This document shows, piece after piece, positions 1-64,000 of a stretch of 64,000 bases of DNA. Origin of the DNA: Polaromonas sp. (lineage in GTDB: Bacteria > Pseudomonadota > Gammaproteobacteria > Burkholderiales > Burkholderiaceae_C); NCBI RefSeq assembly GCF_016185115.1, contig NZ_JACPOF010000004.1:365979-429978 (forward strand), in the 5' to 3' direction. The notes beneath the pieces were generated by a model. That model was not told the DNA's origin, did not search any database, and saw only the letters and a program-made list of their open reading frames with translations. The translations under genes were made by a program, and so were the position numbers. Numbering within the stretch: the first letter of the stretch is position 1; every line of letters begins with the position of its first letter.

Positions 1-379
1 AGGGTTCGAGCACGATAACTTCGTCGCCGGGATGCACCACAGCCAGGATCGCCGTGATGATGGCCTGAGTGGCGCCGGCTGTCACGGTAATCTCGCTGGC
101 AGCAGCGTATTTGCGCCCGTGCAGTTTGAATATTTTGGCTGAGATGGCTTCCCTGAGCACTGCGACACCGGCCATGGGTGGGTACTGGTTCAGGCCCAGT
201 GTCATCGCTTCGGTCACAGCGCCGACAAGGCGCGGGTCACATTCAAAATCCGGGAATCCCTGACCAAGATTGACGGCATTCTTCTCTGCCGCCAGACCGG
301 ACATCACCGTAAATATGGTGGTGCCGACCGCCGGAAGCCTTGTTTTCAACTCTGGTGTGCGTTCAATAGCGTTGTTCAT
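1..379 (-). CDS. PLP-dependent aminotransferase, N-terminal part (cut by window edge)
   Basis: The reverse strand reads from an ATG at 379 to the window edge, giving about 126 residues of a class I/II fold-type I aminotransferase. The visible N-terminus has the substrate-loop motif NLGQGFPDF near residue 37 and the segment LNQYPPMAG that follows it in methionine/kynurenine-type aminotransferases (YbdL/MtnE-like). The glycine-rich ITVTAGATQAI cofactor-phosphate segment and HPGDEVIVLEP are also present. The catalytic lysine lies outside the window. The family transfers the amino group of methionine or aromatic amino acids to a 2-oxo acid in the cytosol; the exact substrate cannot be read from this fragment. 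It lies just behind the CysB-type regulator on the same strand, which is compatible with a sulfur amino acid role, but that is inference. Confidence 0.85.
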   Translation of the reverse strand, partial: MNNAIERTPELKTRLPAVGTTIFTVMSGLAAEKNAVNLGQGFPDFECDPRLVGAVTEAMTLGLNQYPPMAGVAVLREAISAKIFKLHGRKYAAASEITVTAGATQAIITAILAVVHPGDEVIVLEP

Positions 380-395
380 AATGGGTTTGCCAAGG

Positions 396-1340
396 TCAAA
401 CTTCGTAGTCACTGACATGGCCTGACATGACTTTTTCAATCACGCTCCGGTCCAGCCTGTCGCTCAGTAGGTTGGCGAAGGTATAGACAAAGTTGCGCAG
501 ATAGGCGCTTCGCTTGAAAGCCACGCGTGCGATATTCACACCAAAAAGTGGGCCTGCAGGAATCGCCAGCAGGTCGCTGTTGGTGCCGTCGTCCTTGATG
601 GCCATTTCGGCCACGATACCAACACCAAGACCCAACCTAACATAGGTCTTGATCACGTCCGAGTCAATGGCCTCCAGGGCGATTCGTGGCTCGAGTCTTT
701 TTGCTGCAAAGGCCTCGTCAATTTTGGTACGACCTGTAAAGGATGGATGGTAGGTGATGAGCGGCTCGGCGGCCAGATCTTCCAGCGTGATGTTGTCCTT
801 GCCAGCCAGCGGATGCGCGACGGGCAGCACCAGCATGTGCTGCCACTCGTAGCAGGGCAAGGTCACCAGTTCGGAATAGTGCGTGAGCGACTCGGTTGCA
901 ATACCGATTTCCGCGACTTCATCAATCACCATCTTGGCGACCTGGTCAGGCGAGCCCTGATGGAGGCTCACATTGACCTTGGGGAAAGCTTCCCTCAGTT
1001 TTGCGACCGGTTGCGGCAATACGTAACGCGCTTGTGTATGGGTGGTCGCAATGGACAGGGTGCCGCTGTCCTGGGCAGAGAACTGCTCGCCGATGCGGCG
1101 CAGGTTGCCGACTTCGCGCATGATGACATCTATGCTTTTGAGCACGTGATCACCGGGCTCGGTAACCCTTTTCAGGCGTTTTCCATGCCGTGCGAAGATT
1201 TCAACCCCGAGTTCTTCCTCCAGTTCGATGATCGCCTTGGAGACGCCAGGCTGGGAAGTGTGCAGTGCTCGGGCTGTTTCAGTCAGGTTGAGGTTGCGGC
1301 GAACAGCTTCCTGAACAAATCGGAATTGGTGAAGGTTCAT
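396..1340 (-). CDS. cysB: CysB-type LysR family transcriptional regulator
   Basis: 314 residues, the usual length for CysB/Cbl regulators. The N-terminal winged helix-turn-helix covers residues 1-60 (MNLHQFRFVQEAV, then the recognition helix TSQPGVSKAI). The rest is a periplasmic-binding-protein-like effector domain. The segment TTHTQARYVLP around residue 100 is typical of CysB, where it helps form the pocket for O-acetylserine or N-acetylserine. CysB activates genes for sulfate uptake and reduction and cysteine synthesis. It follows lptF-lptG-cbiX on the same strand with a 67-base gap after cbiX, so it could be read through from that group. Whether this copy is CysB itself or the paralogue Cbl cannot be decided from sequence alone. 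Confidence 0.9.
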   Translation of the reverse strand: MNLHQFRFVQEAVRRNLNLTETARALHTSQPGVSKAIIELEEELGVEIFARHGKRLKRVTEPGDHVLKSIDVIMREVGNLRRIGEQFSAQDSGTLSIATTHTQARYVLPQPVAKLREAFPKVNVSLHQGSPDQVAKMVIDEVAEIGIATESLTHYSELVTLPCYEWQHMLVLPVAHPLAGKDNITLEDLAAEPLITYHPSFTGRTKIDEAFAAKRLEPRIALEAIDSDVIKTYVRLGLGVGIVAEMAIKDDGTNSDLLAIPAGPLFGVNIARVAFKRSAYLRNFVYTFANLLSDRLDRSVIEKVMSGHVSDYEV

Positions 1341-1407
1341 ATCGAATCCAGGCTAATTATTGATTTTATTATGCCTTAATTGTACTAAAGACCTTGCGTC
1401 CATGTTT

Positions 1408-1794
1408 TCATGTGAGGGCGATATCTGCAATCAGTGCCGTCAGTTGCGGCAATTCACCCACTGCTGGGAGCAACTCGATCTCCACGCCTGGATGCGCCTC
1501 GCGGATTTGGTCCACCAGCTTCGGCAAGTCTTCTCGCGCATGTTTTCCGACACCCAAAAAAAGCGGGAAGATCCTCACCCGCTGCGCGCCTCGGTCTATT
1601 AGATCGGTGGCGGCATCCCCAAGGACAGGTGCGCAAAGTTCGAGGTAGGCGCATTGCACAAGCGTGCCCGGTTTATGCTGAAGAATGCGGGCTGCCACGG
1701 CCTCAATAGGCCCCCGCCATTGCGGGTCGCGAGAGCCATGGGCGAAAAGAACAATGCCTGTGATCAAGATAGTCACCGTCTGAGTACCAGCCAT
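1408..1794 (-). CDS. cbiX: CbiX/SirB-like chelatase domain protein
   Basis: 128 residues when started at the ATG at 1794, which has a GGGG stretch about 7 bases upstream; a GTG at 1776 would instead overlap the lptG stop as GTGA. The protein opens with the family motif LFAHGSRDPQW and contains LELCAPVLGDAATDLI and RIFPLFLGVGKHAREDLP, the three conserved blocks of single-domain CbiX-type sirohydrochlorin cobalto/ferrochelatases. The His of AHGSRD and the His of GKHAREDLP are the expected metal ligands. Such short forms act as homodimers that insert Co or Fe into sirohydrochlorin, and siroheme is needed by sulfite reductase. Its place next to a CysB-type regulator fits a siroheme/sulfur role. 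It overlaps lptG by 22 bases, indicating translational coupling. Confidence 0.85.
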   Translation of the reverse strand: MAGTQTVTILITGIVLFAHGSRDPQWRGPIEAVAARILQHKPGTLVQCAYLELCAPVLGDAATDLIDRGAQRVRIFPLFLGVGKHAREDLPKLVDQIREAHPGVEIELLPAVGELPQLTALIADIALT

Positions 1795-2921
1795 CCAAAT
1801 GCCCCCAGCGAGATGGCCATGTAGAGAAGTCCGGGCGTGGCGGCTGCGACCCATGGCTGCCAGTTTTGCAGGTTGCCGACATATCCGAACACGTTATTCA
1901 GCAGGAAAAAGCTGATGCCAATCATGACTCCTGCAAATACGTAAGCCGCAATTCCTCCGGAGCGGAAGTGCAGATATGCAAAGGGGAGGGCGAGAATGAC
2001 CATTACTAGGCAACTGAGCGGATAAAAAACCTTCTTCCAGAATTCAATCTCGTAGCGTTGGGCTGTCTGGCCGTTCGTATCAAGATGGCGAATATAGGTA
2101 AACAGGTCCACCGTGCTCATGCGCTCGGGTTTGAGCAACGCCACCGACACCATTTCCTGCGAGATTTCCGTAGGCCAGCGAAAGGTTTCAAGATTGATGC
2201 GCGTCACTCCGGCCACAGGCTTGCCCTGCTCAATTTGCAGGTTACCTGCCGAACGGATATCAAACTCGGAGCGGGTAGCCTTTTTCAGTTGCCAGGAGTC
2301 GTCGTCTCCAAACGTGGCCAGGGGAGCCTGCGTGATCGACACCACCAGCCCCTTGTTGTCAAATTCGAAGATTTGCACGCCCTGCATTTCATTGCGTGGG
2401 GTGAGAATTTTGACGTTGGCCACGTAGGTGTTGTAAGCCTGTTTTTCCTTGAGCCACGCACCGGTCTGGCCCACCGTCGTAGCACTTTGATAGCGTGCCT
2501 TGAGAAGTTGTGCGGCACGTTCACTCGCTGGCGCTACATAGTCCCCAATCAGGAAGCTCAGTACGACGAAGATGGCCCCCACGCCCAGCAACAGCTTCAG
2601 AGCGCGCCATGGATCAAGGCCGCTGGTTCGCAAAATCGCGTATTCGGAGCTTTGCGCCATCCGCGACATGACAAAAATGGTGCCGATGAGAACCGAAATC
2701 GGCAGCAATTCATAAAGGTGGTTTGGTACCAGCAATGCAACGTAAAACAGTGCATGCCTGATCTGGTAGATGTCATTGGCATTGGGAAGCCCGTTGGTTC
2801 TTCCGAGATACTGCAACTCGTCTACCAGGTCGAAAAAGAAAAACAGGGCCAGAAAACCCAGCGCAACCAGCGCTATAGATGCGAGCACCTCGCCGTAAAT
2901 CAGTCGTCGTATGGTTTTCAT
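1773..2921 (-). CDS. lptG: LPS export ABC transporter permease LptG
   Basis: 382 residues, normal for LptG. Hydrophobic segments lie near residues 12-33, 57-88 and 106-128 and in the last 80 residues, giving the 3+3 helix arrangement around a periplasmic jellyroll domain. The cytoplasmic coupling segment SEYAILRTSGLDPWRAL near residue 92 contacts the ATPase LptB. LptB2FG pulls lipopolysaccharide from the inner membrane and hands it to LptC/LptA on the way to the outer membrane. It follows lptF with a 4-base ATGA overlap (2918-2921) and overlaps the chelatase gene downstream. lptB, lptA and lptC are not in the window. Confidence 0.95.
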   Translation of the reverse strand: MKTIRRLIYGEVLASIALVALGFLALFFFFDLVDELQYLGRTNGLPNANDIYQIRHALFYVALLVPNHLYELLPISVLIGTIFVMSRMAQSSEYAILRTSGLDPWRALKLLLGVGAIFVVLSFLIGDYVAPASERAAQLLKARYQSATTVGQTGAWLKEKQAYNTYVANVKILTPRNEMQGVQIFEFDNKGLVVSITQAPLATFGDDDSWQLKKATRSEFDIRSAGNLQIEQGKPVAGVTRINLETFRWPTEISQEMVSVALLKPERMSTVDLFTYIRHLDTNGQTAQRYEIEFWKKVFYPLSCLVMVILALPFAYLHFRSGGIAAYVFAGVMIGISFFLLNNVFGYVGNLQNWQPWVAAATPGLLYMAISLGAFGWLVLRR

Positions 2922-4030
2922 GCCGGGTTACTCCGCACGCCTTGAGGTCGCCTCAAGGCAGCACGTAAAGTCCAGTTGTTATGCCGCTTTGCCAGCCACG
3001 CGAGGCCAAGTAGCAGAGCCCCGCCGTGCAGCAAGACCATCAGGTTGCCAAAACCTATGAGCCCGCCAAATATCCAGCTTTGGCCCAGGTTGATCATATT
3101 GTTGTAGACCAGAAAAGTCAGTACAACAAAAGCCAGATTGCCACTTCGTCCGCCACGTGGATTCACACTGGCAAGAGCCACTGCCAGCACTACAAAATTA
3201 ATGGCCGCGAGAGCCAGTCCGAGACGCCATGCCAACTCACTGATATTGGCAGGCGTCGGCGTTTTGAGAAGTACGGGCATCGAAAGCAGCTTGGCCTCCG
3301 TCACATCGGTATTCAACGGTGCAGCTTCACCCGTATTGCTGCCGTACTCTTCAAACTCGCTGATCTTCAGCGCCGACTTGCCAATTTCGTTTTCCATACG
3401 CTGACCATTTTCAAGGACCAGCATCTGGGTATCGCCCTTGGTTTCAATCCTGCCTGTGCGCGCGGCGGTGACTGAGCTTTTCCCCCGTTCGTTGGCCGCA
3501 ATGAATACGTTGCTGCTCGACTTTGTGGCGGTAGATGCGTCGCGGTCGATAAAAAACACGCGATTCCCGCTGGAGGATTCCTGGAATTGACCTGGCGCAA
3601 TCCTGTCCAGGTCGCTGCGACCCTCGTAGCGCTCCTTCATGTCTTTGGTTTGCTGGTTGGTCCAGGGCCAGACAAACAGTGAGGTCAGCGCGATGATCAG
3701 CAGAACTGGCCAGGAAAAGCGGAACAGGGGACGCAAAAAACCGGCCAGTCCCAGCCCGCTGGTAAACCAGACAACCATCTCGCTGTCACGATACATGCGC
3801 GACAGAGTCCCGACCATGGAGATGAACAGCGACAGGGTGAGGATGGTCGGTAGCCGCCCCAGCGCTGAATACGCCATGAACAGCATGACATCCTGCGGAT
3901 TGATGATGCCGCGTGACGCCTGGCCCAAGGTGCGGATCAGCACAATGGTCAGGACGATGGTGATGAGGACGACGAGCGTGGCGCCGAAGCTGCGCGCAAG
4001 CTCTCTGCGGATCGAAGATTGGAATAACAT
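2918..4030 (-). CDS. lptF: LPS export ABC transporter permease LptF
   Basis: 370 residues starting with MLFQSSIRRELARSFGATL, a typical LptF N-terminus. Transmembrane helices near residues 16-36, 55-80 and 100-122 and three near the C-terminus enclose a periplasmic domain of roughly 130 residues. The coupling stretch MYRDSEMVVWFTSGLGLAGFL matches the LptF cytoplasmic loop. It is the partner of LptG in lipopolysaccharide export. It is the first gene of the leftward group and is transcribed divergently from pepA; the 98-base gap 4031-4128 must hold both promoters. Confidence 0.95.
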   Translation of the reverse strand: MLFQSSIRRELARSFGATLVVLITIVLTIVLIRTLGQASRGIINPQDVMLFMAYSALGRLPTILTLSLFISMVGTLSRMYRDSEMVVWFTSGLGLAGFLRPLFRFSWPVLLIIALTSLFVWPWTNQQTKDMKERYEGRSDLDRIAPGQFQESSSGNRVFFIDRDASTATKSSSNVFIAANERGKSSVTAARTGRIETKGDTQMLVLENGQRMENEIGKSALKISEFEEYGSNTGEAAPLNTDVTEAKLLSMPVLLKTPTPANISELAWRLGLALAAINFVVLAVALASVNPRGGRSGNLAFVVLTFLVYNNMINLGQSWIFGGLIGFGNLMVLLHGGALLLGLAWLAKRHNNWTLRAALRRPQGVRSNPA

Positions 4031-4128
4031 TGACTAAATAATCGCTTTTGGCTCACAGGCCCGTTTGGGTCTTTTTGGCTTGCTGCCCAACCCCTTACTT
4101 TTTTATCTGATCGGCCAGACCTTCAATT

Positions 4129-5664
4129 ATGGACTTTGAACTCAAATCAAGCAGCCTCGCCCGCATTTGCTCCGAAAAATGCGATGTCCTGGTGGTATTG
4201 ATAACCCACGAGGCGAAGTTTTCTGGTACCGGCGATGATGCCATCTCCCGGATGACAGGTCTCGCCATGAAGGCCGGTGACTTCGATGGCAAGGCCGGCA
4301 AGTTGCTCGGTAGCTATCGGCCAGCAGACATTGCCGCGAAGCGTCTTGTGATAGCCGGGGTGGGCGACGGCAGCCCGAAGAATGTGCGCACCGCTGTAGC
4401 TGCCGCCATGAACAGTGTGAAAAACGGCAACGCCAAACGTGTGGTGGTGAGCTTGTCTGCACTGGCCAGCGTGGCTGGTGACAGCGTACGGGCGGCCGTC
4501 CTGGCCTGCGCTGATGTTTCCTACACCTACACGGCCACGAAATCAAAAGCAACACCCTCTTCACTTGAGCGCGTGGTGTTTGCGGTGAACAACATCGGTG
4601 CGGTGCGGACGGGTTTTGACAAGGGCGTCGGGCTGGCAAAAGGCGTCGCCCTGGCCAGGGAATGGGGAAACCGCCCGTCCAATCATGCTACGCCAACATT
4701 ACTGGCGAATGCGGCGAAGGAGCTGGCAAAACTGCCGAAAATCAAGGTCGATGTCCTGGGACCCAGGGAGATCGCCAAATTGGGTATGGGGTCGTTCATA
4801 GCCGTTGCACAGGGATCCGCCCAGCCGCTGCGTTTTATCGTTTTGCGTTATGAAGGTGCGGTCAAGGCAGAAGCCCCCGTGGTGCTGGTGGGCAAGGGCA
4901 TCACTTTCGATACCGGCGGTATCTCCATCAAACCTGCAGGCGAGATGGATGAGATGAAATTCGATATGTGCGGAGCAGCCAGCGTGCTGGGCACCTTCAG
5001 GGCTCTGGCCGAGCTGAAACCTGCGCTGAATGTGGTGGGCCTGATTCCCGCCTGCGAAAACATGCCCGACGGCCAGGCTATCAAGCCTGGCGATGTGGTG
5101 ACCAGCATGAGCGGGCAGACCATAGAAATACTGAACACCGATGCTGAAGGACGCCTTGTGTTGTGCGATGCACTGACTTACGCAGAGCGCTTCAAACCCA
5201 GGGCCGTGGTGGATATCGCGACCCTCACCGGTGCCTGTGTAGTCGCGTTGGGCGCAGTACGCAGCGGCATGTTCACCGCCGATGAGAAGCTTGCCAAGGC
5301 ACTTCACGATGCGGGCGAAACGTCCCTGGATTTGTGCTGGCGCCTGCCCCTCGACGATGAGTATTCGGAAGGCCTGAAAACGAATTTTGCCGACGTGGCC
5401 AACGTTGCGGGCCGGGCCGGGGGGGCCATCACTGCTGCGAAATTCCTCCAGCGTTTCACTTCAAAATTTCCGTGGGCGCATCTGGATATTGCAGGTACCG
5501 CGTGGAAGGGCGGTTCGGCCAAGGGTTCGACAGGCCGCCCTGTACCGTTGTTGATCGACTTTCTGCTCGGGCAGGCCCTCGATAAACCTGCGTCCGCGGT
5601 ACCAAGAGGGAAACCGGGCAAGAAGGCCCCTTCGAAACCTGCAACCAGGCCCCGCGCTGCATGA
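4129..5664 (+). CDS. pepA: Leucyl (cytosol) aminopeptidase PepA
   Basis: 511 residues, M17 family. The C-terminal catalytic domain holds the two-zinc site: Lys256 and Asp261 in VGKGITFDTGG, Asp279 in MKFDMCGAAS, and Asp338/Glu340 in the signature NTDAEGRLVL, where Arg342 is the bicarbonate-binding Arg. The N-terminal domain (1-165) is more divergent. The enzyme removes N-terminal residues, preferring Leu, from peptides in the cytosol as a hexamer; in enterobacteria PepA is also a DNA-binding protein. The last residues (from about 490) are a Lys/Pro-rich tail beyond the usual domain end. The stop overlaps the holC start by 4 bases (ATGA at 5661), a pepA-holC pairing common in proteobacteria. 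Confidence 0.96.
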   Translation: MDFELKSSSLARICSEKCDVLVVLITHEAKFSGTGDDAISRMTGLAMKAGDFDGKAGKLLGSYRPADIAAKRLVIAGVGDGSPKNVRTAVAAAMNSVKNGNAKRVVVSLSALASVAGDSVRAAVLACADVSYTYTATKSKATPSSLERVVFAVNNIGAVRTGFDKGVGLAKGVALAREWGNRPSNHATPTLLANAAKELAKLPKIKVDVLGPREIAKLGMGSFIAVAQGSAQPLRFIVLRYEGAVKAEAPVVLVGKGITFDTGGISIKPAGEMDEMKFDMCGAASVLGTFRALAELKPALNVVGLIPACENMPDGQAIKPGDVVTSMSGQTIEILNTDAEGRLVLCDALTYAERFKPRAVVDIATLTGACVVALGAVRSGMFTADEKLAKALHDAGETSLDLCWRLPLDDEYSEGLKTNFADVANVAGRAGGAITAAKFLQRFTSKFPWAHLDIAGTAWKGGSAKGSTGRPVPLLIDFLLGQALDKPASAVPRGKPGKKAPSKPATRPRAA

Positions 5665-6098
5665 AGGAAATAGAGTTTCACTTCAACGTACCTGACAAGC
5701 TGGACTACGCATGTCGTCTGCTGCGCAAGGTGCATCACAGGAGCATGCGTGCGCTGGTAACTGCCGAGACGGAGGTTCTGGCGGAACTTGACAGGTTTTT
5801 GTGGCAGTTCTCGAGTACGGAATTTCTTCCGCACTGTATGGCTACAGCAGGGGCGACCTTGATCCATTCGACCTCAATAATTCTGGCGGAGGAGACTGGG
5901 ACCTGGGCTGAAGAAGGCGTGCTGATCAACCTTGGGCGGAAAATTCCCGCAGGATTCGAACGCTTTGAGCGTTTTGTCGAGCTGGTTTCGGAGCAGCCGG
6001 AAGACCGGATTGCCGGTCGCGACAGATGGAAAACCTACAAGGATGGCGGATTTGAGTTGAAGCGCCACGATGTTGCTGCTGCAAGGGAGACGCCTTGA
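5661..6098 (+). CDS. holC: DNA polymerase III subunit chi
   Basis: 145 residues, beginning MKEIEFHFNVPDKLDYACRL, the start typical of HolC. The family forms a Rossmann-like fold that binds the psi subunit and the C-terminus of SSB, linking the clamp loader to SSB-coated template. The segment ETGTWAEEGVLINLG corresponds to the conserved C-terminal part of chi. It is translationally coupled to pepA by an ATGA overlap and to the next ORF by TTGA. Confidence 0.92.
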   Translation: MKEIEFHFNVPDKLDYACRLLRKVHHRSMRALVTAETEVLAELDRFLWQFSSTEFLPHCMATAGATLIHSTSIILAEETGTWAEEGVLINLGRKIPAGFERFERFVELVSEQPEDRIAGRDRWKTYKDGGFELKRHDVAAARETP

Positions 6099-6418
6099 AC
6101 AGCAACCAGACACCTCCACGTTTTGTGCCGACGCTGACGGAGGTTGTGCAACCGGGCTCACAGCAGGATTTGTCCCCTTCATCACCTGCAACGGCATCGC
6201 TCGAGCAGTTTGAAGACCAGATGGTCCACCGTGTGATGCAGCGCGTGGATCTTGTGCTCGAAAGACGGCTGCGCGAAGCTGTAGGCCAGCTCATCCTGAC
6301 GCACACCCAGGCACTGGGGCCCCGGTTACGTGAGGAAATAGAACTGGTGGTGCGCGAATCGGTCAGTCAGGCCGTGGCGCAGGAACTCCCGCGCGGTCCT
6401 GGCGACTATCCTGCTTGA
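6095..6418 (+). CDS. Hypothetical protein coupled to holC
   Basis: 107 residues starting at a TTG that overlaps the holC stop (TTGA at 6095). The N-terminal 40 residues are rich in Pro, Ser and Gln and look disordered. From about residue 40 the chain is strongly helical and amphipathic (QFEDQMVHRVMQRVDLVLERR), ending in EEIELVVRESVSQAVAQEL. I recognise no enzyme motif. A small helical protein of this kind commonly follows holC in Comamonadaceae, and its coupling to holC suggests co-expression. Function unknown. Confidence 0.7.
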   Translation: MNSNQTPPRFVPTLTEVVQPGSQQDLSPSSPATASLEQFEDQMVHRVMQRVDLVLERRLREAVGQLILTHTQALGPRLREEIELVVRESVSQAVAQELPRGPGDYPA

Positions 6419-6484
6419 GATGCGGTCCGTGATGGGTTCCGGGCACGGGCACCTGCATCTTTCTGTAACCCGGTCGCTGCTTAT

Positions 6485-6512
6485 TTGACACGGCTAGGGG
6501 CGTTGCTATGGC
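6485..6512 (+). promoter_or_regulatory. Possible sigma-70 promoter for the binding-protein gene
   Basis: The 182-base gap 6419-6600 holds TTGACA at 6485-6490 and TATGGC at 6507-6512 with a 16-base spacer, about 90 bases before the ATG at 6601. The -35 is perfect and the -10 is weak, so this is only a candidate. Confidence 0.35.
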
Positions 6513-6600
6513 ATGGGCGCGAAAATTGCGATATGTTCCAGTGCGCAGGGCAAGAAATTGACCTCAATTTTTAAACAGGATTTTTAACCGGAGTGTCCTT

Positions 6601-7797
6601 ATGCAGATGAAATTGAAACTGACGGCAGTAGCAGCGGTCGTGGTGCTGGTTGCAGCCTGCGGCAAAAAAGAGGAAGCCGCCCCAGTTGCCGCAGCTCCAG
6701 CGGCATCGGCTCCCGCCGCGGCGCCTGCCGGTGGCGAACTGATCGTCAAAATCGGCCATGTGGCGCCCCTCTCCGGCGCGCAGGCGCATTACGGCAAGGA
6801 CAATGAGAATGGCGTGCGCATGGCCATTGAAGACCTGAACAAGCAGGGCTTTGAAATCGGTGGCAAAAAAGCGAAATTTGAAATCGTCGCTGAAGACGAT
6901 GCGGCCGATCCAAAACAGGGCACCGCCGCCGCACAGAAACTGTGCGATGCCAAGGTCGCCGGCGTGGTCGGTCACCTCAACTCCGGCACCACCATCCCTG
7001 CCTCCAAGGTCTACAACGACTGCGGTATTCCACACGTGACAGGTGCGGCGACCAACCCCGACCTGACAAAGCCAGCCTACAAGACCACCTATCGCATTAT
7101 TGCCAACGATCTGGCGCTGGGTTCAGGTCTGGCTTTTTACGCTGCCGATACCCTCAAGCTGAAAAAGGTCGCTGTGATCGACGACCGTACAGCCTACGGC
7201 AAGGGTGTTGCCGAGATATTCACTAAAACCGCCAAGGAAAAAGGCATGACCGTGGTGGATGAGCAGTTCACCAACGACAAGGCCACTGACTTCATGGCTA
7301 TCCTGACGGCCATCAAGGCGAAAAATCCGGATGCCATCTTTTACGGCGGCATGGATCCACAAGCCGGCCCCATGCTGCGCCAGATGGAGCAACTGGGCAT
7401 GGGCAAGCTCAAGTATTTTGGCGGTGACGGCATTTGCACGGCTGAAATTGCCAAACTGGCTGGCAGCCCCAAGACTGTCGAGAACGTGATCTGCGCTGAA
7501 GGCGGTGCATCGCTGGCCAAGATGCCGGGCGGCGAGGCCTGGAAAAAGCGCTATGACGAGAAGTACCCCAACCAGTTCCAGGTCTACAGCCCATATACAT
7601 ACGACGCCACCTTTGTCCTCGCCGACGCCATGAAACGCGCTGGGTCCATCGACCCCAAGGTGTACACCCCCGAACTGATCAAGGCCAGCTTCAAGGGCGT
7701 CACGACCACCATCGAATTCGAACCCAATGGCGAACTGAAGAACCCCGCCATCACCTTGTACACGTACAAGGAAGGCAAGAAATCAGCATTGAACTGA
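6601..7797 (+). CDS. Branched-chain amino acid ABC transporter-type substrate-binding lipoprotein
   Basis: 398 residues. The signal peptide ends in a lipobox (VAAC, Cys20), followed by an Ala/Pro-rich linker to about residue 42 that should tether the protein to the membrane. The mature part is a type I periplasmic binding protein of the LivJ/LivK class (KIGHVAPLSGAQAHYGKDNENG, then VAGVVGHLNSGTTIPAS and the EFEPNGELKNPAITLY end). It would bind a branched-chain amino acid or related small ligand outside the inner membrane and deliver it to a LivHMGF permease. No permease or ATPase gene lies nearby, so it is an orphan here. A strong terminator follows directly, making it a single-gene unit. Confidence 0.9.
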   Translation: MQMKLKLTAVAAVVVLVAACGKKEEAAPVAAAPAASAPAAAPAGGELIVKIGHVAPLSGAQAHYGKDNENGVRMAIEDLNKQGFEIGGKKAKFEIVAEDDAADPKQGTAAAQKLCDAKVAGVVGHLNSGTTIPASKVYNDCGIPHVTGAATNPDLTKPAYKTTYRIIANDLALGSGLAFYAADTLKLKKVAVIDDRTAYGKGVAEIFTKTAKEKGMTVVDEQFTNDKATDFMAILTAIKAKNPDAIFYGGMDPQAGPMLRQMEQLGMGKLKYFGGDGICTAEIAKLAGSPKTVENVICAEGGASLAKMPGGEAWKKRYDEKYPNQFQVYSPYTYDATFVLADAMKRAGSIDPKVYTPELIKASFKGVTTTIEFEPNGELKNPAITLYTYKEGKKSALN

Positions 7798-7811
7798 TTT
7801 CCTGATGCAAT

Positions 7812-7839
7812 AAAAAAGCCACCGTGAGGTGGCTTTTTT
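7812..7839 (+). terminator. Rho-independent terminator after the binding-protein gene
   Basis: Perfect 12-base inverted repeat (AAAAAAGCCACC, loop GTGA, GGTGGCTTTTTT) starting 14 bases after the stop at 7797. The A/T ends let it work in both directions. Confidence 0.9.
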
Positions 7840-7902
7840 ATGCGCGTTGGCTCTCAATGGTTGAACCCTGACGTGATATCAGGATTTGAAGTGACCAGAC
7901 AC

Positions 7903-7928
7903 AAAAAAGCCCAGACTGGCTGGGCTTT
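7903..7928 (-). terminator. Terminator of the tRNA-Ser gene
   Basis: A 9-base stem (AAAGCCCAG / CTGGGCTTT, loop ACTGG) at 7906-7928, followed on the minus strand by a run of six T (AAAAAA at 7903-7908 on the plus strand). It lies 46 bases beyond the 3' end of the tRNA gene. Confidence 0.85.
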
Positions 7929-7973
7929 CAGGAGTTTTTGCCATTGCGTGGAAACTCGCAACAACTTGACTAT

Positions 7974-8063
7974 TGGCGGAAGAGGCGGGATTCGAACCCG
8001 CGGTAGGTTTAACCCTACGCACGCTTTCCAGGCGTGTGACTTAAACCGCTCATCCACCCTTCC
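7974..8063 (-). tRNA. tRNA-Ser (anticodon GGA)
   Basis: On the minus strand the 90-base sequence starts GGAAGGGTGGATGAGCGG. The acceptor stem pairs GGAAGGG with CTCTTCC, and discriminator G plus an encoded CCA follow. The anticodon arm is CACGC-CTGGAAA-GCGTG, giving anticodon GGA, which reads UCC and UCU. The T arm contains GGTTCGAATCC. A long variable arm (GTAGGGTTAAACCTAC) marks it as a class II tRNA, as required for Ser. Confidence 0.97.
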
Positions 8064-8075
8064 GCGAAGCCTTCG

Positions 8076-8084
8076 ATTGTAGCA
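8076..8084 (-). promoter_or_regulatory. Extended -10 element of the tRNA-Ser promoter
   Basis: On the minus strand TGCTACAAT (extended -10, TGnTACAAT) ends 12 bases before the tRNA 5' end, as expected for a short-leader tRNA transcript. No good -35 is visible upstream. Confidence 0.55.
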
Positions 8085-8110
8085 GTTGCGCAGGGCTTGT
8101 TTTCTGCGGC

Positions 8111-8500
8111 CTATTGAAGAGCGTTCTGGAATCGGTGCTTTTCAAGCTGCGCCATGGTCACGAAGTTGAGCGCGCTGCTGTGGGTGGATTCAAGTACTAC
8201 AGGCGCGGCCTTGCCGGCCTCAAGCGCCTCGCGCCAGCGGTTGGCGCAGACGCACCATCGGTCGCCGGGTTTAAGGCCTGAAAAACGGTGTTCGGGCCGG
8301 GGTGTCACCAGATCATTGCCCATCTCCGCCGAAAACTCCAGAAACTCGGCTGTCACGCGTACGCAAATGAGGTGCGAGCCCTGATCGGTTTCATCGGTGT
8401 TGCAGCAACCGTCCCTGAAGTAGCCCGTCAGCGGGTCGTAGGAGCAGGGCACGAGGTCGGTACCCAACACATTTTTGGCCTCATTCAACTCAAAACTCAT
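8111..8500 (-). CDS. DUF2237 family protein
   Basis: 129 residues matching the small DUF2237 family: N-terminal NVLGTDLVPCSYDPLTGYFRDGCC, the middle ICVRVTAEFLEFSAEMGNDL, and GDRWCVCANRWREAL towards the C-terminus. These segments, with the paired Cys in DGCC and WCVC, are nearly the whole conserved core. The family is widespread in bacteria with no established function. It lies 33 bases after the stomatin-like gene on the same strand and may be its last operon member. Confidence 0.88.
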   Translation of the reverse strand: MSFELNEAKNVLGTDLVPCSYDPLTGYFRDGCCNTDETDQGSHLICVRVTAEFLEFSAEMGNDLVTPRPEHRFSGLKPGDRWCVCANRWREALEAGKAAPVVLESTHSSALNFVTMAQLEKHRFQNALQ

Positions 8501-8533
8501 GGCTGCATCCCGTTCAGGTCAGATCAATCCCCA

Positions 8534-9445
8534 TTAAACCTTGTTGCCCTGGACCATCTTCATGGCCGAACCAATGAGGGTGGCGACTTCCGTCATGTTG
8601 CTGGGCACGATGAGGGTGGTTTTTGCGTCTTTGGCGACTTTTGAGTACGCATCAACAGCCTGTTCTGCCACCTTGAGCTGCACCGCCTGCTCGCCGCCGG
8701 GCTGGCGAATCGCTGCGGCCACCAGTTCAATCGCCTTGGCATTGGCGTCGGCCACCGCCATGATGGCCGCTGCTTCACCCTGGGCATTGTTGATGGCGGC
8801 GAGCTTTTCGCCTTCCGAGCGGGCAATAAAGGCCTCACGCTCGCCGGTGGCGATGTTGATCTGTTCCTGGCGGCGACCTTCAGACGCGGCAATCAGTGCG
8901 CGCTTTTCACGTTCAGCCGTGATCTGCGACTGCATGGCATGCAGGATCTCTTTCGGCGGTGTGAGGTCCTTGATTTCGTAGCGCAACACCTTCACACCCC
9001 AGTTCAGCGCGGCTTCGTCAATGGCCGCCACAACCTGTGCATTGATGATGTCGCGTTCCTCAAAGGTCTTGTCGAGCTCGAGCTTGCCGATGACCGAACG
9101 CAGCGAGGTCTGCGCCAGTTGTGTCACGGCGACGATGTAATTTGAGGAGCCGTAGCTGGCGCGCATGGGGTCGGTCACCTGGAAATACAGGATGCCGTCC
9201 ACCTGCAACTGCGTGTTGTCTCGCGTGATGCAGACCTGGCTGGGCACATCGAGCGGGATTTCCTTCAGGCTGTGTTTGTAGGCCACGCGGTCGACAAATG
9301 GCACCAGAAAGTTCAGGCCTGGCGTCAGGGAGCCATGGTATTTGCCGAGGCGTTCAATCACCCAGGCGTTTTGCTGGGGCACCACCTTGATGCTGCGCAC
9401 GACAAAGATGACAGCGATGACGAGAATAACGAGCGCGATTTCCAT
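8534..9445 (-). CDS. SPFH/stomatin-like membrane protein (QmcA/paraslipin type)
   Basis: 303 residues. An N-terminal membrane segment (3-17) is followed by the SPFH/band 7 domain (VVPQQNAWVIERLGKYHGSL, then VDRVAYKHSLKEIPLDVPSQ) and a helical flotillin-like region with repeated EGRRQEQINIATGEREAFIA, which drives oligomerisation. Bacterial members organise membrane microdomains and often bind FtsH or a partner NfeD protein. Here the nfeD gene lies just upstream on the same strand (9534-9965), the classical slipin-NfeD pairing. Confidence 0.93.
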   Translation of the reverse strand: MEIALVILVIAVIFVVRSIKVVPQQNAWVIERLGKYHGSLTPGLNFLVPFVDRVAYKHSLKEIPLDVPSQVCITRDNTQLQVDGILYFQVTDPMRASYGSSNYIVAVTQLAQTSLRSVIGKLELDKTFEERDIINAQVVAAIDEAALNWGVKVLRYEIKDLTPPKEILHAMQSQITAEREKRALIAASEGRRQEQINIATGEREAFIARSEGEKLAAINNAQGEAAAIMAVADANAKAIELVAAAIRQPGGEQAVQLKVAEQAVDAYSKVAKDAKTTLIVPSNMTEVATLIGSAMKMVQGNKV

Positions 9446-9533
9446 GGTCTCTTCCTTGGTTTCAGGCCGGGGCAGGGTGCGCCGGTCTCATTTTTCAGAT
9501 TCGGTGTTACCGGATTCGGGTTGCAGAAGGGGG

Positions 9534-9965
9534 TCAGCGTTTTTCAATCACCAGCCGGTTGCCCAGCAACTCCTTGATGTGAAACTGCCCGATGGCGCCC
9601 GGTTCCATGCCCGGGCTGTCCAGCACGGCCGTCCAGCTTGCGCCGCGGTATTTGACAGTGGCGGTGCCATCGGCATTCCAGCGGTCTATCTGTACCGGCT
9701 CGCCGATGTCGATGTGGGCGTCGGGGTTGGACTGTACGGGCTTGCCTGGGGCTCGCCCGCCCGTTTTCAGGTGCCATGCCACCACGGCACCACCGCCAAT
9801 GACTGCTGCGGTGATGATCTGCGCCGTGAGCGGCAGGCCCAGGTGCGCGGCGATGGCCGCGGCCACCAGGCCAATGGCCAGCATCAAAAGATAAAACGTC
9901 CCGGTGGCGAGCTCGATGGCCACGGCTGCACCCGCGACCAGCCACCAGATGGTTGATTCAGACAT
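9534..9965 (-). CDS. NfeD-family membrane protein
   Basis: 143 residues from the ATG at 9965, chosen because AAGGAGGAAG lies 6 bases upstream; the open frame continues to 10136 but without family similarity. Two or three hydrophobic segments (residues 5-26, 28-45, 48-66) precede a C-terminal soluble beta-barrel of about 65 residues ending in QFHIKELLGNRLVIEKR, as in short NfeD1b proteins. It likely partners the SPFH protein encoded 88 bases downstream; the family is implicated in membrane protein quality control. Confidence 0.88.
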   Translation of the reverse strand: MSESTIWWLVAGAAVAIELATGTFYLLMLAIGLVAAAIAAHLGLPLTAQIITAAVIGGGAVVAWHLKTGGRAPGKPVQSNPDAHIDIGEPVQIDRWNADGTATVKYRGASWTAVLDSPGMEPGAIGQFHIKELLGNRLVIEKR

Positions 9966-10138
9966 TTCGGCTTCCTCCTTTGATTTGTAGGTGTTGAGCC
10001 ACATTTTGGGGCAAATACCCGTCCCGGAAGAGGGATGACCTTTTATTTCCGTACACTTCGCACATTCCGCAAGCCTGAGCTGCAGACAGCAGTTGCAAGC
10101 GCTGTCACGTCCCACTGCCAACACGATACACCGCACCT

Positions 10139-12427
10139 ATGAAATTCCGCTTTCCCATCGTCATCATCGACGAAGACTTCCGCTCCGAGAACACCTCGGG
10201 CCTGGGCATACGTGCGCTGGCGCAGGCCATTGAAACCGAAGGCTTTGAAGTGCTCGGCGTGACGAGCTATGGCGACCTGTCGCAGTTTGCACAGCAGCAA
10301 AGCCGGGCCAGCGCGTTCATCCTGTCCATCGACGACGAAGAGTTTTCGCCCGGCCCCGACCTTGACCCCGCCGTTTTGAACCTGCGTACCTTCATCGAGG
10401 AAGTGCGCCGCAAAAACCTGGACGTGCCGATTTACGTCTATGGTGAAACCAAAACCTCTCGCCACATTCCCAACGACATCCTGCGCGAGCTGCACGGTTT
10501 CATCCACATGTTCGAGGACACACCCGAGTTTGTGGCCCGCCACATCCTGCGCGAGGCCAAGAGCTACCTCGAAGGCGTGCAGCCGCCGTTCTTCAAGGCG
10601 CTGCTGGACTACGCCGAAGACGGTTCCTATTCATGGCATTGCCCGGGTCATTCCGGCGGTGTGGCTTTCCTGAAGAGTCCGGTTGGCCAGATGTACCACC
10701 AGTTTTACGGCGAGAACATGCTGCGCGCCGACGTCTGCAACGCCGTGGAAGAGCTCGGCCAGTTGCTGGACCACAATGGCGCGATTGGGGCGAGCGAGCG
10801 CAATGCCGCGCGCATCTTCAATGCCGACCACTGCTTTTTTGTGACCAACGGCACCTCGACCAGCAACAAGATGGTCTGGCACCACACCGTGGCGCCCGAC
10901 GACGTGGTGGTGGTCGACCGCAACTGCCACAAGTCCATCCTGCACTCCATCATCATGACGGGGGCGATTCCCGTGTTTCTGAAGCCGACGCGCAACCATT
11001 TCGGCATCATCGGGCCGATTCCCCAAAGCGAGTTCGAGCCGGAGGCCATCAAGGCCAAGATCAAGGCCAACCCCCTGCTGAAAAAGGTCAACAGCGAAAA
11101 GGTCAGGCCGCGTGTGCTGACGCTGACACAGTCGACCTACGATGGCGTGCTTTACAACACCGAAACCATCAAGGGCATGCTCGACGGCTATATCGAGAAC
11201 CTGCACTTCGACGAGGCCTGGTTGCCGCACGCGGCCTTCCATCCGTTTTACGGCACTTATCACTCGATGGGCAAGAACCGCATCCGTCCCAAGACGGCTG
11301 TGGTGTACGCCACGCAGTCCATCCACAAGCTGCTGGCGGGCATCAGTCAGGCCAGCCATGTGCTGGTGCAGGACTCGCAGGAGGTCAAGCTCGACAGGCA
11401 CCTCTTCAACGAGGCCTATTTAATGCACACCTCGACCTCGCCGCAGTACAGCATCATCGCCAGCTGCGACGTGGCCGCCGCCATGATGGAGCCGCCGGGC
11501 GGCACCGCGCTGGTGGAGGAAAGCATTGCCGAATCGCTGGACTTCCGCCGCGCCATGCGCAAGATTGATGAAGAGTATGGCGACGACTGGTGGTTCAAGG
11601 TCTGGGGCCCGGACAAGCTGGTGGAAGAGGGTATTGGCGAGGCGAAAGACTGGATCATCAAGGGCGAGTCCCGCAGTGCCAAGACCGCCAGAAACGGTGC
11701 CAACAACTGGCACGGCTTTGGCCAGATGGCGACCGGCTTCAATATGCTGGATCCGATCAAGTCGACCATCGTCACGCCAGGGCTGGATCTGAACGGCAAG
11801 TTCGCCAAGACCGGCATCCCTGCGTCCATCGTGACCAAGTTCCTGGCCGAGCACGGCGTGATCGTTGAAAAAACCGGTCTCTACAGCTTCTTCATCATGT
11901 TCACCATCGGCATCACCAAGGGCCGCTGGAACACGCTGCTGACGGCGCTGCAGCAGTTCAAGGACGACTACGCCAAGAACCAGCCGATGTGGCGCATATT
12001 GCCCGAGTTCTGCCAGAAGTTTCCCAAGTACGAACGGATGGGCCTGGCAGATTTGTGCCAGTACATCCACGCGCTGTATTCGAAGTACGACATCGCCCGC
12101 CTGACCACAGAGGTCTACCAGAGCGACCTGGAACCGGCCATGAAGCCCAGCGAGGCCTACGCCCACATCGCCCAGCGCAAGACCGAGCGCGTCGAGATCG
12201 ACCACCTCGAAGGCCGCATCACGGTCGGTCTGGTGACGCCTTACCCGCCGGGCATTCCGCTCCTGATCCCGGGTGAAGTCTTCAACAAGAAGATCGTCGA
12301 TTACCTGAAATTTGCGCGTGAGTTCAATGTGCACTGCCCGGGTTTTGAAACCGACATCCACGGCCTCGTCAGCGAGGTGGATGCCAAGGGCAAGATGCGG
12401 TATTACGCGGACTGCGTCAAGAAGTAG
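10139..12427 (+). CDS. Arginine/lysine/ornithine decarboxylase (PLP fold type I)
   Basis: 762 residues, the size of inducible basic amino acid decarboxylases (AdiA/CadA/SpeF class). An N-terminal wing domain (1-130) with a response-regulator-like fold precedes the PLP domain. SWHCPGHSGGVAF near residue 163 is a family landmark, VTNGTSTSNKMVWH near 237 binds cofactor phosphate, and Lys397 in SIHKLLAGISQASH is the Schiff-base lysine. These enzymes remove CO2 from lysine, arginine or ornithine, making a polyamine and consuming a proton. Burkholderiales annotations vary between lysine and arginine decarboxylase, so the substrate is left open. No amino acid/polyamine antiporter gene is adjacent, which argues against a simple acid-resistance cassette. 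Confidence 0.92.
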   Translation: MKFRFPIVIIDEDFRSENTSGLGIRALAQAIETEGFEVLGVTSYGDLSQFAQQQSRASAFILSIDDEEFSPGPDLDPAVLNLRTFIEEVRRKNLDVPIYVYGETKTSRHIPNDILRELHGFIHMFEDTPEFVARHILREAKSYLEGVQPPFFKALLDYAEDGSYSWHCPGHSGGVAFLKSPVGQMYHQFYGENMLRADVCNAVEELGQLLDHNGAIGASERNAARIFNADHCFFVTNGTSTSNKMVWHHTVAPDDVVVVDRNCHKSILHSIIMTGAIPVFLKPTRNHFGIIGPIPQSEFEPEAIKAKIKANPLLKKVNSEKVRPRVLTLTQSTYDGVLYNTETIKGMLDGYIENLHFDEAWLPHAAFHPFYGTYHSMGKNRIRPKTAVVYATQSIHKLLAGISQASHVLVQDSQEVKLDRHLFNEAYLMHTSTSPQYSIIASCDVAAAMMEPPGGTALVEESIAESLDFRRAMRKIDEEYGDDWWFKVWGPDKLVEEGIGEAKDWIIKGESRSAKTARNGANNWHGFGQMATGFNMLDPIKSTIVTPGLDLNGKFAKTGIPASIVTKFLAEHGVIVEKTGLYSFFIMFTIGITKGRWNTLLTALQQFKDDYAKNQPMWRILPEFCQKFPKYERMGLADLCQYIHALYSKYDIARLTTEVYQSDLEPAMKPSEAYAHIAQRKTERVEIDHLEGRITVGLVTPYPPGIPLLIPGEVFNKKIVDYLKFAREFNVHCPGFETDIHGLVSEVDAKGKMRYYADCVKK

Positions 12428-12569
12428 GGAATTTCTATAAACCCGTTTTTCGGGCCAATTGCGTCGTTGCGCGGTGCTCGGAATCCTCATGCACTGGAGT
12501 GCATTCCGGTGTCCTGCGCTCCGGGCGCCTCCCACTTCATCCCGAAATTCCGGGTTTCTAGAATTTCCC
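12427..12569. repeat. Inverted-repeat element C between decarboxylase and DNA ligase genes
   Basis: A ~143-base element fills the convergent gap. Its ends are 19-base inverted repeats (left arm starts at 12427 inside the decarboxylase stop, right arm 12551-12569) matching at 17 of 19 positions. Just inside each end is a short hairpin (CCCGTTTTTCGGG on the left, CCCGAAATTCCGGG on the right), and the centre holds ATGCACT-GG-AGTGCAT. No protein is encoded. It could terminate transcription from both sides and resembles a small non-autonomous mobile or REP-like unit. Confidence 0.7.
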
Positions 12570-12594
12570 AACAGCGAGAGTTTGTAGCGCGTCT

Positions 12595-13494
12595 TTAAAT
12601 CCCGTCTTCCCGCACCCGCATAAAGCTCGCAAAGCGCGGGATGCCGCTGTCGTTGAGGCCGCGGTAGCGGTAGGTGACCAGCGCGCCGACCGGCGGAGGA
12701 TTTTGCCGTTGTGCATCACTGAAACCTGTCCCCAGCCTGAAGCGCTGCGCAGGTTTGCCGCCTTCGGCCGGCATTTCGACCAGCAGCGCGCCCAGCCGCC
12801 CGGAGTTTTTGCCCTTGCCGGCCACATGGCCGACCACGCGGGCTTCGGCGTCTTCATGCGTCTTGACCTTGAGCAGGTCGTCATTGCGCAGGCCCTTGTA
12901 GAGTGAATCTCCCCGATGCAGCATCAGGCCTTCACCGCCGAGCTTGACGGTCTTTTTGAGCTGCGCCTGCAGCGCAGCATGGCTGGCCACGCGGTACTGC
13001 ACAACCGCCACGACCCAGGGCTTGTCGATCTGTGAAACCAGTCCGTTGAGCGCCGGGATACGCTCGGTGAACGGTCCGGACTGCGCCGGCAGGTCAAACA
13101 CCATAAAGCGCATGCCGCGCCAGGCTGTGTCGTCCGGCACCTGCTGCCGCACGGTGGAAACGGCCCTTGAAAATTGGCCACGCCCGGCCCAGAATTCGCC
13201 GTCCATGGGTGTTTTGGGCCAGCCCGCGGTGAACCACGCCGGGGCCATGACGCGCTCGCCGCCCCGGGTGAGCAGCTTCTCGCCATCCCAGAAGCCACGC
13301 ACGCCATCGTATTTCTCGCTGACCCAGTAGTCGGCCAGCACCACACCGGGGTGATAGACATTGGCCAGCATCAGGGCAGGTTTGCCGATGGCGGATTGGG
13401 CCATTGCCGGGGCCAATGAAAGCAGGTTGCCGGAAGCGAGCAGCAAAGCCAGCAGGCTGGCGCGCAGGACTGGCGCCTTGAAAAGTGTCTTCAT
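12595..13494 (-). CDS. Periplasmic ATP-dependent DNA ligase, LigE type
   Basis: 299 residues. A signal peptide (1-32, ending AMA-QS) should send the protein to the periplasm, as proposed for LigE enzymes. The nucleotidyltransferase domain has motif I with the adenylated Lys61 (EKYDGVRG), motif III-like MDGEFW at 97-102, motif IV EGLML at 188-192 and motif V LLKVK at 207-211. An OB domain (about 213-299) completes the minimal ligase; no extra DNA-binding domain is present. LigE seals nicks with ATP and is suggested to act on incoming or extracellular DNA, for instance with competence or biofilm DNA. Its leader contains a small hairpin (13508-13521) next to a run of seven T/A. No competence gene is adjacent. 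Confidence 0.9.
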   Translation of the reverse strand: MKTLFKAPVLRASLLALLLASGNLLSLAPAMAQSAIGKPALMLANVYHPGVVLADYWVSEKYDGVRGFWDGEKLLTRGGERVMAPAWFTAGWPKTPMDGEFWAGRGQFSRAVSTVRQQVPDDTAWRGMRFMVFDLPAQSGPFTERIPALNGLVSQIDKPWVVAVVQYRVASHAALQAQLKKTVKLGGEGLMLHRGDSLYKGLRNDDLLKVKTHEDAEARVVGHVAGKGKNSGRLGALLVEMPAEGGKPAQRFRLGTGFSDAQRQNPPPVGALVTYRYRGLNDSGIPRFASFMRVREDGI

Positions 13495-13536
13495 GATGCT
13501 CCCTGAGGGCGTTTGAACGCCTTTTTTTAAAGTTGA

Positions 13537-13650
13537 TTGCTATTCTTTTAATAGCTGCTCACGTACGTATCTATTGGCTTGGAAGCCGATTTTGTGCCTG
13601 AAAATGGCCTTTTGGATGCTATTTTCGAGGTTTTAACGGCTTCAAAAGCC
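13537..13650 (+). repeat. Dispersed repeat family A, copy 1
   Basis: The fabI-ligE gap (13495-13741) contains a copy starting TTGCTATTCTTTTAATAGC. Conserved parts are a hairpin GCTATT/AATAGC, then GCTGCTCACGTACGTAT, a second small hairpin GGCTT/AAGCC and TGCCTGAAAATGGC. The rest of the gap (13651-13741) is AT-rich with no ORF. The same unit recurs at 31241, 43461 and 52969. Confidence 0.8.
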
Positions 13651-13741
13651 CGCCAAAGTGAGATTGTTACGTTAAGTGAATCAATTTATTTGGAAATTCA
13701 AATTCCATCTGAATTGATACATTGCACGTAATAATTGCCTG

Positions 13742-14542
13742 TCAAGACTCTGCTGGCTCGGCAATCCCGCCCACCACGTTGCTGAAACCCCCATCCACGT
13801 AAGTGATCTCGGCGCTGACGCCGGCTGCCAGGTCGCTCAGCAAAAATGCAGCAACATTGCCTACGTCTTCGATGGTGACGTTGCGGCGAATGGGGGAGGT
13901 TTCCGCCACCACACTCAAAATCTTGCCAAAACCCTTGATGCCACTGGCGGCCAGTGTCTTGATCGGGCCCGCGCTGATGCCATTGGCGCGCATGCCCCGA
14001 TTTTTGCTGCCGAGCGATTCGGCCAGGTAGCGCACCGATGCTTCCAGGCTGGCTTTGGCCAGGCCCATGGTGTTGTAGTTGGGCACAACCTTCTCTGCGC
14101 CCAAATACGACAGCGTCAGGACTGACGCCTTGTCATTGAGGTAGGGCAGGGCAGCCTTGGCCATGGCGTGGAAGCTGTAGGCGCTGATGTCGTGGGCGAT
14201 ACGAAAGGCCTCCCGGCTCAGACCGTCCAGAAAGTCGCCTGCAATCGCCTCGCGCGGCGCAAAGCCAATGGCGTGTACAAAACCGTCAAAGGTGGGCCAG
14301 GTTTTGGTCAGGTCCGTCATCAACTGCGCAATCTGCTCATCGCTGCCAACGTCGCAGTCAAACACAAGCTTGCTGCCAAAGTCTGCGGCAAATTCAGTGA
14401 TGCGGTCTTTAAAGCGTTCGCCCTGGTAGCTGAAGGCAAGCTCTGCGCCCTGCGCGTGGCAGGCCTTGGCAATGCCGTAGGCAATCGAACGGTTGGACAG
14501 GACGCCGGTGATCAGCAGTTTTTTGCCGGTGAGAAAACCCAT
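13742..14542 (-). CDS. fabI: Enoyl-[acyl-carrier-protein] reductase (NADH) FabI
   Basis: 266 residues, a short-chain dehydrogenase fold. It carries the FabI-specific start [21 protein letters not shown] with the NAD-binding glycine region, and the catalytic Tyr146, Tyr156 and Lys163 ([20 protein letters not shown]), at the same numbers as in E. coli FabI. It reduces the trans-2-enoyl group on ACP, the last step of each fatty acid elongation round in the cytosol, and is the target of triclosan and isoniazid-like inhibitors. It is transcribed alone; the downstream gap holds repeat A. Confidence 0.96.
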
Positions 14543-14565
14543 GTGTGTTGCTCCAAGTAATGAAT

Positions 14566-14640
14566 GCCCCCACGCTTTTCACTTCGTGTAATGCGCTGCC
14601 CCCCGAGGGGGCTCATTTTTCTAGGGGCGGCCCGTCGAAA
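14566..14640 (+). repeat. Dispersed GC-rich repeat family B, copy 1
   Basis: The divergent gap between fabI and the yejA-like gene carries GCCCCCACGCTTTTCACTTC..., then CTGCCCCCCGAGGGGGC (a perfect CCCCC/GGGGG hairpin) and GGGGCGGCCCGTCG. Nearly the same 75 bases occur at 37571, an inverted copy lies inside yejF (19951) and variants occur at 17585, 29048 and 33764. Confidence 0.8.
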
Positions 14641-14689
14641 AATGGCCGCTCAGGCTCCAGCACGGCGTGAGGTAAGGCAGAATTGTCGC

Positions 14690-16516
14690 ATGCGGGATTT
14701 GTCTCTTTTGAAGGCTTTGATGCTGGTGAGCTTTGCTTTGCTGGCGCCCGCATCGCATGCCGCCCATGCCTACGCCCAGTTCGGCGACATCAAATACCCC
14801 GCGGGCTTCACGAACTTCAGCTACGTCAATCCGAACGCGCCCAAGCAAGGTGAAATCCGCATGGTGCCGCCCACCCGGCCGACCAATTTCGACAAGTTCA
14901 ACCCCTTCACCCTCCGGGGTACTGCACCCTACAACATAGGCGGGTTGCTGCTCGAAAGCCTGCTTACCGGCAATTCGGAAGAGCCCACCACGGCCTATGG
15001 TTTGCTGGCTGAGGATGTGGAGGTCGCGGCTGACAAGCTCTCTGCCACTTTCCGGCTGAACCCCAAGGCGGTTTTTCACAATGGCAAGCCGGTGCTGGCC
15101 GCTGATGTTGTGCATTCCCTCAAGACGCTGATGAGCAAGGAAGCCGCGCCGCAATTCAAGACGATTTATGCCGAGGTGAAAGACGCCATCGCGGTGTCGG
15201 AGCGTGTGGTGCGCTTTGACTTCGCGACCCCCAACCCCGAACTGCCGCTGGTGGTCGGTGGCATGGCGGTATTCAGCCGCGACTGGGGCATGGCGGGCGG
15301 CAAGCGCAAGCCGCTGGACCAGATCGTCTCGGAGCCGCCGATTGGCTCGGGCCCCTACAAACTGGCATCGTTGGCCATGGGCCGCGACATCACCTATGTG
15401 CGCGATCCGAAATACTGGGCGGCCGACCTGCCCACACGCAAGGGCCTGTACAACTTTGACCGTGTCACCTACAAGATTTACCTGGACGACACCTCCAAGT
15501 TTGAGGGGCTGAAGGCTGGCGAATACGATTTCATGCGCGAGTTCACCTCGCGCAATTGGGCGCGCCAGTACAAGGGCAAGCAGTTCACCTCTGGCGAGGT
15601 CGTCAAGCGCGCTTTCGAGAACAAAAATCCGGGCGACTTTCAGGGCTACATCTTCAACCTGCGCAGGCCGCAATTCCAGGACATACGCGTGCGCAAGGCG
15701 ATTTCGCTGGCGATGGACTTTGAGTGGATGAACCGCCAGCTGTTTTACGGCATTTACAAACGCGTGGACGGCTACTTTCCCAACAGCGAATTTCATGCAG
15801 AAGGCCTGCCCAAGGCGGATGAGCTGGCCCTGCTGGAACCCCTGCGCAGCCAGCTCAGGCCAGAGGTGTTCGGTGCAGTACCCAAATCTGCAAGCACGGC
15901 GCCACCTGGCAGCCTGCGTGAAAACCTGCGCCAGGCCCAGGCATTGCTCAGGGAAGCCGGCTGGACATACCGCGATGGCGCCTTGCGCAATGCGAAGGGC
16001 GAGGCCTTCACCATGGAGTTCCTCAACGACCAGCCTTCACTGGTCCGCATCGTGGGCCCTTTCCAGAAGGCGCTGGAAAAGCTGGGCATCACAATGACCT
16101 ATCGTGTCGTGGACTTTTCGCTCAGCAAACAAAAAATGGACGCCTTTGACTTCGACATCACCACCACGCGTTTGCCCGGCAGCACCGCGCCTGGCGGCGA
16201 ACTGCTGGACCGCTGGGGTTCTGCAGCGGCAAAAACACCCGGATCATCCAACGTCTGGGGCATTGCCGACCCGGCGGTCGATGCGCTGCTGCAAAAAGTG
16301 GTCACGGCAAAGACCCGGCCCGAACTGGGTGCCGCCATGCGTGCGCTGGATCGTGTGCTGACGACGGCGTATTACTCGGTGCCGCAGTATTACGGCGATG
16401 CTTTCCTGATTGGCTACCGCCCCAAACCGTTTGTGTTGCCTGCGGTAATCCCGCCTTACTACGAGGCCGACACCTGGGCCATGAGCACCTGGTGGGCATC
16501 CGAAAGCAACAAATAA
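14690..16516 (+). CDS. yejA: Peptide ABC transporter substrate-binding protein (YejA-like)
   Basis: 608 residues from the ATG at 14690; an in-frame extension to 14564 would be encoded by repeat B and is rejected. A cleavable signal peptide of about 24 residues (ending ASHA) is followed by a family 5 extracellular solute-binding domain. YAQFGDIKYPAGFTNFSYVN and GNSEEPTTAYGLLAEDVEV are typical of YejA, which binds oligopeptides in the periplasm; in Escherichia the YejABEF system also imports microcin C. It is the first gene of a yejABEF-type operon; the next ATG begins 1 base after its stop. Confidence 0.9.
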   Translation: MRDLSLLKALMLVSFALLAPASHAAHAYAQFGDIKYPAGFTNFSYVNPNAPKQGEIRMVPPTRPTNFDKFNPFTLRGTAPYNIGGLLLESLLTGNSEEPTTAYGLLAEDVEVAADKLSATFRLNPKAVFHNGKPVLAADVVHSLKTLMSKEAAPQFKTIYAEVKDAIAVSERVVRFDFATPNPELPLVVGGMAVFSRDWGMAGGKRKPLDQIVSEPPIGSGPYKLASLAMGRDITYVRDPKYWAADLPTRKGLYNFDRVTYKIYLDDTSKFEGLKAGEYDFMREFTSRNWARQYKGKQFTSGEVVKRAFENKNPGDFQGYIFNLRRPQFQDIRVRKAISLAMDFEWMNRQLFYGIYKRVDGYFPNSEFHAEGLPKADELALLEPLRSQLRPEVFGAVPKSASTAPPGSLRENLRQAQALLREAGWTYRDGALRNAKGEAFTMEFLNDQPSLVRIVGPFQKALEKLGITMTYRVVDFSLSKQKMDAFDFDITTTRLPGSTAPGGELLDRWGSAAAKTPGSSNVWGIADPAVDALLQKVVTAKTRPELGAAMRALDRVLTTAYYSVPQYYGDAFLIGYRPKPFVLPAVIPPYYEADTWAMSTWWASESNK

Positions 16517-16517
16517 C

Positions 16518-17552
16518 ATGGCCAGCTACATCCTCAAACGCCTGCTGCTGATGATTCCGACCCTGTTCGGCATCCTGCTGGTGACGTTTGCCATGGTGCA
16601 GTTTGTACCGGGCGGGCCGGTGGAGCAGATGGTGTCGCAGCTGCAGGGCCGTGATTCAGGCGGCGAGCGCGCGACGGCATCCGGCGCGGGTTACAGGGGG
16701 CGTCAGGGTGTGGACGCCAAACGCATAGAAGAAATCAAGGTGCTCTACGGCTTCGACAAGCCGGTGCATGAGCGGTTTATCCAGATGCTGGGCCAGTTTG
16801 CCCGCTTTGACCTGGGCAACAGTTTTTACCAGCGCAAGGATGTGTGGCAACTGGTGAAGGAGAAGCTGCCGGTCTCCATCAGCCTCGGCTTGTGGACCTT
16901 TTTCATCAGCTACCTGATAGCCGTGCCGCTGGGCGTGGCCAAGGCGGTGAGGGCGGGGACGCGCTTTGACTTCATCACCACCCTGATTGTGCTGGTGGGT
17001 TACGCCATTCCGGGCTTTGTGCTGGGCGTGGCGCTGGTGGTTATTTTTGGCGGGCAGTTGCAGTGGTTTCCCTTGCGCGGGCTGACGTCGAGTAATTGGG
17101 AAACCTTGAGCTGGGGAGCCAAAATCACCGATTACCTGTGGCACATCACGCTGCCCGTCATTGCCATGGTGCTGGGCAGTTTTGCCGTGACGGCGGTGCT
17201 GACCAAGAACTCATTTCTGGAGGAAATCCGCAAGCAGTACGTGCTGACGGCGCGCGCCAAGGGCCTGAGCGAGCGGCAGGTGCTGTGGAAGCACGTGTTC
17301 CGCAATGCCTTGATTCCCATCATCACGGGCTTCCCGGCAGCGTTTATCGGCGCTTTTTTCACGGGTTCGCTGTTGATCGAAACCCTATTTTCGCTCGATG
17401 GGCTGGGCCTGCTCAGCTATGAAAGTGTGATACGGCGCGACTATCCGGTGGTGCTGGGCACGCTGTATTTGTTCACGCTGATCGGGCTCGTGACGAAACT
17501 CATCAGCGACCTTTGTTATGTCTGGGTAGATCCAAGGGTGAAGTTTGACTAG
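16518..17552 (+). CDS. yejB: Peptide ABC transporter permease (YejB-like)
   Basis: 344 residues with about six hydrophobic segments. The N-terminus LKRLLLMIPTLFGILLVTFA is the classic DppB/OppB/YejB start. The EAA coupling loop lies around LTARAKGLSERQVLWKHVFRNAL and contacts the ATPase. The YejB-typical insertion (residues 37-75, Gly/Arg-rich) between helix 1 and the next conserved block is present. With YejE it forms the inner membrane channel for peptide import. Confidence 0.92.
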   Translation: MASYILKRLLLMIPTLFGILLVTFAMVQFVPGGPVEQMVSQLQGRDSGGERATASGAGYRGRQGVDAKRIEEIKVLYGFDKPVHERFIQMLGQFARFDLGNSFYQRKDVWQLVKEKLPVSISLGLWTFFISYLIAVPLGVAKAVRAGTRFDFITTLIVLVGYAIPGFVLGVALVVIFGGQLQWFPLRGLTSSNWETLSWGAKITDYLWHITLPVIAMVLGSFAVTAVLTKNSFLEEIRKQYVLTARAKGLSERQVLWKHVFRNALIPIITGFPAAFIGAFFTGSLLIETLFSLDGLGLLSYESVIRRDYPVVLGTLYLFTLIGLVTKLISDLCYVWVDPRVKFD

Positions 17553-18693
17553 CTTGACCACCCGCCCCGAAATGGCCTCTGGCCATCTCCCCCCCGAGGG
17601 GGCGCCGCTGGCCGCCGGGCAGAGCCCGATCCGCGGCGGCCCTGGCAAAGACATCGCGTCTGTTGTCAGCCTGAGTCCAGGCCGCCGCGCCTGGAACCGC
17701 TTTCGGCGCAACAAGCTGGGCTTCTACAGCCTGGTTCTGTTCTCGAGCATGGTCGTCCTCAGCCTGTTTGCAGAAGTTCTGTCAAACGACAAGCCGCTGG
17801 CGGTCAGCTATAACGGTACGCTGTACTTCCCGCTGGTGAAAGACTATTCAGAAAAGACTTTCGGCGGTGACTTCGAGACACCCGCAGACTACCTCGACCC
17901 GTTCATCAAGGACAGGATCAAGGGTGGCGACAACTGGGCCATCTACCCGCCCAACCCCTACGGGCCGCGCACCCTCAACTACTTCGCCAAAGAGCCCAAC
18001 CCGTCAGCACCTTCGCGTGACAACTTCTTCGGCACCGATGACCGGGGGCGTGACCTTCTTGCCCAGCTGATTTACGGCTTCCGCCTCAGCGTCCTGTTCG
18101 GGCTTGCCCTGACACTTATCGGGGTAGTCATAGGCGTCATTACCGGCGCCATTCAGGGTTATGCCGGCGGCAAGACCGACCTGGTGTTTCAGCGCTTCAT
18201 GGAAATCTGGAGCTCCATGCCCGAGCTCTACCTGCTGATCATTTTCAGCGCCGTGTTCTCGCCCAGCGTCGCCTTGCTTCTTTTCCTGCTCAGCCTGTTC
18301 GGCTGGATGGGCCTGTCGGACTATGTGCGCGCCGAGTTTTTGCGCAACCGCCAGCTTGACTACGTGCGGGCCGCGCGCGCCCTTGGCGTGAGCAACCTGC
18401 AAATCATGTGGCGGCATATCCTGCCGAACAGCATGACGCCTGTGGTGACGTTTTTGCCCTTTCGCATGAGCGCCGCGATTCTGGCGCTGACTTCTCTGGA
18501 CTTTCTGGGCCTGGGCGTGCCGCCCGGAACGCCGTCGCTGGGCGAACTGCTCAGCCAGGGCAAGGCCAATATCGACGCGTGGTGGATTTCGCTGTCGACC
18601 TTTGCGGTGCTTGTCGTGACCCTGCTTCTGCTGACTTTTATGGGCGATGCGCTGCGTGATGCGCTGGACCCGCGCAAGGTAGATCAGGCATGA
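17545..18693 (+). CDS. yejE: Peptide ABC transporter permease (YejE-like)
   Basis: 382 residues from a TTG at 17545, chosen because AAGGG at 17534-17538 gives a well-spaced ribosome site; an ATG at 17572 is the alternative. The conserved YejE part starts only near residue 45 (SLSPGRRAWNRFRRNKLGF). The long periplasmic loop (ADYLDPFIKDRI), NFFGTDDRGRDLLAQLIYGF, and the EAA loop VRAARALGVSNLQIMWRHIL are as in the family. The first ~40 residues are encoded by a copy of GC-rich repeat B (17585-17650) and resemble no family N-terminus. It overlaps yejB by 8 bases and yejF by 4. Confidence 0.9.
   Translation: MTSLTTRPEMASGHLPPEGAPLAAGQSPIRGGPGKDIASVVSLSPGRRAWNRFRRNKLGFYSLVLFSSMVVLSLFAEVLSNDKPLAVSYNGTLYFPLVKDYSEKTFGGDFETPADYLDPFIKDRIKGGDNWAIYPPNPYGPRTLNYFAKEPNPSAPSRDNFFGTDDRGRDLLAQLIYGFRLSVLFGLALTLIGVVIGVITGAIQGYAGGKTDLVFQRFMEIWSSMPELYLLIIFSAVFSPSVALLLFLLSLFGWMGLSDYVRAEFLRNRQLDYVRAARALGVSNLQIMWRHILPNSMTPVVTFLPFRMSAAILALTSLDFLGLGVPPGTPSLGELLSQGKANIDAWWISLSTFAVLVVTLLLLTFMGDALRDALDPRKVDQA
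17585..17650 (+). repeat. Repeat B-like sequence inside the yejE 5' coding region
   Basis: CTCCCCCCCGAGGGGGCG followed by GCGGCGGCCCTGG resembles the hairpin core and tail of family B (CTGCCCCCCGAGGGGGC ... GGGGCGGCCC). It encodes part of the non-conserved N-terminus of YejE. Similarity is weaker than for the other copies. Confidence 0.5.
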
Positions 18694-20396
18694 CGAAAAA
18701 CCTGATTGACGTTCAAGACCTGCGGATTGCCTTTGCAGGCAAGGAGGTGGTGCATGGCATCGACTTCCACATTGCCCCCGGTGAAAATCTCGCCCTGGTC
18801 GGTGAATCCGGCTCCGGCAAAACCATCACGGCCCTGAGTCTGTTGCGCCTGGTGCAGAACGCCGCCGTCAGCGGTAGCGCGGTGTTTGACAGCCATGAAG
18901 GGCCGGTGGACCTGCTGGCGCTTGAGGAAACCCGCCTGCGAGGTATTCGGGGCCAGGAGATTTCCATGATCTTCCAGGAGCCGATGACCGCGCTCAACCC
19001 GCTGTTCAGCGTGGGCGACCAGATCGGCGAAGTGCTTCAGCTTCACAAAGGCCTGACCCGCACGGAAGCCTGGGAAGAGGCCATCAAGTTGCTGGCTGAT
19101 ACCGGTATTTCAGAGCCTGAGCGCCGCGCGCTGTCCTTCCCGCACCAGCTCTCAGGCGGGCAACGGCAGCGCGCCGTCATTGCCATGGCACTGGCCTGCC
19201 AGCCCAGACTGTTGCTGGCCGACGAACCCACCACGGCGCTCGATGTGACCGTTCGCGGCCAGATTCTGGACCTGCTCGCCAGCCTGCAGCAGAAAAATGG
19301 CATGGCTGTGCTCATGATCACCCATGACCTCAACCTGGTCCGGCGCTTTGCCGACCGGGTGGCGGTCATGGAAAACGGCTACATCGTGGAACAGGGCAGG
19401 GTAGGCGAGGTTTTCGCCAACCCGCAGCACCCTTACACCCGCAGGCTGATTGACAGCACCCCGGCGCGTGACCTCCAGGAATCGCAACCCAATGCCGCAC
19501 TGGCGGGCGTAATGAATGCGCAAAACCTGCGCGTGAGCTACCCGGTTGCCGTGGGAGGCATCAAGGGCTGGTTCAAAAAGGGCGAGTTTGTGGCTGTGAA
19601 GGGCGCGAGTTTTGACATTCCTGCCGGCCAGACCCTGGGCGTGATTGGCGAATCGGGGTCGGGCAAATCCAGCCTCGCGCTGGCTGCGCTTGGCCTGCAT
19701 CCGCATCAGGGCGAGTTGCAGGTAGTCGGCAAGGCCTGGGGCACCAATGCGGCCAACGACAAGGCTTTGCGCCGTGCCGTGCAGGTGGTCTTCCAGGATC
19801 CGTTTTCATCGCTTTCGCCGCGTATGACGATTGAGGCTATCGTCGGGGAAGGCTTGCTTGTTCACCATCCCGAACTGAATGCTGCCCAGAGGCAGGAAAA
19901 GGTTCTGGCAGCTTTGGCCGATGTGGGTATGCTGGAATCGCCAGATGTCGTCGCCGGGCCGCCCCAAGATGCATCGCACCCCCTCGGGGGGCAGCGAAAT
20001 ACACGCGGTGATGGAGTGCGGGGGCAGTATTTCCCGGGGTTGCTGCAGCGCTATCCGCATGAGTTTTCTGGCGGCCAGCGCCAGCGGCTGGCGATTGCCC
20101 GGGCCCTGATGGTCGACCCGCAGTTGCTGGTACTGGATGAACCCACCAGCGCGCTGGATGTCACCATACAAAAGCAGGTGCTGGCCCTGCTGCAGCGGCT
20201 GCAGCGGGAACGCGGGCTGAGCTATTTGCTGATTACACATGACGTGGACGTGATCCGGGCCATGGCCCACCAGGTCATGGTCATGAAGGACGGCGAAGTG
20301 CTGGAATCCGGCACCTTGAGCGACATCGTCGACTTCCCGCAGCACCCCTATACCCGCACGCTGGTGGCAGCACATTCGCCGGCACCCGTGGCTTAA
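18690..20396 (+). CDS. yejF: Peptide ABC transporter ATP-binding protein, two ATPase domains (YejF-like)
   Basis: 568 residues; two fused ABC domains as in YejF. The first has Walker A GESGSGKT (38-45), signature LSGGQRQR and Walker [13 protein letters not shown]. The second has Walker A GESGSGKS, signature FSGGQRQR and Walker [13 protein letters not shown], each followed by its switch His (MITHD, LITHD). Each domain ends in an oligopeptide-type motif ([20 protein letters not shown]). It powers peptide uptake through YejBE. Between Asp-containing ESPD (about 419) and RYPHEFSGG, roughly 25-30 extra residues (about 421-446) are encoded by an inverted copy of repeat B; the frame stays open on both sides. 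The insertion precedes the second signature motif, on the helical subdomain. Confidence 0.93.
19951..20025 (-). repeat. Repeat B copy inserted in frame within yejF
   Basis: Read on the minus strand this 75-base stretch follows the repeat B consensus: GCCCCCGCACT..., GTGTATTTCGCTGCCCCCC, GAGGGGGTGCG and GGGGCGGCCCGGCGA. It matches copy 1 (14566-14640) at roughly 70-75% of positions by eye. Length 75 keeps the yejF reading frame. Confidence 0.75.
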
Positions 20397-20420
20397 AGGG
20401 CATCCGGGCACGCAAAGTGC

Positions 20421-20449
20421 TTGCGCGAGCCTGTTTCACAGGTTACAAT
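20421..20449 (+). promoter_or_regulatory. Promoter of the rimP-nusA-infB operon
   Basis: TTGCGC at 20421-20426 and TACAAT at 20444-20449 with a 17-base spacer, in the 176-base gap after yejF. Predicted start of transcription is near 20456, just before the leader hairpin. Confidence 0.6.
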
Positions 20450-20464
20450 AAGAGCTTCACGACC

Positions 20465-20496
20465 AAATGGGCGGGTTCACACCGCCCATTTTTTTT
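20465..20496 (+). terminator. Leader hairpin with T-run, possible attenuator of the rimP operon
   Basis: Perfect 10-base stem AAATGGGCGG / CCGCCCATTT with loop GTTCACA followed by five further T. It starts about 10 bases after the predicted transcription start and 77 bases before the rimP ATG, so it is more likely an attenuator or source of a ~40-base RNA than the yejF terminator. Confidence 0.65.
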
Positions 20497-20572
20497 GGGC
20501 GTTTGTTTTTGATGGGTTGCTGGCGAAAGGCGCCAGGCCCTTGATTTTTACGGCATTGCTTTTAGATACTGA

Positions 20573-21178
20573 ATGGCTTCACCCAGCACCAACGAAACGA
20601 TTGAGCAGACCGTCACGGGACTCGGTTACGACCTTGTCGACATCGAGCGCACCACGGGTGGCTTGTTGCGCGTGACGATTGACATGCCTTACGTCGCTGA
20701 TGCCGAGCAGTTCATCAATGCCGAAGATTGTGAAAAAGTCACGCGCCAGCTGCAATTTGTGCTGGAGGTCGAAGGTGCGGCCTATTCCCGGCTTGAGGTG
20801 AGCTCGCCGGGCATAGACAGGCCGCTGAAGGGTGAAAAGGATTTTGAGCGTTTTGCCGGTGAACTGGTAGACCTCACGCTCAAGGCGCCCATCGGCGTCA
20901 AGGCCAGTGCCGGTTCGACCGTGTCGGCCAACCAGAAGAAGTTTCGCGGAACGCTGGAGCGGGCAGGGGATGCATGGCAGATCGTCTGGAGCGACGAGCC
21001 GCCGGTAAAGCCCGGCCAGCGGGTCAGCAAGAACCGCGTGCCGGCGCCTTTGCAGGCACTGGGTTTCACGCTCGATGAAATACAGCAGGCGCGCCTGGCG
21101 CCAGTCGTGGACTTCAAGGGGCGCAAGCCCAGGGGTGCGAAGGCCGCGCCAACTGCCGACGAGCAGGCAGAAGATTGA
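20573..21178 (+). CDS. rimP: Ribosome maturation factor RimP
   Basis: 201 residues. The N-terminal half has the conserved GLGYDLVDIERT..GGLLRVTID and the signature YSRLEVSSPGIDRPLKGEKDF near residue 72, followed by a C-terminal SH3-like domain. A charged C-terminal tail (KGRKPRGAKAA...) extends beyond the E. coli length. RimP assists 30S subunit assembly. It is the first gene of the conserved rimP-nusA-infB group, 34 bases before nusA. Confidence 0.94.
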   Translation: MASPSTNETIEQTVTGLGYDLVDIERTTGGLLRVTIDMPYVADAEQFINAEDCEKVTRQLQFVLEVEGAAYSRLEVSSPGIDRPLKGEKDFERFAGELVDLTLKAPIGVKASAGSTVSANQKKFRGTLERAGDAWQIVWSDEPPVKPGQRVSKNRVPAPLQALGFTLDEIQQARLAPVVDFKGRKPRGAKAAPTADEQAED

Positions 21179-21212
21179 TTTTTGGAATTATTTTGAGTGA
21201 AAGGCTTGTGAA

Positions 21213-22772
21213 ATGAATCGCGAAATGTTGATGTTGGTTGATGCCATCTCGCGCGAGAAGAATGTCGAACGCGACGTGGTTTTCGGCGCGGTCGAGCTCG
21301 CCCTTGCGCAAGCCACCAAAAAAATCTATGCCGGTGAAGTTGACATCCGCGTTGCGGTTGATCGCGACAACGGCAATTACGAAACCTTCCGCCGCTGGCT
21401 GGTCGTCCCCGACGAAGCCGGCCTGCAGAACCCTGAGGCCGAAGAGCTGGTCAGCGATGCGCGCGACGAAATCCCCGACATCGAGGAAGGCGACTACATC
21501 GAAAAGCCGGTTGAAAGCCTGCCTATCGGCCGTATCGGCGCGCAGGCTGCCAAGCAGGTCATCCTGCAGAAGATCCGTGACGCCGAGCGCGAAATGCTGC
21601 TCAACGAGTTCATGTCGCGCGGCGACAAGATCTTCGTCGGCACCGTCAAGCGCATGGACAAGGGCGACATCATTGTTGAATCCGGCCGTGTTGAAGGCCG
21701 CCTGCGCCGCAGCGACATGATCCCGAAAGAGAACCTGCGCTCTGGTGACCGCGTTCGCGCCATGATCATGGAAGTCGACACCACCCTGCGTGGCGCGCCC
21801 ATCATCCTGTCACGTTCCGCGCCTGAATACATGATCGAACTCTTCCGCCAGGAAGTGCCCGAGATCGAACAGGGCCTGCTGGAGATCAAATCCTGCGCCC
21901 GTGACCCCGGCTCGCGCGCCAAGATCGCCGTGCTGTCGCATGACAAGCGCGTTGACCCTATCGGCACCTGCGTCGGCGTGCGCGGCACCCGTGTCAACGG
22001 CGTGACCAATGAACTCGCCGGTGAGCGGGTTGATATCGTGCTCTGGAGTGAAGACCCGGCCCAGTTCGTGATCGGTGCACTGGCCCCGGCCAATGTGTCG
22101 TCCATCGTGGTGGACGAGGAGCGTCACGCCATGGACGTGGTGGTCGACGAGGAAAACCTGGCCATCTCGATTGGTCGCGGCGGCCAGAATGTGCGCCTTG
22201 CCTCCGAACTGACCGGCTGGAAAATCAACATCATGACGGCTGACGAGTCTGCCGAAAAGCAGGCCACCGAGACCGACTCCAGCCGCAAGCTCTTCATGGA
22301 AAAGCTGGACGTGGACGAGGAAATCGCCGACATCCTGATCTCGGAAGGTTTCACCAGCCTGGAAGAAGTCGCCTATGTGCCGCTGCAGGAAATGCTGGAA
22401 ATCGAATCTTTCGACGAAGACACTGTCAATGAGCTGCGCACCCGTGCCAAGGATGCGCTCCTGACCATGGAAATCGCCAAGGAAGAAAATGCCGAGGGCG
22501 TCTCGCAGAACCTGCGCGATGTCGAGGGCATCACGCCTGAGCTGATTTCCAAACTCACAGAGGCGGGCATCAACACCCGCGACGACCTGGCCGACCTGGC
22601 CACGGACGAACTCACCGATATCACCGGCCAGTCTGCAGAAGACGCCACGGCCCTGATCATGACGGCCCGCGCACATTGGTTTACCGATGAGCCCGCAGCC
22701 GCCGAAAATACCGCCGCGACCGCAGCGGCGGACTCAAACACCGCTGCGCCCGCAGCGGTGGACGAGCAATGA
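21213..22772 (+). CDS. nusA: Transcription termination/antitermination factor NusA
   Basis: 519 residues with the full proteobacterial layout: N-terminal RNA polymerase-binding domain (1-130, [20 protein letters not shown]), S1 domain (about 135-200), KH1 and KH2 (about 230-345, [21 protein letters not shown] and [17 protein letters not shown]), and two C-terminal helix-hairpin-helix acidic repeats (about 360-490). The last 25 residues are an Ala/Thr-rich tail. NusA binds elongating polymerase, modulating pausing, Rho-independent termination and antitermination. Its presence downstream of a leader hairpin fits NusA feedback on this operon. Confidence 0.97.
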
Positions 22773-22800
22773 TCATGGAGGCCAGTCAGGAAAACCACAT

Positions 22801-25704
22801 ATGTCCAGTACCACTACCGTCGCTGAATTCGCAGCTGAACTCAATAAATCCCCTGCAACCCTGATCGAGCAATTGACCAGTGCAGGCGTCGCCAAGGCGC
22901 AAGCCAGCGACCCTCTGTCGGAGTCCGACAAGCAGAAGCTGCTCGGCTTTTTGCAGGCCAGCCATGGCACTGTCTCGGCCGAGCGCAAAAAAATCACCCT
23001 GGTGAAAAAATCCACCAGCGAGATCAAGCAGGCCGACGCCACGGGCAAGGCGCGCACCATCCAGGTCGAAGTGCGCAAGAAGCGCACCTTCATCAAGCGT
23101 GAAGACGGCACCGACGCGCCGCCGGAAGAAGCACAGCCCGAAGTGGCAGCCGCGCCGCAGGCGCCCGTTGTCGATCAGGCCGAATTGCTGCGCCGTGAAG
23201 AAGAAGCCAACCGCCACGCAGAACTGCTGCGCCGCCAGGAAGCCGAACTGACCGAAAAACGCCGCCTGCGTGAAGAGCAGGACGCGAAAGAAGCCGCCCA
23301 GGAACAGGAGCGCCAGGCCGCAGCAGAAGCTGTGCAGGCCAAGGCAAAGGCTGATGCCGAAGCAGCTGAAAAAGCCAAACCTGCCATCGGCAAAAAAGCA
23401 AAGGAAACGCCCGCAGCCGCTGCTGCCGCTGCAGAGGCGACCAGGGCATCCGAAGCCGCCGCCGTCGAGCAGGCCGGCAAGGCTGCCGATGCTGAAGCGC
23501 AAAAGGCTGCTGCAAAGGCCAAGGCCACGGCCGAGTTCCAGGCGGATGCCGCCAAGACACTTGACCTGCAGGACCGCCGCAAAAAAGCCGAAGCCGAAGC
23601 AGCGGGCATTCGCGCCATGATGAATGCGCCCAAGCGGGTGCTGGTTCCCCACGTGGACCCGAAAGCCGCCATCAAGGGCACGCTGCACAAGCCGGTTGGC
23701 TCGCCGGGCGCCGCCAAACCTGCAGCAGGCGCGCCAGCCGCCCCTGGTGCAGCCGGCAAGAAGGAAGTCAAGTCGGAGAACCTGTCCTCGACCTGGAAAG
23801 AAGACGCCGCCAAGAAAAAGGGCCTGCCAAGCCGTGGTGCGACGCCGGTACCGGGCCGTGGCAATTTCCGCAGTGGCCCGCGCGGCCGCCGTGGCAATGA
23901 CCGCGATTCGCGTCCTGAATCAAACTTCGTCGCGCCGACCGAGTTCAAGGCCATTGAAGTCCATGTGCCTGAAACCATCACCGTGGGCGAACTCGCCCAC
24001 AAGATGAGCGTGAAGTCCAACGAGGTCATCAAGCATTTGATGAAACTCGGCCAGATGGTCACCATCAACCAGCCGCTGGACCAGGACACCGCCATGATCG
24101 TGGTGGAAGAAATGGGCCACAAGGCCGTCACTGCCGCACTGGATGATCCCGAAGCGTTCACCGATGAAGATGTCCAGGGCCAGCAGGCAGAGTCGCTGCC
24201 GCGTGCACCGGTCGTGACCGTCATGGGTCACGTCGACCACGGCAAGACCTCGCTGCTCGATTACATCCGCCGTGCGAAAGTCGCTTCGGGCGAAGCCGGC
24301 GGCATTACCCAGCACATTGGCGCTTACCACGTTGAAACCGAACGCGGCATGATCTCCTTCCTCGATACCCCGGGTCACGAGGCGTTTACCGCCATGCGTG
24401 CCCGTGGTGCCCAGGCCACCGACATCGTGATCCTGGTGGTTGCAGCCGATGACGGCGTGATGCCCCAGACCAAGGAAGCCATCAAGCACGCCAAGGCGGC
24501 AGGTGTTCCCATCGTCGTGGCCATCAACAAGATCGACAAGCCCGATGCCAACATGGACCGGGTCAAGGGCGAGCTGGTGACGGAAGAAGTCATTCCCGAA
24601 GAGTTCGGCGGCGATTCACCCTTCGTGCCGGTCTCCGCCCGCACAGGTGCAGGTATCGACCAGCTGCTTGAGCAGGTGCTGTTGCAGGCCGAAGTGCTTG
24701 AATTGCGCGCACCGGTTGATGCACTGGCCAAGGGCCTGGTCATTGAAGCGCGCCTCGACAAGGGCCGCGGCCCGGTCGCGACCGTGCTGGTTCAGTCCGG
24801 TACGCTGAAGGCTGGCGACGTGGTGCTGGCAGGCTCTACCTTCGGCAAGGTTCGCGCCATGCTGGATGAAAACGGCAAGCCCATCAAGACCGCTGGCCCG
24901 TCCATCCCGGTTGAAATCCAGGGCCTGACCGAAGTGCCGCAAGCCGGTGATGACTTCATCGTCATGCTGGACGAGCGCCGTGCACGTGAGGTCGCGACCT
25001 ACCGCGCCGGCAAGTTCCGCAACACCAAGCTGGCCAAGCAACAGGCATCGAAGCTGGAGAACATGTTCTCCGACATCAATGCCGGCGAAGTCAAGATGCT
25101 GCCCATCATCATCAAGGCCGACGTTCAGGGCTCGCAGGAAGCGCTGGCCCAGTCGCTGCTCAAGCTCTCGACCGACGAGGTCAAGGTGCAGCTGGTGTAC
25201 TCGGGTGTCGGTGGCATTTCCGAATCCGACGTCAACCTGGCGATCGCCTCCAAGGCCGTGCTGATCGGGTTCAACACCCGCGCAGACGCCCAGGCACGCA
25301 AGCAGGCTGAAGGCAACGGCATCGACATTCGCTACTACAACATCATTTATGACGCTGTAGACGAACTCAAAGCCGCCATGTCGGGCATGCTCACGCCGGA
25401 CAAAAAGGAAGAAGTCATCGGTACCGCCGAGATCCGCCAGGTGTTCAAGGTCAGCAAGATCGGCTCCATCGCCGGCTGTATGGTCACCTCCGGTGTGGTC
25501 CGCCGCGCCGCCAGGTTGCGCCTGCTGCGCGAGAATGTGGTCATCTTCACGGGTGAACTCGACTCGCTCAAGCGCTTCAAGGACGATGTCCGCGAGGTCA
25601 AGGAACAGTTCGAGTGCGGCTTGAATATCAAGAACTACAACGATATTCAAGAAGGCGACATCCTCGAATTCTTCGAAATCAAAGAGGTCGCGCGTACCCT
25701 GTAA
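22801..25704 (+). CDS. infB: Translation initiation factor IF-2
   Basis: 967 residues from the ATG at 22801 ([18 protein letters not shown]), chosen over an upstream in-frame start because this is the conserved IF-2 N-terminus. A long Ala/Glu/Lys-rich linker (about 90-380) leads to the second IF2_N domain ([21 protein letters not shown]) and the GTPase domain with G1 GHVDHGKT, G3 DTPGHEAF and G4 NKID, then domains II-IV. IF-2 brings fMet-tRNA to the 30S subunit and drives subunit joining. It lies 28 bases after nusA. Confidence 0.97.
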
Positions 25705-25716
25705 GCGCCTTGCTCC

Positions 25717-26085
25717 ATGCGTAAAAAGTCATCCACCCCCAACCGCGGCTTTCGTGTCGCCGATCAGATCCAGCGTGACCTGACGGAGCTGATCGCGCGC
25801 GAGCTGAAGGACCCGCGGGTGGGGATGGTGACCATTCAGGCTGTCGAGGTGACGGCCGACTATGCGCATGCCAAAGTGTTTTTCAGCGTGCTGGTAGGCG
25901 ACCCGACGGAATGTGAAACGGCGCTTAACCAGGCCGCCGGTTTCCTGCGCAACGGGCTGTTCAAGCGCCTGATGACGCACACCGTGCCGACACTGCATTT
26001 CCACTTCGACCGCACCACAGAACGTGCGGCCGACATGAACGCCCTGATTGCCAAGGCGGTTTCTTCCCGCGCCCAGGACGACTGA
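25717..26085 (+). CDS. rbfA: Ribosome-binding factor A
   Basis: 122 residues with the single KH-like domain of Rbf[30 protein letters not shown] near the start and [22 protein letters not shown] with the AxG-region interruption typical of the family. RbfA binds the 5' end of 16S rRNA during late 30S maturation and in cold adaptation. It follows infB by 12 bases. Confidence 0.95.
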
Positions 26086-26097
26086 GCCAGCGCCGTT

Positions 26098-26172
26098 CCC
26101 CTTGGACAGGTTCAGGGGACAACGGTGCCAACCGGCGTTCGGCTTGTGCCGGGCGCTGAGCCTGTCGAACCC
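26098..26172. repeat. Inverted pair of the GTTCG/CCTGTCGAA repeat (family D) between rbfA and truB
   Basis: CCTTGGACAGGTTCAGG at the left and CTGAGCCTGTCGAACC at the right face each other across about 45 bases, so the gap can fold into one hairpin. The same motif occurs singly at 29178 and 33736. Related short motifs are common between proteobacterial genes. Confidence 0.6.
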
Positions 26173-26174
26173 TT

Positions 26175-27182
26175 ATGACGCAACCCTCCGTTCACCGCCA
26201 GAAAATACAGCGACGTCCCGTGCATGGCGTGCTGCTGCTCGACAAGCCACTGGGCCTGTCGAGCAACCAGGCGCTGCAAAAAGCCAAATGGCTGCTGCGG
26301 GCGGACAAGGCCGGCCATACCGGCACGCTGGACCCTCTGGCGACTGGCGTGTTGCCGTTGTGCTTTGGCGCGGCCACCAAGTTCAGCCAGATCCAGCTGG
26401 ATGCCGACAAGACCTATGAAGCGCTCATCGTGCTGGGCAAAAAAACCAGCACCGGCGACGCCGAAGGCGACGTGATTGAAACCCGCCCTGTGCCCGCCAT
26501 CACGCCCGAACTTCTGGCGGAACTGACCCAACGCTTCACCGGCCCGCTGGCGCAAATCCCGCCCATGTATTCGGCGCTCAAAAAAGACGGCAAGGCCCTT
26601 TACGAGTACGCGCGCAAGGGTGAAGAGGTCGAGCGCGAAGCCCGCCACATCGTCATTCATGAACTGAAACTCGCCCCGGCCACCGATGTGTCCGGCCAGC
26701 CCGCCGTGTGGCTGGTGGCCCGGTGCAGCAAGGGCACTTACATCCGCACCCTGGGGGAAGACATTGCCGAGGCCATGGGCTGTGGCGGTCACCTCGGCTC
26801 TTTGCGCCGCATTGAAACCGGCGGTTTTGTGGCCGACGGCTGCGTCAGCCTGGCCGCGCTGGAAGCCATGACCGAGCCGGAACGCGAGGCGCGCCTGCTG
26901 CCACCCGAGTCGCTGGTTGCCGCGTATCCCTCTGTCACACTGGACGCCGACAATGCAGGGCGTTTCCTCAGCGGGCTGCGCCGCCGCGGTGAGCCGGGCC
27001 AGTTTGGCGCCGATGCGCCGCTGGTGCAGGTTTACGGGTCCCAGCCAAAAGCATTTTTGGGTTCAGCCCATATCACGGCCGATGAATTGATTCCCCAGCG
27101 TCTGCTGAGTCCCATCGAGATACAGGACATCCTTCAGGCCGCTGCAGCCAACGCAGCACCCGTCGCTGCCCTCCAACATTAA
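26175..27182 (+). CDS. truB: tRNA pseudouridine(55) synthase TruB
   Basis: 335 residues. VHGVLLLDKPLGLSSNQAL starts the catalytic domain and the catalytic Asp53 lies in GHTGTLDPLATGVLP. KKTSTGDAEGD and the RCSKGTYIRTLGEDIA motif also fit, and a C-terminal PUA-like domain follows. TruB makes the invariant pseudouridine at position 55 of the tRNA T loop and acts as a tRNA chaperone. It is the last member of the rimP-nusA-infB-rbfA-truB group, separated from rbfA by a repeat hairpin. Confidence 0.95.
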   Translation: MTQPSVHRQKIQRRPVHGVLLLDKPLGLSSNQALQKAKWLLRADKAGHTGTLDPLATGVLPLCFGAATKFSQIQLDADKTYEALIVLGKKTSTGDAEGDVIETRPVPAITPELLAELTQRFTGPLAQIPPMYSALKKDGKALYEYARKGEEVEREARHIVIHELKLAPATDVSGQPAVWLVARCSKGTYIRTLGEDIAEAMGCGGHLGSLRRIETGGFVADGCVSLAALEAMTEPEREARLLPPESLVAAYPSVTLDADNAGRFLSGLRRRGEPGQFGADAPLVQVYGSQPKAFLGSAHITADELIPQRLLSPIEIQDILQAAAANAAPVAALQH

Positions 27183-27223
27183 CCACCAACGATTTTTAGT
27201 TTCCAGCCTCCAGAAAGCGAACC

Positions 27224-29047
27224 ATGAGCCACAAACAAATCCGCAATATTGCGATCATTGCCCACGTTGACCACGGTAAAACCACCATGGTTGACCAGTT
27301 GCTGCGCCAGTCCGGCACCTTTGCCGAACACGAAAAAGTTGTCGACACCGTGATGGACAACAACGCGATCGAAAAAGAACGCGGCATCACCATCCTGGCC
27401 AAGAACTGCGCCGTGACCTGGGAAGGCACGCACATCAACATTGTCGACACCCCGGGCCACGCCGACTTCGGCGGTGAAGTCGAGCGTGCGCTCTCCATGG
27501 TCGACGGCGTTGTGCTGCTCATCGATGCGAAGGAAGGCCCCATGCCGCAGACGCGTTTTGTGACCAAGAAGGCGCTGGCCCTGGGCCTCAAGCCCATTCT
27601 GGTCGTCAACAAGGTCGACAAGCCTGGCGCACGCCCTGATTACGTGGTCAATGCTGCGTTCGACCTGTTCGACAAACTGGGCGCAACCGATGAACAGCTC
27701 GACTTCCCCGTGGTTTACGCTTCGGGCATCAATGGCTGGTCGTCGCTCGAAGAAGGCCCTCCGAACGAGCAGTGGGGTCCCGACATGTCGGCCCTGTTCA
27801 ACACCATCCTCAAGCATGTGCCGCCGCAGAAGGGGGACCCTGCCGCGCCGCTGCAACTGCAGATCTCTGCACTCGACTTCTCGACCTTTGTCGGCCGCAT
27901 TGGCGTGGGCCGTATCAGCCAGGGCACCATCAAGCCCATGATGGACGTGGTTGTCATGGAAGGCCCGGACGGCAAGGCCGTCAAGGGCCGCGTCAACCAG
28001 GTGCTGACATTCCAGGGCCTGGAGCGTGTTCAGGCCACCGAAGCCGGCCCCGGCGAAATCGTGCTGATCAACGGCCTGCCGGAAATCGGCATCGGCGTCA
28101 CCATCACCGACCCGGCCAACCCGTCACCGCTGCCCATGCTGAAGGTCGATGAGCCGACCCTGACCATGAACTTCTGCGTCAATACCAGCCCGCTGGCCGG
28201 CCGCGAAGGCAAGTACGTTACCAGCCGCCAGATCTGGGACCGCCTGCAGAAAGAACTGCAGCACAACGTGGCGCTGCGTGTCCGTGAAACCGACGAAGAG
28301 GGCATTTTCGAAGTCATGGGCCGCGGCGAGTTGCACCTGACCATCCTGCTGGAAAACATGCGCCGTGAAGGCTTCGAGATGGCTGTGTCCAAGCCGCGCG
28401 TGGTGATGAAAGAGGTCAACGGCGAGAAGCATGAACCTATTGAGCTGGTCACTGCCGACATCGAAGAGCAGCACCAGGGCGGCGTGATGCAGGCACTCGG
28501 TGAGCGCAAGGGCGAGCTGGTGAACATGGATCCGGACGGCCGCGGCCGCGTGCGCCTGGAATACCGTATCCCTGCGCGTGGCCTGATCGGCTTTACCAAT
28601 GAGTTCCTGAATCTGACCCGTGGTTCGGGCCTGATCAGCAATATTTTCGACCGCTATGAAGCCCACAAGGGCGACATCGGCGGCCGCAAGAACGGCGTGC
28701 TGATCTCCATGGACGCCGGTGAAATCTTCACCTACGCACTCGGCAAGCTCGATGACCGTGGCCGCATGTTCGTCAAGGCGAACGATCCGGTGTATGAAGG
28801 CATGATCGTTGGCATCCACAGCCGCGACAATGACCTGGTCGTCAATGCAACCCGTACCAAGCAGCTGACCAACTTCCGCGTGTCCGGCAAGGAAGACGCG
28901 ATCAAGATCACGCCGCCTATTGAATGCACGCTCGAATACGGCGTTGAATTCATCGAGGAAGATGAACTGGTCGAAATCACGCCGAAGTCCATCCGCCTGC
29001 GCAAGCGTCACCTGACGGAGAGCGAGCGGAAGCGCGCTGGGCGCTGA
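27224..29047 (+). CDS. typA: Ribosome-associated GTPase TypA/BipA
   Basis: 607 residues. The GTPase domain has G1 AHVDHGKTT, the switch segment with [11 protein letters not shown]3 [16 protein letters not shown] and G4 NKVDKPG. EF-G-like domains II, III and V and the BipA-specific C-terminal domain (about 480-607, [20 protein letters not shown]) follow. BipA binds the 70S or 50S ribosome and aids large subunit assembly and stress or cold growth. It starts 41 bases after truB. Confidence 0.96.
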
Positions 29048-29204
29048 GCCCCCACGTTCGCTCACTTCGTGTAGCTCTCTGCCCCCCGAGGGGGCCGTTC
29101 GCCTGCGGTCTGGCGGAGCCAGTCCCGCGGCTCTGCTTGCAAAGGCCTCGCTTCGCTTGTGGGCAGTAATTTCCTCTCCGTTCGGGCCGAGCTTGTCGAA
29201 GCTC
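29048..29204 (+). repeat. Composite repeat B-long + D downstream of typA
   Basis: Starts one base after the typA stop with GCCCCCACG, continues with TCACTTCGTGTA and CTGCCCCCCGAGGGGGCCG, then the long form GCCTGCGGTCTGGCGGAGCC and CGCGGCTCTGCTTGC. It ends with the D motif at 29178-29204 (CCGTTCGGGCCGAGCTTGTC). The same composite occurs inverted at 33736-33851. Confidence 0.75.
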
Positions 29205-29227
29205 TTCCTTGAAGGCCTATTACGCTG

Positions 29228-30103
29228 ATGAAACTCACCCACGCCAAAGCCGTCGCCCTCATGGTCCTGGTGACCCTGATGTGGTCGATTGCGGGTGTGG
29301 TGACGCGGCAGCTGGAATCGGCGCGCAGTTTCGAGGTCACTTTCTGGCGCAGCTTTTTTACCGTGCTGTCGCTGCTGATCATATTGCCGATGTTTCAGGG
29401 CAGGGCGGTGTTCTCGAAAATCCGCAACGCCGGCCCTTACCTGTGGTTGTCGGGTGCTTGCTGGAGCGTGATGTTCACCGCCTTCATGGTGGCGCTCACG
29501 ATGACAACCGTGGCCAACGTGCTGGTCACGATGGCCATCAGCCCCTTCATCACGGCATTGCTGGCACGTGTGTTTGTCGGTCACCGTATCGCGCCGCGCA
29601 CCTGGCTGGCGATTGCCATGGCCGGTGCTGGCATCGCCTGGATGTACGGCGCGCAAGCCGATCTTTCGCAGCACCTGGGCGGCACGCTGGTCGCGTTGCT
29701 GGTACCGCTGGCCAGCGCCACCAACTGGACGGTGGTGCAGCACAGCCGTGCGCATGGCGAGAATATCGACCTGGTGCCTGCGGTGCTGGTGGGTGCCGTG
29801 ATTTCATCGCTGGCCACCTTGCCGCTGTCGCTGCCGTTTTCAGCTACCCAGCATGACCTCGGCCTGCTGGCCTTGCTGGGCCTGGTGCAACTGGCGATAC
29901 CCTGTGTGCTGTCGGTGCTGTGCGCCGGGGTGCTGAAAGCACCTGAAGTGGCCTTGCTGGCGCTGCTGGAGGTTATCTTTGGCATCCTGCTCGCCTGGCT
30001 GGGTGCGGGTGAGGTGCCGGGCGCCAGTGTTTTAAGTGGTGGTGCACTGGTCATCACTGCCCTGATAGCGAATGAATTGATTGGATGGAGACAAAAGTCA
30101 TGA
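29228..30103 (+). CDS. DMT superfamily (EamA) transporter
   Basis: 291 residues with ten predicted hydrophobic segments arranged as two EamA repeats (MWSIAGVVTRQLESARSFEVTFWRS near the start, ALLEVIFGILLAWLGAGEV near the end). Members export amino acids, nucleotides or other metabolites across the inner membrane; the substrate is not visible. Its stop overlaps the next start as ATGA (30100), so it is translationally coupled to an acyl-CoA hydrolase. Confidence 0.88.
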   Translation: MKLTHAKAVALMVLVTLMWSIAGVVTRQLESARSFEVTFWRSFFTVLSLLIILPMFQGRAVFSKIRNAGPYLWLSGACWSVMFTAFMVALTMTTVANVLVTMAISPFITALLARVFVGHRIAPRTWLAIAMAGAGIAWMYGAQADLSQHLGGTLVALLVPLASATNWTVVQHSRAHGENIDLVPAVLVGAVISSLATLPLSLPFSATQHDLGLLALLGLVQLAIPCVLSVLCAGVLKAPEVALLALLEVIFGILLAWLGAGEVPGASVLSGGALVITALIANELIGWRQKS

Positions 30104-31239
30104 GCGAACAAGCACCGAATACGGAAAACAAAAGCGACGTCATCGCTGAACGCCGGGGCAGCGCTGGCCTGCTGACGCTGAACCGGCCCAAGGCGCTCAA
30201 TGCGCTCAGCCTGCAGATGGTGCGGGACCTGACGGCTGCGCTTGTGGCCTGGCGTGACGATCCTGACGTCAAGCTGGTGGCCATTCGCGGCACCAACAAG
30301 AAAGGCCAGCCCGGCAGCCCAGAGGCCCTGTTTGGCGGCTTTTGCGCAGGCGGCGACATTCGCTTTTTCCACCAGGCCGCGCTGGCTGGTGATATCGCAC
30401 TTGAAGACTTCTTCACCGACGAATACAGCCTCAACCACCTGATACAGACCTACCCCAAGCCTTTCATCGCCTTTATGGACGGCATCGTCATGGGCGGCGG
30501 CATGGGTCTTTCACAAGGAGCGGCGGTCCGCATCGTGACCGAGCACACGAAGATGGCCATGCCCGAGACCAACATCGGCCTGTTCCCGGACGTAGGCGGC
30601 GGTTACTTTTTGAGCCGTTGCCCCGGCCACGCAGGCGAATACCTGGCCCTGACGGGCGAGGTGATTGGTGCTGCAGAAGCGATTGGTTTTGGTCTGGCCG
30701 ACATCAAACGCGATGCCGCACAACTGCCCGCCATCTGGGAGTCGCTGGCCAGCCAGAACTTTGCGTCGGCTGAAGCTGCCCATGCGTGGATTGCCAAAGA
30801 GTTGCCTGCCGATGCGGCTCGCGGCAAGGCCGATACCGCGCACATCGACAGCTTTTTCTCGCTGCTGCGCGTCAAGCACATCGTCGATGCACTCGAAAAA
30901 GCGAAAGACGATGCCTGGGCAGCCAAGGTCGCCGGCATCCTGCGCAAACGCTCACCGCTGATGCTGCACGTCACGCTGGAGCAGATCCGCCGCGCCCGCG
31001 GCATGAGCCTGGCCGACGACCTGCGCATGGAGCGCGACATGGTGTACCAGTGCTTTCACCACCGGCCCGGCGTGGCCAGCGAAACCGTCGAAGGCATTCG
31101 TGCGCTGGCGGTCGACAAGGACTATTCGCCCAAGTGGAACCCTGAGCGCATAGAAGACGTCAAGCCTGGCATGGCCGACGCGTTTTTTGTGAGCCCGTGG
31201 GCGGTAGCGGAGCACCCGCTGCGTGCGCTTGGCACCTGA
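30100..31239 (+). CDS. 3-hydroxyisobutyryl-CoA hydrolase-like enoyl-CoA hydratase/isomerase family protein
   Basis: 379 residues from the ATG at 30100, which overlaps the preceding stop (ATGA); an ATG 15 bases upstream is possible. It has the crotonase fold with the oxyanion-hole stretch FCAGGDIRFF and the hydrolase-type active site MPETNIGLFPDVGGGYFLSR, where Glu156 and Asp164 match Glu169/Asp177 of the human enzyme. Length and motif distinguish it from the ~260-residue hydratases. It would release 3-hydroxyisobutyrate from its CoA ester in valine breakdown. No other valine-catabolic gene is adjacent. Confidence 0.87.
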   Translation: MSEQAPNTENKSDVIAERRGSAGLLTLNRPKALNALSLQMVRDLTAALVAWRDDPDVKLVAIRGTNKKGQPGSPEALFGGFCAGGDIRFFHQAALAGDIALEDFFTDEYSLNHLIQTYPKPFIAFMDGIVMGGGMGLSQGAAVRIVTEHTKMAMPETNIGLFPDVGGGYFLSRCPGHAGEYLALTGEVIGAAEAIGFGLADIKRDAAQLPAIWESLASQNFASAEAAHAWIAKELPADAARGKADTAHIDSFFSLLRVKHIVDALEKAKDDAWAAKVAGILRKRSPLMLHVTLEQIRRARGMSLADDLRMERDMVYQCFHHRPGVASETVEGIRALAVDKDYSPKWNPERIEDVKPGMADAFFVSPWAVAEHPLRALGT

Positions 31240-31240
31240 T

Positions 31241-31397
31241 TTGCTATTATTTCAATAGCTGCTTACGCCCGTATTTAAAGGGCTGTAGCCAGATTTGATG
31301 TTTTTTTTGGGGTTTTTTGAGCCTTCAAGACGTTCAAAAGGCTGTTTGGGCTCAAATTGTTAATATGGAAGTTAACATTGTTAAGTTCTATATTAAC
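31241..31397 (+). repeat. Dispersed repeat family A copy 2 with AT-rich inverted-repeat module
   Basis: The convergent gap 31240-31424 holds TTGCTATTATTTCAATAGC, then GCTGCTTACGCCCGTAT and GGCTGTAGCC (family A). It is followed at 31359-31376 by GTTAATATGGAAGTTAAC and, after 3 bases, by its near-perfect reverse complement (16 of 18 positions) to 31397. The same 18-mer appears at 43590. No ORF. Confidence 0.8.
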
Positions 31398-31424
31398 AAA
31401 CAGGCATTTCAGCCCCGTCGTACA

Positions 31425-32267
31425 TCAAAGCTGCTGATACACCAACTGGGCCAGTTTCATCAGCTCCTCTTTTGACACGGGCCCGCTGAGCGCATAACCA
31501 AAACCCTGCTCGACCCAGTAAAACGAGGGCACAGGCCCGTCAGCGCTGTAGCGGAAGGCGGTTTCCTGGCTGTTCGGCTTTTCGGCCGGTGGTGTTGCCG
31601 TTGCCGTACCTGGCTTTGCCGGGTTGCCGTCCACCGAACCGAGATACAGCGTCAGGCGCAGACCTGCCTGATTCTGGAACATGAACTGCGCCCGCGCGCC
31701 ACCTTCGCCGGGCAGCAGCCGCCCACCGACCAGTTCATAACCCTGGCTGGCCAGCACCGGTACCTTGAGCGGCTTGCCCACGCGTTTTGACAGCCACTGC
31801 ACCAGATGCTCCTGCTGCGCGGCAGTGACTTCAACCGGATGCCGCACTTCAGGGGAATACACGGCATGGGCCAGCGACGCCTGGTGAATAAACCCCTGCG
31901 GCGCCTTGCCGGCAGCCATCAGTTGCGCCGGGGTATTTGAAAGCTGGCCATGGGACAACCAGCCCACGCCGAAAGCCAGCGTGACGGCCGCAGCCATGCC
32001 GCCCCAGCGCCACCACTGGTCAAGCTGCTGGCGGCTTTGCCGGCCGCGTCTTGCGGCTGCCAGCAGTGCGTCGGGGATGGCCTCGTCAAGCAGCGGGCGG
32101 TGCAGGGCACGCAGGGATTCGCGCTGCGCCTGCCATGCGTGCAGGGTGTCCAGTGCGTCGGCATCGCCGCCCAATTGGGCTATCGCTTTGGCCTGCTCGT
32201 CAGGTTTCAGGCGGCTATCGACCAGCGCGTTGATACGGTCGTGAAGGAAGTCGTCGTTCTTGTCCAT
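31425..32267 (-). CDS. Membrane-anchored anti-sigma factor
   Basis: 280 residues. The N-terminal 85 residues form a soluble helical domain (DFLHDRINALVDSRLKPDEQA) of the type that binds ECF sigma factors. One transmembrane helix follows (about 90-107, GGMAAAVTLAFGVGWLS) and then a periplasmic domain. The gene follows the ECF sigma gene by 13 bases on the same strand, the standard arrangement in which the membrane protein holds the sigma factor until a signal releases it. No canonical HxxxCxxC zinc motif is visible, so it is not a ZAS-type anti-sigma. Confidence 0.87.
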   Translation of the reverse strand: MDKNDDFLHDRINALVDSRLKPDEQAKAIAQLGGDADALDTLHAWQAQRESLRALHRPLLDEAIPDALLAAARRGRQSRQQLDQWWRWGGMAAAVTLAFGVGWLSHGQLSNTPAQLMAAGKAPQGFIHQASLAHAVYSPEVRHPVEVTAAQQEHLVQWLSKRVGKPLKVPVLASQGYELVGGRLLPGEGGARAQFMFQNQAGLRLTLYLGSVDGNPAKPGTATATPPAEKPNSQETAFRYSADGPVPSFYWVEQGFGYALSGPVSKEELMKLAQLVYQQL

Positions 32268-32280
32268 GATCTTCAGGCCC

Positions 32281-32817
32281 TTATTTCATTCGCCGCAACA
32301 CGGCAGGAGAGGCGGCCTGCGCGGGCAGGGCAGGGGTGGCCGGGTTGTCCATCAGCTCGCGCAGCCGGCTGCGGGCGCGCGACAGGCGCGACATCACCGT
32401 GCCCACCGGCACGCCGGTGATTTTGGCAACTTCTTCATACGAGAGGTCCTCCAGGCTGACCAGCAGCAGCACCACACGCTGTTCTTCGGGCAGGCGCAGC
32501 AGGCAGCGCTGCAGGTCTATCGCCTGTGCATCGCCAGCTTCGGGCGCGACCAGCTCGTGCTCAACGTCATCAACAGCAACAGCTACTCCTGCTGAAGATT
32601 GGCGCACGGCACTGCGCACCTGGTTCACATAAACGTTGTGCATCAAGGTAAACAGCCAGGCGCGCAGATCGCTGCCGACCACCCACAGCCGCCATTTGGA
32701 ACAGGCGCGCTCAAGGGTGTCCTGCACCAGGTCATCGGCCTTCCACGCGTCGCCAGTCAGTGAGCGTGCGTAACGCCTGAGCCCGGGAATGTAGTCCGTG
32801 AGGGGGAAGTCCGTCAT
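32281..32817 (-). CDS. ECF-type RNA polymerase sigma factor
   Basis: 178 residues with only the sigma-2 and sigma-4 regions. Region 2 includes RYARSLTGDAWKADDLVQDTLERA and WLFTLMHNVYVNQVR (region 2.4). Region 4 includes LPEEQRVVLLLVSLEDLSYEEVAKITGVPVGTVMSRLSRARSRL. It would direct polymerase to a small regulon. It is coupled to the upstream small protein gene by ATGA (32814-32817) and followed by its anti-sigma gene. A plausible self-promoter lies at 33665-33694. Confidence 0.94.
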   Translation of the reverse strand: MTDFPLTDYIPGLRRYARSLTGDAWKADDLVQDTLERACSKWRLWVVGSDLRAWLFTLMHNVYVNQVRSAVRQSSAGVAVAVDDVEHELVAPEAGDAQAIDLQRCLLRLPEEQRVVLLLVSLEDLSYEEVAKITGVPVGTVMSRLSRARSRLRELMDNPATPALPAQAASPAVLRRMK

Positions 32818-33188
32818 GTCCTGCCCGTTGAGTGAGGTTTATGCCGGTGTACGTGGTTCATTGCCAGCCCGGCAGGCAGCAGCCCTTCAAAAAGCGCGCT
32901 GATTTTTGCAAGTTGCAGGCTGGCCTCCCGCTCACCGAAGCGGGCAGAAAAAACCCGCATCAGCTCACTGCGCATGTACCAAAGCGTCAGTACATCGTCG
33001 CACATCCGGATGCGCAGCCGCAAGCGGTCGTCATCTGTCAGCCGCCCGTCCCGTGGGACGTCCAGGCACTGCAACATCAGTTGTTTGATAGGCTCGACTG
33101 ACTGTGTGAAGCCCGGTGGCCGGGGGGATGTCCGCAGCGCGGACAACCAGTCCCTGACACTTTCTGACCAGCGCATGGCGACCTGCAT
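32814..33188 (-). CDS. Unknown small protein of the ECF operon (paralogue of 47277-47630)
   Basis: 124 residues, predicted mostly helical, soluble, with no signal peptide. The second half contains DDVLTLWYMRSELMRVFSAR, then GERE and LFEGLLPAGL. The protein encoded at 47277-47630 shares R.R...D...LWY.RS..M.........GE..A...I..I...F.GLLP, so the two are paralogues. I know no function for the family. Here it lies between the lipoprotein and sigma genes, 21 bases after the first and overlapping the second by ATGA, so it is part of the sigma operon and may take part in its response. Confidence 0.8.
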   Translation of the reverse strand: MQVAMRWSESVRDWLSALRTSPRPPGFTQSVEPIKQLMLQCLDVPRDGRLTDDDRLRLRIRMCDDVLTLWYMRSELMRVFSARFGEREASLQLAKISALFEGLLPAGLAMNHVHRHKPHSTGRT

Positions 33189-33209
33189 GACCAGCGCCTG
33201 TTGCTGGAC

Positions 33210-33596
33210 TCAGGGCCTGGCGACGTGCCAGATGTTCATGAAGTTGTCGCCGGTCTTGTCGCCCGGCTTGCTGTCCTTGGCCCAGTAATACAGTGGCTTG
33301 CCTTTGATGGCCCACTGTTTTTTGCCGTCGTCGCGCGTGATGACCATGTAGTCGCCCATGGCCTTGTCCGCGTCCGCTGCCATCAGCGGCGGCCAGTTGG
33401 TGGCGCAGGGGCCGTTGCAGACCGACTTGCCGCTGCCGGCGGTATCGCGGTCAAAGACATAAAGCGTCATGCCGTTGGGGCCGACCAGCATGCCGTCGGT
33501 GACCTTGGCTGGGCCGTTGTCGGCCATGGAGGCGCAGCCGCCCAGCAGGGCCGCCGTCAGGACGGTAAGGGGGAGCAGTTTGTGCAGCAGCTTCAT
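33210..33596 (-). CDS. Lipoprotein with secreted repeat (COG4315 type)
   Basis: 128 residues. The lipobox LLGGC puts the lipid on Cys21. The mature part carries two copies of the short PF03640-like motif: GMTLYVFDRDTAGSGKSVCNGPCATNWPPL and the later KGKPLYYWAKDSKPGDKTGDNF, ending WHVARP. These proteins are periplasmic or surface lipoproteins of unknown role, often next to ECF sigma genes. It is the first gene of the operon lipoprotein - small protein - ECF sigma - anti-sigma and is likely the main target of the sigma factor. Confidence 0.9.
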   Translation of the reverse strand: MKLLHKLLPLTVLTAALLGGCASMADNGPAKVTDGMLVGPNGMTLYVFDRDTAGSGKSVCNGPCATNWPPLMAADADKAMGDYMVITRDDGKKQWAIKGKPLYYWAKDSKPGDKTGDNFMNIWHVARP

Positions 33597-33664
33597 GGAA
33601 ATCTCCGGTCAGGTGGTTGGCGGGTGTTGTCTGTCGGTGGCAGGCCTGAAGGGGCCTGTACCGG

Positions 33665-33694
33665 GATAAACACCGGCCGTGACTGGTTTATTCC
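33665..33694 (-). promoter_or_regulatory. Putative ECF sigma promoter of the lipoprotein/sigma operon
   Basis: On the minus strand GGAATAA (33694-33688) and GTTTATC (33671-33665) are separated by 16 bases, about 68 bases before the lipoprotein ATG at 33596. GGAAT-type -35 elements with this spacing are usual for ECF sigma factors. This is the only such pair seen in the gap. Confidence 0.5.
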
Positions 33695-33735
33695 ATGATT
33701 TGGAAAATAAAACCGCAGGCGACTCCCTGCGGGAA

Positions 33736-33851
33736 CCTTCGACAGGCTCAGGACGAACGGAAATAGGGAAAGCGAGCGTGGCTTCGCAAGCAGGGGCCGC
33801 GGAACTGGCTTCGCCAGGCCGCAGGCGCAGCGGCCCCCTCTGGGGGCAGCA
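33736..33851 (-). repeat. Composite repeat B-long + D, inverted copy
   Basis: Part of the 367-base non-coding gap 33597-33963. Read on the minus strand it gives CTGCCCCCAGAGGGGGCCG, CTGCGGCCTGGCGAAGCCAG, CGCGGCCCCTGCTTGCGAAG and then CCGTTCGTCCTGAGCCTGTC, the same order as at 29075-29204. The two copies face each other across the DMT-to-lipoprotein segment. Confidence 0.75.
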
Positions 33852-33953
33852 GGTTATTGGGGTCAGACGCCAATTTCGCTTCAGTGCAAAGCACTGCACC
33901 CTTGGGGCGAGCCGAAGGCTCGGCGAATTTGGACTCTGACCCCAAAAACCTGC
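33849..33953. repeat. Long inverted-repeat element behind smpB
   Basis: Arms of 31 bases at 33849-33879 and 33923-33953 match in inverted orientation at 27 positions, including TTGGGGTCAGA / TCTGACCCCAA. The 43-base centre holds two more hairpins, AGTGC-AAA-GCACT and GAGCC-GAA-GGCTC. The GGGGTCAGA ends resemble ends of REP-type elements mobilised by Y1 tyrosine transposases, but no transposase gene is present. It ends 10 bases before the smpB stop codon. Confidence 0.7.
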
Positions 33954-33963
33954 GTGGGGGTCA

Positions 33964-34521
33964 TTACCGGCGATTGTTTTTCATCGCGCGTTCAACCTCG
34001 CGCTTGCCTTCGCGGTCCTTGATGGTGTCGCGCTTGTCGTGCTCGCCCTTGCCCTTGGCCAGGCCCACGTCACATTTGACCTTGCCCGCCTTCCAGTGCA
34101 GGTTGAGCGGCACCAGGGTGTAGCCCTTCTGCTCGATCTTGCCTATCAGGCGGCGGATCTCGTCCTTGTGCATGAGCAGCTTTTTGGTCCGCACCGAGTC
34201 CGGCCTGATGTGGGTCGAGGCGGTGCCCAGCGGGTTGATCTGGCAGCCGATGATGAAAAGCTCGCCATTGCGGATGACCACATAGCCGTCGGTCAGCTGC
34301 ACCTTGCCTTCGCGCAGGGACTTGACTTCCCAGCCTTCCAGCACCATGCCCGCCTCGAAGCGCTCTTCAATGTGGTAGTTGAACATCGCCTTCTTGTTGT
34401 CGGCAATGCGCACGGCAGCCGCCGCGGCTTTGGGTGACACATTCGCAGGCCGATTGTTTCTGGATTTCCCGGACGATACGGCGTCGGACTTCTTGGAGGG
34501 TGATGCTTCTTTGGTGGCCAT
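33964..34521 (-). CDS. smpB: SsrA-binding protein SmpB
   Basis: 185 residues, about 25 longer than E. coli SmpB because of a Lys/Ser-rich N-terminal extension (1-36). The core starts at [32 protein letters not shown], includes the conserved [10 protein letters not shown] region and DPxRPRKLL-like [14 protein letters not shown], and ends in the basic [26 protein letters not shown] tail that enters the mRNA path. SmpB delivers tmRNA to stalled ribosomes. The ssrA gene is not in the window. It is divergent from ratA with a 68-base gap. Confidence 0.95.
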
Positions 34522-34589
34522 AAGGTGAAGATATGGGCGCCCATTGAAAAGTACAGTGACTTATACAATTGCGCCCAACTCTCTATTGT

Positions 34590-35036
34590 ATGAAAACAGT
34601 CCACAAGTCCGTCCTCATCTGGTACAGCGCTGCAGAAATGTTCTCCCTCGTCACCGATGTGGCCAGCTACCCCGAGTTTTTGCCCTGGTGTGACGAGAGC
34701 ACGATCATCGAGGAAGACGCCAGCGGCATGACGGCCAAAATCGGTCTGTCCATGGCGGGCATCAAACAAAGCTTCACCACCCGCAACACCCACGTCAAGG
34801 ACAGCAAGGTTTCGCTCAGGCTGGTGGACGGGCCATTTTCCAAACTCGACGGCCAGTGGGAGTTCAAACCCGTTGGCAAGGCTGAAGAGCGCGCCTGCAA
34901 GATTGATTTCACGCTGGGTTATGACTTCGACAACGCCGCGCTGGCGGCGCTGGTCGGCCCGGTGTTCGACAAGATCGCAGGCAGCCTGGTCGATGCCTTT
35001 GTCAAGCGTGCCGGTGAAGTCTACGGTGAACCCTGA
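34590..35036 (+). CDS. ratA: RatA/COQ10-like START domain protein (ubiquinone-binding)
   Basis: 148 residues from the ATG at 34590. It starts MKTVHKSVLIWYSAAEMFSLVTDVASYPEFLPWC, the hallmark of the RatA/COQ10 polyketide cyclase-like family, and ends with the amphipathic helix PVFDKIAGSLVDAFVKRA. Family members bind ubiquinone or its precursors; E. coli RatA was described as inhibiting 70S assembly, though the COQ10-like role is more general. Position opposite smpB and before rnfH is the conserved proteobacterial order. A TACAAT (34563-34568) sits upstream as a possible -10. Confidence 0.9.
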   Translation: MKTVHKSVLIWYSAAEMFSLVTDVASYPEFLPWCDESTIIEEDASGMTAKIGLSMAGIKQSFTTRNTHVKDSKVSLRLVDGPFSKLDGQWEFKPVGKAEERACKIDFTLGYDFDNAALAALVGPVFDKIAGSLVDAFVKRAGEVYGEP

Positions 35037-35046
35037 ACGGGAGGCG

Positions 35047-35379
35047 ATGCTGAAGATTGTCCTTGTCTATTCACCTGCACCCAAAGAGGTGAGGGCGTGG
35101 CCGCTGGACATGGCGGCAGGCAGCACCGTCGCAGATGCGTTGAAAAGCTCAGGCCTTTTCGACGAATTTCCCGGTCTCGAATCAATGCCCCTGCTGGTCG
35201 GCGTATGGGGCAGGCGCTGCGACCCGGCGCAGGTATTGCAAGACAGGGATCAGGTAGAGGTTTATCGCGGCCTGAGGGTGGACCCGAAAGTTGCCCGCCG
35301 GGAACGCTTCAACAAGCAGGGCATCAAGCGCGCCGGGCTTTTTTCGTCAACCCGGGCCGGGGGCAAGGCAGGTTACTGA
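35047..35379 (+). CDS. rnfH: RnfH-family (ubiquitin-like fold) protein
   Basis: 110 residues from the ATG at 35047. The start KIVLVYSPAPKEVRAWPLDM, the middle LVGVWGRRCDPAQVLQDRDQVEVYRGL and the end DPKVARRERFNKQG match RnfH, a small beta-grasp protein often next to ratA and smpB and without a settled function. The GGGAGG before the ATG is only 2 bases away, so a GTG at 35026 overlapping ratA by 11 bases is an alternative start. The downstream part is basic (KRAGLFSSTRAGGKAGY). Confidence 0.85.
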   Translation: MLKIVLVYSPAPKEVRAWPLDMAAGSTVADALKSSGLFDEFPGLESMPLLVGVWGRRCDPAQVLQDRDQVEVYRGLRVDPKVARRERFNKQGIKRAGLFSSTRAGGKAGY

Positions 35380-35401
35380 AGCCGGCTTTGGCGAGAGGGC
35401 C

Positions 35402-35944
35402 TTACAGCCCGCCTTTGCAGCTTGAGTCGATGATGTCCTGAATCCGCTTTGTTTCCGCAGCACGCCTGGCGTCATCAAACACCTCACGTTCGCCGTTTGC
35501 ATTGAGTGACGAGACGCGCACACCTGACTGCAGCGTGGTCATGGCAGTTTTGGCGCGGGCGCAGTTTTCAAGCCTGGCCTTGTTGGTCTTTTCCTCGTCA
35601 GCCTTCTTTTTGGCGTTTTCTTCTTCTTCGGCTTTCTTCTTGCGCGCTTCGAGCTCGGTGTCGCGGCCGGACAGTTTGGGGGCGCTGGCTTTGGGCGCCG
35701 CCGCCGTTGCGCCGCCCCCTTGCGCGGCTGCATCGGCTGCCTCCGCTGCCGGTACAGCGCGCGCCGCCGAGCCCGGAGGCCGCTTCAGAATGCTTTTTTC
35801 GGGAATGTCACCGGGCGGCGAGCGGTCGCTGAATACCTTGCGGCCGTCCTTGTCCAGCCATTGCCACTGGGCCACGGCTGCAACGGTGAAAGATCCGGCT
35901 GCAAGGGCCAGAACGAGGGTTTTCAGGAGCTTTGTGACTTTCAT
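35402..35944 (-). CDS. DUF4124 domain protein, secreted
   Basis: 180 residues. Signal peptide (1-25, ending VAA-VAQ), then a DUF4124 domain: QWQWLDKDGRKVFSDRSPPGDIPEKSILKRPPG. After a low-complexity Ala-rich linker, a Lys/Glu-rich helix (about 95-125) forms a coiled coil, and the C-terminal part contains two Cys (NCARAK and SSCKGGL) that may form a disulfide. The DUF4124 family is common in beta- and gammaproteobacteria and its role is unknown, probably periplasmic and envelope-linked. It is convergent with rnfH. Confidence 0.88.
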   Translation of the reverse strand: MKVTKLLKTLVLALAAGSFTVAAVAQWQWLDKDGRKVFSDRSPPGDIPEKSILKRPPGSAARAVPAAEAADAAAQGGGATAAAPKASAPKLSGRDTELEARKKKAEEEENAKKKADEEKTNKARLENCARAKTAMTTLQSGVRVSSLNANGEREVFDDARRAAETKRIQDIIDSSCKGGL

Positions 35945-36073
35945 CTGCCCAGTTTAACGTCGCAGCCCATGGTTTGGATGGCAACAAAGCGCACGAAATG
36001 CCGCAAGCTTACATGCCTTCACAAGCTGAGGGGTTGCCCTCAGGGTTAGTACGGACCGGTCCGGGCGCAAGGG

Positions 36074-36079
36074 TACAAT
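36074..36079 (+). promoter_or_regulatory. Possible -10 of the guaB promoter
   Basis: TACAAT lies 22 bases before the guaB ATG in the 156-base gap after the DUF4124 gene. No good -35 is seen at 16-18 bases. GGAG at 36089-36092 gives a ribosome site 8 bases before the ATG, so the leader would be short. Confidence 0.4.
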
Positions 36080-36100
36080 CGTGTTTTTGGAGCCATCCCT

Positions 36101-37570
36101 ATGCGCCTACTCGGCAAAGCGCTCACCTTCGACGACGTATTGTTGGTGCCAGCGTTCTCCCAGGTCCTGCCCAAGGACACCTCACTTTCCACCCAGTTTT
36201 CCCGCAATATCCGCCTGAACCTGCCGCTCGTGTCGGCAGCCATGGACACCGTCACCGAGGCCCGGCTGGCGATATCCATCGCCCAGGAAGGCGGTATCGG
36301 CATAGTCCACAAGAACTTCACGCCCCAGCAGCAGGCCGCTGAAGTCGCCAAAGTCAAACGCTACGAGAGCGGCGTGCTGCGTGACCCGGTCGTCATCACC
36401 CCCACGCACACGGTGCGCCAGGTCATGGCGCTGAGCGAGCAGCTCGGCATCTCGGGCTTCCCCGTCATCGACGGCGGCAGGGTGGTCGGCATCGTCACCG
36501 GCCGTGACATGCGCTTCGAGTCGCGCATGGATGTACCTGTCAGCACCATCATGACGCCGCGTGAGCGCCTGATCACCATCTCGGAAACCGCCTCGCTTGA
36601 AGAAGCCAAGGCACTGCTCAACAAGCACCGCCTTGAACGCGTGCTGCTGGTCAATGACAATGATGAGCTCAAGGGCCTGATCACCGTCAAGGACATCACC
36701 AAACAGACCACCTTTCCCAATGCGGCGCGTGATGCGCGCGGCCAGCTGCGCGTGGGTGCTGCAGTCGGCGTGGGCGAGGGCACCGAAGAGCGCGTCGAGG
36801 CGCTGGTCAGGGCCGGCGTCGACGCCATCGTGGTCGATACCGCCCACGGCCACAGCAAGGGCGTGATTGACCGCGTGCGCTGGGTCAAACAGAACTACCC
36901 GCACATCGACGTCATAGGCGGCAACATCGCCACCGGCGCTGCAGCGCTGGCCCTGGTTGAAGCCGGCGCAGACGGCGTCAAGGTCGGCATAGGCCCCGGC
37001 AGCATTTGCACCACCCGCATCGTCGCGGGTGTGGGTGTGCCGCAAATCATGGCCATCGACAACGTGGCCACCGCGCTGCGCGGCACCGGCGTGCCATTGA
37101 TTGGCGACGGCGGCATCCGCTACAGCGGTGACATCGCCAAGGCGATTGCCGCTGGCGCCAACACCGTGATGATGGGCGGCATGTTTGCCGGCACTGAAGA
37201 AGCGCCCGGCGAGGTGATTTTGTTCCAGGGCCGCAGCTACAAGAGCTACCGCGGCATGGGCAGCATTGGCGCCATGCAGCAGGGCAGTGCCGACCGCTAC
37301 TTCCAGGAATCGACCACCGGCAACCCGAATGCCGACAAGCTGGTGCCCGAAGGTATTGAAGGCCGGGTGCCCTACAAGGGCTCCATGGTCGCCATCATTT
37401 ATCAGATGGCCGGCGGCCTGCGTGCCAGCATGGGCTACTGCGGTTGCCCGACGATTGAAGACATGCGCGACAGGGCGGAGTTCGTGGAAATCACTTCCGC
37501 CGGCATTCGCGAGAGCCATGTGCACGACGTACAGATCACCAAAGAAGCCCCCAACTACCGGGCTGACTGA
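36101..37570 (+). CDS. guaB: Inosine-5'-monophosphate dehydrogenase
   Basis: 489 residues. The TIM barrel is interrupted by two CBS domains (about 93-205, [19 protein letters not shown] and [23 protein letters not shown]). The active-site loop GPGSICTTR carries the catalytic Cys303, and the flap region holds [10 protein letters not shown]. It oxidises IMP to XMP with NAD, the first committed step of GMP synthesis. guaA follows, separated by a copy of repeat B. Confidence 0.97.
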
Positions 37571-37645
37571 GCCCCCACGCTTGTCACTTCGTGTACTGCG
37601 CTGCCCCCCGAGGGGGCTAATTTTCCTAGGGGCGGCCCGTCGGAA
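37571..37645 (+). repeat. Dispersed GC-rich repeat family B, copy between guaB and guaA
   Basis: GCCCCCACGCTTGTCACTTC, GTGTACTGCGCTGCCCCCCG and AGGGGGCTAATTTTCCTAG, then GGGGCGGCCCGTCG; it is almost identical to 14566-14640. It begins right after the guaB stop. Its CCCCCCGAGGGGGC hairpin could affect read-through into guaA. Confidence 0.8.
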
Positions 37646-37690
37646 AATTGACGCTTCGTTTTAGGCCCCGGGTAGCGACTGAATAAATCA

Positions 37691-39307
<1,617 letters not shown>

Positions 39308-39316
39308 GAGGGCTGC

Positions 39317-39339
39317 TCCCGGTCATTTAATGACCGGGA
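39317..39339. terminator. Perfect palindrome after guaA
   Basis: A 23-base perfect palindrome (TCCCGGTCATT, T, AATGACCGGGA) starts 10 bases after the guaA stop. There is no T-run behind it, so it may be a weak terminator or 3' end stabiliser rather than a classical terminator. Confidence 0.55.
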
Positions 39340-39397
39340 ACAACCGGGCTGTTTGTATGAACTTGCTCGCAGGTCTGGGATTCAAGGCACCCTGAGT

Positions 39398-39411
39398 TTG
39401 ATGCGCATCAA
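39398..39411 (+). promoter_or_regulatory. FNR/Dnr-type binding site upstream of the globin-nnrS-nsrR operon
   Basis: TTGATGCGCATCAA is a perfect match to the FNR-family palindrome TTGATnnnnATCAA. It is centred at 39404.5, 60-61 bases before the predicted transcription start near 39465, the usual class I activator position. Confidence 0.7.
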
Positions 39412-39441
39412 AGGCGGTGCAGCAATAAAGGAAGTCTTCAT

Positions 39442-39464
39442 AAGATCTATTTACAATACATCTT
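39442..39464 (+). promoter_or_regulatory. NsrR-type operator overlapping the globin start
   Basis: AAGATCTATTT and CAATACATCTT flank a central A; the arms match at 9 of 11 positions and follow the NsrR consensus AAGATGyATTT. Symmetry continues outward to 39439-39467. It covers TACAAT (39452-39457), a likely -10, so NsrR binding would block the promoter. The nsrR gene is third in this operon. Confidence 0.75.
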
Positions 39465-39905
39465 ATGAATATGACGACATCTTCAATGCCTCAGGGCGCT
39501 ACGCCCGGACCCGGCCTTTGCACCGAGGCCGAGGTCTACACCCTCGTGCACGCGTTCTATGCAAACGTCCGTCAGGACGAAGTGCTGGGGCCGATCTTTA
39601 ACGCCCATGTCAATGACTGGAACCTCCATCTGGCGAAGCTGGTGGATTTCTGGTCGTCCATCCTCAGGCGATCCGGCAGGTTCTCGAGTGCGCCCATGCC
39701 CAGGCATGCTGCACTGCCGGGTCTCTCGGCCGCGCTGTTTCAGCGATGGTTGCGGCTGTTCCGGGAGAATGCGGCGGCGCAGTCCAATCAGGCGATGAGC
39801 GGGCTGGCCTGTGCGACGGCGGAGCGCATCGCGCAAAGCCTGTGGATGGGCTATCAGATCAGCCGCGATCCTGACGCCGTGCCCACGGAGCTTGCCGGTG
39901 GCTGA
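39465..39905 (+). CDS. Group III truncated hemoglobin
   Basis: 146 residues. After a short tail the globin core begins near residue 21 (EAEVYTLVHAFYANVRQDEVLGPIFN), with WNLHLAKLVDFWSSIL (52-67) and the proximal-His region MPRHAALPGLS (His81), the pattern of group III truncated globins. These heme proteins bind O2 or NO and are often made with NO-detoxification genes. The ATG at 39465 lies within the NsrR operator symmetry and has no ribosome site; with a -10 at 39452 the mRNA may start at or next to the ATG, i.e. be leaderless. An ATG at 39486 also lacks a ribosome site. The nnrS gene follows. Confidence 0.87.
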   Translation: MNMTTSSMPQGATPGPGLCTEAEVYTLVHAFYANVRQDEVLGPIFNAHVNDWNLHLAKLVDFWSSILRRSGRFSSAPMPRHAALPGLSAALFQRWLRLFRENAAAQSNQAMSGLACATAERIAQSLWMGYQISRDPDAVPTELAGG

Positions 39906-39930
39906 GTTGCTGCAGATCCGGGAGCCCGGG

Positions 39931-41145
39931 ATGCCGAAGCCTAGTGCCCCCCAATGGGCCGCCTTTCTTGAACTGGGCTTCCGGCCGCTGTACCTGGCCG
40001 GCTGCTTCTGGGCCGTCGTGTCGGTGGCGCTCTGGGTATTCGCGCCCCAGTGGCTGGGTGGCTCCCTCACGGGCGTCATCTGGCATGCGCATGAAATGCT
40101 CTGGGGGTTCATCGCCACCATCGCGACAGGCTTCCTGCTCACGGCGGGCAGCAACTGGACGGGGATCAATCCGCTCAAGGGGCCGGCGCTCGGCGGCCTG
40201 TGTCTGCTCTGGGTTCTGGCAAGGACAGCTTATCTCGTACCCGGCACTACAGCCTTCGCGCTGGCCGCGACCAGCGAGCTTCTGTTCTTCGTCTGGTCAG
40301 CCCTGTCTCTGGGTCGTGCCATTTACGGGACGCGTAACCGGCGCAACTATGGGGTGCCGTTGCTGGTACTTGCGCTTGGCCTGGCCCATGCCCTGTTTCA
40401 GTGGGCGGCGTGGCAGGGCGACCATGCACTGCTCATGCATTACTTCAACACCGGTCTGCAGTGCATGGCGGTCATCGCTCTGCTCGTGGCGCGGCGAGTG
40501 ATCCCGTTTTTCGCGATGCGTGCGGTCCCTGGCCTGCAGATTCCGATGCACACGCGTACCGGCCATTGGCAGCTGGTTGCGGGTGGCCTTGCCATTGGTT
40601 GCGGCCTGCTGGGCTGGGCGGGTGCAACGGCGCTGTTCCTGTCCGTTGCGGGCGTGATCGCCCTGGTGCAGTTATGGGGCTGGAAGCCCGTTGCAGTGCG
40701 GCGCGTGCCGTTGCTCTGGATCCTCTATGTTGGCTACGCCGCCCTCGGTTTGGGCTTGCTTGTGGCAGGCGCGCATGCAGCGGGGTTCATACTGCGCGCT
40801 GCCTGGCCGGCGCATGTGATCGGCGTGGCGGGGTTGTCGGTGCTGATCATGGGCATGGTGACGCGCACGGCATTGGGTCATCTGGGGCGGCCCCTGCGCG
40901 CGGACTGGCTCGTCGTATGCTGCTATGGGCTTGTAATCACCGCCGCTGCCTTTCGCCTTTTCGCGCTGCTGCCCACTGGGCTGGCATCCGGCGCTTTGCA
41001 CGCTTCCGCCGGCAGCTGGATGCTGGCCTTTGCCCTTTATTTGTGGCGATTCTTTCCGATGTTGATCCGTCCGCGCAGCGACCAGGCTGCAACGCCAGCT
41101 CCCAATGCCGGAAAGATCCCGGTGCGCCCGCACCCGCCGCAATGA
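39931..41145 (+). CDS. nnrS: NnrS family membrane protein
   Basis: 404 residues from the ATG at 39931 (GGAG 7 bases upstream); a GTG at 39898 overlapping the globin stop is the alternative. About twelve hydrophobic helices are expected. The conserved stretch WHAHEMLWGFIATIATGFLLTAGSNWTG near residue 50 and the later LLVARRVIPFFAMRA belong to NnrS, a heme- and copper-containing inner membrane protein that relieves nitrosative stress and prevents build-up of iron-nitrosyl complexes. It belongs to an NsrR-controlled operon with the globin upstream and nsrR downstream. Confidence 0.92.
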   Translation: MPKPSAPQWAAFLELGFRPLYLAGCFWAVVSVALWVFAPQWLGGSLTGVIWHAHEMLWGFIATIATGFLLTAGSNWTGINPLKGPALGGLCLLWVLARTAYLVPGTTAFALAATSELLFFVWSALSLGRAIYGTRNRRNYGVPLLVLALGLAHALFQWAAWQGDHALLMHYFNTGLQCMAVIALLVARRVIPFFAMRAVPGLQIPMHTRTGHWQLVAGGLAIGCGLLGWAGATALFLSVAGVIALVQLWGWKPVAVRRVPLLWILYVGYAALGLGLLVAGAHAAGFILRAAWPAHVIGVAGLSVLIMGMVTRTALGHLGRPLRADWLVVCCYGLVITAAAFRLFALLPTGLASGALHASAGSWMLAFALYLWRFFPMLIRPRSDQAATPAPNAGKIPVRPHPPQ

Positions 41146-41158
41146 CCGGAGCTTGTCC

Positions 41159-41614
41159 ATGCGACTGACAACGATGACCGACTACGCTTTACGCCTGCTC
41201 ATGTACGTGGCGCAACGACCCGAACGCCTGTGCACCATCTCGGAGATCGCCCAGGCTCATGTCATCTCGGAAGCACACCTGATGAAAGTCACGCACCAGC
41301 TCGGACTGCAGGGCTGGATAGCGACCGTTCGCGGAAAGGGCGGCGGCATGCGCCTGGCTCACGCGCCGGGAGACATCAACCTGGGTGCGGTGGTACGCAG
41401 CATTGAACCGGACTTCGCGCTGGTCGAGTGTTTCGCGAGCGGAAACCAGTGCATGCTTCAGGGCCAGTGCCGCCTCGCCGATGTGCTGGGCGGTGCCCTG
41501 CAGAGCTTTATGTCGCACCTTGATGGTTTTTCGCTGGCCGATCTGTTGCCCGGTACCGATCTGCCCGCGGCGACCGGTCTGCACATGCAGCTTAAGCCCG
41601 TGCGAATGCCATAA
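41159..41614 (+). CDS. nsrR: NO-sensing Rrf2-family repressor NsrR
   Basis: 151 residues from the ATG at 41159. Winged helix-turn-helix of the Rrf2 family: MRLTTMTDYALRLLMYVAQ at the start and SEAHLMKVTHQLGLQGWIATVRGKGGGMRL. Three Cys (91, 98, 104, within ECFASGNQCMLQGQC) should hold the Fe-S cluster that reacts with NO. In the cluster-bound form NsrR represses NO-response genes. The operator at 39442-39464 in front of the same operon points to autoregulation. It starts 13 bases after nnrS. Confidence 0.93.
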   Translation: MRLTTMTDYALRLLMYVAQRPERLCTISEIAQAHVISEAHLMKVTHQLGLQGWIATVRGKGGGMRLAHAPGDINLGAVVRSIEPDFALVECFASGNQCMLQGQCRLADVLGGALQSFMSHLDGFSLADLLPGTDLPAATGLHMQLKPVRMP

Positions 41615-41756
41615 ACAATGTGTTGCCTGTTGCTGCGACAGAACGCACTCCGTAAATACTTCATGAATTCCGGTTTTTCAGGCTCTCCTTTAAATCTGCT
41701 CGGGCTGTGCCGGCGTACACCCAGGATAAAACGTCTCGAACCTAACCGGATTTCGC

Positions 41757-42752
41757 ATGCTCGCCGCACCTGTCCCTGAGAATGACGCCCAGCGTCTGGC
41801 CGCCTTGCGCGGCAGTTTCTGCGCTTACGCCCCCCGTGAAGAGCGCTTTGACCGCATTACCCGCACCGCCAAACGGCTGCTTCATGTGCCCATTTCGGTG
41901 ATTTCCATCGTCGAGCAGGACGAGCAGTGGTTCCGCTCGGTGCAGGGTCTGGAGGTAGACCACACGCCGCGTGACGTGTCTTTCTGCGGCCATGCGATTG
42001 CCCTGAACAGGCCGCTGTGTATCCCGGACACCTGGGACGACCCGGACTTTCGTGATAACCCGTTGGTGACGGGCGCGCCTGGCATTCGTTCCTACCTCGG
42101 CTGGCCGTTGTACATCGCGCCGGGTATGGCTGTGGGATCGCTGTGTGTGATTGACACCATGCCCCGCCAGTTCGGACCCGAAGATTTCGAAGCGCTGGCC
42201 GACCTTGCGGCCATGGCCGAGGCAGAGCTTCGCATCAGCGCCATGTCCGACATCCAGAACCGGCTGATGCTCAGGCTGAGCGCCCTGGAGCGCAAAGGCG
42301 CGCTTGACCCGCTGACCGGCTGCTGGAATATCCGCGGCTTCCGTGATTTGCTGGCCATTGGGGTTGAAGACGCCCGCAGCCGCGGCACAGACCTGGCCAT
42401 TTGCAGCATGCGCATCGATGATTTCGACGCGCTGGCTACCGCCGCCGGCGTGACCAACGCGGATGCCGTCACGCTGATGCTTGCGCAGGTGCTGCGCCAG
42501 CGCCTGCCGCACAGGGGCGCACTGGCACGGCTGGGGCCAACACACTTCTGCGCGCTGGTGCCGGCGCAGTCGCCTATGGAACTGGAAAACGAGCTCGGCA
42601 AGCTCACGTTTCCCAAAGCCACCATCAACCTGCCGGACAGCAAGATATCCATCGAACTGCCATTGGCCATCAAGATATCGTGGCTGGCAGAGATGGACCC
42701 CAAGGCCGGTCCCGAAGCACTCTGGGCGCAGGCGCTCAGCGCCAAGGGCTGA
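41757..42752 (+). CDS. GAF domain protein with degenerate GGDEF domain
   Basis: 331 residues. The GAF domain spans about 20-165 (CGHAIALNRPLCIPDTWDDPDFRDNP is typical). A GGDEF-like domain runs from about 180 (DPLTGCWNIRGFRDLL, 184-199) to 325. The I-site/active-site stretch that should read RYGGDEF is RLGPTHF (258-264), losing both Gly-Gly and the catalytic Asp/Glu. Diguanylate cyclase activity is therefore not expected, although Asp222, one metal-site position, is kept. No signal peptide or membrane segment, so it is cytosolic. It could be a GTP- or ligand-sensing scaffold. The gene stands alone behind nsrR (142-base gap). Confidence 0.85.
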   Translation: MLAAPVPENDAQRLAALRGSFCAYAPREERFDRITRTAKRLLHVPISVISIVEQDEQWFRSVQGLEVDHTPRDVSFCGHAIALNRPLCIPDTWDDPDFRDNPLVTGAPGIRSYLGWPLYIAPGMAVGSLCVIDTMPRQFGPEDFEALADLAAMAEAELRISAMSDIQNRLMLRLSALERKGALDPLTGCWNIRGFRDLLAIGVEDARSRGTDLAICSMRIDDFDALATAAGVTNADAVTLMLAQVLRQRLPHRGALARLGPTHFCALVPAQSPMELENELGKLTFPKATINLPDSKISIELPLAIKISWLAEMDPKAGPEALWAQALSAKG

Positions 42753-42816
42753 CCCGCCGCACAGGGTGGCTGGCAGAATGGGCGGTCCAGAGACCAGCCC
42801 ACAAGAGGCCAGCCCC

Positions 42817-43449
42817 ATGTACCTTCCCCCGCAATTCAAGGCCAAAGACGACGCGCATGCCTGGGCGCTGATACGCAGCCACCCCTTTGCGCAGCTGATT
42901 TCAACCGACGATGAAGGTCTGCCTTTAGTCACGCTTTTGCCGCTGCATCTTGAGTTGGCCGATGACGGGCAGGCCACACTGCTCGGCCACTGCGCCAGAC
43001 CCAACCCGCACTGGCGCTACCTTGCAGCCCGGCCCAAAGCCGTGGTGACCTTCATGGGCCCGCACGCCTACATGACACCCCGCGTCTACCCGGACCTGCT
43101 GCGCGTGCCGACCTGGAACTACCTGGCCGTCAACTGCACGGTCGAGGCGCGGTTGATAGAAACCTTCGACGACAAGGACAGGCTGCTCAAACACCTGATC
43201 CATGACCATGACCCCGCTTATGCGGAGCAGTGGAAGTCATTACCTCTCGACTACCAGCAAAAGATGATGACCGGCATCGTGGCGTTCGAGCTCAAGGTGC
43301 TGGAGGTTCAATGCAAGATCAAACTCAACCAGCACCGGCCCGAGGCGCATGCAGCCATGCGGGCGGGTTACGCGGCAGGCAGCGAGGATGAGCAGGCGCT
43401 GGCCCAGTGGATGGACAGGCTGGGTTTGGGCGCTTCTGGCACGATCTGA
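42817..43449 (+). CDS. FMN-binding PaiB family protein
   Basis: 210 residues from the ATG at 42817. MYLPPQFKAKDDAHAWALIRSHPFAQLIS and FMGPHAYMTPRVYPDLLRVPTWNYLAVNC are the conserved blocks of PaiB (a split-barrel FMN-binding fold); the C-terminus also follows the family (KMMTGIVAFELKVLEVQCKIKLNQHRP). In Bacillus PaiB acts with PaiA on sporulation and degradative enzyme genes; in proteobacteria the role is unclear and may be enzymatic. Repeat A copy 3 follows its stop by 12 bases. Confidence 0.88.
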   Translation: MYLPPQFKAKDDAHAWALIRSHPFAQLISTDDEGLPLVTLLPLHLELADDGQATLLGHCARPNPHWRYLAARPKAVVTFMGPHAYMTPRVYPDLLRVPTWNYLAVNCTVEARLIETFDDKDRLLKHLIHDHDPAYAEQWKSLPLDYQQKMMTGIVAFELKVLEVQCKIKLNQHRPEAHAAMRAGYAAGSEDEQALAQWMDRLGLGASGTI

Positions 43450-43460
43450 CGGATGTGTGA

Positions 43461-43656
43461 TTGCTATCGTTTCAGTAGCTGCTCGCGTGCGTATTTATTG
43501 GCCTGCAGCCATATTTGGCACCTGAAAATGGCATTTTCAGGGCTTTTTTGAGCATTTTTTGTGTTCGCAGCACTGCTGAAAACAAAAAAGTTAATATGGA
43601 AGTTAACTTTTTGCTATTTTTTAACATCTACATTAAAAAATTAACGTAGATATTAA
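43461..43656 (+). repeat. Dispersed repeat family A copy 3 with AT-rich operator-like module
   Basis: TTGCTATCGTTTCAGTAGC, GCTGCTCGCGTGCGTATTTA, TGGCCTGCAGCCA and CACCTGAAAATGGC form the family A unit (43461-43560). At 43590-43607 stands the 18-mer GTTAATATGGAAGTTAAC, identical to 31359-31376, followed by an inverted pair TTAACATCTACATTAA / TTAACGTAGATATTAA (43621-43656). The module ends about 58 bases before the tadA-dehalogenase ATG. The gap 43450-43714 contains no ORF. Confidence 0.8.
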
Positions 43657-43699
43657 ATTTGTTCCTGAACCGACAGATCACCGCCTCCTGCAGCCCTGA

Positions 43700-45109
<1,410 letters not shown>

Positions 45110-45125
45110 GGCACAGCTCGTTCAC

Positions 45126-45560
45126 ATGCATTCCATCCGGATGATGACCATTGCCGACCACGACGCAGTGGTCAGGCTCATGAAGGAAACACCGGGCGTC
45201 ATGTTCAGGGATGCCGACTCGCAGGAGTCAACAGCCCGGTATCTCCAGCGCAACCCAGGTCTGAGCTTCGTTTGTGAAGTGGATGGCCAGCTCGTCGGCT
45301 GCATCATGTGCGGCCACGATGGCCGACGTGGCTACCTGCAACATCTCATCGTCCTCCCGGCGCACAGGCGCAAGGGCATCGCGAATGCGCTGGTCGAAAG
45401 CTGTGTTGATGAACTTGAAAAACTGGGCATTTTCAAGAGCCATGTTGATGTGATGAAGACCAACACCTTGGCTGCGGCGTATTGGGAAAGCCAAGGCTGG
45501 AAGCTGCGATCTGATATTGACCGCTTTTCTCTGGTTCGCTCTGGCGCCGCTAACGCCTGA
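45126..45560 (+). CDS. GNAT family N-acetyltransferase
   Basis: 144 residues from the ATG at 45126; earlier in-frame codons overlap the dehalogenase end and are not conserved. The acetyl-CoA motif is VLPAHRRKGIANALVESCVDEL (about 77-98), followed by the C-terminal YWESQGWKLRSD. Substrate unknown; similar short GNATs act on small amines or N-termini. It begins 16 bases after the fusion gene. Confidence 0.85.
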   Translation: MHSIRMMTIADHDAVVRLMKETPGVMFRDADSQESTARYLQRNPGLSFVCEVDGQLVGCIMCGHDGRRGYLQHLIVLPAHRRKGIANALVESCVDELEKLGIFKSHVDVMKTNTLAAAYWESQGWKLRSDIDRFSLVRSGAANA

Positions 45561-45577
45561 TCTGCCAGGCAGGCTGT

Positions 45578-46186
45578 CTATCGCGGCAACTGAAACACCG
45601 GCAATCCCCACCCCAGAAAAATCGCACTCAGCCGCAGCGCCACCACGGCGATCATCCCAACCCAAAACGCAAGCGGCTCGCGCAAACCGAGTGCCTTGAG
45701 CGCCAGGTAAAGCGAGATGCCGGCAATCGCGGCGCTGGCGTAGATGTCCTGACGCAGCAGCAGCGGAATCATGTTGCTGCAGATATCACGCATCACGCCG
45801 CCCGCCACGCCGGTCATGGTGCCCATGAGGACGACGATGATGGGCGAGAGCCTGGCTTTCTCGGCCAGTTGCGCGCCCGATAGCGCAAACAACGCCAGCC
45901 CGAGCGCGTCGGCAATCAGCAAGGCCTTGGAAGGAATCGGAAAGACCTGAACATAGGCAACGGTGCCCAGCGCCGCCGCCAGGATGACCCACAGATAGAC
46001 CGGATTGCCCATCCAGAACACGGGGTGGCGGTTCATCAGCACATCGCGCAGGGTGCCGCCGCCAATGGCGGTGAGTGATGCCAGAACAATCACGCCAAGT
46101 AAATCGAGTTCAAGCCGGCCGGCGGCGAGCGCACCGCTGACGGCAAAAACAGCGACACCGGCGAGATCGAGGAAGTAGAGCAGCAT
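45578..46186 (-). CDS. Trimeric intracellular cation channel family protein
   Basis: 202 residues with about seven hydrophobic segments and two copies of the TRIC/UPF0126 motif: AVSGALAAGRLELDLLGVIVLASLTAIGGGTLRD and ALSGAQLAEKARLSPIIVVLMGTMTGVAGGVMRD. The kinked glycines in each repeat shape the K+-conducting pore of bacterial TRIC homologues. It is an inner membrane protein, convergent with the GNAT gene. Confidence 0.92.
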   Translation of the reverse strand: MLLYFLDLAGVAVFAVSGALAAGRLELDLLGVIVLASLTAIGGGTLRDVLMNRHPVFWMGNPVYLWVILAAALGTVAYVQVFPIPSKALLIADALGLALFALSGAQLAEKARLSPIIVVLMGTMTGVAGGVMRDICSNMIPLLLRQDIYASAAIAGISLYLALKALGLREPLAFWVGMIAVVALRLSAIFLGWGLPVFQLPR

Positions 46187-46249
46187 GGTTGAGGCCGTTT
46201 ATACCGCGCCGGACGCGGCTCCCAGCGTTGCGGTGGGATACTTGCAGCC

Positions 46250-47209
46250 GTGAAAAAACATATCTACATCTATTCGCCGTCGAGCGCCGTGCGCGACAAG
46301 GCCGCTTTCAAACGGGGCGTGAAGCGCCTGCAGGCCCTGGGCCATGAGGTTGAGGTCGATGAGGCGGCGCTGGCCAAGTACCAGCGTTTTGCTGGTGATG
46401 ACGCTACCCGCCTGGCTGCGATTGACCGGGCTGCGGCCAGCGGCGCCGATGTGGCACTGATAGCGCGTGGCGGTTATGGCCTGACGCGCATCCTGCCGGC
46501 CATCAACTACAGGGCCGTCGCCAAAGCCATAGACAAGGGCACCCGTTTTGTGGGTCTCAGCGACTTCACAGCCTTCCAGATGGCGCTGCTCGCCAAGACC
46601 GGCGCCGTGACCTGGGCCGGGCCTGCGGTGGGCGAGGATTTTGGTACACCCGATACACCTGATGACATCATGGAAGCGTGCTTTGACGACCTGATCACGG
46701 GGCAGGGCGAGGGCAGCGGCTGGACCTTGCCGAAAACTTCAGCCTTTGACAAGTCATTTCAGGTGAAGGATGCAGTGCTCTGGGGCGGCAACCTGGCCGT
46801 GCTGGCCTCACTGGTGGGCACGCCCTACCTGCCCGCCATCAAGGGGGGCATTCTGTTTGTCGAAGACGTGGCAGAGCACCCCTACCGTGTTGAGCGCTTC
46901 ATGACGCAATTGCTGCATGCCGGTGTGCTCGCTTCGCAAAAAGCCATCATCTTCGGCCAGTTCAGCAACTACAAACTGGTGCCCGGTTATGACAGTGGCT
47001 TCAACATGGCGGCGGTGGTGGCCAGGCTGCAAAGCCAGGTTAAAGCGCGCATCCTCACAGGGCTGCCGTTTGGCCACGTGGCCACCAAGGTGTTGCTGCC
47101 GGTAGGTTTGAAGACAACGCTGGCAGTGGAGGGCAGGGATGCGTTTGTATTGTGGGGGCACCTGCATGCCGGCGGCGACGGGCTTCACGGTCATCACCAT
47201 CACCCCTGA
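46250..47209 (+). CDS. ldcA: Muramoyltetrapeptide LD-carboxypeptidase
   Basis: 319 residues from a GTG at 46250. S66 peptidase fold: IARGGYGLTRILPAINY, the nucleophile Ser in FVGLSDFTAFQMAL, the Glu in ILFVEDVAEHPYRVERFM, and the catalytic His in LPFGHV. It removes the terminal D-Ala from cytosolic tetrapeptides during murein recycling. The C-terminus ends in a His-rich tail (HAGGDGLHGHHHHP) that may bind metal or be fortuitous. It is divergent from the TRIC gene. Confidence 0.9.
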   Translation: MKKHIYIYSPSSAVRDKAAFKRGVKRLQALGHEVEVDEAALAKYQRFAGDDATRLAAIDRAAASGADVALIARGGYGLTRILPAINYRAVAKAIDKGTRFVGLSDFTAFQMALLAKTGAVTWAGPAVGEDFGTPDTPDDIMEACFDDLITGQGEGSGWTLPKTSAFDKSFQVKDAVLWGGNLAVLASLVGTPYLPAIKGGILFVEDVAEHPYRVERFMTQLLHAGVLASQKAIIFGQFSNYKLVPGYDSGFNMAAVVARLQSQVKARILTGLPFGHVATKVLLPVGLKTTLAVEGRDAFVLWGHLHAGGDGLHGHHHHP

Positions 47210-47230
47210 TGGTCAAGGCGAAACGCCCAT

Positions 47231-47256
47231 AAAAAAACCGCCCCGGAGGGCGGTTT
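47231..47256 (-). terminator. Terminator of the small unknown gene 47277-47630
   Basis: Nine-base stem AAACCGCCC / GGGCGGTTT (47235-47256, loop CGGA) with a seven-A run at 47231-47237 that reads as T on the minus strand, 21 bases after the stop at 47277. The same hairpin can end ldcA read-through. Confidence 0.85.
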
Positions 47257-47276
47257 GAAGTCCTTGGTGTCTCTTA

Positions 47277-47630
47277 TTATCGAAATCTGAAACTGGCCTT
47301 GCCGCTCAGGCTCTTGGGCAGAAGGCCCTTGAACTGGCCACTGATGTCGGCAATCTTCTCGCGTGCCACTGTCTCGCCATGGGTATTGGCAAGAATCGCC
47401 ATCACGTCACTGCGCGCATACCAGAGACCTTGAATATCTGGCGCGTAACGCACACGGCGGGTGACTGCCGGAAACTTCTTTTCACCGTACTCACCGAGCT
47501 CCTTCAACATGCGCTGGCGGATGGCTTCAATGCGGTGTTCTAGTGCCACAGGCGCTGGGTCGCTACGCCCCAGAAGGGCCATGTAGCTGCTTTTAAGCTG
47601 GGGCAGGAAAGAGGCGGTGAGTGCGCGCAT
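47277..47630 (-). CDS. Unknown small protein (paralogue of 32814-33188)
   Basis: 117 residues, helical, soluble, no signal peptide. It shares with the ECF-operon protein the block DIQGLWYARSDVMAILANTHGE and ISGQFKGLLPKSL. The C-terminal SGKASFRFR is basic. It is a single-gene unit with its own terminator, so this paralogue is not tied to a sigma factor. Nothing else identifies a function. Confidence 0.8.
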   Translation of the reverse strand: MRALTASFLPQLKSSYMALLGRSDPAPVALEHRIEAIRQRMLKELGEYGEKKFPAVTRRVRYAPDIQGLWYARSDVMAILANTHGETVAREKIADISGQFKGLLPKSLSGKASFRFR

Positions 47631-47869
47631 GGCTTGCTGTAATACTTAAATGGTTCACTGAGGAAACTATTCTTCTGTAAGATTAAGACTACATGAGGTT
47701 TCCGGCAAGGGGATTGCCACCAGTCCGTGTTGCTCGAACAACATATAAATCAACGAGTTAGTAACCAAATGTCAAGTTGATTCTGGCTTTGGACAATGTT
47801 CAGGGCAGCAAACCTGCCTGCTACAGGGCTCGAACCAGCAAAACCCGCCCGTACTTACACATACAAAAA

Positions 47870-49306
47870 ATGACAAACACTACCGTTTACCCGTCGCACT
47901 ACATCAACGGCCAATGGGTCAAGGCAACTTCTTCAGAAACCCTGCCTGTCCATGACTCCAGCACTGAAGAACTGATGGCGACTGTGCCCTCAGGCACTGC
48001 TGCTGAAGCCGAGGCTGCCGTTCTGGCCGCACGCAAGGCATTCGACAGCTGGTCGGCCTTGCCCGTAGAGACACGTGCTGCCTATATAGACAAGGTGGCA
48101 GCAGGCGTGAAAGCCCGGACGGAAGAATTGGCCGTGGCGATTGCACGCGAAGTAGGCATGCCGCTGAAGATGGCACGCGCCGTGCAGGTCGGCGGCCCGG
48201 CCTGGCACTGGGGCAACTTCGCAAAGATTGCACGCAACTTTGAATGGGAAAAGAAAGTTGGCAATTCGCTGGTGGTGCGAGAGGCGATCGGGGTGGTCGG
48301 CTGCATCACGCCGTGGAACTTCCCGCTCAGCCAGATCACACTGAAGATCGCGCCCGCCATGGTTGCCGGTTGTACGGTGGTGCTCAAGCCCAGCGAGATC
48401 GCGCCGGTCAACGCCATGATTCTCGCTGAAATCATTCATGAGGCGGGCATTCCCGCCGGCGTCTTCAACCTGGTCAACGGCAGCGGCCCCGAGGTGGGCG
48501 AGGTGCTTGCGACACACCCGGAAGTTGACATGGTGAGTTTTACCGGCTCGACCCGCGCCGGCAAGCGTGTCAGCGAATTGGCCAGCCAGACAGTCAAGCG
48601 CGTGGCACTTGAATTGGGTGGCAAATCGGCCAGTTTGATTCTTGAAGATGCCAATCTGGAAGCCGCCGTCAAGGGCACCATAGGTGCCTGCATGCTCAAC
48701 AGCGGCCAGACCTGCTCGGCCCACACCCGCATGCTCGTGCCCGCCAGCCGCTACGAGGAAGCCAAGGCGCTGGCGCAGGCAACCATCGCCAAATTTGGCA
48801 TTGGCCCCAGCCTTGAGGAAACCAGCAAGCTGGGCCCTCTGGTCAGCGCGGCCCAGCGCGACCGCGTGCTCGGGTTCATCAAGACCGGCATTGACGAAGG
48901 CGCAGACGTGATTGCAGGCGGTGCGGAGCCACCAAAAATGGACAAAGGCTATTTTGTGCAGCCCACCATCCTGGGCATCAAACCGACTGATACGCTCGCC
49001 CAGGAAGAAATCTTTGGCCCGGTGCTGGTGGTCATTCCATACAAGGATGAAGAAGAAGCCGTGGCGATTGCCAACAGCACCATTTATGGGCTGGGGGGCG
49101 CGGTCTGGGGTGGCTCGGATGAACGCGCCATCCAGGTGGCCCGCCGTATGCGAACCGGGCAGGTGGACATCAACGGCGGCCCGTTCAATGCGAACGCGCC
49201 GTTCGGTGGCTACAAGCAGTCGGGCAACGGACGCGAAAACGGGGTCTACGGCTTCGAGGAATTCCTTGAGTTCAAGTCGCTCCAGCTGAAGCCGGTTGCC
49301 GTCTGA
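47870..49306 (+). CDS. Aldehyde dehydrogenase family protein
   Basis: 478 residues from the ATG at 47870; no ribosome site is visible before it, and an in-frame TTG at 47777 would add an unlike N-terminus. NAD-binding and catalytic residues are in place: Asn150 (TPWNFP), Lys173 (LKPSE), the FTGSTRAGK loop, Glu248 (LELGGKS) and nucleophile Cys282 (NSGQTC). It oxidises an aldehyde to an acid with NAD(P). Overall it resembles the DhaS-like subgroup of broad-specificity dehydrogenases. It is divergent from the small unknown gene; the 239-base gap 47631-47869 holds no clear promoter. Confidence 0.9.
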   Translation: MTNTTVYPSHYINGQWVKATSSETLPVHDSSTEELMATVPSGTAAEAEAAVLAARKAFDSWSALPVETRAAYIDKVAAGVKARTEELAVAIAREVGMPLKMARAVQVGGPAWHWGNFAKIARNFEWEKKVGNSLVVREAIGVVGCITPWNFPLSQITLKIAPAMVAGCTVVLKPSEIAPVNAMILAEIIHEAGIPAGVFNLVNGSGPEVGEVLATHPEVDMVSFTGSTRAGKRVSELASQTVKRVALELGGKSASLILEDANLEAAVKGTIGACMLNSGQTCSAHTRMLVPASRYEEAKALAQATIAKFGIGPSLEETSKLGPLVSAAQRDRVLGFIKTGIDEGADVIAGGAEPPKMDKGYFVQPTILGIKPTDTLAQEEIFGPVLVVIPYKDEEEAVAIANSTIYGLGGAVWGGSDERAIQVARRMRTGQVDINGGPFNANAPFGGYKQSGNGRENGVYGFEEFLEFKSLQLKPVAV

Positions 49307-49410
49307 ATCATCTGGTTCTGGTCACCCGGGCTGCTTTTTGCACTGCTGCCCGCGCCTGTCACGGGACGTGTGATTTAATAACTTGAGTCACACTTTCCAA
49401 CAAAAAACGA

Positions 49411-50340
49411 ATGGCTGAAGTTACCGTCGTCTTTGCCGACCTTACCGGCAGCACAGGCGTTTTTGAATCGCTGGGCAATGCAAAGGCAACCCAGGCGATT
49501 ACCCGTTTGACCCAATGGATAGGGAAGGTGTGCACCGCACAGGGCGGGGAAGTCGTCAAAACGCTGGGTGATGGTGTGTTGATGGTGTTTGCCGACAATA
49601 CGGCCGCCATAGAGTCCGTCACCGAAATGCAGCGGGTCCACTCCGAGCGCATCAAGACCTGGCCTGACAAGCTCAAGATGCATTTGCAGGTAGGCATGGC
49701 ACGCGGCGAGGTCATAGAGCAGAGCCAGGACTATTTCGGTGATGCAGTAAATGTGGCGTCGCGGCTGTCGGACCTGTCCGGCCCGGACCAGATTCTCGCG
49801 ACTGACGTGGTCATCGACAGCCTGGCGCCTGACAGCCTTGTGCGCTTTCGCAGCCTGGGCGCGATGGACATACGTGGCCGCAATGAAAGTTGCAACGTCT
49901 ACCGCGTGGAATGGCAAAACGAGGTGCTGTCAGACTTTTTCACGGTGCCCGCGCCGCTTAACATTTCGCCGTTTGCGCCCAAGGGCACACCGCAATTGGG
50001 CTCGATAGCGCTGTCCTGGCTGGACGTCGATGCTTCGTTCACGGCCGAGCAACTGCCCGTGCATCTGGGCCGTGACGCCGATGCGCAATTCGTTGTCAAT
50101 GACCCGCGCGTGTCGCGCCTGCATGCCAAGATCATGTGGCGCGCCGGCAAGTTTTACCTTGAAGATGTCAGCAGCTACGGTACCTGGGTACGTTTTGCCG
50201 GCGGCGATGCCATCATTGCCCTGCGCCGGCAGGAATGCGTGCTGCTGGTTGAAGGCGAGATTGCGCTGGGTGCGCCTTTCGAGGATTTCACCGTGCCGAC
50301 GGTGAGTTTCAAGTTTCCGTCTGCTGCCCGCGCACGCTGA
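49411..50340 (+). CDS. Class III adenylate cyclase domain fused to FHA domain
   Basis: 309 residues, no membrane segment. The cyclase domain starts at residue 1 (VVFADLTGST with metal Asp10), continues with VVKTLGDGVLMVF (Lys50, second metal Asp54) and QDYFGDAVNVASRL, where Asp107 is at the adenine-selecting position and Asn114 and Arg118 are the transition-state residues. All six class III positions are kept, so cAMP synthesis as a homodimer is likely. Residues 215-275 form an FHA domain (LGRDADAQFVVNDPRVSRLHAKI) that reads phosphothreonine. Start codon lacks a ribosome site. The next gene begins 53 bases downstream. Confidence 0.9.
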   Translation: MAEVTVVFADLTGSTGVFESLGNAKATQAITRLTQWIGKVCTAQGGEVVKTLGDGVLMVFADNTAAIESVTEMQRVHSERIKTWPDKLKMHLQVGMARGEVIEQSQDYFGDAVNVASRLSDLSGPDQILATDVVIDSLAPDSLVRFRSLGAMDIRGRNESCNVYRVEWQNEVLSDFFTVPAPLNISPFAPKGTPQLGSIALSWLDVDASFTAEQLPVHLGRDADAQFVVNDPRVSRLHAKIMWRAGKFYLEDVSSYGTWVRFAGGDAIIALRRQECVLLVEGEIALGAPFEDFTVPTVSFKFPSAARAR

Positions 50341-50393
50341 CAAGGCACAAACAGCGTACCGGCTGCGCGGCACATTACCTGAAATCCCCACAC

Positions 50394-52919
50394 ATGATCT
50401 GGTTCAAACGGGTTCTCTGGTCTGTGTTGCTGCTGCTTCTGCTGGCGGCCGCCTTCATCGCTTTTTATATCTACCGGACCTTCCCGGCGCTGGACGGTGA
50501 CCTGCGCGCAGCCGGCCTGCAAGCGCCGGTCAGCGTGGCACGCGATGGCGCTGACGTCACCCACATCAGGGCGCAGTCGCCGCACGATGCCTGGTTTTCA
50601 CTCGGTTATGTGCATGCACAGGAGCGCGGCTGGCAGCTTGAGTTCAACCGCCGCGTGATGCACGGCGAGCTGTCTGAAGCTTTCGGCCCTGCCACGCTGG
50701 AGACCGACAAGCTGCTGCGGACCCTGGGCATCATGCGCGCGGCAGGGCAGCAATGGCAGAAGCTGCCGCCGGAAGGCAAGGCGGCGCTGCAGGCCTACAG
50801 CGACGGCATCAGTGCCTTTTATGCAGGCTCGTCGCAGGCGCTTTCGCCGGAGTTTCATATCCTGCGCGTCAAGCCGGGCGGTGCATCCGGCAAACCCTGG
50901 ACACCGCAGGACGGGATAGGCTGGTCGCTGATGATGGCGCTGGATCTGGGCGGCAACTGGGGTACCGAGTTTGCACGCCTGACCGCCGCCAAAAGCGTGA
51001 ACACCGCAACGCTCTGGCAGCTGTTCCCCCCCTATCCGGGCGAGCAGCCTGCTTCAAACACCGACTTCTCAAAGCTTTACACGGGCCTGAATATCTACCG
51101 CAAGGCGATACCTGATCCGGCTGCCGTGAAAACCAGCGCAGGCGATTTGAACAGCGCAATGGTCGCCATGGCCGGTGGCATCAACGACTGGGCGCGCGGC
51201 CTCGGCATTGTTGACGGCAAGGGCTCCAACAGCTGGGTGGTGGCAGGCGCCCGCACCGCCAGCGGCAAACCGCTGCTGGCCAATGATCCGCATCTGGGCC
51301 TTTCAGCGCCTGCCATCTGGTACTTTGCGCGCCTGTCAGCACCGGCAGGCAAAGCGGCCGACGGCAGCATGTCAGCGCCCATAGACGCCATGGGCGCAAC
51401 CCTGCCGGGCCTGCCATTTGTGGTGCTAGGCCGCACCAGCAAAGTCGCCTGGACATTTACCAATACCGCGCCGGACGTGCAGGATCTTTATCTCGAGCAG
51501 ATCAACCCCGCCAACCCGCGCCAGTACCGCGTGCCTGCGCCGGGCGGCGCCGTGGCCTGGGAAGACTTCAAAACCCGCGACGAATCCATCAAGGTCAAGG
51601 GCGAGGCGGATGTGCTGCTCACGGTGCGTGAAACCCGCCACGGCCCTGTGCTCAGCGATGCGCAGAAGCCGCATGCCGAACTGCTGGACACGAAACGATT
51701 TGTGCTGGCGCTGGGCTGGGGCGCGCTCGAGGCCGACAACCAGACCATTCTTGCCGGCCTGCGCGCCAATCAGGCCCAGTCGGTCGATGAGGTGATTGCA
51801 GCTTTCTCGGCCTACCACTCGCCGATGCAGAACCTGGTGACGGCCGATGTGTCGGGGCAGATGGCTTTCAAGGCGATTGGCAAGGTGCCGCTGCGCAAGC
51901 CTGAGAACGACATTCTGGGCCTGGCGCCGTCGCCCGGCTGGGAGGCGCGTTACGACTGGGCCGGTTGGCTGCCCTATGCCCAGACGCCTGAAACCCGGCA
52001 GTCCGCGATCGAGGCCAAAGGCTGGCTGGCAACAGCCAACCAGCGCATCACGCCGCCGGGCTATCCCTTCTTTATTGGCCAGGACTGGACGGTTCCCTAC
52101 CGCCACGACCGCATAGACCAGTTGCTGGCGGCCAGACCGAAACACGACATGGCCAGCATGCAGGCGGTGCAGGCTGATGTGCTGTCACCCGCCACCGTCC
52201 GGCTTTTGCCTTTTCTGCAAAAGTCATTGCAGCAAGCCGCCGCGTCACCGCTGACAGATCAGGTGCGGCGTGCCATGCAGGGCTTTGACGGCAGCATGCG
52301 CGCCGGGCAGGCTGCACCGCTGGTGTTCGCGGCCTGGGCCGACGAGCTGACGCGTGGCGTGCTCGGCGGCAAGCTGGGCAAGGATCTCTTCGGCACGCTG
52401 TATGGCAAACGCCATTTCCGAAGCACGATTGAAGCCATCATGGAGGCGGATGACGTGGCCTGGTGCGGCATTGCAGGTTGTGCCGCGCAGTCTGCTGCGG
52501 CGCTTCAAAGGGCATTGAACAGGCTGCAGGCCGAGTACGGCAGCGACATTGGTCAATGGACCTGGGGCAGGGCGCACCAGGCGCTGTCTGCCCACCGTCC
52601 CTTTGCCAATGTGCCGCTGTTTGCCAGATTTTTTGATGTGAAGGTGCCCACCGGGGGCGACACCTTTACCGTCAACGTGGGGCAGTACTGGTCTGTCGAC
52701 GGCAAGACGGCCTTCACCAGCCGGCAAGCGGCATCGATGCGGGCGGTTTACGACATGGCGGATCTGGAGAATTCGCGTTTTATTTACCAGACCGGGCAGA
52801 GCGGGCTGGTGTTCTCAAGCCGCTATCGCGACATGCGCGATACCTGGGCGGAGGTGGGCCACCGTCCGCTGCAGATGAACCCGGCCGTCATCGCGCATCA
52901 GCTGACCCTTATTCCCTGA
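50394..52919 (+). CDS. Penicillin acylase (Ntn hydrolase) family protein
   Basis: 841 residues. A hydrophobic N-terminus (8-28) exports or anchors the precursor. The alpha part holds the family motif HDAWFSLGYVHAQERGWQLE, and the new N-terminal nucleophile after autocleavage is Ser278 in GKG-SNSW. Further down, LLANDPHLGLSAPAIWY and the Asn in the NLVTADVSGQMAF region match the beta chain. Such enzymes cleave acyl amides in the periplasm, including penicillin G, cyclic lipopeptides and acyl-homoserine lactones; the real substrate is not evident. It follows the cyclase gene on the same strand. Confidence 0.9.
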   Translation: MIWFKRVLWSVLLLLLLAAAFIAFYIYRTFPALDGDLRAAGLQAPVSVARDGADVTHIRAQSPHDAWFSLGYVHAQERGWQLEFNRRVMHGELSEAFGPATLETDKLLRTLGIMRAAGQQWQKLPPEGKAALQAYSDGISAFYAGSSQALSPEFHILRVKPGGASGKPWTPQDGIGWSLMMALDLGGNWGTEFARLTAAKSVNTATLWQLFPPYPGEQPASNTDFSKLYTGLNIYRKAIPDPAAVKTSAGDLNSAMVAMAGGINDWARGLGIVDGKGSNSWVVAGARTASGKPLLANDPHLGLSAPAIWYFARLSAPAGKAADGSMSAPIDAMGATLPGLPFVVLGRTSKVAWTFTNTAPDVQDLYLEQINPANPRQYRVPAPGGAVAWEDFKTRDESIKVKGEADVLLTVRETRHGPVLSDAQKPHAELLDTKRFVLALGWGALEADNQTILAGLRANQAQSVDEVIAAFSAYHSPMQNLVTADVSGQMAFKAIGKVPLRKPENDILGLAPSPGWEARYDWAGWLPYAQTPETRQSAIEAKGWLATANQRITPPGYPFFIGQDWTVPYRHDRIDQLLAARPKHDMASMQAVQADVLSPATVRLLPFLQKSLQQAAASPLTDQVRRAMQGFDGSMRAGQAAPLVFAAWADELTRGVLGGKLGKDLFGTLYGKRHFRSTIEAIMEADDVAWCGIAGCAAQSAAALQRALNRLQAEYGSDIGQWTWGRAHQALSAHRPFANVPLFARFFDVKVPTGGDTFTVNVGQYWSVDGKTAFTSRQAASMRAVYDMADLENSRFIYQTGQSGLVFSSRYRDMRDTWAEVGHRPLQMNPAVIAHQLTLIP

Positions 52920-52968
52920 GGCCCAGAGGCGCCCAACCTTGCCTTAAAGGGAATTTGAGGCAGCAGAA

Positions 52969-53060
52969 ATGCTATAAATAATATAGCTGCCCACGTATGT
53001 ATCTATTGGCCTGGAGCCACTTTTTGGCATCAGAAATGCCCATTTGGGGCTCCTGAAAGC
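52969..53060 (+). repeat. Dispersed repeat family A, copy 4
   Basis: ATGCTATAAATAATATAGC, GCTGCCCACGTATGTATCTA, TTGGCCTGGAGCCA, then TTTGGCATCAGAAATGCCC. The first hairpin reads GCTATA/TATAGC where copies 1 and 2 have GCTATT/AATAGC, a paired change. It lies in the convergent gap between the acylase and katE. Confidence 0.8.
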
Positions 53061-53087
53061 GGTTTTTAATCGCCTGAATCCAATGCC

Positions 53088-53130
53088 AAAGCCATAAAAA
53101 CAGCTATATTAGCTGTTTTTATGGCTTTTT
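53088..53130. terminator. Strong bidirectional terminator between acylase and katE
   Basis: Perfect 18-base arms (AAAGCCATAAAAACAGCT, loop ATATT, and its complement) at 53088-53128 followed by T residues. It can stop transcription from both convergent genes. Confidence 0.85.
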
Positions 53131-53169
53131 TATGCCGGATTCTGCTGGCAGGCCAATGCAGTAAGGGTT

Positions 53170-53196
53170 TTTTTGCTACTGAATTAGTAGCAAAAA
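53170..53196 (-). terminator. katE-proximal terminator hairpin
   Basis: Perfect 11-base arms TTTTTGCTACT / AGTAGCAAAAA with loop GAATT, 7 bases after the katE stop. On the minus strand the T-rich arm follows the stem. Confidence 0.75.
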
Positions 53197-53202
53197 TCCA
53201 CA

Positions 53203-55377
53203 TCAGGCGGGTACGGCGTCCACATTAGCCCTGTCCCAATGCCGGTGCTGGGCCATTGCAGCCATGAACTCCTGCGCCAACTGGCCTTCAGGTGCCTTGC
53301 GCGCATCGCCGACGATCACGCCTGCGGCCGGCTGGGTGACCTGTTCGGCATTCTTGCCCTGGGAAAAACCAAGTGAAGCCAGCAATTGAATACCTTCGTT
53401 CACGGCACAAATCGGCTTGCAGTGTTTGTAGGCTTCCAGCACAAAGTGAACTGCTTCGCCCATGGCACACATCGCCGCGGCACTTTGCGCGCCGCCTGCG
53501 ACAAGCACGGCATCAAACATCACCGATGGCATGTTGGTGAACGTATGGTCCACCGGCAGTTGCCTGCCACTGCCAGTACTGACACTGCCCAGATGGGGTC
53601 CAATGATCTTGCACACCACACCCGCCTGAACCAGGTCGTGCTGAATGTGCTTGATGGTGGCGGGCTCCACACCGTCAGCTACCAGGATGGCGACCTTGCG
53701 GGTCTTGATGCTGCCATCAGGGCGGCCGACCATGCGCAGGGCAGGGTCCTCGTCAACCTTGTTGGTGATGCGGTAATCGCGAAAGCCAAGGCGTCCAGCG
53801 GCGGCTTTGGCGTCAGGGGCACCAATGCCCAATGGGGCGGCCACGCGGGTGGCCAGCTTCTGGTCGACGTGCGCCAGGTTATCAACCATGCGCTGGCGGA
53901 TTTCAGGCACTTCAACTTTTGACAGCTCAAAGCGGAAAGCCGCCACGATATGGTCTTTTTCTACCGCGCTCTGGCTGTTCCAGAACAGTGTGGCCTGCGA
54001 AAAGTGATCGTCGAAGGAAGGGCTGCGTGCACGTACTTTGGGTGATTCAAGCTCTTCCTTGAAAGACTGAAAGCCCTGAGCCGAGCCATCAACCCTGAAC
54101 TCTGTCCCATCGCCCAGCGTATTGGGCTCATAGGCCACGCGACCCTTGTTGACCGTCTGCCTGTGAATGCCGTCACGCTGGAAATTGTGGAAAGGGCAAA
54201 CGCCCTTATTGATGGGAATCTCATGAAAGTTTGCGCCGCCCAGTCGCGAGAGCTGGGTATCTGTGTATGAAAACAGTCGGCCCTGCAGCAGGGGGTCGTT
54301 GGAAAAATCGATGCCGGGCACCAGGTGGCCAGGGTGAAAAGCCACCTGCTCGGTTTCGGCAAAAAAATTGTCAGGGTTGCGGTTGAGCACCATCTTGCCG
54401 ATGAGTTGCACCGGTACCTGGGATTCAGGAATCAGTTTGGTCGGGTCAAGAATGTCAAAACCCAGTTCACCTTCCTTGCCTGCATCCACGATCTGCACGC
54501 CGAGTTCCCACTCAGGGAAATTGCCGCTCTCAATCGCCTCCCAGAGGTCTCGCCGGTGAAAGTCGGCATCCTTGCCGGCAATTTTCTGGGCTTCGTCCCA
54601 TGCCAGGCCATGAATGCCGAGCTTGGGTTTCCAGTGAAACTTTACAAAGTGTGAATCGCCACGGGAATTGACGAACCTGAAGGCGTGGATGCCGAAGCCC
54701 TCCATCATTCGGTAGCTGCGCGGTAATGCGCGGTCCGACATGGCCCACATCAGCATGTGGGTGGATTCCGGCATCAGTGTTGCAAAATCCCAGAAAGTGT
54801 CGTGTGCGCTGGCTGCCTGCGGCATGCCATGGTGCGGCTCAGGCTTCACGGCATGGATCAGGTCCGGAAACTTGATGGCGTCCTGAATGAAGAAGACTGG
54901 GATGTTGTTGCCGACGAGATCGTAGTTGCCCTCAGCCGTATAGAACTTGACGGCAAAACCACGCACATCGCGCACCGTGTCCGCAGAGCCGGTGGAACCA
55001 GCAACGGTTGAAAAACGCACAAATACCGGGGTTTCGATGTCCGGGTCCTGCAGAAAACCTGCCGTGGTGTACGGAGCCATCGACTTGTAGGGTTTGAAAT
55101 ACCCATGGGCGCCCGACCCCCGTGCGTGCACCGCGCGCTCAGGAATCCTCTCATGGTCGAAATGCGTGATTTTCTCGCGCAGTATGAAGTCTTCAAGAAG
55201 GGTGGGCCCGCGCGCACCCGCCCTCAGCGAGTTGTGGTTGTCAGGGATGGCGAGGCCCTGGTTGGTTGTCAGTGCGTGGACGGTCGTCTCTGTGTAGCTT
55301 TCAAGCTGTTGCTGCTTGGCTTTGGCGGCTTCAGGGAGTTTGGTGGCGCCGGCAGCTTTGCGCTTGGATACAGACAT
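53203..55377 (-). CDS. katE: Large-subunit catalase HPII (KatE)
   Basis: 724 residues. Numbering is offset by 44 from E. coli HPII: distal His84 (HPII His128) in [13 protein letters not shown], Asn157 (Asn201) in [11 protein letters not shown], heme ligand Tyr371 (Tyr415) in [14 protein letters not shown], and His348 (His392), which in HPII is covalently bound to that Tyr. The C-terminal 150 residues form the class I GATase/DJ-1-like domain typical of large catalases ([21 protein letters not shown]). It breaks down H2O2 in the cytosol, usually in stationary phase. Its terminator pair lies just downstream. Confidence 0.97.
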
Positions 55378-55814
55378 GAATATTCCTGGTGAAGGGGGTG
55401 GGAAGGAAGGTCAGGGGGTGGACAGGCAAGGGTGACCTGCGCTGGAAATCTGCGCGATTTAACCGAACCTGAAACCGGACCTAAAAATCAAGAAGGCTTT
55501 CAATGAGCTTGATGCTCGCGGACAGGGTGACTGCCACGGGTGCTCCCACAAACTCCGGCAACTTGCCATATCTTCTGGTGGCCTGAATTGAACGAGGCAC
55601 CGCGCCTGAATGTAGGGCTGCAATGTTCATGATGGTTCCCGGTTGGTGACGTGAGGAGCTTTGTATCAAGCTGCCAGGTGACGATAACCATCAGGTTGAC
55701 CGCGCAAGGTAGCCGCAGGGCTGTGCGCGATGTAGGGAGGCTCTGCTAGCGTTGTAAGACAGCACCGCACTGGCGGTGGAGGCGGTGGAGGATGCGGCAT
55801 TCACCGCAAGAGGC
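55378..55814. other. 437-base gap with one weak small ORF
   Basis: Between katE and the secreted unknown gene. The first 100 bases upstream of katE are G-rich and should hold its promoter, though none stands out. The only candidate gene is the small ORF 55481-55630. A run of GGAGGCGGTGGAGG lies at 55777-55792 and has no obvious role. Confidence 0.5.
55481..55630 (-). CDS. Possible small protein of 49 residues
   Basis: From the ATG at 55630: MNIAALHSGAVPRSIQATRR, then GKLPEFVGAPVAVTLSASIK and a hydrophobic end. GGGAAC stands 5 bases upstream as a poor ribosome site. No family recognised; a longer start at 55669 is possible. It may be a chance ORF. Confidence 0.3.
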   Translation of the reverse strand: MNIAALHSGAVPRSIQATRRYGKLPEFVGAPVAVTLSASIKLIESLLDF

Positions 55815-56783
55815 TCAGTTTGAGGAACCGTTCTGCTGACGCCTGTATTCGTTGTGCTTCATGAGCACATAAGAGCTCTTGTCGACTTCATGCAGTTGCC
55901 GGGCGTACTGCTCAGTGGCCTTGAACCAGTGATCGAGGCGCGCATTGAATTGCTGTTCAGGTGGACGGCCGAGGGAGGCGAGGTAGGCCTCTATGGCCAG
56001 GTAGTAGCGCATGGTGTTGCGTTCCACGGCCCCTCGCATGCCTCCTACATAGCCCTGCTTCTGGCCCTCGCCGACCTGCGTAAATCCGACCTTTCCACTG
56101 CCAAGCGTGGCAAGGTAGCCCTGCATGGCGATCCTGCCCGCCATGCCGTACCCATAGGAATAGCGGAGATGCATAAAGGTTTTCCCGCCGGGAAGCGGTG
56201 CGGCGCGTAATTCGATACGGTAATTGCTCGTACCCAGCGGCCCTTTGTCGGCGTTGAGACGGACGTGGAGGAAATCGGGCGTGCTTGAGGCCAGGCGGAA
56301 AGAAAATTCAAGTGCGAACGCGTCGGCAAGCTCCTGTTCGGTCTTCTTGCCAATATTCACGTTCAGAACAGCCGGGCTGGCGTCTGTGGACGCCTGACAA
56401 TATTTGGTATTGATATGCAGGATCATCACGTCGCACCAGCGCCTGGGGCTTTTGAGCGTCGAGCTGACCGTGCCGAACGGCGAATCGAGCACGGCGTAGG
56501 CATTGCCATTCACCATGCTTGAGGTCTCCGACGACTCAAGGTACAGAGGCCGTCCGTAGGCGTTGCTGGTCAATTGGGCGGCCAGCTCGGAATGCTTTTC
56601 AAGAAGGGTTGCCGCAGTTTGTGCGGGCTCTTGTGCTGTCGGCATGGTCTGTGCAGTTGTTGGTCCGGTTATCGCGGCTGCAGCAACCAGGGTTAGTGCT
56701 GCGAACGAACGTGCCAGGGCCACGAGGTTTGCTATGGACCGACCCGGTCTGGCAGTCATTTTAGTGAAGGCTATTTCTTTCAT
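55815..56783 (-). CDS. Secreted protein of unknown function
   Basis: 322 residues from the ATG at 56783. A basic N-terminus and hydrophobic stretch (about 20-45, LVALARSFAALTLVAAAAITG) suggest export by Sec. The mature part has paired Cys (WCDVMILHINTKYC) near residue 120 that could form a disulfide, a beta-rich middle (FLHVRLNADKGPLGTSNYRIEL, then KTFMHLRYSYGYGMAGRIAMQGYLA), and a helical charged C-terminus. No domain recognised. Upstream is an AT-rich tract (56850-56900) that may carry its promoter. Confidence 0.7.
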   Translation of the reverse strand: MKEIAFTKMTARPGRSIANLVALARSFAALTLVAAAAITGPTTAQTMPTAQEPAQTAATLLEKHSELAAQLTSNAYGRPLYLESSETSSMVNGNAYAVLDSPFGTVSSTLKSPRRWCDVMILHINTKYCQASTDASPAVLNVNIGKKTEQELADAFALEFSFRLASSTPDFLHVRLNADKGPLGTSNYRIELRAAPLPGGKTFMHLRYSYGYGMAGRIAMQGYLATLGSGKVGFTQVGEGQKQGYVGGMRGAVERNTMRYYLAIEAYLASLGRPPEQQFNARLDHWFKATEQYARQLHEVDKSSYVLMKHNEYRRQQNGSSN

Positions 56784-57088
56784 CAAACAAGTTTGCCAGC
56801 CCGGGCGGGGGAATGTGTCAATCGTCAATTCTGTCCTACAGGTATTGGCCGTTTATTTAATTTAACATAATATACATCGTAGAATATATAATCCAACAAC
56901 TCCCAATGGGTGGTCCGGGATTTCACGCCATCCTGATTGCTGATTGGGCGCTGCGATCAAGACCTTGGCGTCGGCTGGCTACAAGCCCCCGTGCAGGTTT
57001 CCAGGGGTCCTGGACGGAACCATCAACAGATGCGCTACTCATGCGCTACATCAAATACCCAGGCTCCTTTCCGGCATAAGCTCCAAAC

Positions 57089-58450
57089 ATGAATATCCAG
57101 TTCCTGGGTGCCACCGACACCGTCACCGGTTCCAAATATTTGATCCGGTATCGCGACGCCACCGTGATGATCGACTGTGGCCTGTTTCAGGGCTACAAGC
57201 AACTGCGCTTGCGCAACTGGTCACCGTTGCCCGTCCCACCAGCCAGCATTGATGCCGTCATCCTCACGCATGCCCATATAGACCACAGCGGATATCTGCC
57301 GCTGCTGGCTCGCCAGGGCTTCAGGGGCAAGGTGTTCTGTACGCAGGGTACTGCCGACCTGTGCCGCATTTTGCTGCCGGATTCGGGCCACCTTCAGGAA
57401 GAGGAAGCCCAATACGCCAACCGGCACGGCTTTTCAAAGCACTCGCCCGCGCTACCCTTGTACACGCGTGAAGACGCGTTGCGCTGCCTCAAACTGCTGC
57501 ATGTGGTGCCCCATGGCAAACAATGGCATCCCGTACCTGGTCTCACCGCCGGTCTTGCGCCTTCGGGCCACATGGTGGGGTCTTCGTTTGTGCGACTGGA
57601 CAACGGCTCCCGTTCTATCCTGTTTTCCGGGGATATAGGCCGTCCCAACGACCTTGTACTCAGACCGCCTTCGCAGATGGATGGAGCGGATTACCTGGTC
57701 GTGGAGTCCACATATGGCGATCGCCTGCACAAGGACTCCGACCCCATGTTGGCACTGGGCCAGGTGATCAACCGCACGGCGGCGCGCGGCGGTGTGGTGG
57801 TGATACCGGCCTTTGCGGTGGGAAGAGCGCAAAGTCTGCTGCACTGCATCGAAATTCTCAAAACCCAGGGTGTTATTGCGCGCAAGCTGCCGATCTACCT
57901 CAACAGCCCCATGGCGGCCAATGCCACACAGGTGTACCTGAAGCATCGGGCCGAGTTGCGGCTGACATCGGCTGAGTGTGAAGCCATGGCGCATACGGCG
58001 CACATCGTCCAGTCACCGGACGAGTCCCGCCTGCTGAATACCAAACATGGTCCCATGGTCATCATTGCCGCCAGCGGCATGGCCACAGGTGGGCGGGTCG
58101 TCCACCACCTGAAGGCCTTCGCGCCTGACAAGCGCAACACCATCGTGTTTGCCGGGTTTCAGCCTGGCGGCACACGCGGCGCCCTCATCGCCGGGGGCGC
58201 GCCCACGATCCGCATCCATGGGCAGGACGTGCCGGTGCGCGCTGAAGTTGCGATGCTCGACGACCTGTCAGCCCATTCGGACGCTGCCGAGATCACCGAC
58301 TGGCTGCGCGGCTTCAAGTCCGCGCCGAGACAGACATTCATCACCCATGGTGAACCGGCTGCAGCAGATGCCATGCGCCAACGGATCGAACGCGAACTCC
58401 ATTGGCAATGCAAAATCCCGTTCTATCTGGAATCAGCCAGGCTCGATTGA
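57089..58450 (+). CDS. Beta-CASP metallo-beta-lactamase fold RNase-like protein
   Basis: 453 residues. Zinc motif HAHIDHSG (His61, His63, Asp65, His66), then GHMVGSSF and FSGDIGRPND. The beta-CASP domain begins near 210 (VVESTYGDR, PAFAVGRAQSLLH) with motifs ASGMATGGRVVHHLK and LSAHSDAAEITDWL. This is the archaeal CPSF/Ysh1-like class found in many bacteria, probably an RNA endo/exonuclease; targets unknown. It leads the rightward side of a cluster with acyl-CoA synthetase, DksA-like and UspA genes, an association I know from stress or low-oxygen loci of betaproteobacteria. Confidence 0.9.
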   Translation: MNIQFLGATDTVTGSKYLIRYRDATVMIDCGLFQGYKQLRLRNWSPLPVPPASIDAVILTHAHIDHSGYLPLLARQGFRGKVFCTQGTADLCRILLPDSGHLQEEEAQYANRHGFSKHSPALPLYTREDALRCLKLLHVVPHGKQWHPVPGLTAGLAPSGHMVGSSFVRLDNGSRSILFSGDIGRPNDLVLRPPSQMDGADYLVVESTYGDRLHKDSDPMLALGQVINRTAARGGVVVIPAFAVGRAQSLLHCIEILKTQGVIARKLPIYLNSPMAANATQVYLKHRAELRLTSAECEAMAHTAHIVQSPDESRLLNTKHGPMVIIAASGMATGGRVVHHLKAFAPDKRNTIVFAGFQPGGTRGALIAGGAPTIRIHGQDVPVRAEVAMLDDLSAHSDAAEITDWLRGFKSAPRQTFITHGEPAAADAMRQRIERELHWQCKIPFYLESARLD

Positions 58451-58493
58451 TGCAAGGCTTCGTGCCTTGATCACCCCGAAATCGGACTGCCCG

Positions 58494-61229
58494 TCAACCT
58501 GAACAGGAAGTTGGTGCCTGAGGCATTGTGACCCCCGGTGCCATTGATGTAGTGGGGGGTGAGTTCAATATGAGTTGCATTGAGAACGTGTCGGAGTTGT
58601 TGTCGGCGCGCACATGAAAGCCAATCGAACGCGCCAGCCCGGCCATGGCGGTGTTTTCGCGTAGGCACTGCCCTGCAACCTCTCTTGTACCGCGCTCGCG
58701 CAAGTAGTGCACCAGCCTGTCCAGGAGCAGTCGGCCAAGCCCTCTGCCCTGCCACGCTACGGCGACCTGGATCGCAAACTCCGCGCGGTCGTTGTCGGGA
58801 TCACAGACGGCCCGCACTTCCCCCACCATATCCGCTTGGCTGCCCTCTTCCGGCAATAGCGCGATAAAGGTCATTTCCCTGTCGTAGTCGATCTGGCTGT
58901 ACCTGGCGAGTTCCGAGCGCGGTACCTCGCGGCGTGTCATGAAGAAGCGCAGGCGCATATCGCCCGGAGTGGCATCGGCATAAAAGGAGGCCAGGCGCTG
59001 GCCGTCCTCCGGCCGGATGGGCCGCAACACAAGGCTGGCGCCATCAAGCTGCACCACGGTCTCAAGGTGCGCAGGGTACGGACTGATGGCTGGCGGCAAT
59101 TGCGCCGCCCCTGCTGCCCGAAGGCTCATTCGGGCATCGACAGCCAGTACTCCGCGGTGGTTCACCAGCAGGGGATTGATGTCGAGCTCGGCGAGCAGCG
59201 GCTGGTCGCATGCCAGTTGTGACACCTTTTGCAGCACGTCGCGCACGGCCGCCGTATTTGCTGGTTTGCTGCCCCTGTAGCCTGCAAGGAGAACATCCAT
59301 CCCCGACCGGGAGATTAGGTCCCCGGCGAGTGCATCATTCAAAGGCGCCAGGGCTACTGCGTGCCGTGCGTTAAGTTCAACGGCGGTGCCACCTTCACCG
59401 AACAGGATCACCGGCCCGAACACCGGGTCGCTGGACTTGCCTGCAATAAGTTCCAGCGCGCCAGACCTGTCAGCCATGGCCTGAACGGTGAACCCCTGTA
59501 ACTTTGCATGAGGCGCCAGCTGCGCCAGGCTGGCGATCATCCGGGATGCAGCAGCCAGAACTTCATCGGCGGACGTGAGTCCGATCTCGACCCCGCCTAC
59601 ATCGGATTTGTGAACGATGTCAGGAGACCTGACCTTCAAGGCCACCGGGAACCCCATGCTTTGTGCAAGCGCCGCCGCCTCGCTTGCATCAAGGGCGTGT
59701 TCTACCCGCAATGTCGGAATGCCGTAGGCCTGCAAGATTTGTTGAACCTGCACTGCGTCCAGCCATTGATGTCCATCGGCGTGTGCCTGCTCCAGTATTC
59801 GGCGCGCCGCGCCGGCATCTGGCGGGTCAGCCTGATGCCCAAGTCCCGGCAATTCACGCAATGCGGCCTGGTTACGGGCGTAGGCTGCAAGGTGCAGCCA
59901 CGCCTTTGCGCTGCGCTCCGGGGCATCAAAGCAGGGAACCCCTGCGGTCGAGAATAGCGCACGGGCCGAGGCTACCGAGGGCCCTCCCAGCCAGCATGCC
60001 AGCACGGGCTTTTGATGCGTGATGAGCGGGAGGCAAGCGGCGGCGATGTCGTGTGCAGGGACGATAGCCGTCGGCGCATGCATGAAGAGCACGCCGTCTA
60101 CCTCTGGCGCTGCCAGCAGAATGCGCAGGGCATCCTGGTAACGTGAAACCGGTGCGTCGCCAACAATGTCAACGGGATTTCCCCGGGACCACGTAGCAGG
60201 CAGGCAGGCGTCGAGCGCGGCCAGCGTTCCCTGAGAAAGTTCAGCCAGTTTGCCGCAACCAAGGTCCAGCATATCTGCCGCAAGTACGCCAGCGCCGCCC
60301 CCATTTGTCAGTACGGCCAGCCTGTCACCCACCCATGGTTGCCCGTGAGCAAGGGTTTCTGCCGCTCCGAACAGGTCTTCCAGCGTGTCAACGCGCAACA
60401 TGCCGGCACGCAGCACGGCCGCATCGAACACAATGTCTGATCCGGCGAGCGCCCCGGTATGGGACGCAGCTGCCCGCGCAGCATCGGGTGCTCGCCCCCC
60501 CTTGACGACAATCACGGGTTTGTTGCGGGCTGCAGCCCGCGCCGCTGACATGAACTTGCGGGCGGACGTCACCGACTCCATGTACATCAGGATCGCCCGC
60601 GTGCCCGGATCGCTGCCCAGATAGTCGAGCAAATCACCGAAATCCACGTCGGCGACATCGCCCAGAGATATGAAATGGGAAAACCCGATGCCGCGCCCGT
60701 TGGCCCAGTCGAGCATGGCTGTAGCCAATGCGCCGGATTGAGTGACGAACGCGATATTGCCGGTCAGGGCGTGACCGGGCGCGAAGCTGGCGTTCAGGCC
60801 TATACCCGGAACCAGCACGCCAAGGCAGTTCGGTCCGGCGATGCGAAGCAGGTAGGGTTTTGCGGCGCCAAGCATGAGGGATTCCAACGTCTGGACGCCC
60901 TCTTCCCGTGCCTGCCGAAAGCCCGCTGACATGACGATTGCGGCACGCGTGCCCCGCTGCCCAAGCTCTTCAACGATGCCAGGAACCCTTGCTGCAGCTG
61001 TGCAAATTATCGCCAGATCAGGTGTGCCAGGCAGAGACGCCACGTTGGGCCAGGCCGTCGCTCCGCCTATGAGCGCTTGAGTCGGGTTGACCGGCCAGAC
61101 AGGACCCTTGAAGCCGCCGGTCTGCAGGTTGCGCATAACAACGGAGCCCACACTGCCCTGCCGATCGGAAGCACCAATCAAGGCAACCGAACGGGGCTGA
61201 AGCAGTGCCTCAAGGTTACGTACGCTCAC
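58494..61229 (-). CDS. ADP-forming acyl-CoA synthetase fused to GNAT acetyltransferase
   Basis: 911 residues. CoA-binding domain (1-140, LEALLQPRSVALIGASDRQGSVG), succinyl-CoA ligase-like domains with the phosphohistidine His257 (AASHTGALAGSD), ATP-grasp domain (about 480-700) and a C-terminal GNAT domain (about 735-895, VAWQGRGLGRLLLDRLVHYL). The layout is that of the PatZ/Pat protein lysine acetyltransferases. In those the ligase His is usually lost, whereas here His257 is kept, so the synthetase half may still be active. The C-terminal ~20 residues (NSPPTTSMAPGVTMPQAPTS) are low in complexity. Convergent with the beta-CASP gene; only 43 bases separate the stops. Confidence 0.9.
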   Translation of the reverse strand: MSVRNLEALLQPRSVALIGASDRQGSVGSVVMRNLQTGGFKGPVWPVNPTQALIGGATAWPNVASLPGTPDLAIICTAAARVPGIVEELGQRGTRAAIVMSAGFRQAREEGVQTLESLMLGAAKPYLLRIAGPNCLGVLVPGIGLNASFAPGHALTGNIAFVTQSGALATAMLDWANGRGIGFSHFISLGDVADVDFGDLLDYLGSDPGTRAILMYMESVTSARKFMSAARAAARNKPVIVVKGGRAPDAARAAASHTGALAGSDIVFDAAVLRAGMLRVDTLEDLFGAAETLAHGQPWVGDRLAVLTNGGGAGVLAADMLDLGCGKLAELSQGTLAALDACLPATWSRGNPVDIVGDAPVSRYQDALRILLAAPEVDGVLFMHAPTAIVPAHDIAAACLPLITHQKPVLACWLGGPSVASARALFSTAGVPCFDAPERSAKAWLHLAAYARNQAALRELPGLGHQADPPDAGAARRILEQAHADGHQWLDAVQVQQILQAYGIPTLRVEHALDASEAAALAQSMGFPVALKVRSPDIVHKSDVGGVEIGLTSADEVLAAASRMIASLAQLAPHAKLQGFTVQAMADRSGALELIAGKSSDPVFGPVILFGEGGTAVELNARHAVALAPLNDALAGDLISRSGMDVLLAGYRGSKPANTAAVRDVLQKVSQLACDQPLLAELDINPLLVNHRGVLAVDARMSLRAAGAAQLPPAISPYPAHLETVVQLDGASLVLRPIRPEDGQRLASFYADATPGDMRLRFFMTRREVPRSELARYSQIDYDREMTFIALLPEEGSQADMVGEVRAVCDPDNDRAEFAIQVAVAWQGRGLGRLLLDRLVHYLRERGTREVAGQCLRENTAMAGLARSIGFHVRADNNSDTFSMQLILNSPPTTSMAPGVTMPQAPTSCSG

Positions 61230-61263
61230 GGTGAAATCCGGATCGGAGTTTCACCGGCGGCCC

Positions 61264-61289
61264 CCTTCCGGCAGACGGCAGCCGGAAGG
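61264..61289. other. Hairpin between the Ala-rich protein and the acyl-CoA synthetase gene
   Basis: Nine-base stem CCTTCCGGC / GCCGGAAGG with an 8-base loop in the 97-base gap. It has no T-run, so a terminator role is doubtful. Confidence 0.4.
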
Positions 61290-61326
61290 ATGGAGGTGTA
61301 TTACAACGTTGACGGCCATTCGTCAG

Positions 61327-61932
61327 TTACTTGCTCGCGCCTGCATTCGCGGCCTGCTCTGCCGCCCGCTTGCTGGCTTCCGCTGAGTCTTGCGCTGCCT
61401 TTTCAGCGCTCTTCAGGGCATCCTGAGTTGCTGTCACCGCTTTCTGCGTTTCCGCCAGGTCCTTTTGAGCCGACCTGCGCAACGCTTCTTCGGCGGCCCC
61501 GGACGCTGCGCGAACGGCGGATGCTGCCCGCCTTGCTGCTTCTGCGGCCTTTGCCGCCAATGCTTTCATGTCATCCGTAGCCGTGGCGGCGGCTTGCTCG
61601 GATTTCTCCCTGGACTTTCTGACAGCTTCGTCGGCCTTGAGTACGTGCTCCCGGATATTGGCGGCGGCCCGATGTGACAAGTCCCGTGCCGCAGTTTCAG
61701 CCAGCTGCAGCGTGAGCTTGACCAGGTCGGCCGCCGCGCGGGCGGAATCAGCTGCCTCTTGGGCGGCTTTTTGGGCGGCTGCCTTTGAGCGGGCAGTCAC
61801 GCCTGCTGGTGCGCTGGATTTTCCTGCTGCGACCGGAGCCTTTTCAGGAGCTTGGGCGATGGCATTGCTGACCATGCAGGCGACGGCGCAGATGGAGAGA
61901 GCCGCAGAGATCATGAGTTTTCTGGTGTTCAT
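61327..61932 (-). CDS. Ala-rich coiled-coil exported protein
   Basis: 201 residues from the ATG at 61932. Signal peptide (about 1-26, ending NAIAQAP), then a short Pro-rich linker. From residue 45 on the chain is an unbroken Ala/Lys/Glu heptad-like helix (KAAAQKAAQEAADSARAAAD and so on), expected to be a long coiled coil. Composition resembles histone H1-like or LEA-type proteins and TolA-like stalks, but the signal peptide points to the periplasm. Function unknown. Confidence 0.75.
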   Translation of the reverse strand: MNTRKLMISAALSICAVACMVSNAIAQAPEKAPVAAGKSSAPAGVTARSKAAAQKAAQEAADSARAAADLVKLTLQLAETAARDLSHRAAANIREHVLKADEAVRKSREKSEQAAATATDDMKALAAKAAEAARRAASAVRAASGAAEEALRRSAQKDLAETQKAVTATQDALKSAEKAAQDSAEASKRAAEQAANAGASK

Positions 61933-62168
61933 GCTAGGTCTTTCGACGGAGTTGAATGCACCAATGATGACCATGTCTGGCCGCAACGTATTTGACTTAG
62001 CGCAACTTGCGCGCAATCACATATTCACGCAGGAATGGAGTCGTCACCTGCCGACATGGGCTGATGAGTTTCCCGGCTAATCCTGGCTTGCGCCAGATCA
62101 ATACGGCGCGCTGAGTCATGGCGAGAATCAGGGCTCAAGCAGACGTTCCACTTTTTTCAGGTCATATC

Positions 62169-62564
62169 ATGAAGCACTATGTGAATTCACTTGCCGGGCA
62201 TTTCGGTCATATCCTTGCGGAACGTGAAAGGGAGTTGAGGGGCGCCCTGGAAGCAGGCAAGGACAATGAGGTCGCGAACGGCCTGGCTGCCGATGGAGAA
62301 GTTCAGGACTTCAAGGATCTGGCGGAGCGGGAATCACAATCCGATATGGCCGCCCTGGATGCGGCGCGTCTTGCGGAAGAGCTTGCCGGGGTCATCGCTG
62401 CCCGCGAACGGCTGCGGGACGGAACGTTCGGTCAGTGCACCGCATGCGGAAAACCCATTGACCTGCGCCGCCTGGAAGTGTTGCCCGCCGCATCATTTTG
62501 TGTGGCCTGCCAATCCGCCGGAGAAGAAACTGCGGGTGCCCACCCCCAATCACACAGGACTTGA
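62169..62564 (+). CDS. DksA/TraR-type zinc finger protein
   Basis: 131 residues from the ATG at 62169. A helical hairpin (about 12-85) precedes a four-Cys zinc finger: Cys90 and Cys93 (CTACGKPIDLRRLE), then Cys111 and Cys114 (FCVAC). The family binds the secondary channel of RNA polymerase and alters initiation, DksA with ppGpp. This one is shorter than DksA and its coiled-coil tip does not show the usual DxxDxA, so it may be a regulator of another kind. It lies 65 bases before the uspA-like gene and probably shares a transcript. Confidence 0.88.
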   Translation: MKHYVNSLAGHFGHILAERERELRGALEAGKDNEVANGLAADGEVQDFKDLAERESQSDMAALDAARLAEELAGVIAARERLRDGTFGQCTACGKPIDLRRLEVLPAASFCVACQSAGEETAGAHPQSHRT

Positions 62565-62629
62565 CCCGCTTCAATGTCGCCCCAATACTGCCCGCATTTA
62601 CGCCGCTTTACGCAAAGGAGTTACCCATC

Positions 62630-63106
62630 ATGTTCAAGCGAATCCTGATTCCCGTGGACGGTAGCGACACCTCCAATAAGGCCCTCGTCTCCGCACTGCA
62701 GATGGCGCGTGAGACTGGCGCCAGTGTCCGGGTGGTACACGCCGTCAATGAAATGGCCTTCCTGGGCGGCATAGACCCATATGGCACCTACTCGGGTGAC
62801 CTGGTTGGCATGATGCGCGAAGGTGGTGCCAGGGTTCTGACCGATGCCATGGCGGTCGCCCAGTCAGCTGGTGTGGAGGTCAGCCAGGCGCTTCTCGATG
62901 AGCCCGGCCAGCGTCTCGGCGAGTCAGTTGCCGAAGCCGCGAGGCTCTGGAGCGCAGACCTCATCGTGGTGGGTTCCCATGGCCGGCGCGGCATTGGGCG
63001 CGTGCTGCTGGGTAGTGGTGCTGAACAGATCTTGCGGCTTTCGCCTGTGGCGGTCCTGGTGATCCGCAGCGGGCCTGTGGGGGACGGTAATCACGCAGCA
63101 GACTGA
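62630..63106 (+). CDS. Universal stress protein, UspA family
   Basis: 158 residues from the ATG at 62630, with AAAGGAG about 10 bases upstream. MFKRILIPVDGSDTSNKAL opens the domain. The ATP-binding signature GSHGRRGIGRVLLGSGAEQIL (G-2x-G-9x-G-S) is intact, so nucleotide binding is expected. Such proteins are induced by starvation, oxygen limitation and other stress. It follows the DksA-like gene and closes the stress-flavoured cluster. Confidence 0.93.
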   Translation: MFKRILIPVDGSDTSNKALVSALQMARETGASVRVVHAVNEMAFLGGIDPYGTYSGDLVGMMREGGARVLTDAMAVAQSAGVEVSQALLDEPGQRLGESVAEAARLWSADLIVVGSHGRRGIGRVLLGSGAEQILRLSPVAVLVIRSGPVGDGNHAAD

Positions 63107-63161
63107 GCCGGGCGCGCCAGATATAGACCCGGGCTGAGTTCGGCAAGCTTCCTGCGACAAC

Positions 63162-63833
63162 TCACCACTGGCCAGCTGGCCGTTTGCTGCGCACAGACCT
63201 TGCAATCATGTCTGCCACGTCCTGGCGGTTAACGCGCTGGGCAAACTGGGTGGCCGTCAGGCCTTGCTGGTTCCTGAGCAGAGGATCTGCACCTTCATCA
63301 AGTAGCAGCCTGACGGCCTCGGCGCTGCCGTACATGCTGGCCATCATGAGCGGCGTGCTGCCGTTGGGTGACTCTGCGTCTATATAAGCATGGTTTTCGA
63401 TCAGCAGACGTATGAGCGGCACGTGACCCTTGGTGGCCGCGTAATGAAGCGGCGTCCAGCCGGTCTTGTTGACGTCCGCCCCTTTTTTGATCATCTGGCT
63501 GGCCAGATCAAGATCGCCATTGAAGACCGCCAGCATCAGCGGACTTTCGCCCTTGGCATTCAGCGCATTCAAATCGAGATTTGGGGCCGCCAAAAGCGCC
63601 TTGATGACTTTTGGGGAGGGTTCGCGGATGGCCAGAATCAGCCCGTGCTGGACTTGGGGATCAAGCGTGTTGGGGTCAAACCCGCGCGCCAGCAGGCTTT
63701 GTATGGTGCCGGCATCGTCGGTTTTTATGGCTTTGAAGAAGTCTTCGTATGAACCCGCATGGGAAATATTAAATCCAATTAAAACAAATAGATATATTGA
63801 ATATTTAATGTAATTTATCAAGATATTTCTCAC
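63162..63833 (-). CDS. Ankyrin repeat protein, exported
   Basis: 223 residues from a GTG at 63833 that overlaps the tatD stop (GTGA). Signal peptide (about 1-26, [16 protein letters not shown]), then four to five ankyrin repeats; the clearest are [31 protein letters not shown] and [27 protein letters not shown]. Small exported ankyrin proteins occur next to catalases or nucleases in proteobacteria and probably bind partner proteins in the periplasm. Coupled to tatD. Confidence 0.88.
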
Positions 63834-64000
63834 GCCAGAACCCCTTTGAAAAGTGTTTCAAAGTTATGACTCGTGGCTTGCGCGATGGTTTCTACACTTT
63901 GTTGCTTGAGTTCTGCAATAAGTTTGGCCACATAAGGCACATAAGACGGATTGTTGGTTTTGCCGCGATACGGAACGGGTGCCAGATAAGGGCTGTCAGT
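63830..64000 (-). CDS. tatD: TatD-family metal-dependent hydrolase, C-terminal part (cut by window edge)
   Basis: The minus strand from the window edge encodes 56 residues ending at 63830. They begin [20 protein letters not shown], the conserved C-terminal metal Asp and following motif of TatD-type 3'-5' DNases (TDxPYLAPxPxRGKxNxP). The rest lies outside the window. It overlaps the ankyrin gene start by GTGA. Confidence 0.9.

Follow-up and report, generated by a model that had tools for sequence, protein, structure and literature searches.

Four copies of an intergenic repeat lie in a 64,000-nucleotide stretch of Polaromonas DNA (hereafter, the window). The question that they raise is what such a repeat is for. 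An earlier note put forward three functions: a 3' end processing signal, a non-autonomous mobile unit or a nucleoid-protein site. We have examined the repeat in the window, in the remainder of the genome and in related bacteria.

Copies and anatomy of the repeat

The four copies are real. Their starts, at positions 13537, 31241, 43461 and 52969 of the plus strand, were confirmed and, as the earlier note had said, none is within a predicted gene. Across the 4.8-Mb genome, the pattern TTGCTAT-N7-ATAGCTGCTNACG gave 209 matches when up to 3 mismatches were allowed. The reversed-pattern control gave 0 matches. The genome-wide excess of copies, which the earlier note had made a point of refutation, is present. 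The matches are divided 106 to 103 between the strands, so the shared orientation remarked upon previously holds for the four window copies but is local only.

Further measurements were made using 87 copies from 2.02 Mb, detected by element positions 1–50 only. The element consists of a ~68-nt core, followed by ~60 nt that are poorly conserved and then by palindromes of several classes. The GC content is 42%. The length of ~100 first assigned to the four copies was too short; the real unit of core, spacer and palindromes is ~155–200 bp. Similarly, the three motifs originally quoted are consensus-like, but each is exact in a single window copy: GCTGCTCACGTNCGTATNTA in copy 1, GGCNCCTGAAAATGGC in copy 3 and TTGGCCTGGAGCCA in copy 4.

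Palindromes of classes P1–P4 are carried by 78 of the 87 copies, and copy 1 is one of the 9 that lack them. All parts of the window copies are on the plus strand. The copy 1 core (13537–13604) is a GCTAT-N7-ATAGC dyad plus the conserved stretch after it. The helically phased A/T arm, element positions 50–128, is at 13586–13664 and has a 10.5-bp power of 3.3 on its own. At offset 129 a terminal block of inverted repeats of an unclassified kind begins (13666–13736). Copy 2 has the core pattern at 31241–31308, an arm that is ~11 nt shorter (31290–31358; own power 1.07) and, within 31359–31397, two P1 palindromes (31359–31376 and 31380–31397). In copy 3, the core pattern (43461–43528) and arm (43510–43588; own power 1.34) precede palindromes spanning 43590–43657. 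These are P1 at 43590–43607, P2 at 43620–43637 and, by eye, a P2-like dyad at 43640–43657. Copy 4 has the core pattern at 52969–53036, an arm at 53018–53096 (own power 1.51) and the P4 palindrome ACAGCTATATTAGCTGT at 53100–53116.

Helical phase and terminal palindromes

Through the poorly conserved stretch of the 87 copies, A+T content varies with a period of 10.5 bp that is phase-locked to the core. For positions 50–128 the power of this wave was 1.86, compared with a maximum of 0.104 in 500 row-shift controls. The wave was also found within positions 79–128 (power 0.71) and within 98–128, and was repeated in the 37 copies of separate contigs C14 and C20 alone. The letters themselves are weakly kept; at positions ~100–127 of 70 copies, pair identity was 0.306, against 0.26 by composition. 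Elsewhere, no wave was found at positions 79–128: the power was 0.021 in 36 copies of genome G312 (control maximum 0.069) and 0.016 in 60 copies sampled from other genomes (control maximum 0.036). The same 60 copies had no P1–P4 palindromes. Thus, the core family does not need the wave, since copies in other genomes lack it beyond position 78.

The first palindrome is offset from the element start by 129 in 41 of 78 copies, and by 128–130 in 52 of 78. Among 136 palindrome matches in 2.02 Mb, 130 were within 400 bp of an element, and two 250-bp control flanks contained none. Spacing within the element and helical phase are both conserved, and hence the earlier claim of selection rather than decay is supported. 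The half-sites of P2 combine freely (homotypic in 31/58, expected 36.2), and those of P1 prefer unlike halves (homotypic in 4/58, shuffle mean 12.2). This is the behaviour that might be expected of protein half-sites rather than hairpins. Sub-families defined by palindrome class were considered and rejected; identity at positions 1–50 was 0.741 within classes and 0.748 between them. Positions 127, 128 and 121, beside the palindrome, do associate with palindrome class, as do positions 90 and 61.

Placement, folding and mobility

All 87 copies are located between predicted genes. Convergent gene pairs contain 43 of the 87, compared with 162 of 1218 background pairs, and divergent pairs contain 4, compared with 224 of 1218. 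Copies occur about once per 22 kb. In three of four contigs the spacing is more even than random (CV 0.46, 0.50 and 0.43; nulls near 0.9). The fourth, C13, contains a 172-kb void and for that reason is not even (CV 1.37). Three other genomes were measured from incomplete match lists: two appeared randomly spaced (CV 1.04 and 0.98), and the third showed a mild evenness (0.78, P 0.023). Six inverted pairs, and one same-strand pair separated by <1 kb, occur among the 87 copies. By eye, copy strand had no clear relation to GC skew.

The position of copies at gene 3' ends would suit a bidirectional transcription terminator module, with the palindromes acting as RNA hairpins. In 37 of 60 cases, 0–60 bp separate the last palindrome from the stop codon that faces it, AAAA or AAAT is found ahead of the first palindrome in 50/78 copies and TTTT behind in 29/78. 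Furthermore, the site of copy 1 is occupied in genome G340 by a GC-rich hairpin flanked by A6/T6. However, the stems are weak, with mean energies of −2.3 (P2), −5.1 (P1), −7.1 (P4) and −7.3 (P3) kcal/mol, and are weakened by the unlike half-sites. A T-run of at least 5 accompanies 6 of 78. We rejected an intrinsic terminator, in the sense of a stable stem and T-run, on these grounds. Any terminator would also leave the 10.5-bp wave unexplained, and we consider this explanation unlikely. The proposed 3' end processing signal is a poor fit for the same reasons of weak hairpins and few T-runs, and because 24 of the 87 copies are antisense to both flanking genes. A structured RNA of any kind (3' UTR, processing signal or small RNA) is very improbable. 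The earlier note had seen a paired change in the first hairpin, but this is not covariation. In the 87 copies, pair 8–14 was paired in 36 (shuffle mean 36.2) and pair 7–15 in 71 (shuffle mean 75.4), the latter comprising T/A 40, T/G 29, C/A 16 and C/G 2. Hence, the first hairpin lacks the statistically supported covariation to which the earlier note had tied its proposal. Here, the first dyad and the block of palindromes are more stable than their shuffled counterparts (mean z −2.61 and −2.58, respectively), as inverted repeats must be, and a second stem was seen by eye in many predicted folds of 30 cores from other genera (z < −2 in only 17%). Conversely, positions 24–52 in this genome fold no better than shuffles (mean z 0.24), and copies occur in both orientations relative to genes. 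Rfam returned only tRNA for the window at gathering score, and 0 matches for six loci up to E 0.1. Taken together, the covariation and fold tests do not support selection on RNA or hairpin structure in the copies of this genome.

The even spacing could alternatively result from target immunity of a non-autonomous mobile repeat, the phased arm and end dyads being needed by its transposition complex. Of the 11 relatives fetched for each of copies 2 and 4, 8 had both flanks. Copy 2 is missing from 7 of its 8, with short gaps at the orthologous site, and copy 4 from all 8. Copy number within the genus is patchy, ranging from 0 to 258 per genome (≤1 mismatch, 22 genomes), and copies from the same genome appear alike by eye in the second part of the core (G031, G064 and G312). 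Set against this, the best pair among 90 copies is 77.3% identical over 128 nt, which is no sign of recent mobility. Palindrome class is unlinked to core positions 1–50, and no transposase link was found, Y1_Tnp being the only transposase looked for. By eye, there was no target-site duplication at copies 2 and 4, and no terminal inverted repeats were seen, the 5' TTGCTAT having no mirror at the palindrome end. A MITE was rejected on this basis. The mobile unit of the earlier note thus agrees with the absences from orthologous sites but not with the divergence of copies, and we regard it as doubtful. A REP-like element moved by a RAYT-type Y1 transposase is scarcely credible. Like REP/BIME sequences with their RAYT, as described in PMC2817692, the repeat is abundant, intergenic and palindromic, with a dyad core and inverted pairs. 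Y1_Tnp is found in our genome. Of the 40 high-copy and 40 low-copy genomes that we chose, 37 and 30, respectively, also have it. The RAYT-like gene locus of our genome (L142, ~1.5 kb each side) has no core match at 3 mismatches. Among 32 Y1_Tnp loci, 9 contain core matches; two of the 9 have two matches, in one orientation, and neither an inverted bracket nor a flanked RAYT was found. In the definition given by PMC2817692, the palindrome of a REP is adjoined by a GT(A/G)G head. Here, the unit is much longer and a GTAG or GTGG head occurs in 2 of 87 copies.

A candidate wrapping site and comparable elements

We favour, at a little below even confidence, the reading that the element is a double-stranded-DNA wrapping site at gene 3' ends, ending in dimer-binding dyads and with gyrase as the leading candidate wrapper. 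Of the three functions proposed earlier, a nucleoid-protein site would be the best fit. The conserved 5' core would anchor a recognition protein. In the ~75 bp beyond it, A/T tracts would recur on the same helical face at 10.5-bp intervals, and the DNA would thereby bend around a protein surface. The wrap would end, at a set distance, in at least one dimer-binding dyad (P1–P4 or rarer kinds). Such sites would lie beyond the 3' ends of genes at intervals of about 22 kb, chiefly between convergent genes, where positive supercoils would meet. The likeliest wrapper is DNA gyrase, or perhaps another wrapping or nucleoid protein, and the sites would therefore confine the removal of supercoils to particular places and delimit topological domains. 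The wave might just as well be there for a different wrapping protein or for intrinsic curvature.

PMC6379681 reports that the gyrase motif of E. coli spans 130 bp, over which GC has a period of 10.75 bp, and that intergenic BIME-2 are gyrase sites. Strong gyrase sites (phage Mu SGS, BIME-2) and the Topo-Seq motif resemble the element in helically phased G/C and A/T, with a period of 10.75 bp in E. coli and 10.5 bp here; BIME-2 is, in addition, intergenic and repeated. The gyrase motif differs in having two arms around a centre, whereas in our element the arm comes after a conserved core and terminates at specific palindromes. Phage Mu was used as a positive control. A segment adjoining its annotated gyrase cut site reached the 99.95th percentile for 10.5-bp power within Mu. 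With the wave at element positions 50–128 as template, the cut-site place ranked 6th of 73,278 (estimated chance ~0.03). Two other templates ranked it 32nd and 11th. No clear symmetry axis of two periodic arms was found in the element, the best correlation, 0.54 at 92–92.5, being unconvincing for a periodic signal. Because of these rankings and the unclear axis, the Mu match is only suggestive.

More tentatively, and we would not expect it on balance, ~200 such wrapping sites at gene 3' ends may form an evenly spaced array that sets ~22 kb topological domains. Each would join a conserved anchor to interchangeable dyads through an arm of fixed length that encodes phase but almost no letters, and a single lineage would have built this device from an old repeat present throughout the family. 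Dedicated DNA sites that are evenly spaced and can be counted would allow direct tests of how bacterial supercoil domains are positioned. The core is found across many genera of the family, and comparison of core-only with extended genomes is therefore a natural experiment. The element also shows helical phase and length under selection even as its letters change, a signal that ordinary motif finders miss.

Other dispersed repeats were compared. According to PMC3110155, the beta-proteobacterial repeat element (BRE) is likewise dispersed and mostly intergenic in Comamonadaceae, including Polaromonas, but averages 69% GC in Bordetella, is 75–91 bp long and is often tandem. We rejected identity with BRE, as it is described there, on the 42% GC and the single close same-strand pair noted above. 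The uptake signal sequences of Pasteurellaceae are dispersed and evenly spaced, with helically spaced A/T tracts, but have a short core and far more copies. The element shares their dispersal, but comprises ~200 copies of a ~180-bp unit. We found no published name for it in a literature search with thin coverage of subscription journals. Two unnamed motif pairs were listed in 2017 (PMC5217627): GCTTAT(N)5AAGCG, with 114 copies in Acidovorax ebreus, and ATAGCT(N)22CAAAAG, with 125 copies in Polaromonas naphthalenivorans. Like our copies, they are mostly intergenic, and many are between convergent genes; in the sections of that paper that present them, unlike here, they are given as motif pairs without an element, arm, palindromes or spacing. 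Neither is exact in any of our 87 copies. The former is exact in 2 of 30 copies from other genera and the latter in 1 of 30 from other Polaromonas, and the core was probably glimpsed as these unnamed motifs.

Copies of the element and their setting

The four plus-strand copies recorded in the earlier note were confirmed, starting at 13537, 31241, 43461 and 52969 (copies 1 to 4). Copy 1 sits between genes for a short-chain dehydrogenase and a DNA-ligase-domain protein, and copy 2 between a gene of the enoyl-CoA hydratase type and one without a Pfam match. The neighbours of copy 3 encode an FMN-binding-domain protein and a deaminase/hydrolase; those of copy 4 encode a penicillin amidase and a catalase. 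The genome-wide excess of copies that the note anticipated is also borne out. The 4.81-Mb genome has 209 matches to the core pattern with up to three mismatches, and the reversed pattern has 0.

We read 2.02 Mb of this genome (all of contigs C31 and C14, C13:1-520000 and C20:1-280000) with a profile built from element positions 1-50. This returned 87 copies, 86 scoring >28 bits and one 15.1. In a seed set of 32 copies, conserved 5' letters are followed by recurring T and A tracts, then by palindromes at a near-constant place. Placement was scored against genes predicted by a custom codon-bias caller, not a published one. The observation that no copy is inside a gene extends to the whole set (0/87). 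Flanking genes are convergent at 43 copies, tandem at 40 and divergent at 4; background gene pairs with gaps >20 bp number 162, 832 and 224, respectively. Among tandem copies, 24 are antisense to both neighbours and 16 are sense.

Across 299 genomes of the same family, core matches (≤2 mismatches) range patchily from 0 to 626 per genome, and reversed-pattern controls from 0 to 4 per strand. By our count, ~40 of 141 genera include a genome with at least 10 matches. Within the genus, 22 genomes have 0 to 258 matches at ≤1 mismatch. A longer pattern of the type found here matched two records only, both titled Polaromonas, in a scan that may have omitted records of the source genome itself. The relevant passages of PMC5217627 describe two unnamed motif pairs, mostly intergenic, note convergent genes and assign no function; in some genomes these pairs match the present core.

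Terminal palindromes and half-sites

Four palindrome classes were drawn from the seed set: P1, GTTAA(N8)TTAAC; P2, TTTAACGTATACGTTAAA, plus TTTGCC variants; P3, TGTAAAGTTGACTTTACA; and P4, ACAGCTATATTAGCTGT. They are carried by 78 of the 87 copies. Among the other nine, ~5 share, by eye, TAATGCATCA...AAGCATTAA-like ends. The first palindrome begins 129 nt from the element start in 41/78 copies and at 128-130 in 52/78; offsets in the remainder span 78 to 157. P2 offsets are chiefly 129, 139, 149, 159 and 179, in ten-nt steps. In the 2.02 Mb, 130 of 136 palindrome matches are ≤400 bp from an element, and two control flanks of 250 bp, taken for every copy, contained none. We also took 20 extra P2 places, from the P2 matches listed, with no nearby element among the core matches listed; on closer look, all 20 adjoin an element. 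Six inverted element pairs are ≤450 bp apart with palindromes in the middle, and no close inverted pair among the 87 copies has palindromes facing outward. In 60 copies drawn from 15 other genera and other Polaromonas, no P1-P4 palindrome lies within 330 nt; nor does any occur in 356 kb of another genome, G312, that holds 37 profile matches.

The earlier note had also read a paired change in the first hairpin stem as a sign of selection on structure. That stem shows no covariation in 87 copies. The sole first-stem pair to vary on both sides, 7-15, is complementary in fewer copies than shuffling gives. P2 half-sites mix freely (homotypic 31/58, expected 36.2) and P1 disfavours like halves (4/58, shuffle mean 12.2). 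For the palindromes and first dyad, the lack of covariation and the half-site behaviour fit dyads with half-sites recognised in double-stranded DNA, rather than hairpins.

Helical phase of the arm

Over positions 50-128 of the 87 copies, A+T content follows a 10.5-bp wave (power 1.86, maximum of 500 row-shifted controls 0.104). Power is 0.71 at 79-128 (control maximum 0.06) and 0.29 at 98-128 (control maximum 0.047). The wave recurs separately in 50 copies (C31 and C13) and in 37 (C14 and C20), the latter collected only once the wave had been noticed. No such wave is present in the downstream flank; upstream, the 10.5-bp peak is very weak (0.028) and stays under the control maximum of 0.032. 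Positions ~100-127 are nearly free in their letters (pair identity 0.306 in 70 copies, versus 0.26 by composition) and yet carry the wave; hence, the arm keeps its length and phase although its letters drift. At 79-128 there was no wave in 36 G312 copies (0.021, control maximum 0.069) or in the 60 copies of other genomes (0.016, control maximum 0.036). Over 50-128 those 60 copies give 0.14 (control maximum 0.041), because the core has two A/T tracts.

A 10.5-bp wave of set length with dyads at the end points to DNA wrapped on protein. The sections consulted of PMC6379681, cited beside PMC12393610, describe an Escherichia coli gyrase motif of 130 bp with two 47-bp flanks in which GC content varies with 10.75 bp, and BIME-2 acting as transcription-independent gyrase sites. 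As a positive control, phage Mu was scanned for 10.5-bp power and with the element's 50-128 wave. Next to the annotated gyrase cut site, 17879, a scanned segment reaches the 99.95th percentile of Mu for 10.5-bp power. The 50-128 wave ranks the cut-site place 6th of 73,278, and its rank is 32 with a wider template and 11 with a narrower one. We read this comparison of sequences as supporting wrapping and as no more than suggestive for gyrase itself.

Spacing, site history and other repeats

Spacing was measured as the coefficient of variation (CV) of gaps, with copies <1 kb apart merged. For the null, intergenic places were drawn at random 1000 times, with weights by gene-pair class (CV ~0.9). 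CV was 0.46 on C31 (28 sites), 0.50 on C14 (19) and 0.43 on C20 (15), and the fractions of nulls as low were 0, 0.005 and 0.002. C13 is not even (CV 1.37), owing to 172 kb that hold no copy; its first 335 kb alone gives an observed CV of 0.62. The element-free stretch (C13, ~331-503 kb) has a GC content of 54%, versus 59% elsewhere, and is probably an acquired island. Among the matches listed for other genomes, CV is 1.04 in G333, 0.98 in G226 and 0.78 in G003 (P 0.023).

Empty orthologous sites, a check proposed in the note, do occur. Eleven relatives were fetched for each of copies 1, 2 and 4. Copy 2 is missing in 7 of 8 with both flanks, the eighth having a different insert of ~0.9 kb, and copy 4 is missing in 8/8. 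The sense copy 3 is missing in nine relatives fetched. In three orthologues of this site (window 43450-43760; L103, L104 and L109), an antisense core directly precedes the deaminase start codon. Its outer arm resembles a ribosome-binding site, AGGAGC or AGAAGC, a possible exaptation. Four relatives have both flanks of copy 1, two with >1 kb between them. G309 has a core-like copy there. In G340 (L298), two inverted cores with similar A/T tracts enclose a GC-rich hairpin that has A6/T6 flanks and stands in place of the P palindromes. Hence, the copy-1 site looks old, the end module can differ, and the source genome is not entirely alone in having the extension. In 60 kb of G340, the other copies are, by eye, apparently core-only. 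Among 90 copies, the two most alike share 77.3% identity, and there is no sign of a recent burst.

PMC3110155 describes BRE as a GC-rich repeat; REP/RAYT are defined in PMC2817692. The window has a second GC-rich repeat of ~85 nt containing GCCCCCCGAGGGGGC (14566-14650, 37571-37655, 29048-29094 and 19979-20025), possibly BRE-like; two copies are 92% alike and the others partial. At 33849-33953 is a 31-nt inverted repeat, GGGGTCAGA / TCTGACCCC, 87% complementary with arms 43 nt apart. Past copy 4, at 53170-53195, a TTGCTAC-N7-GTAGCAA dyad resembles the first dyad of the core.
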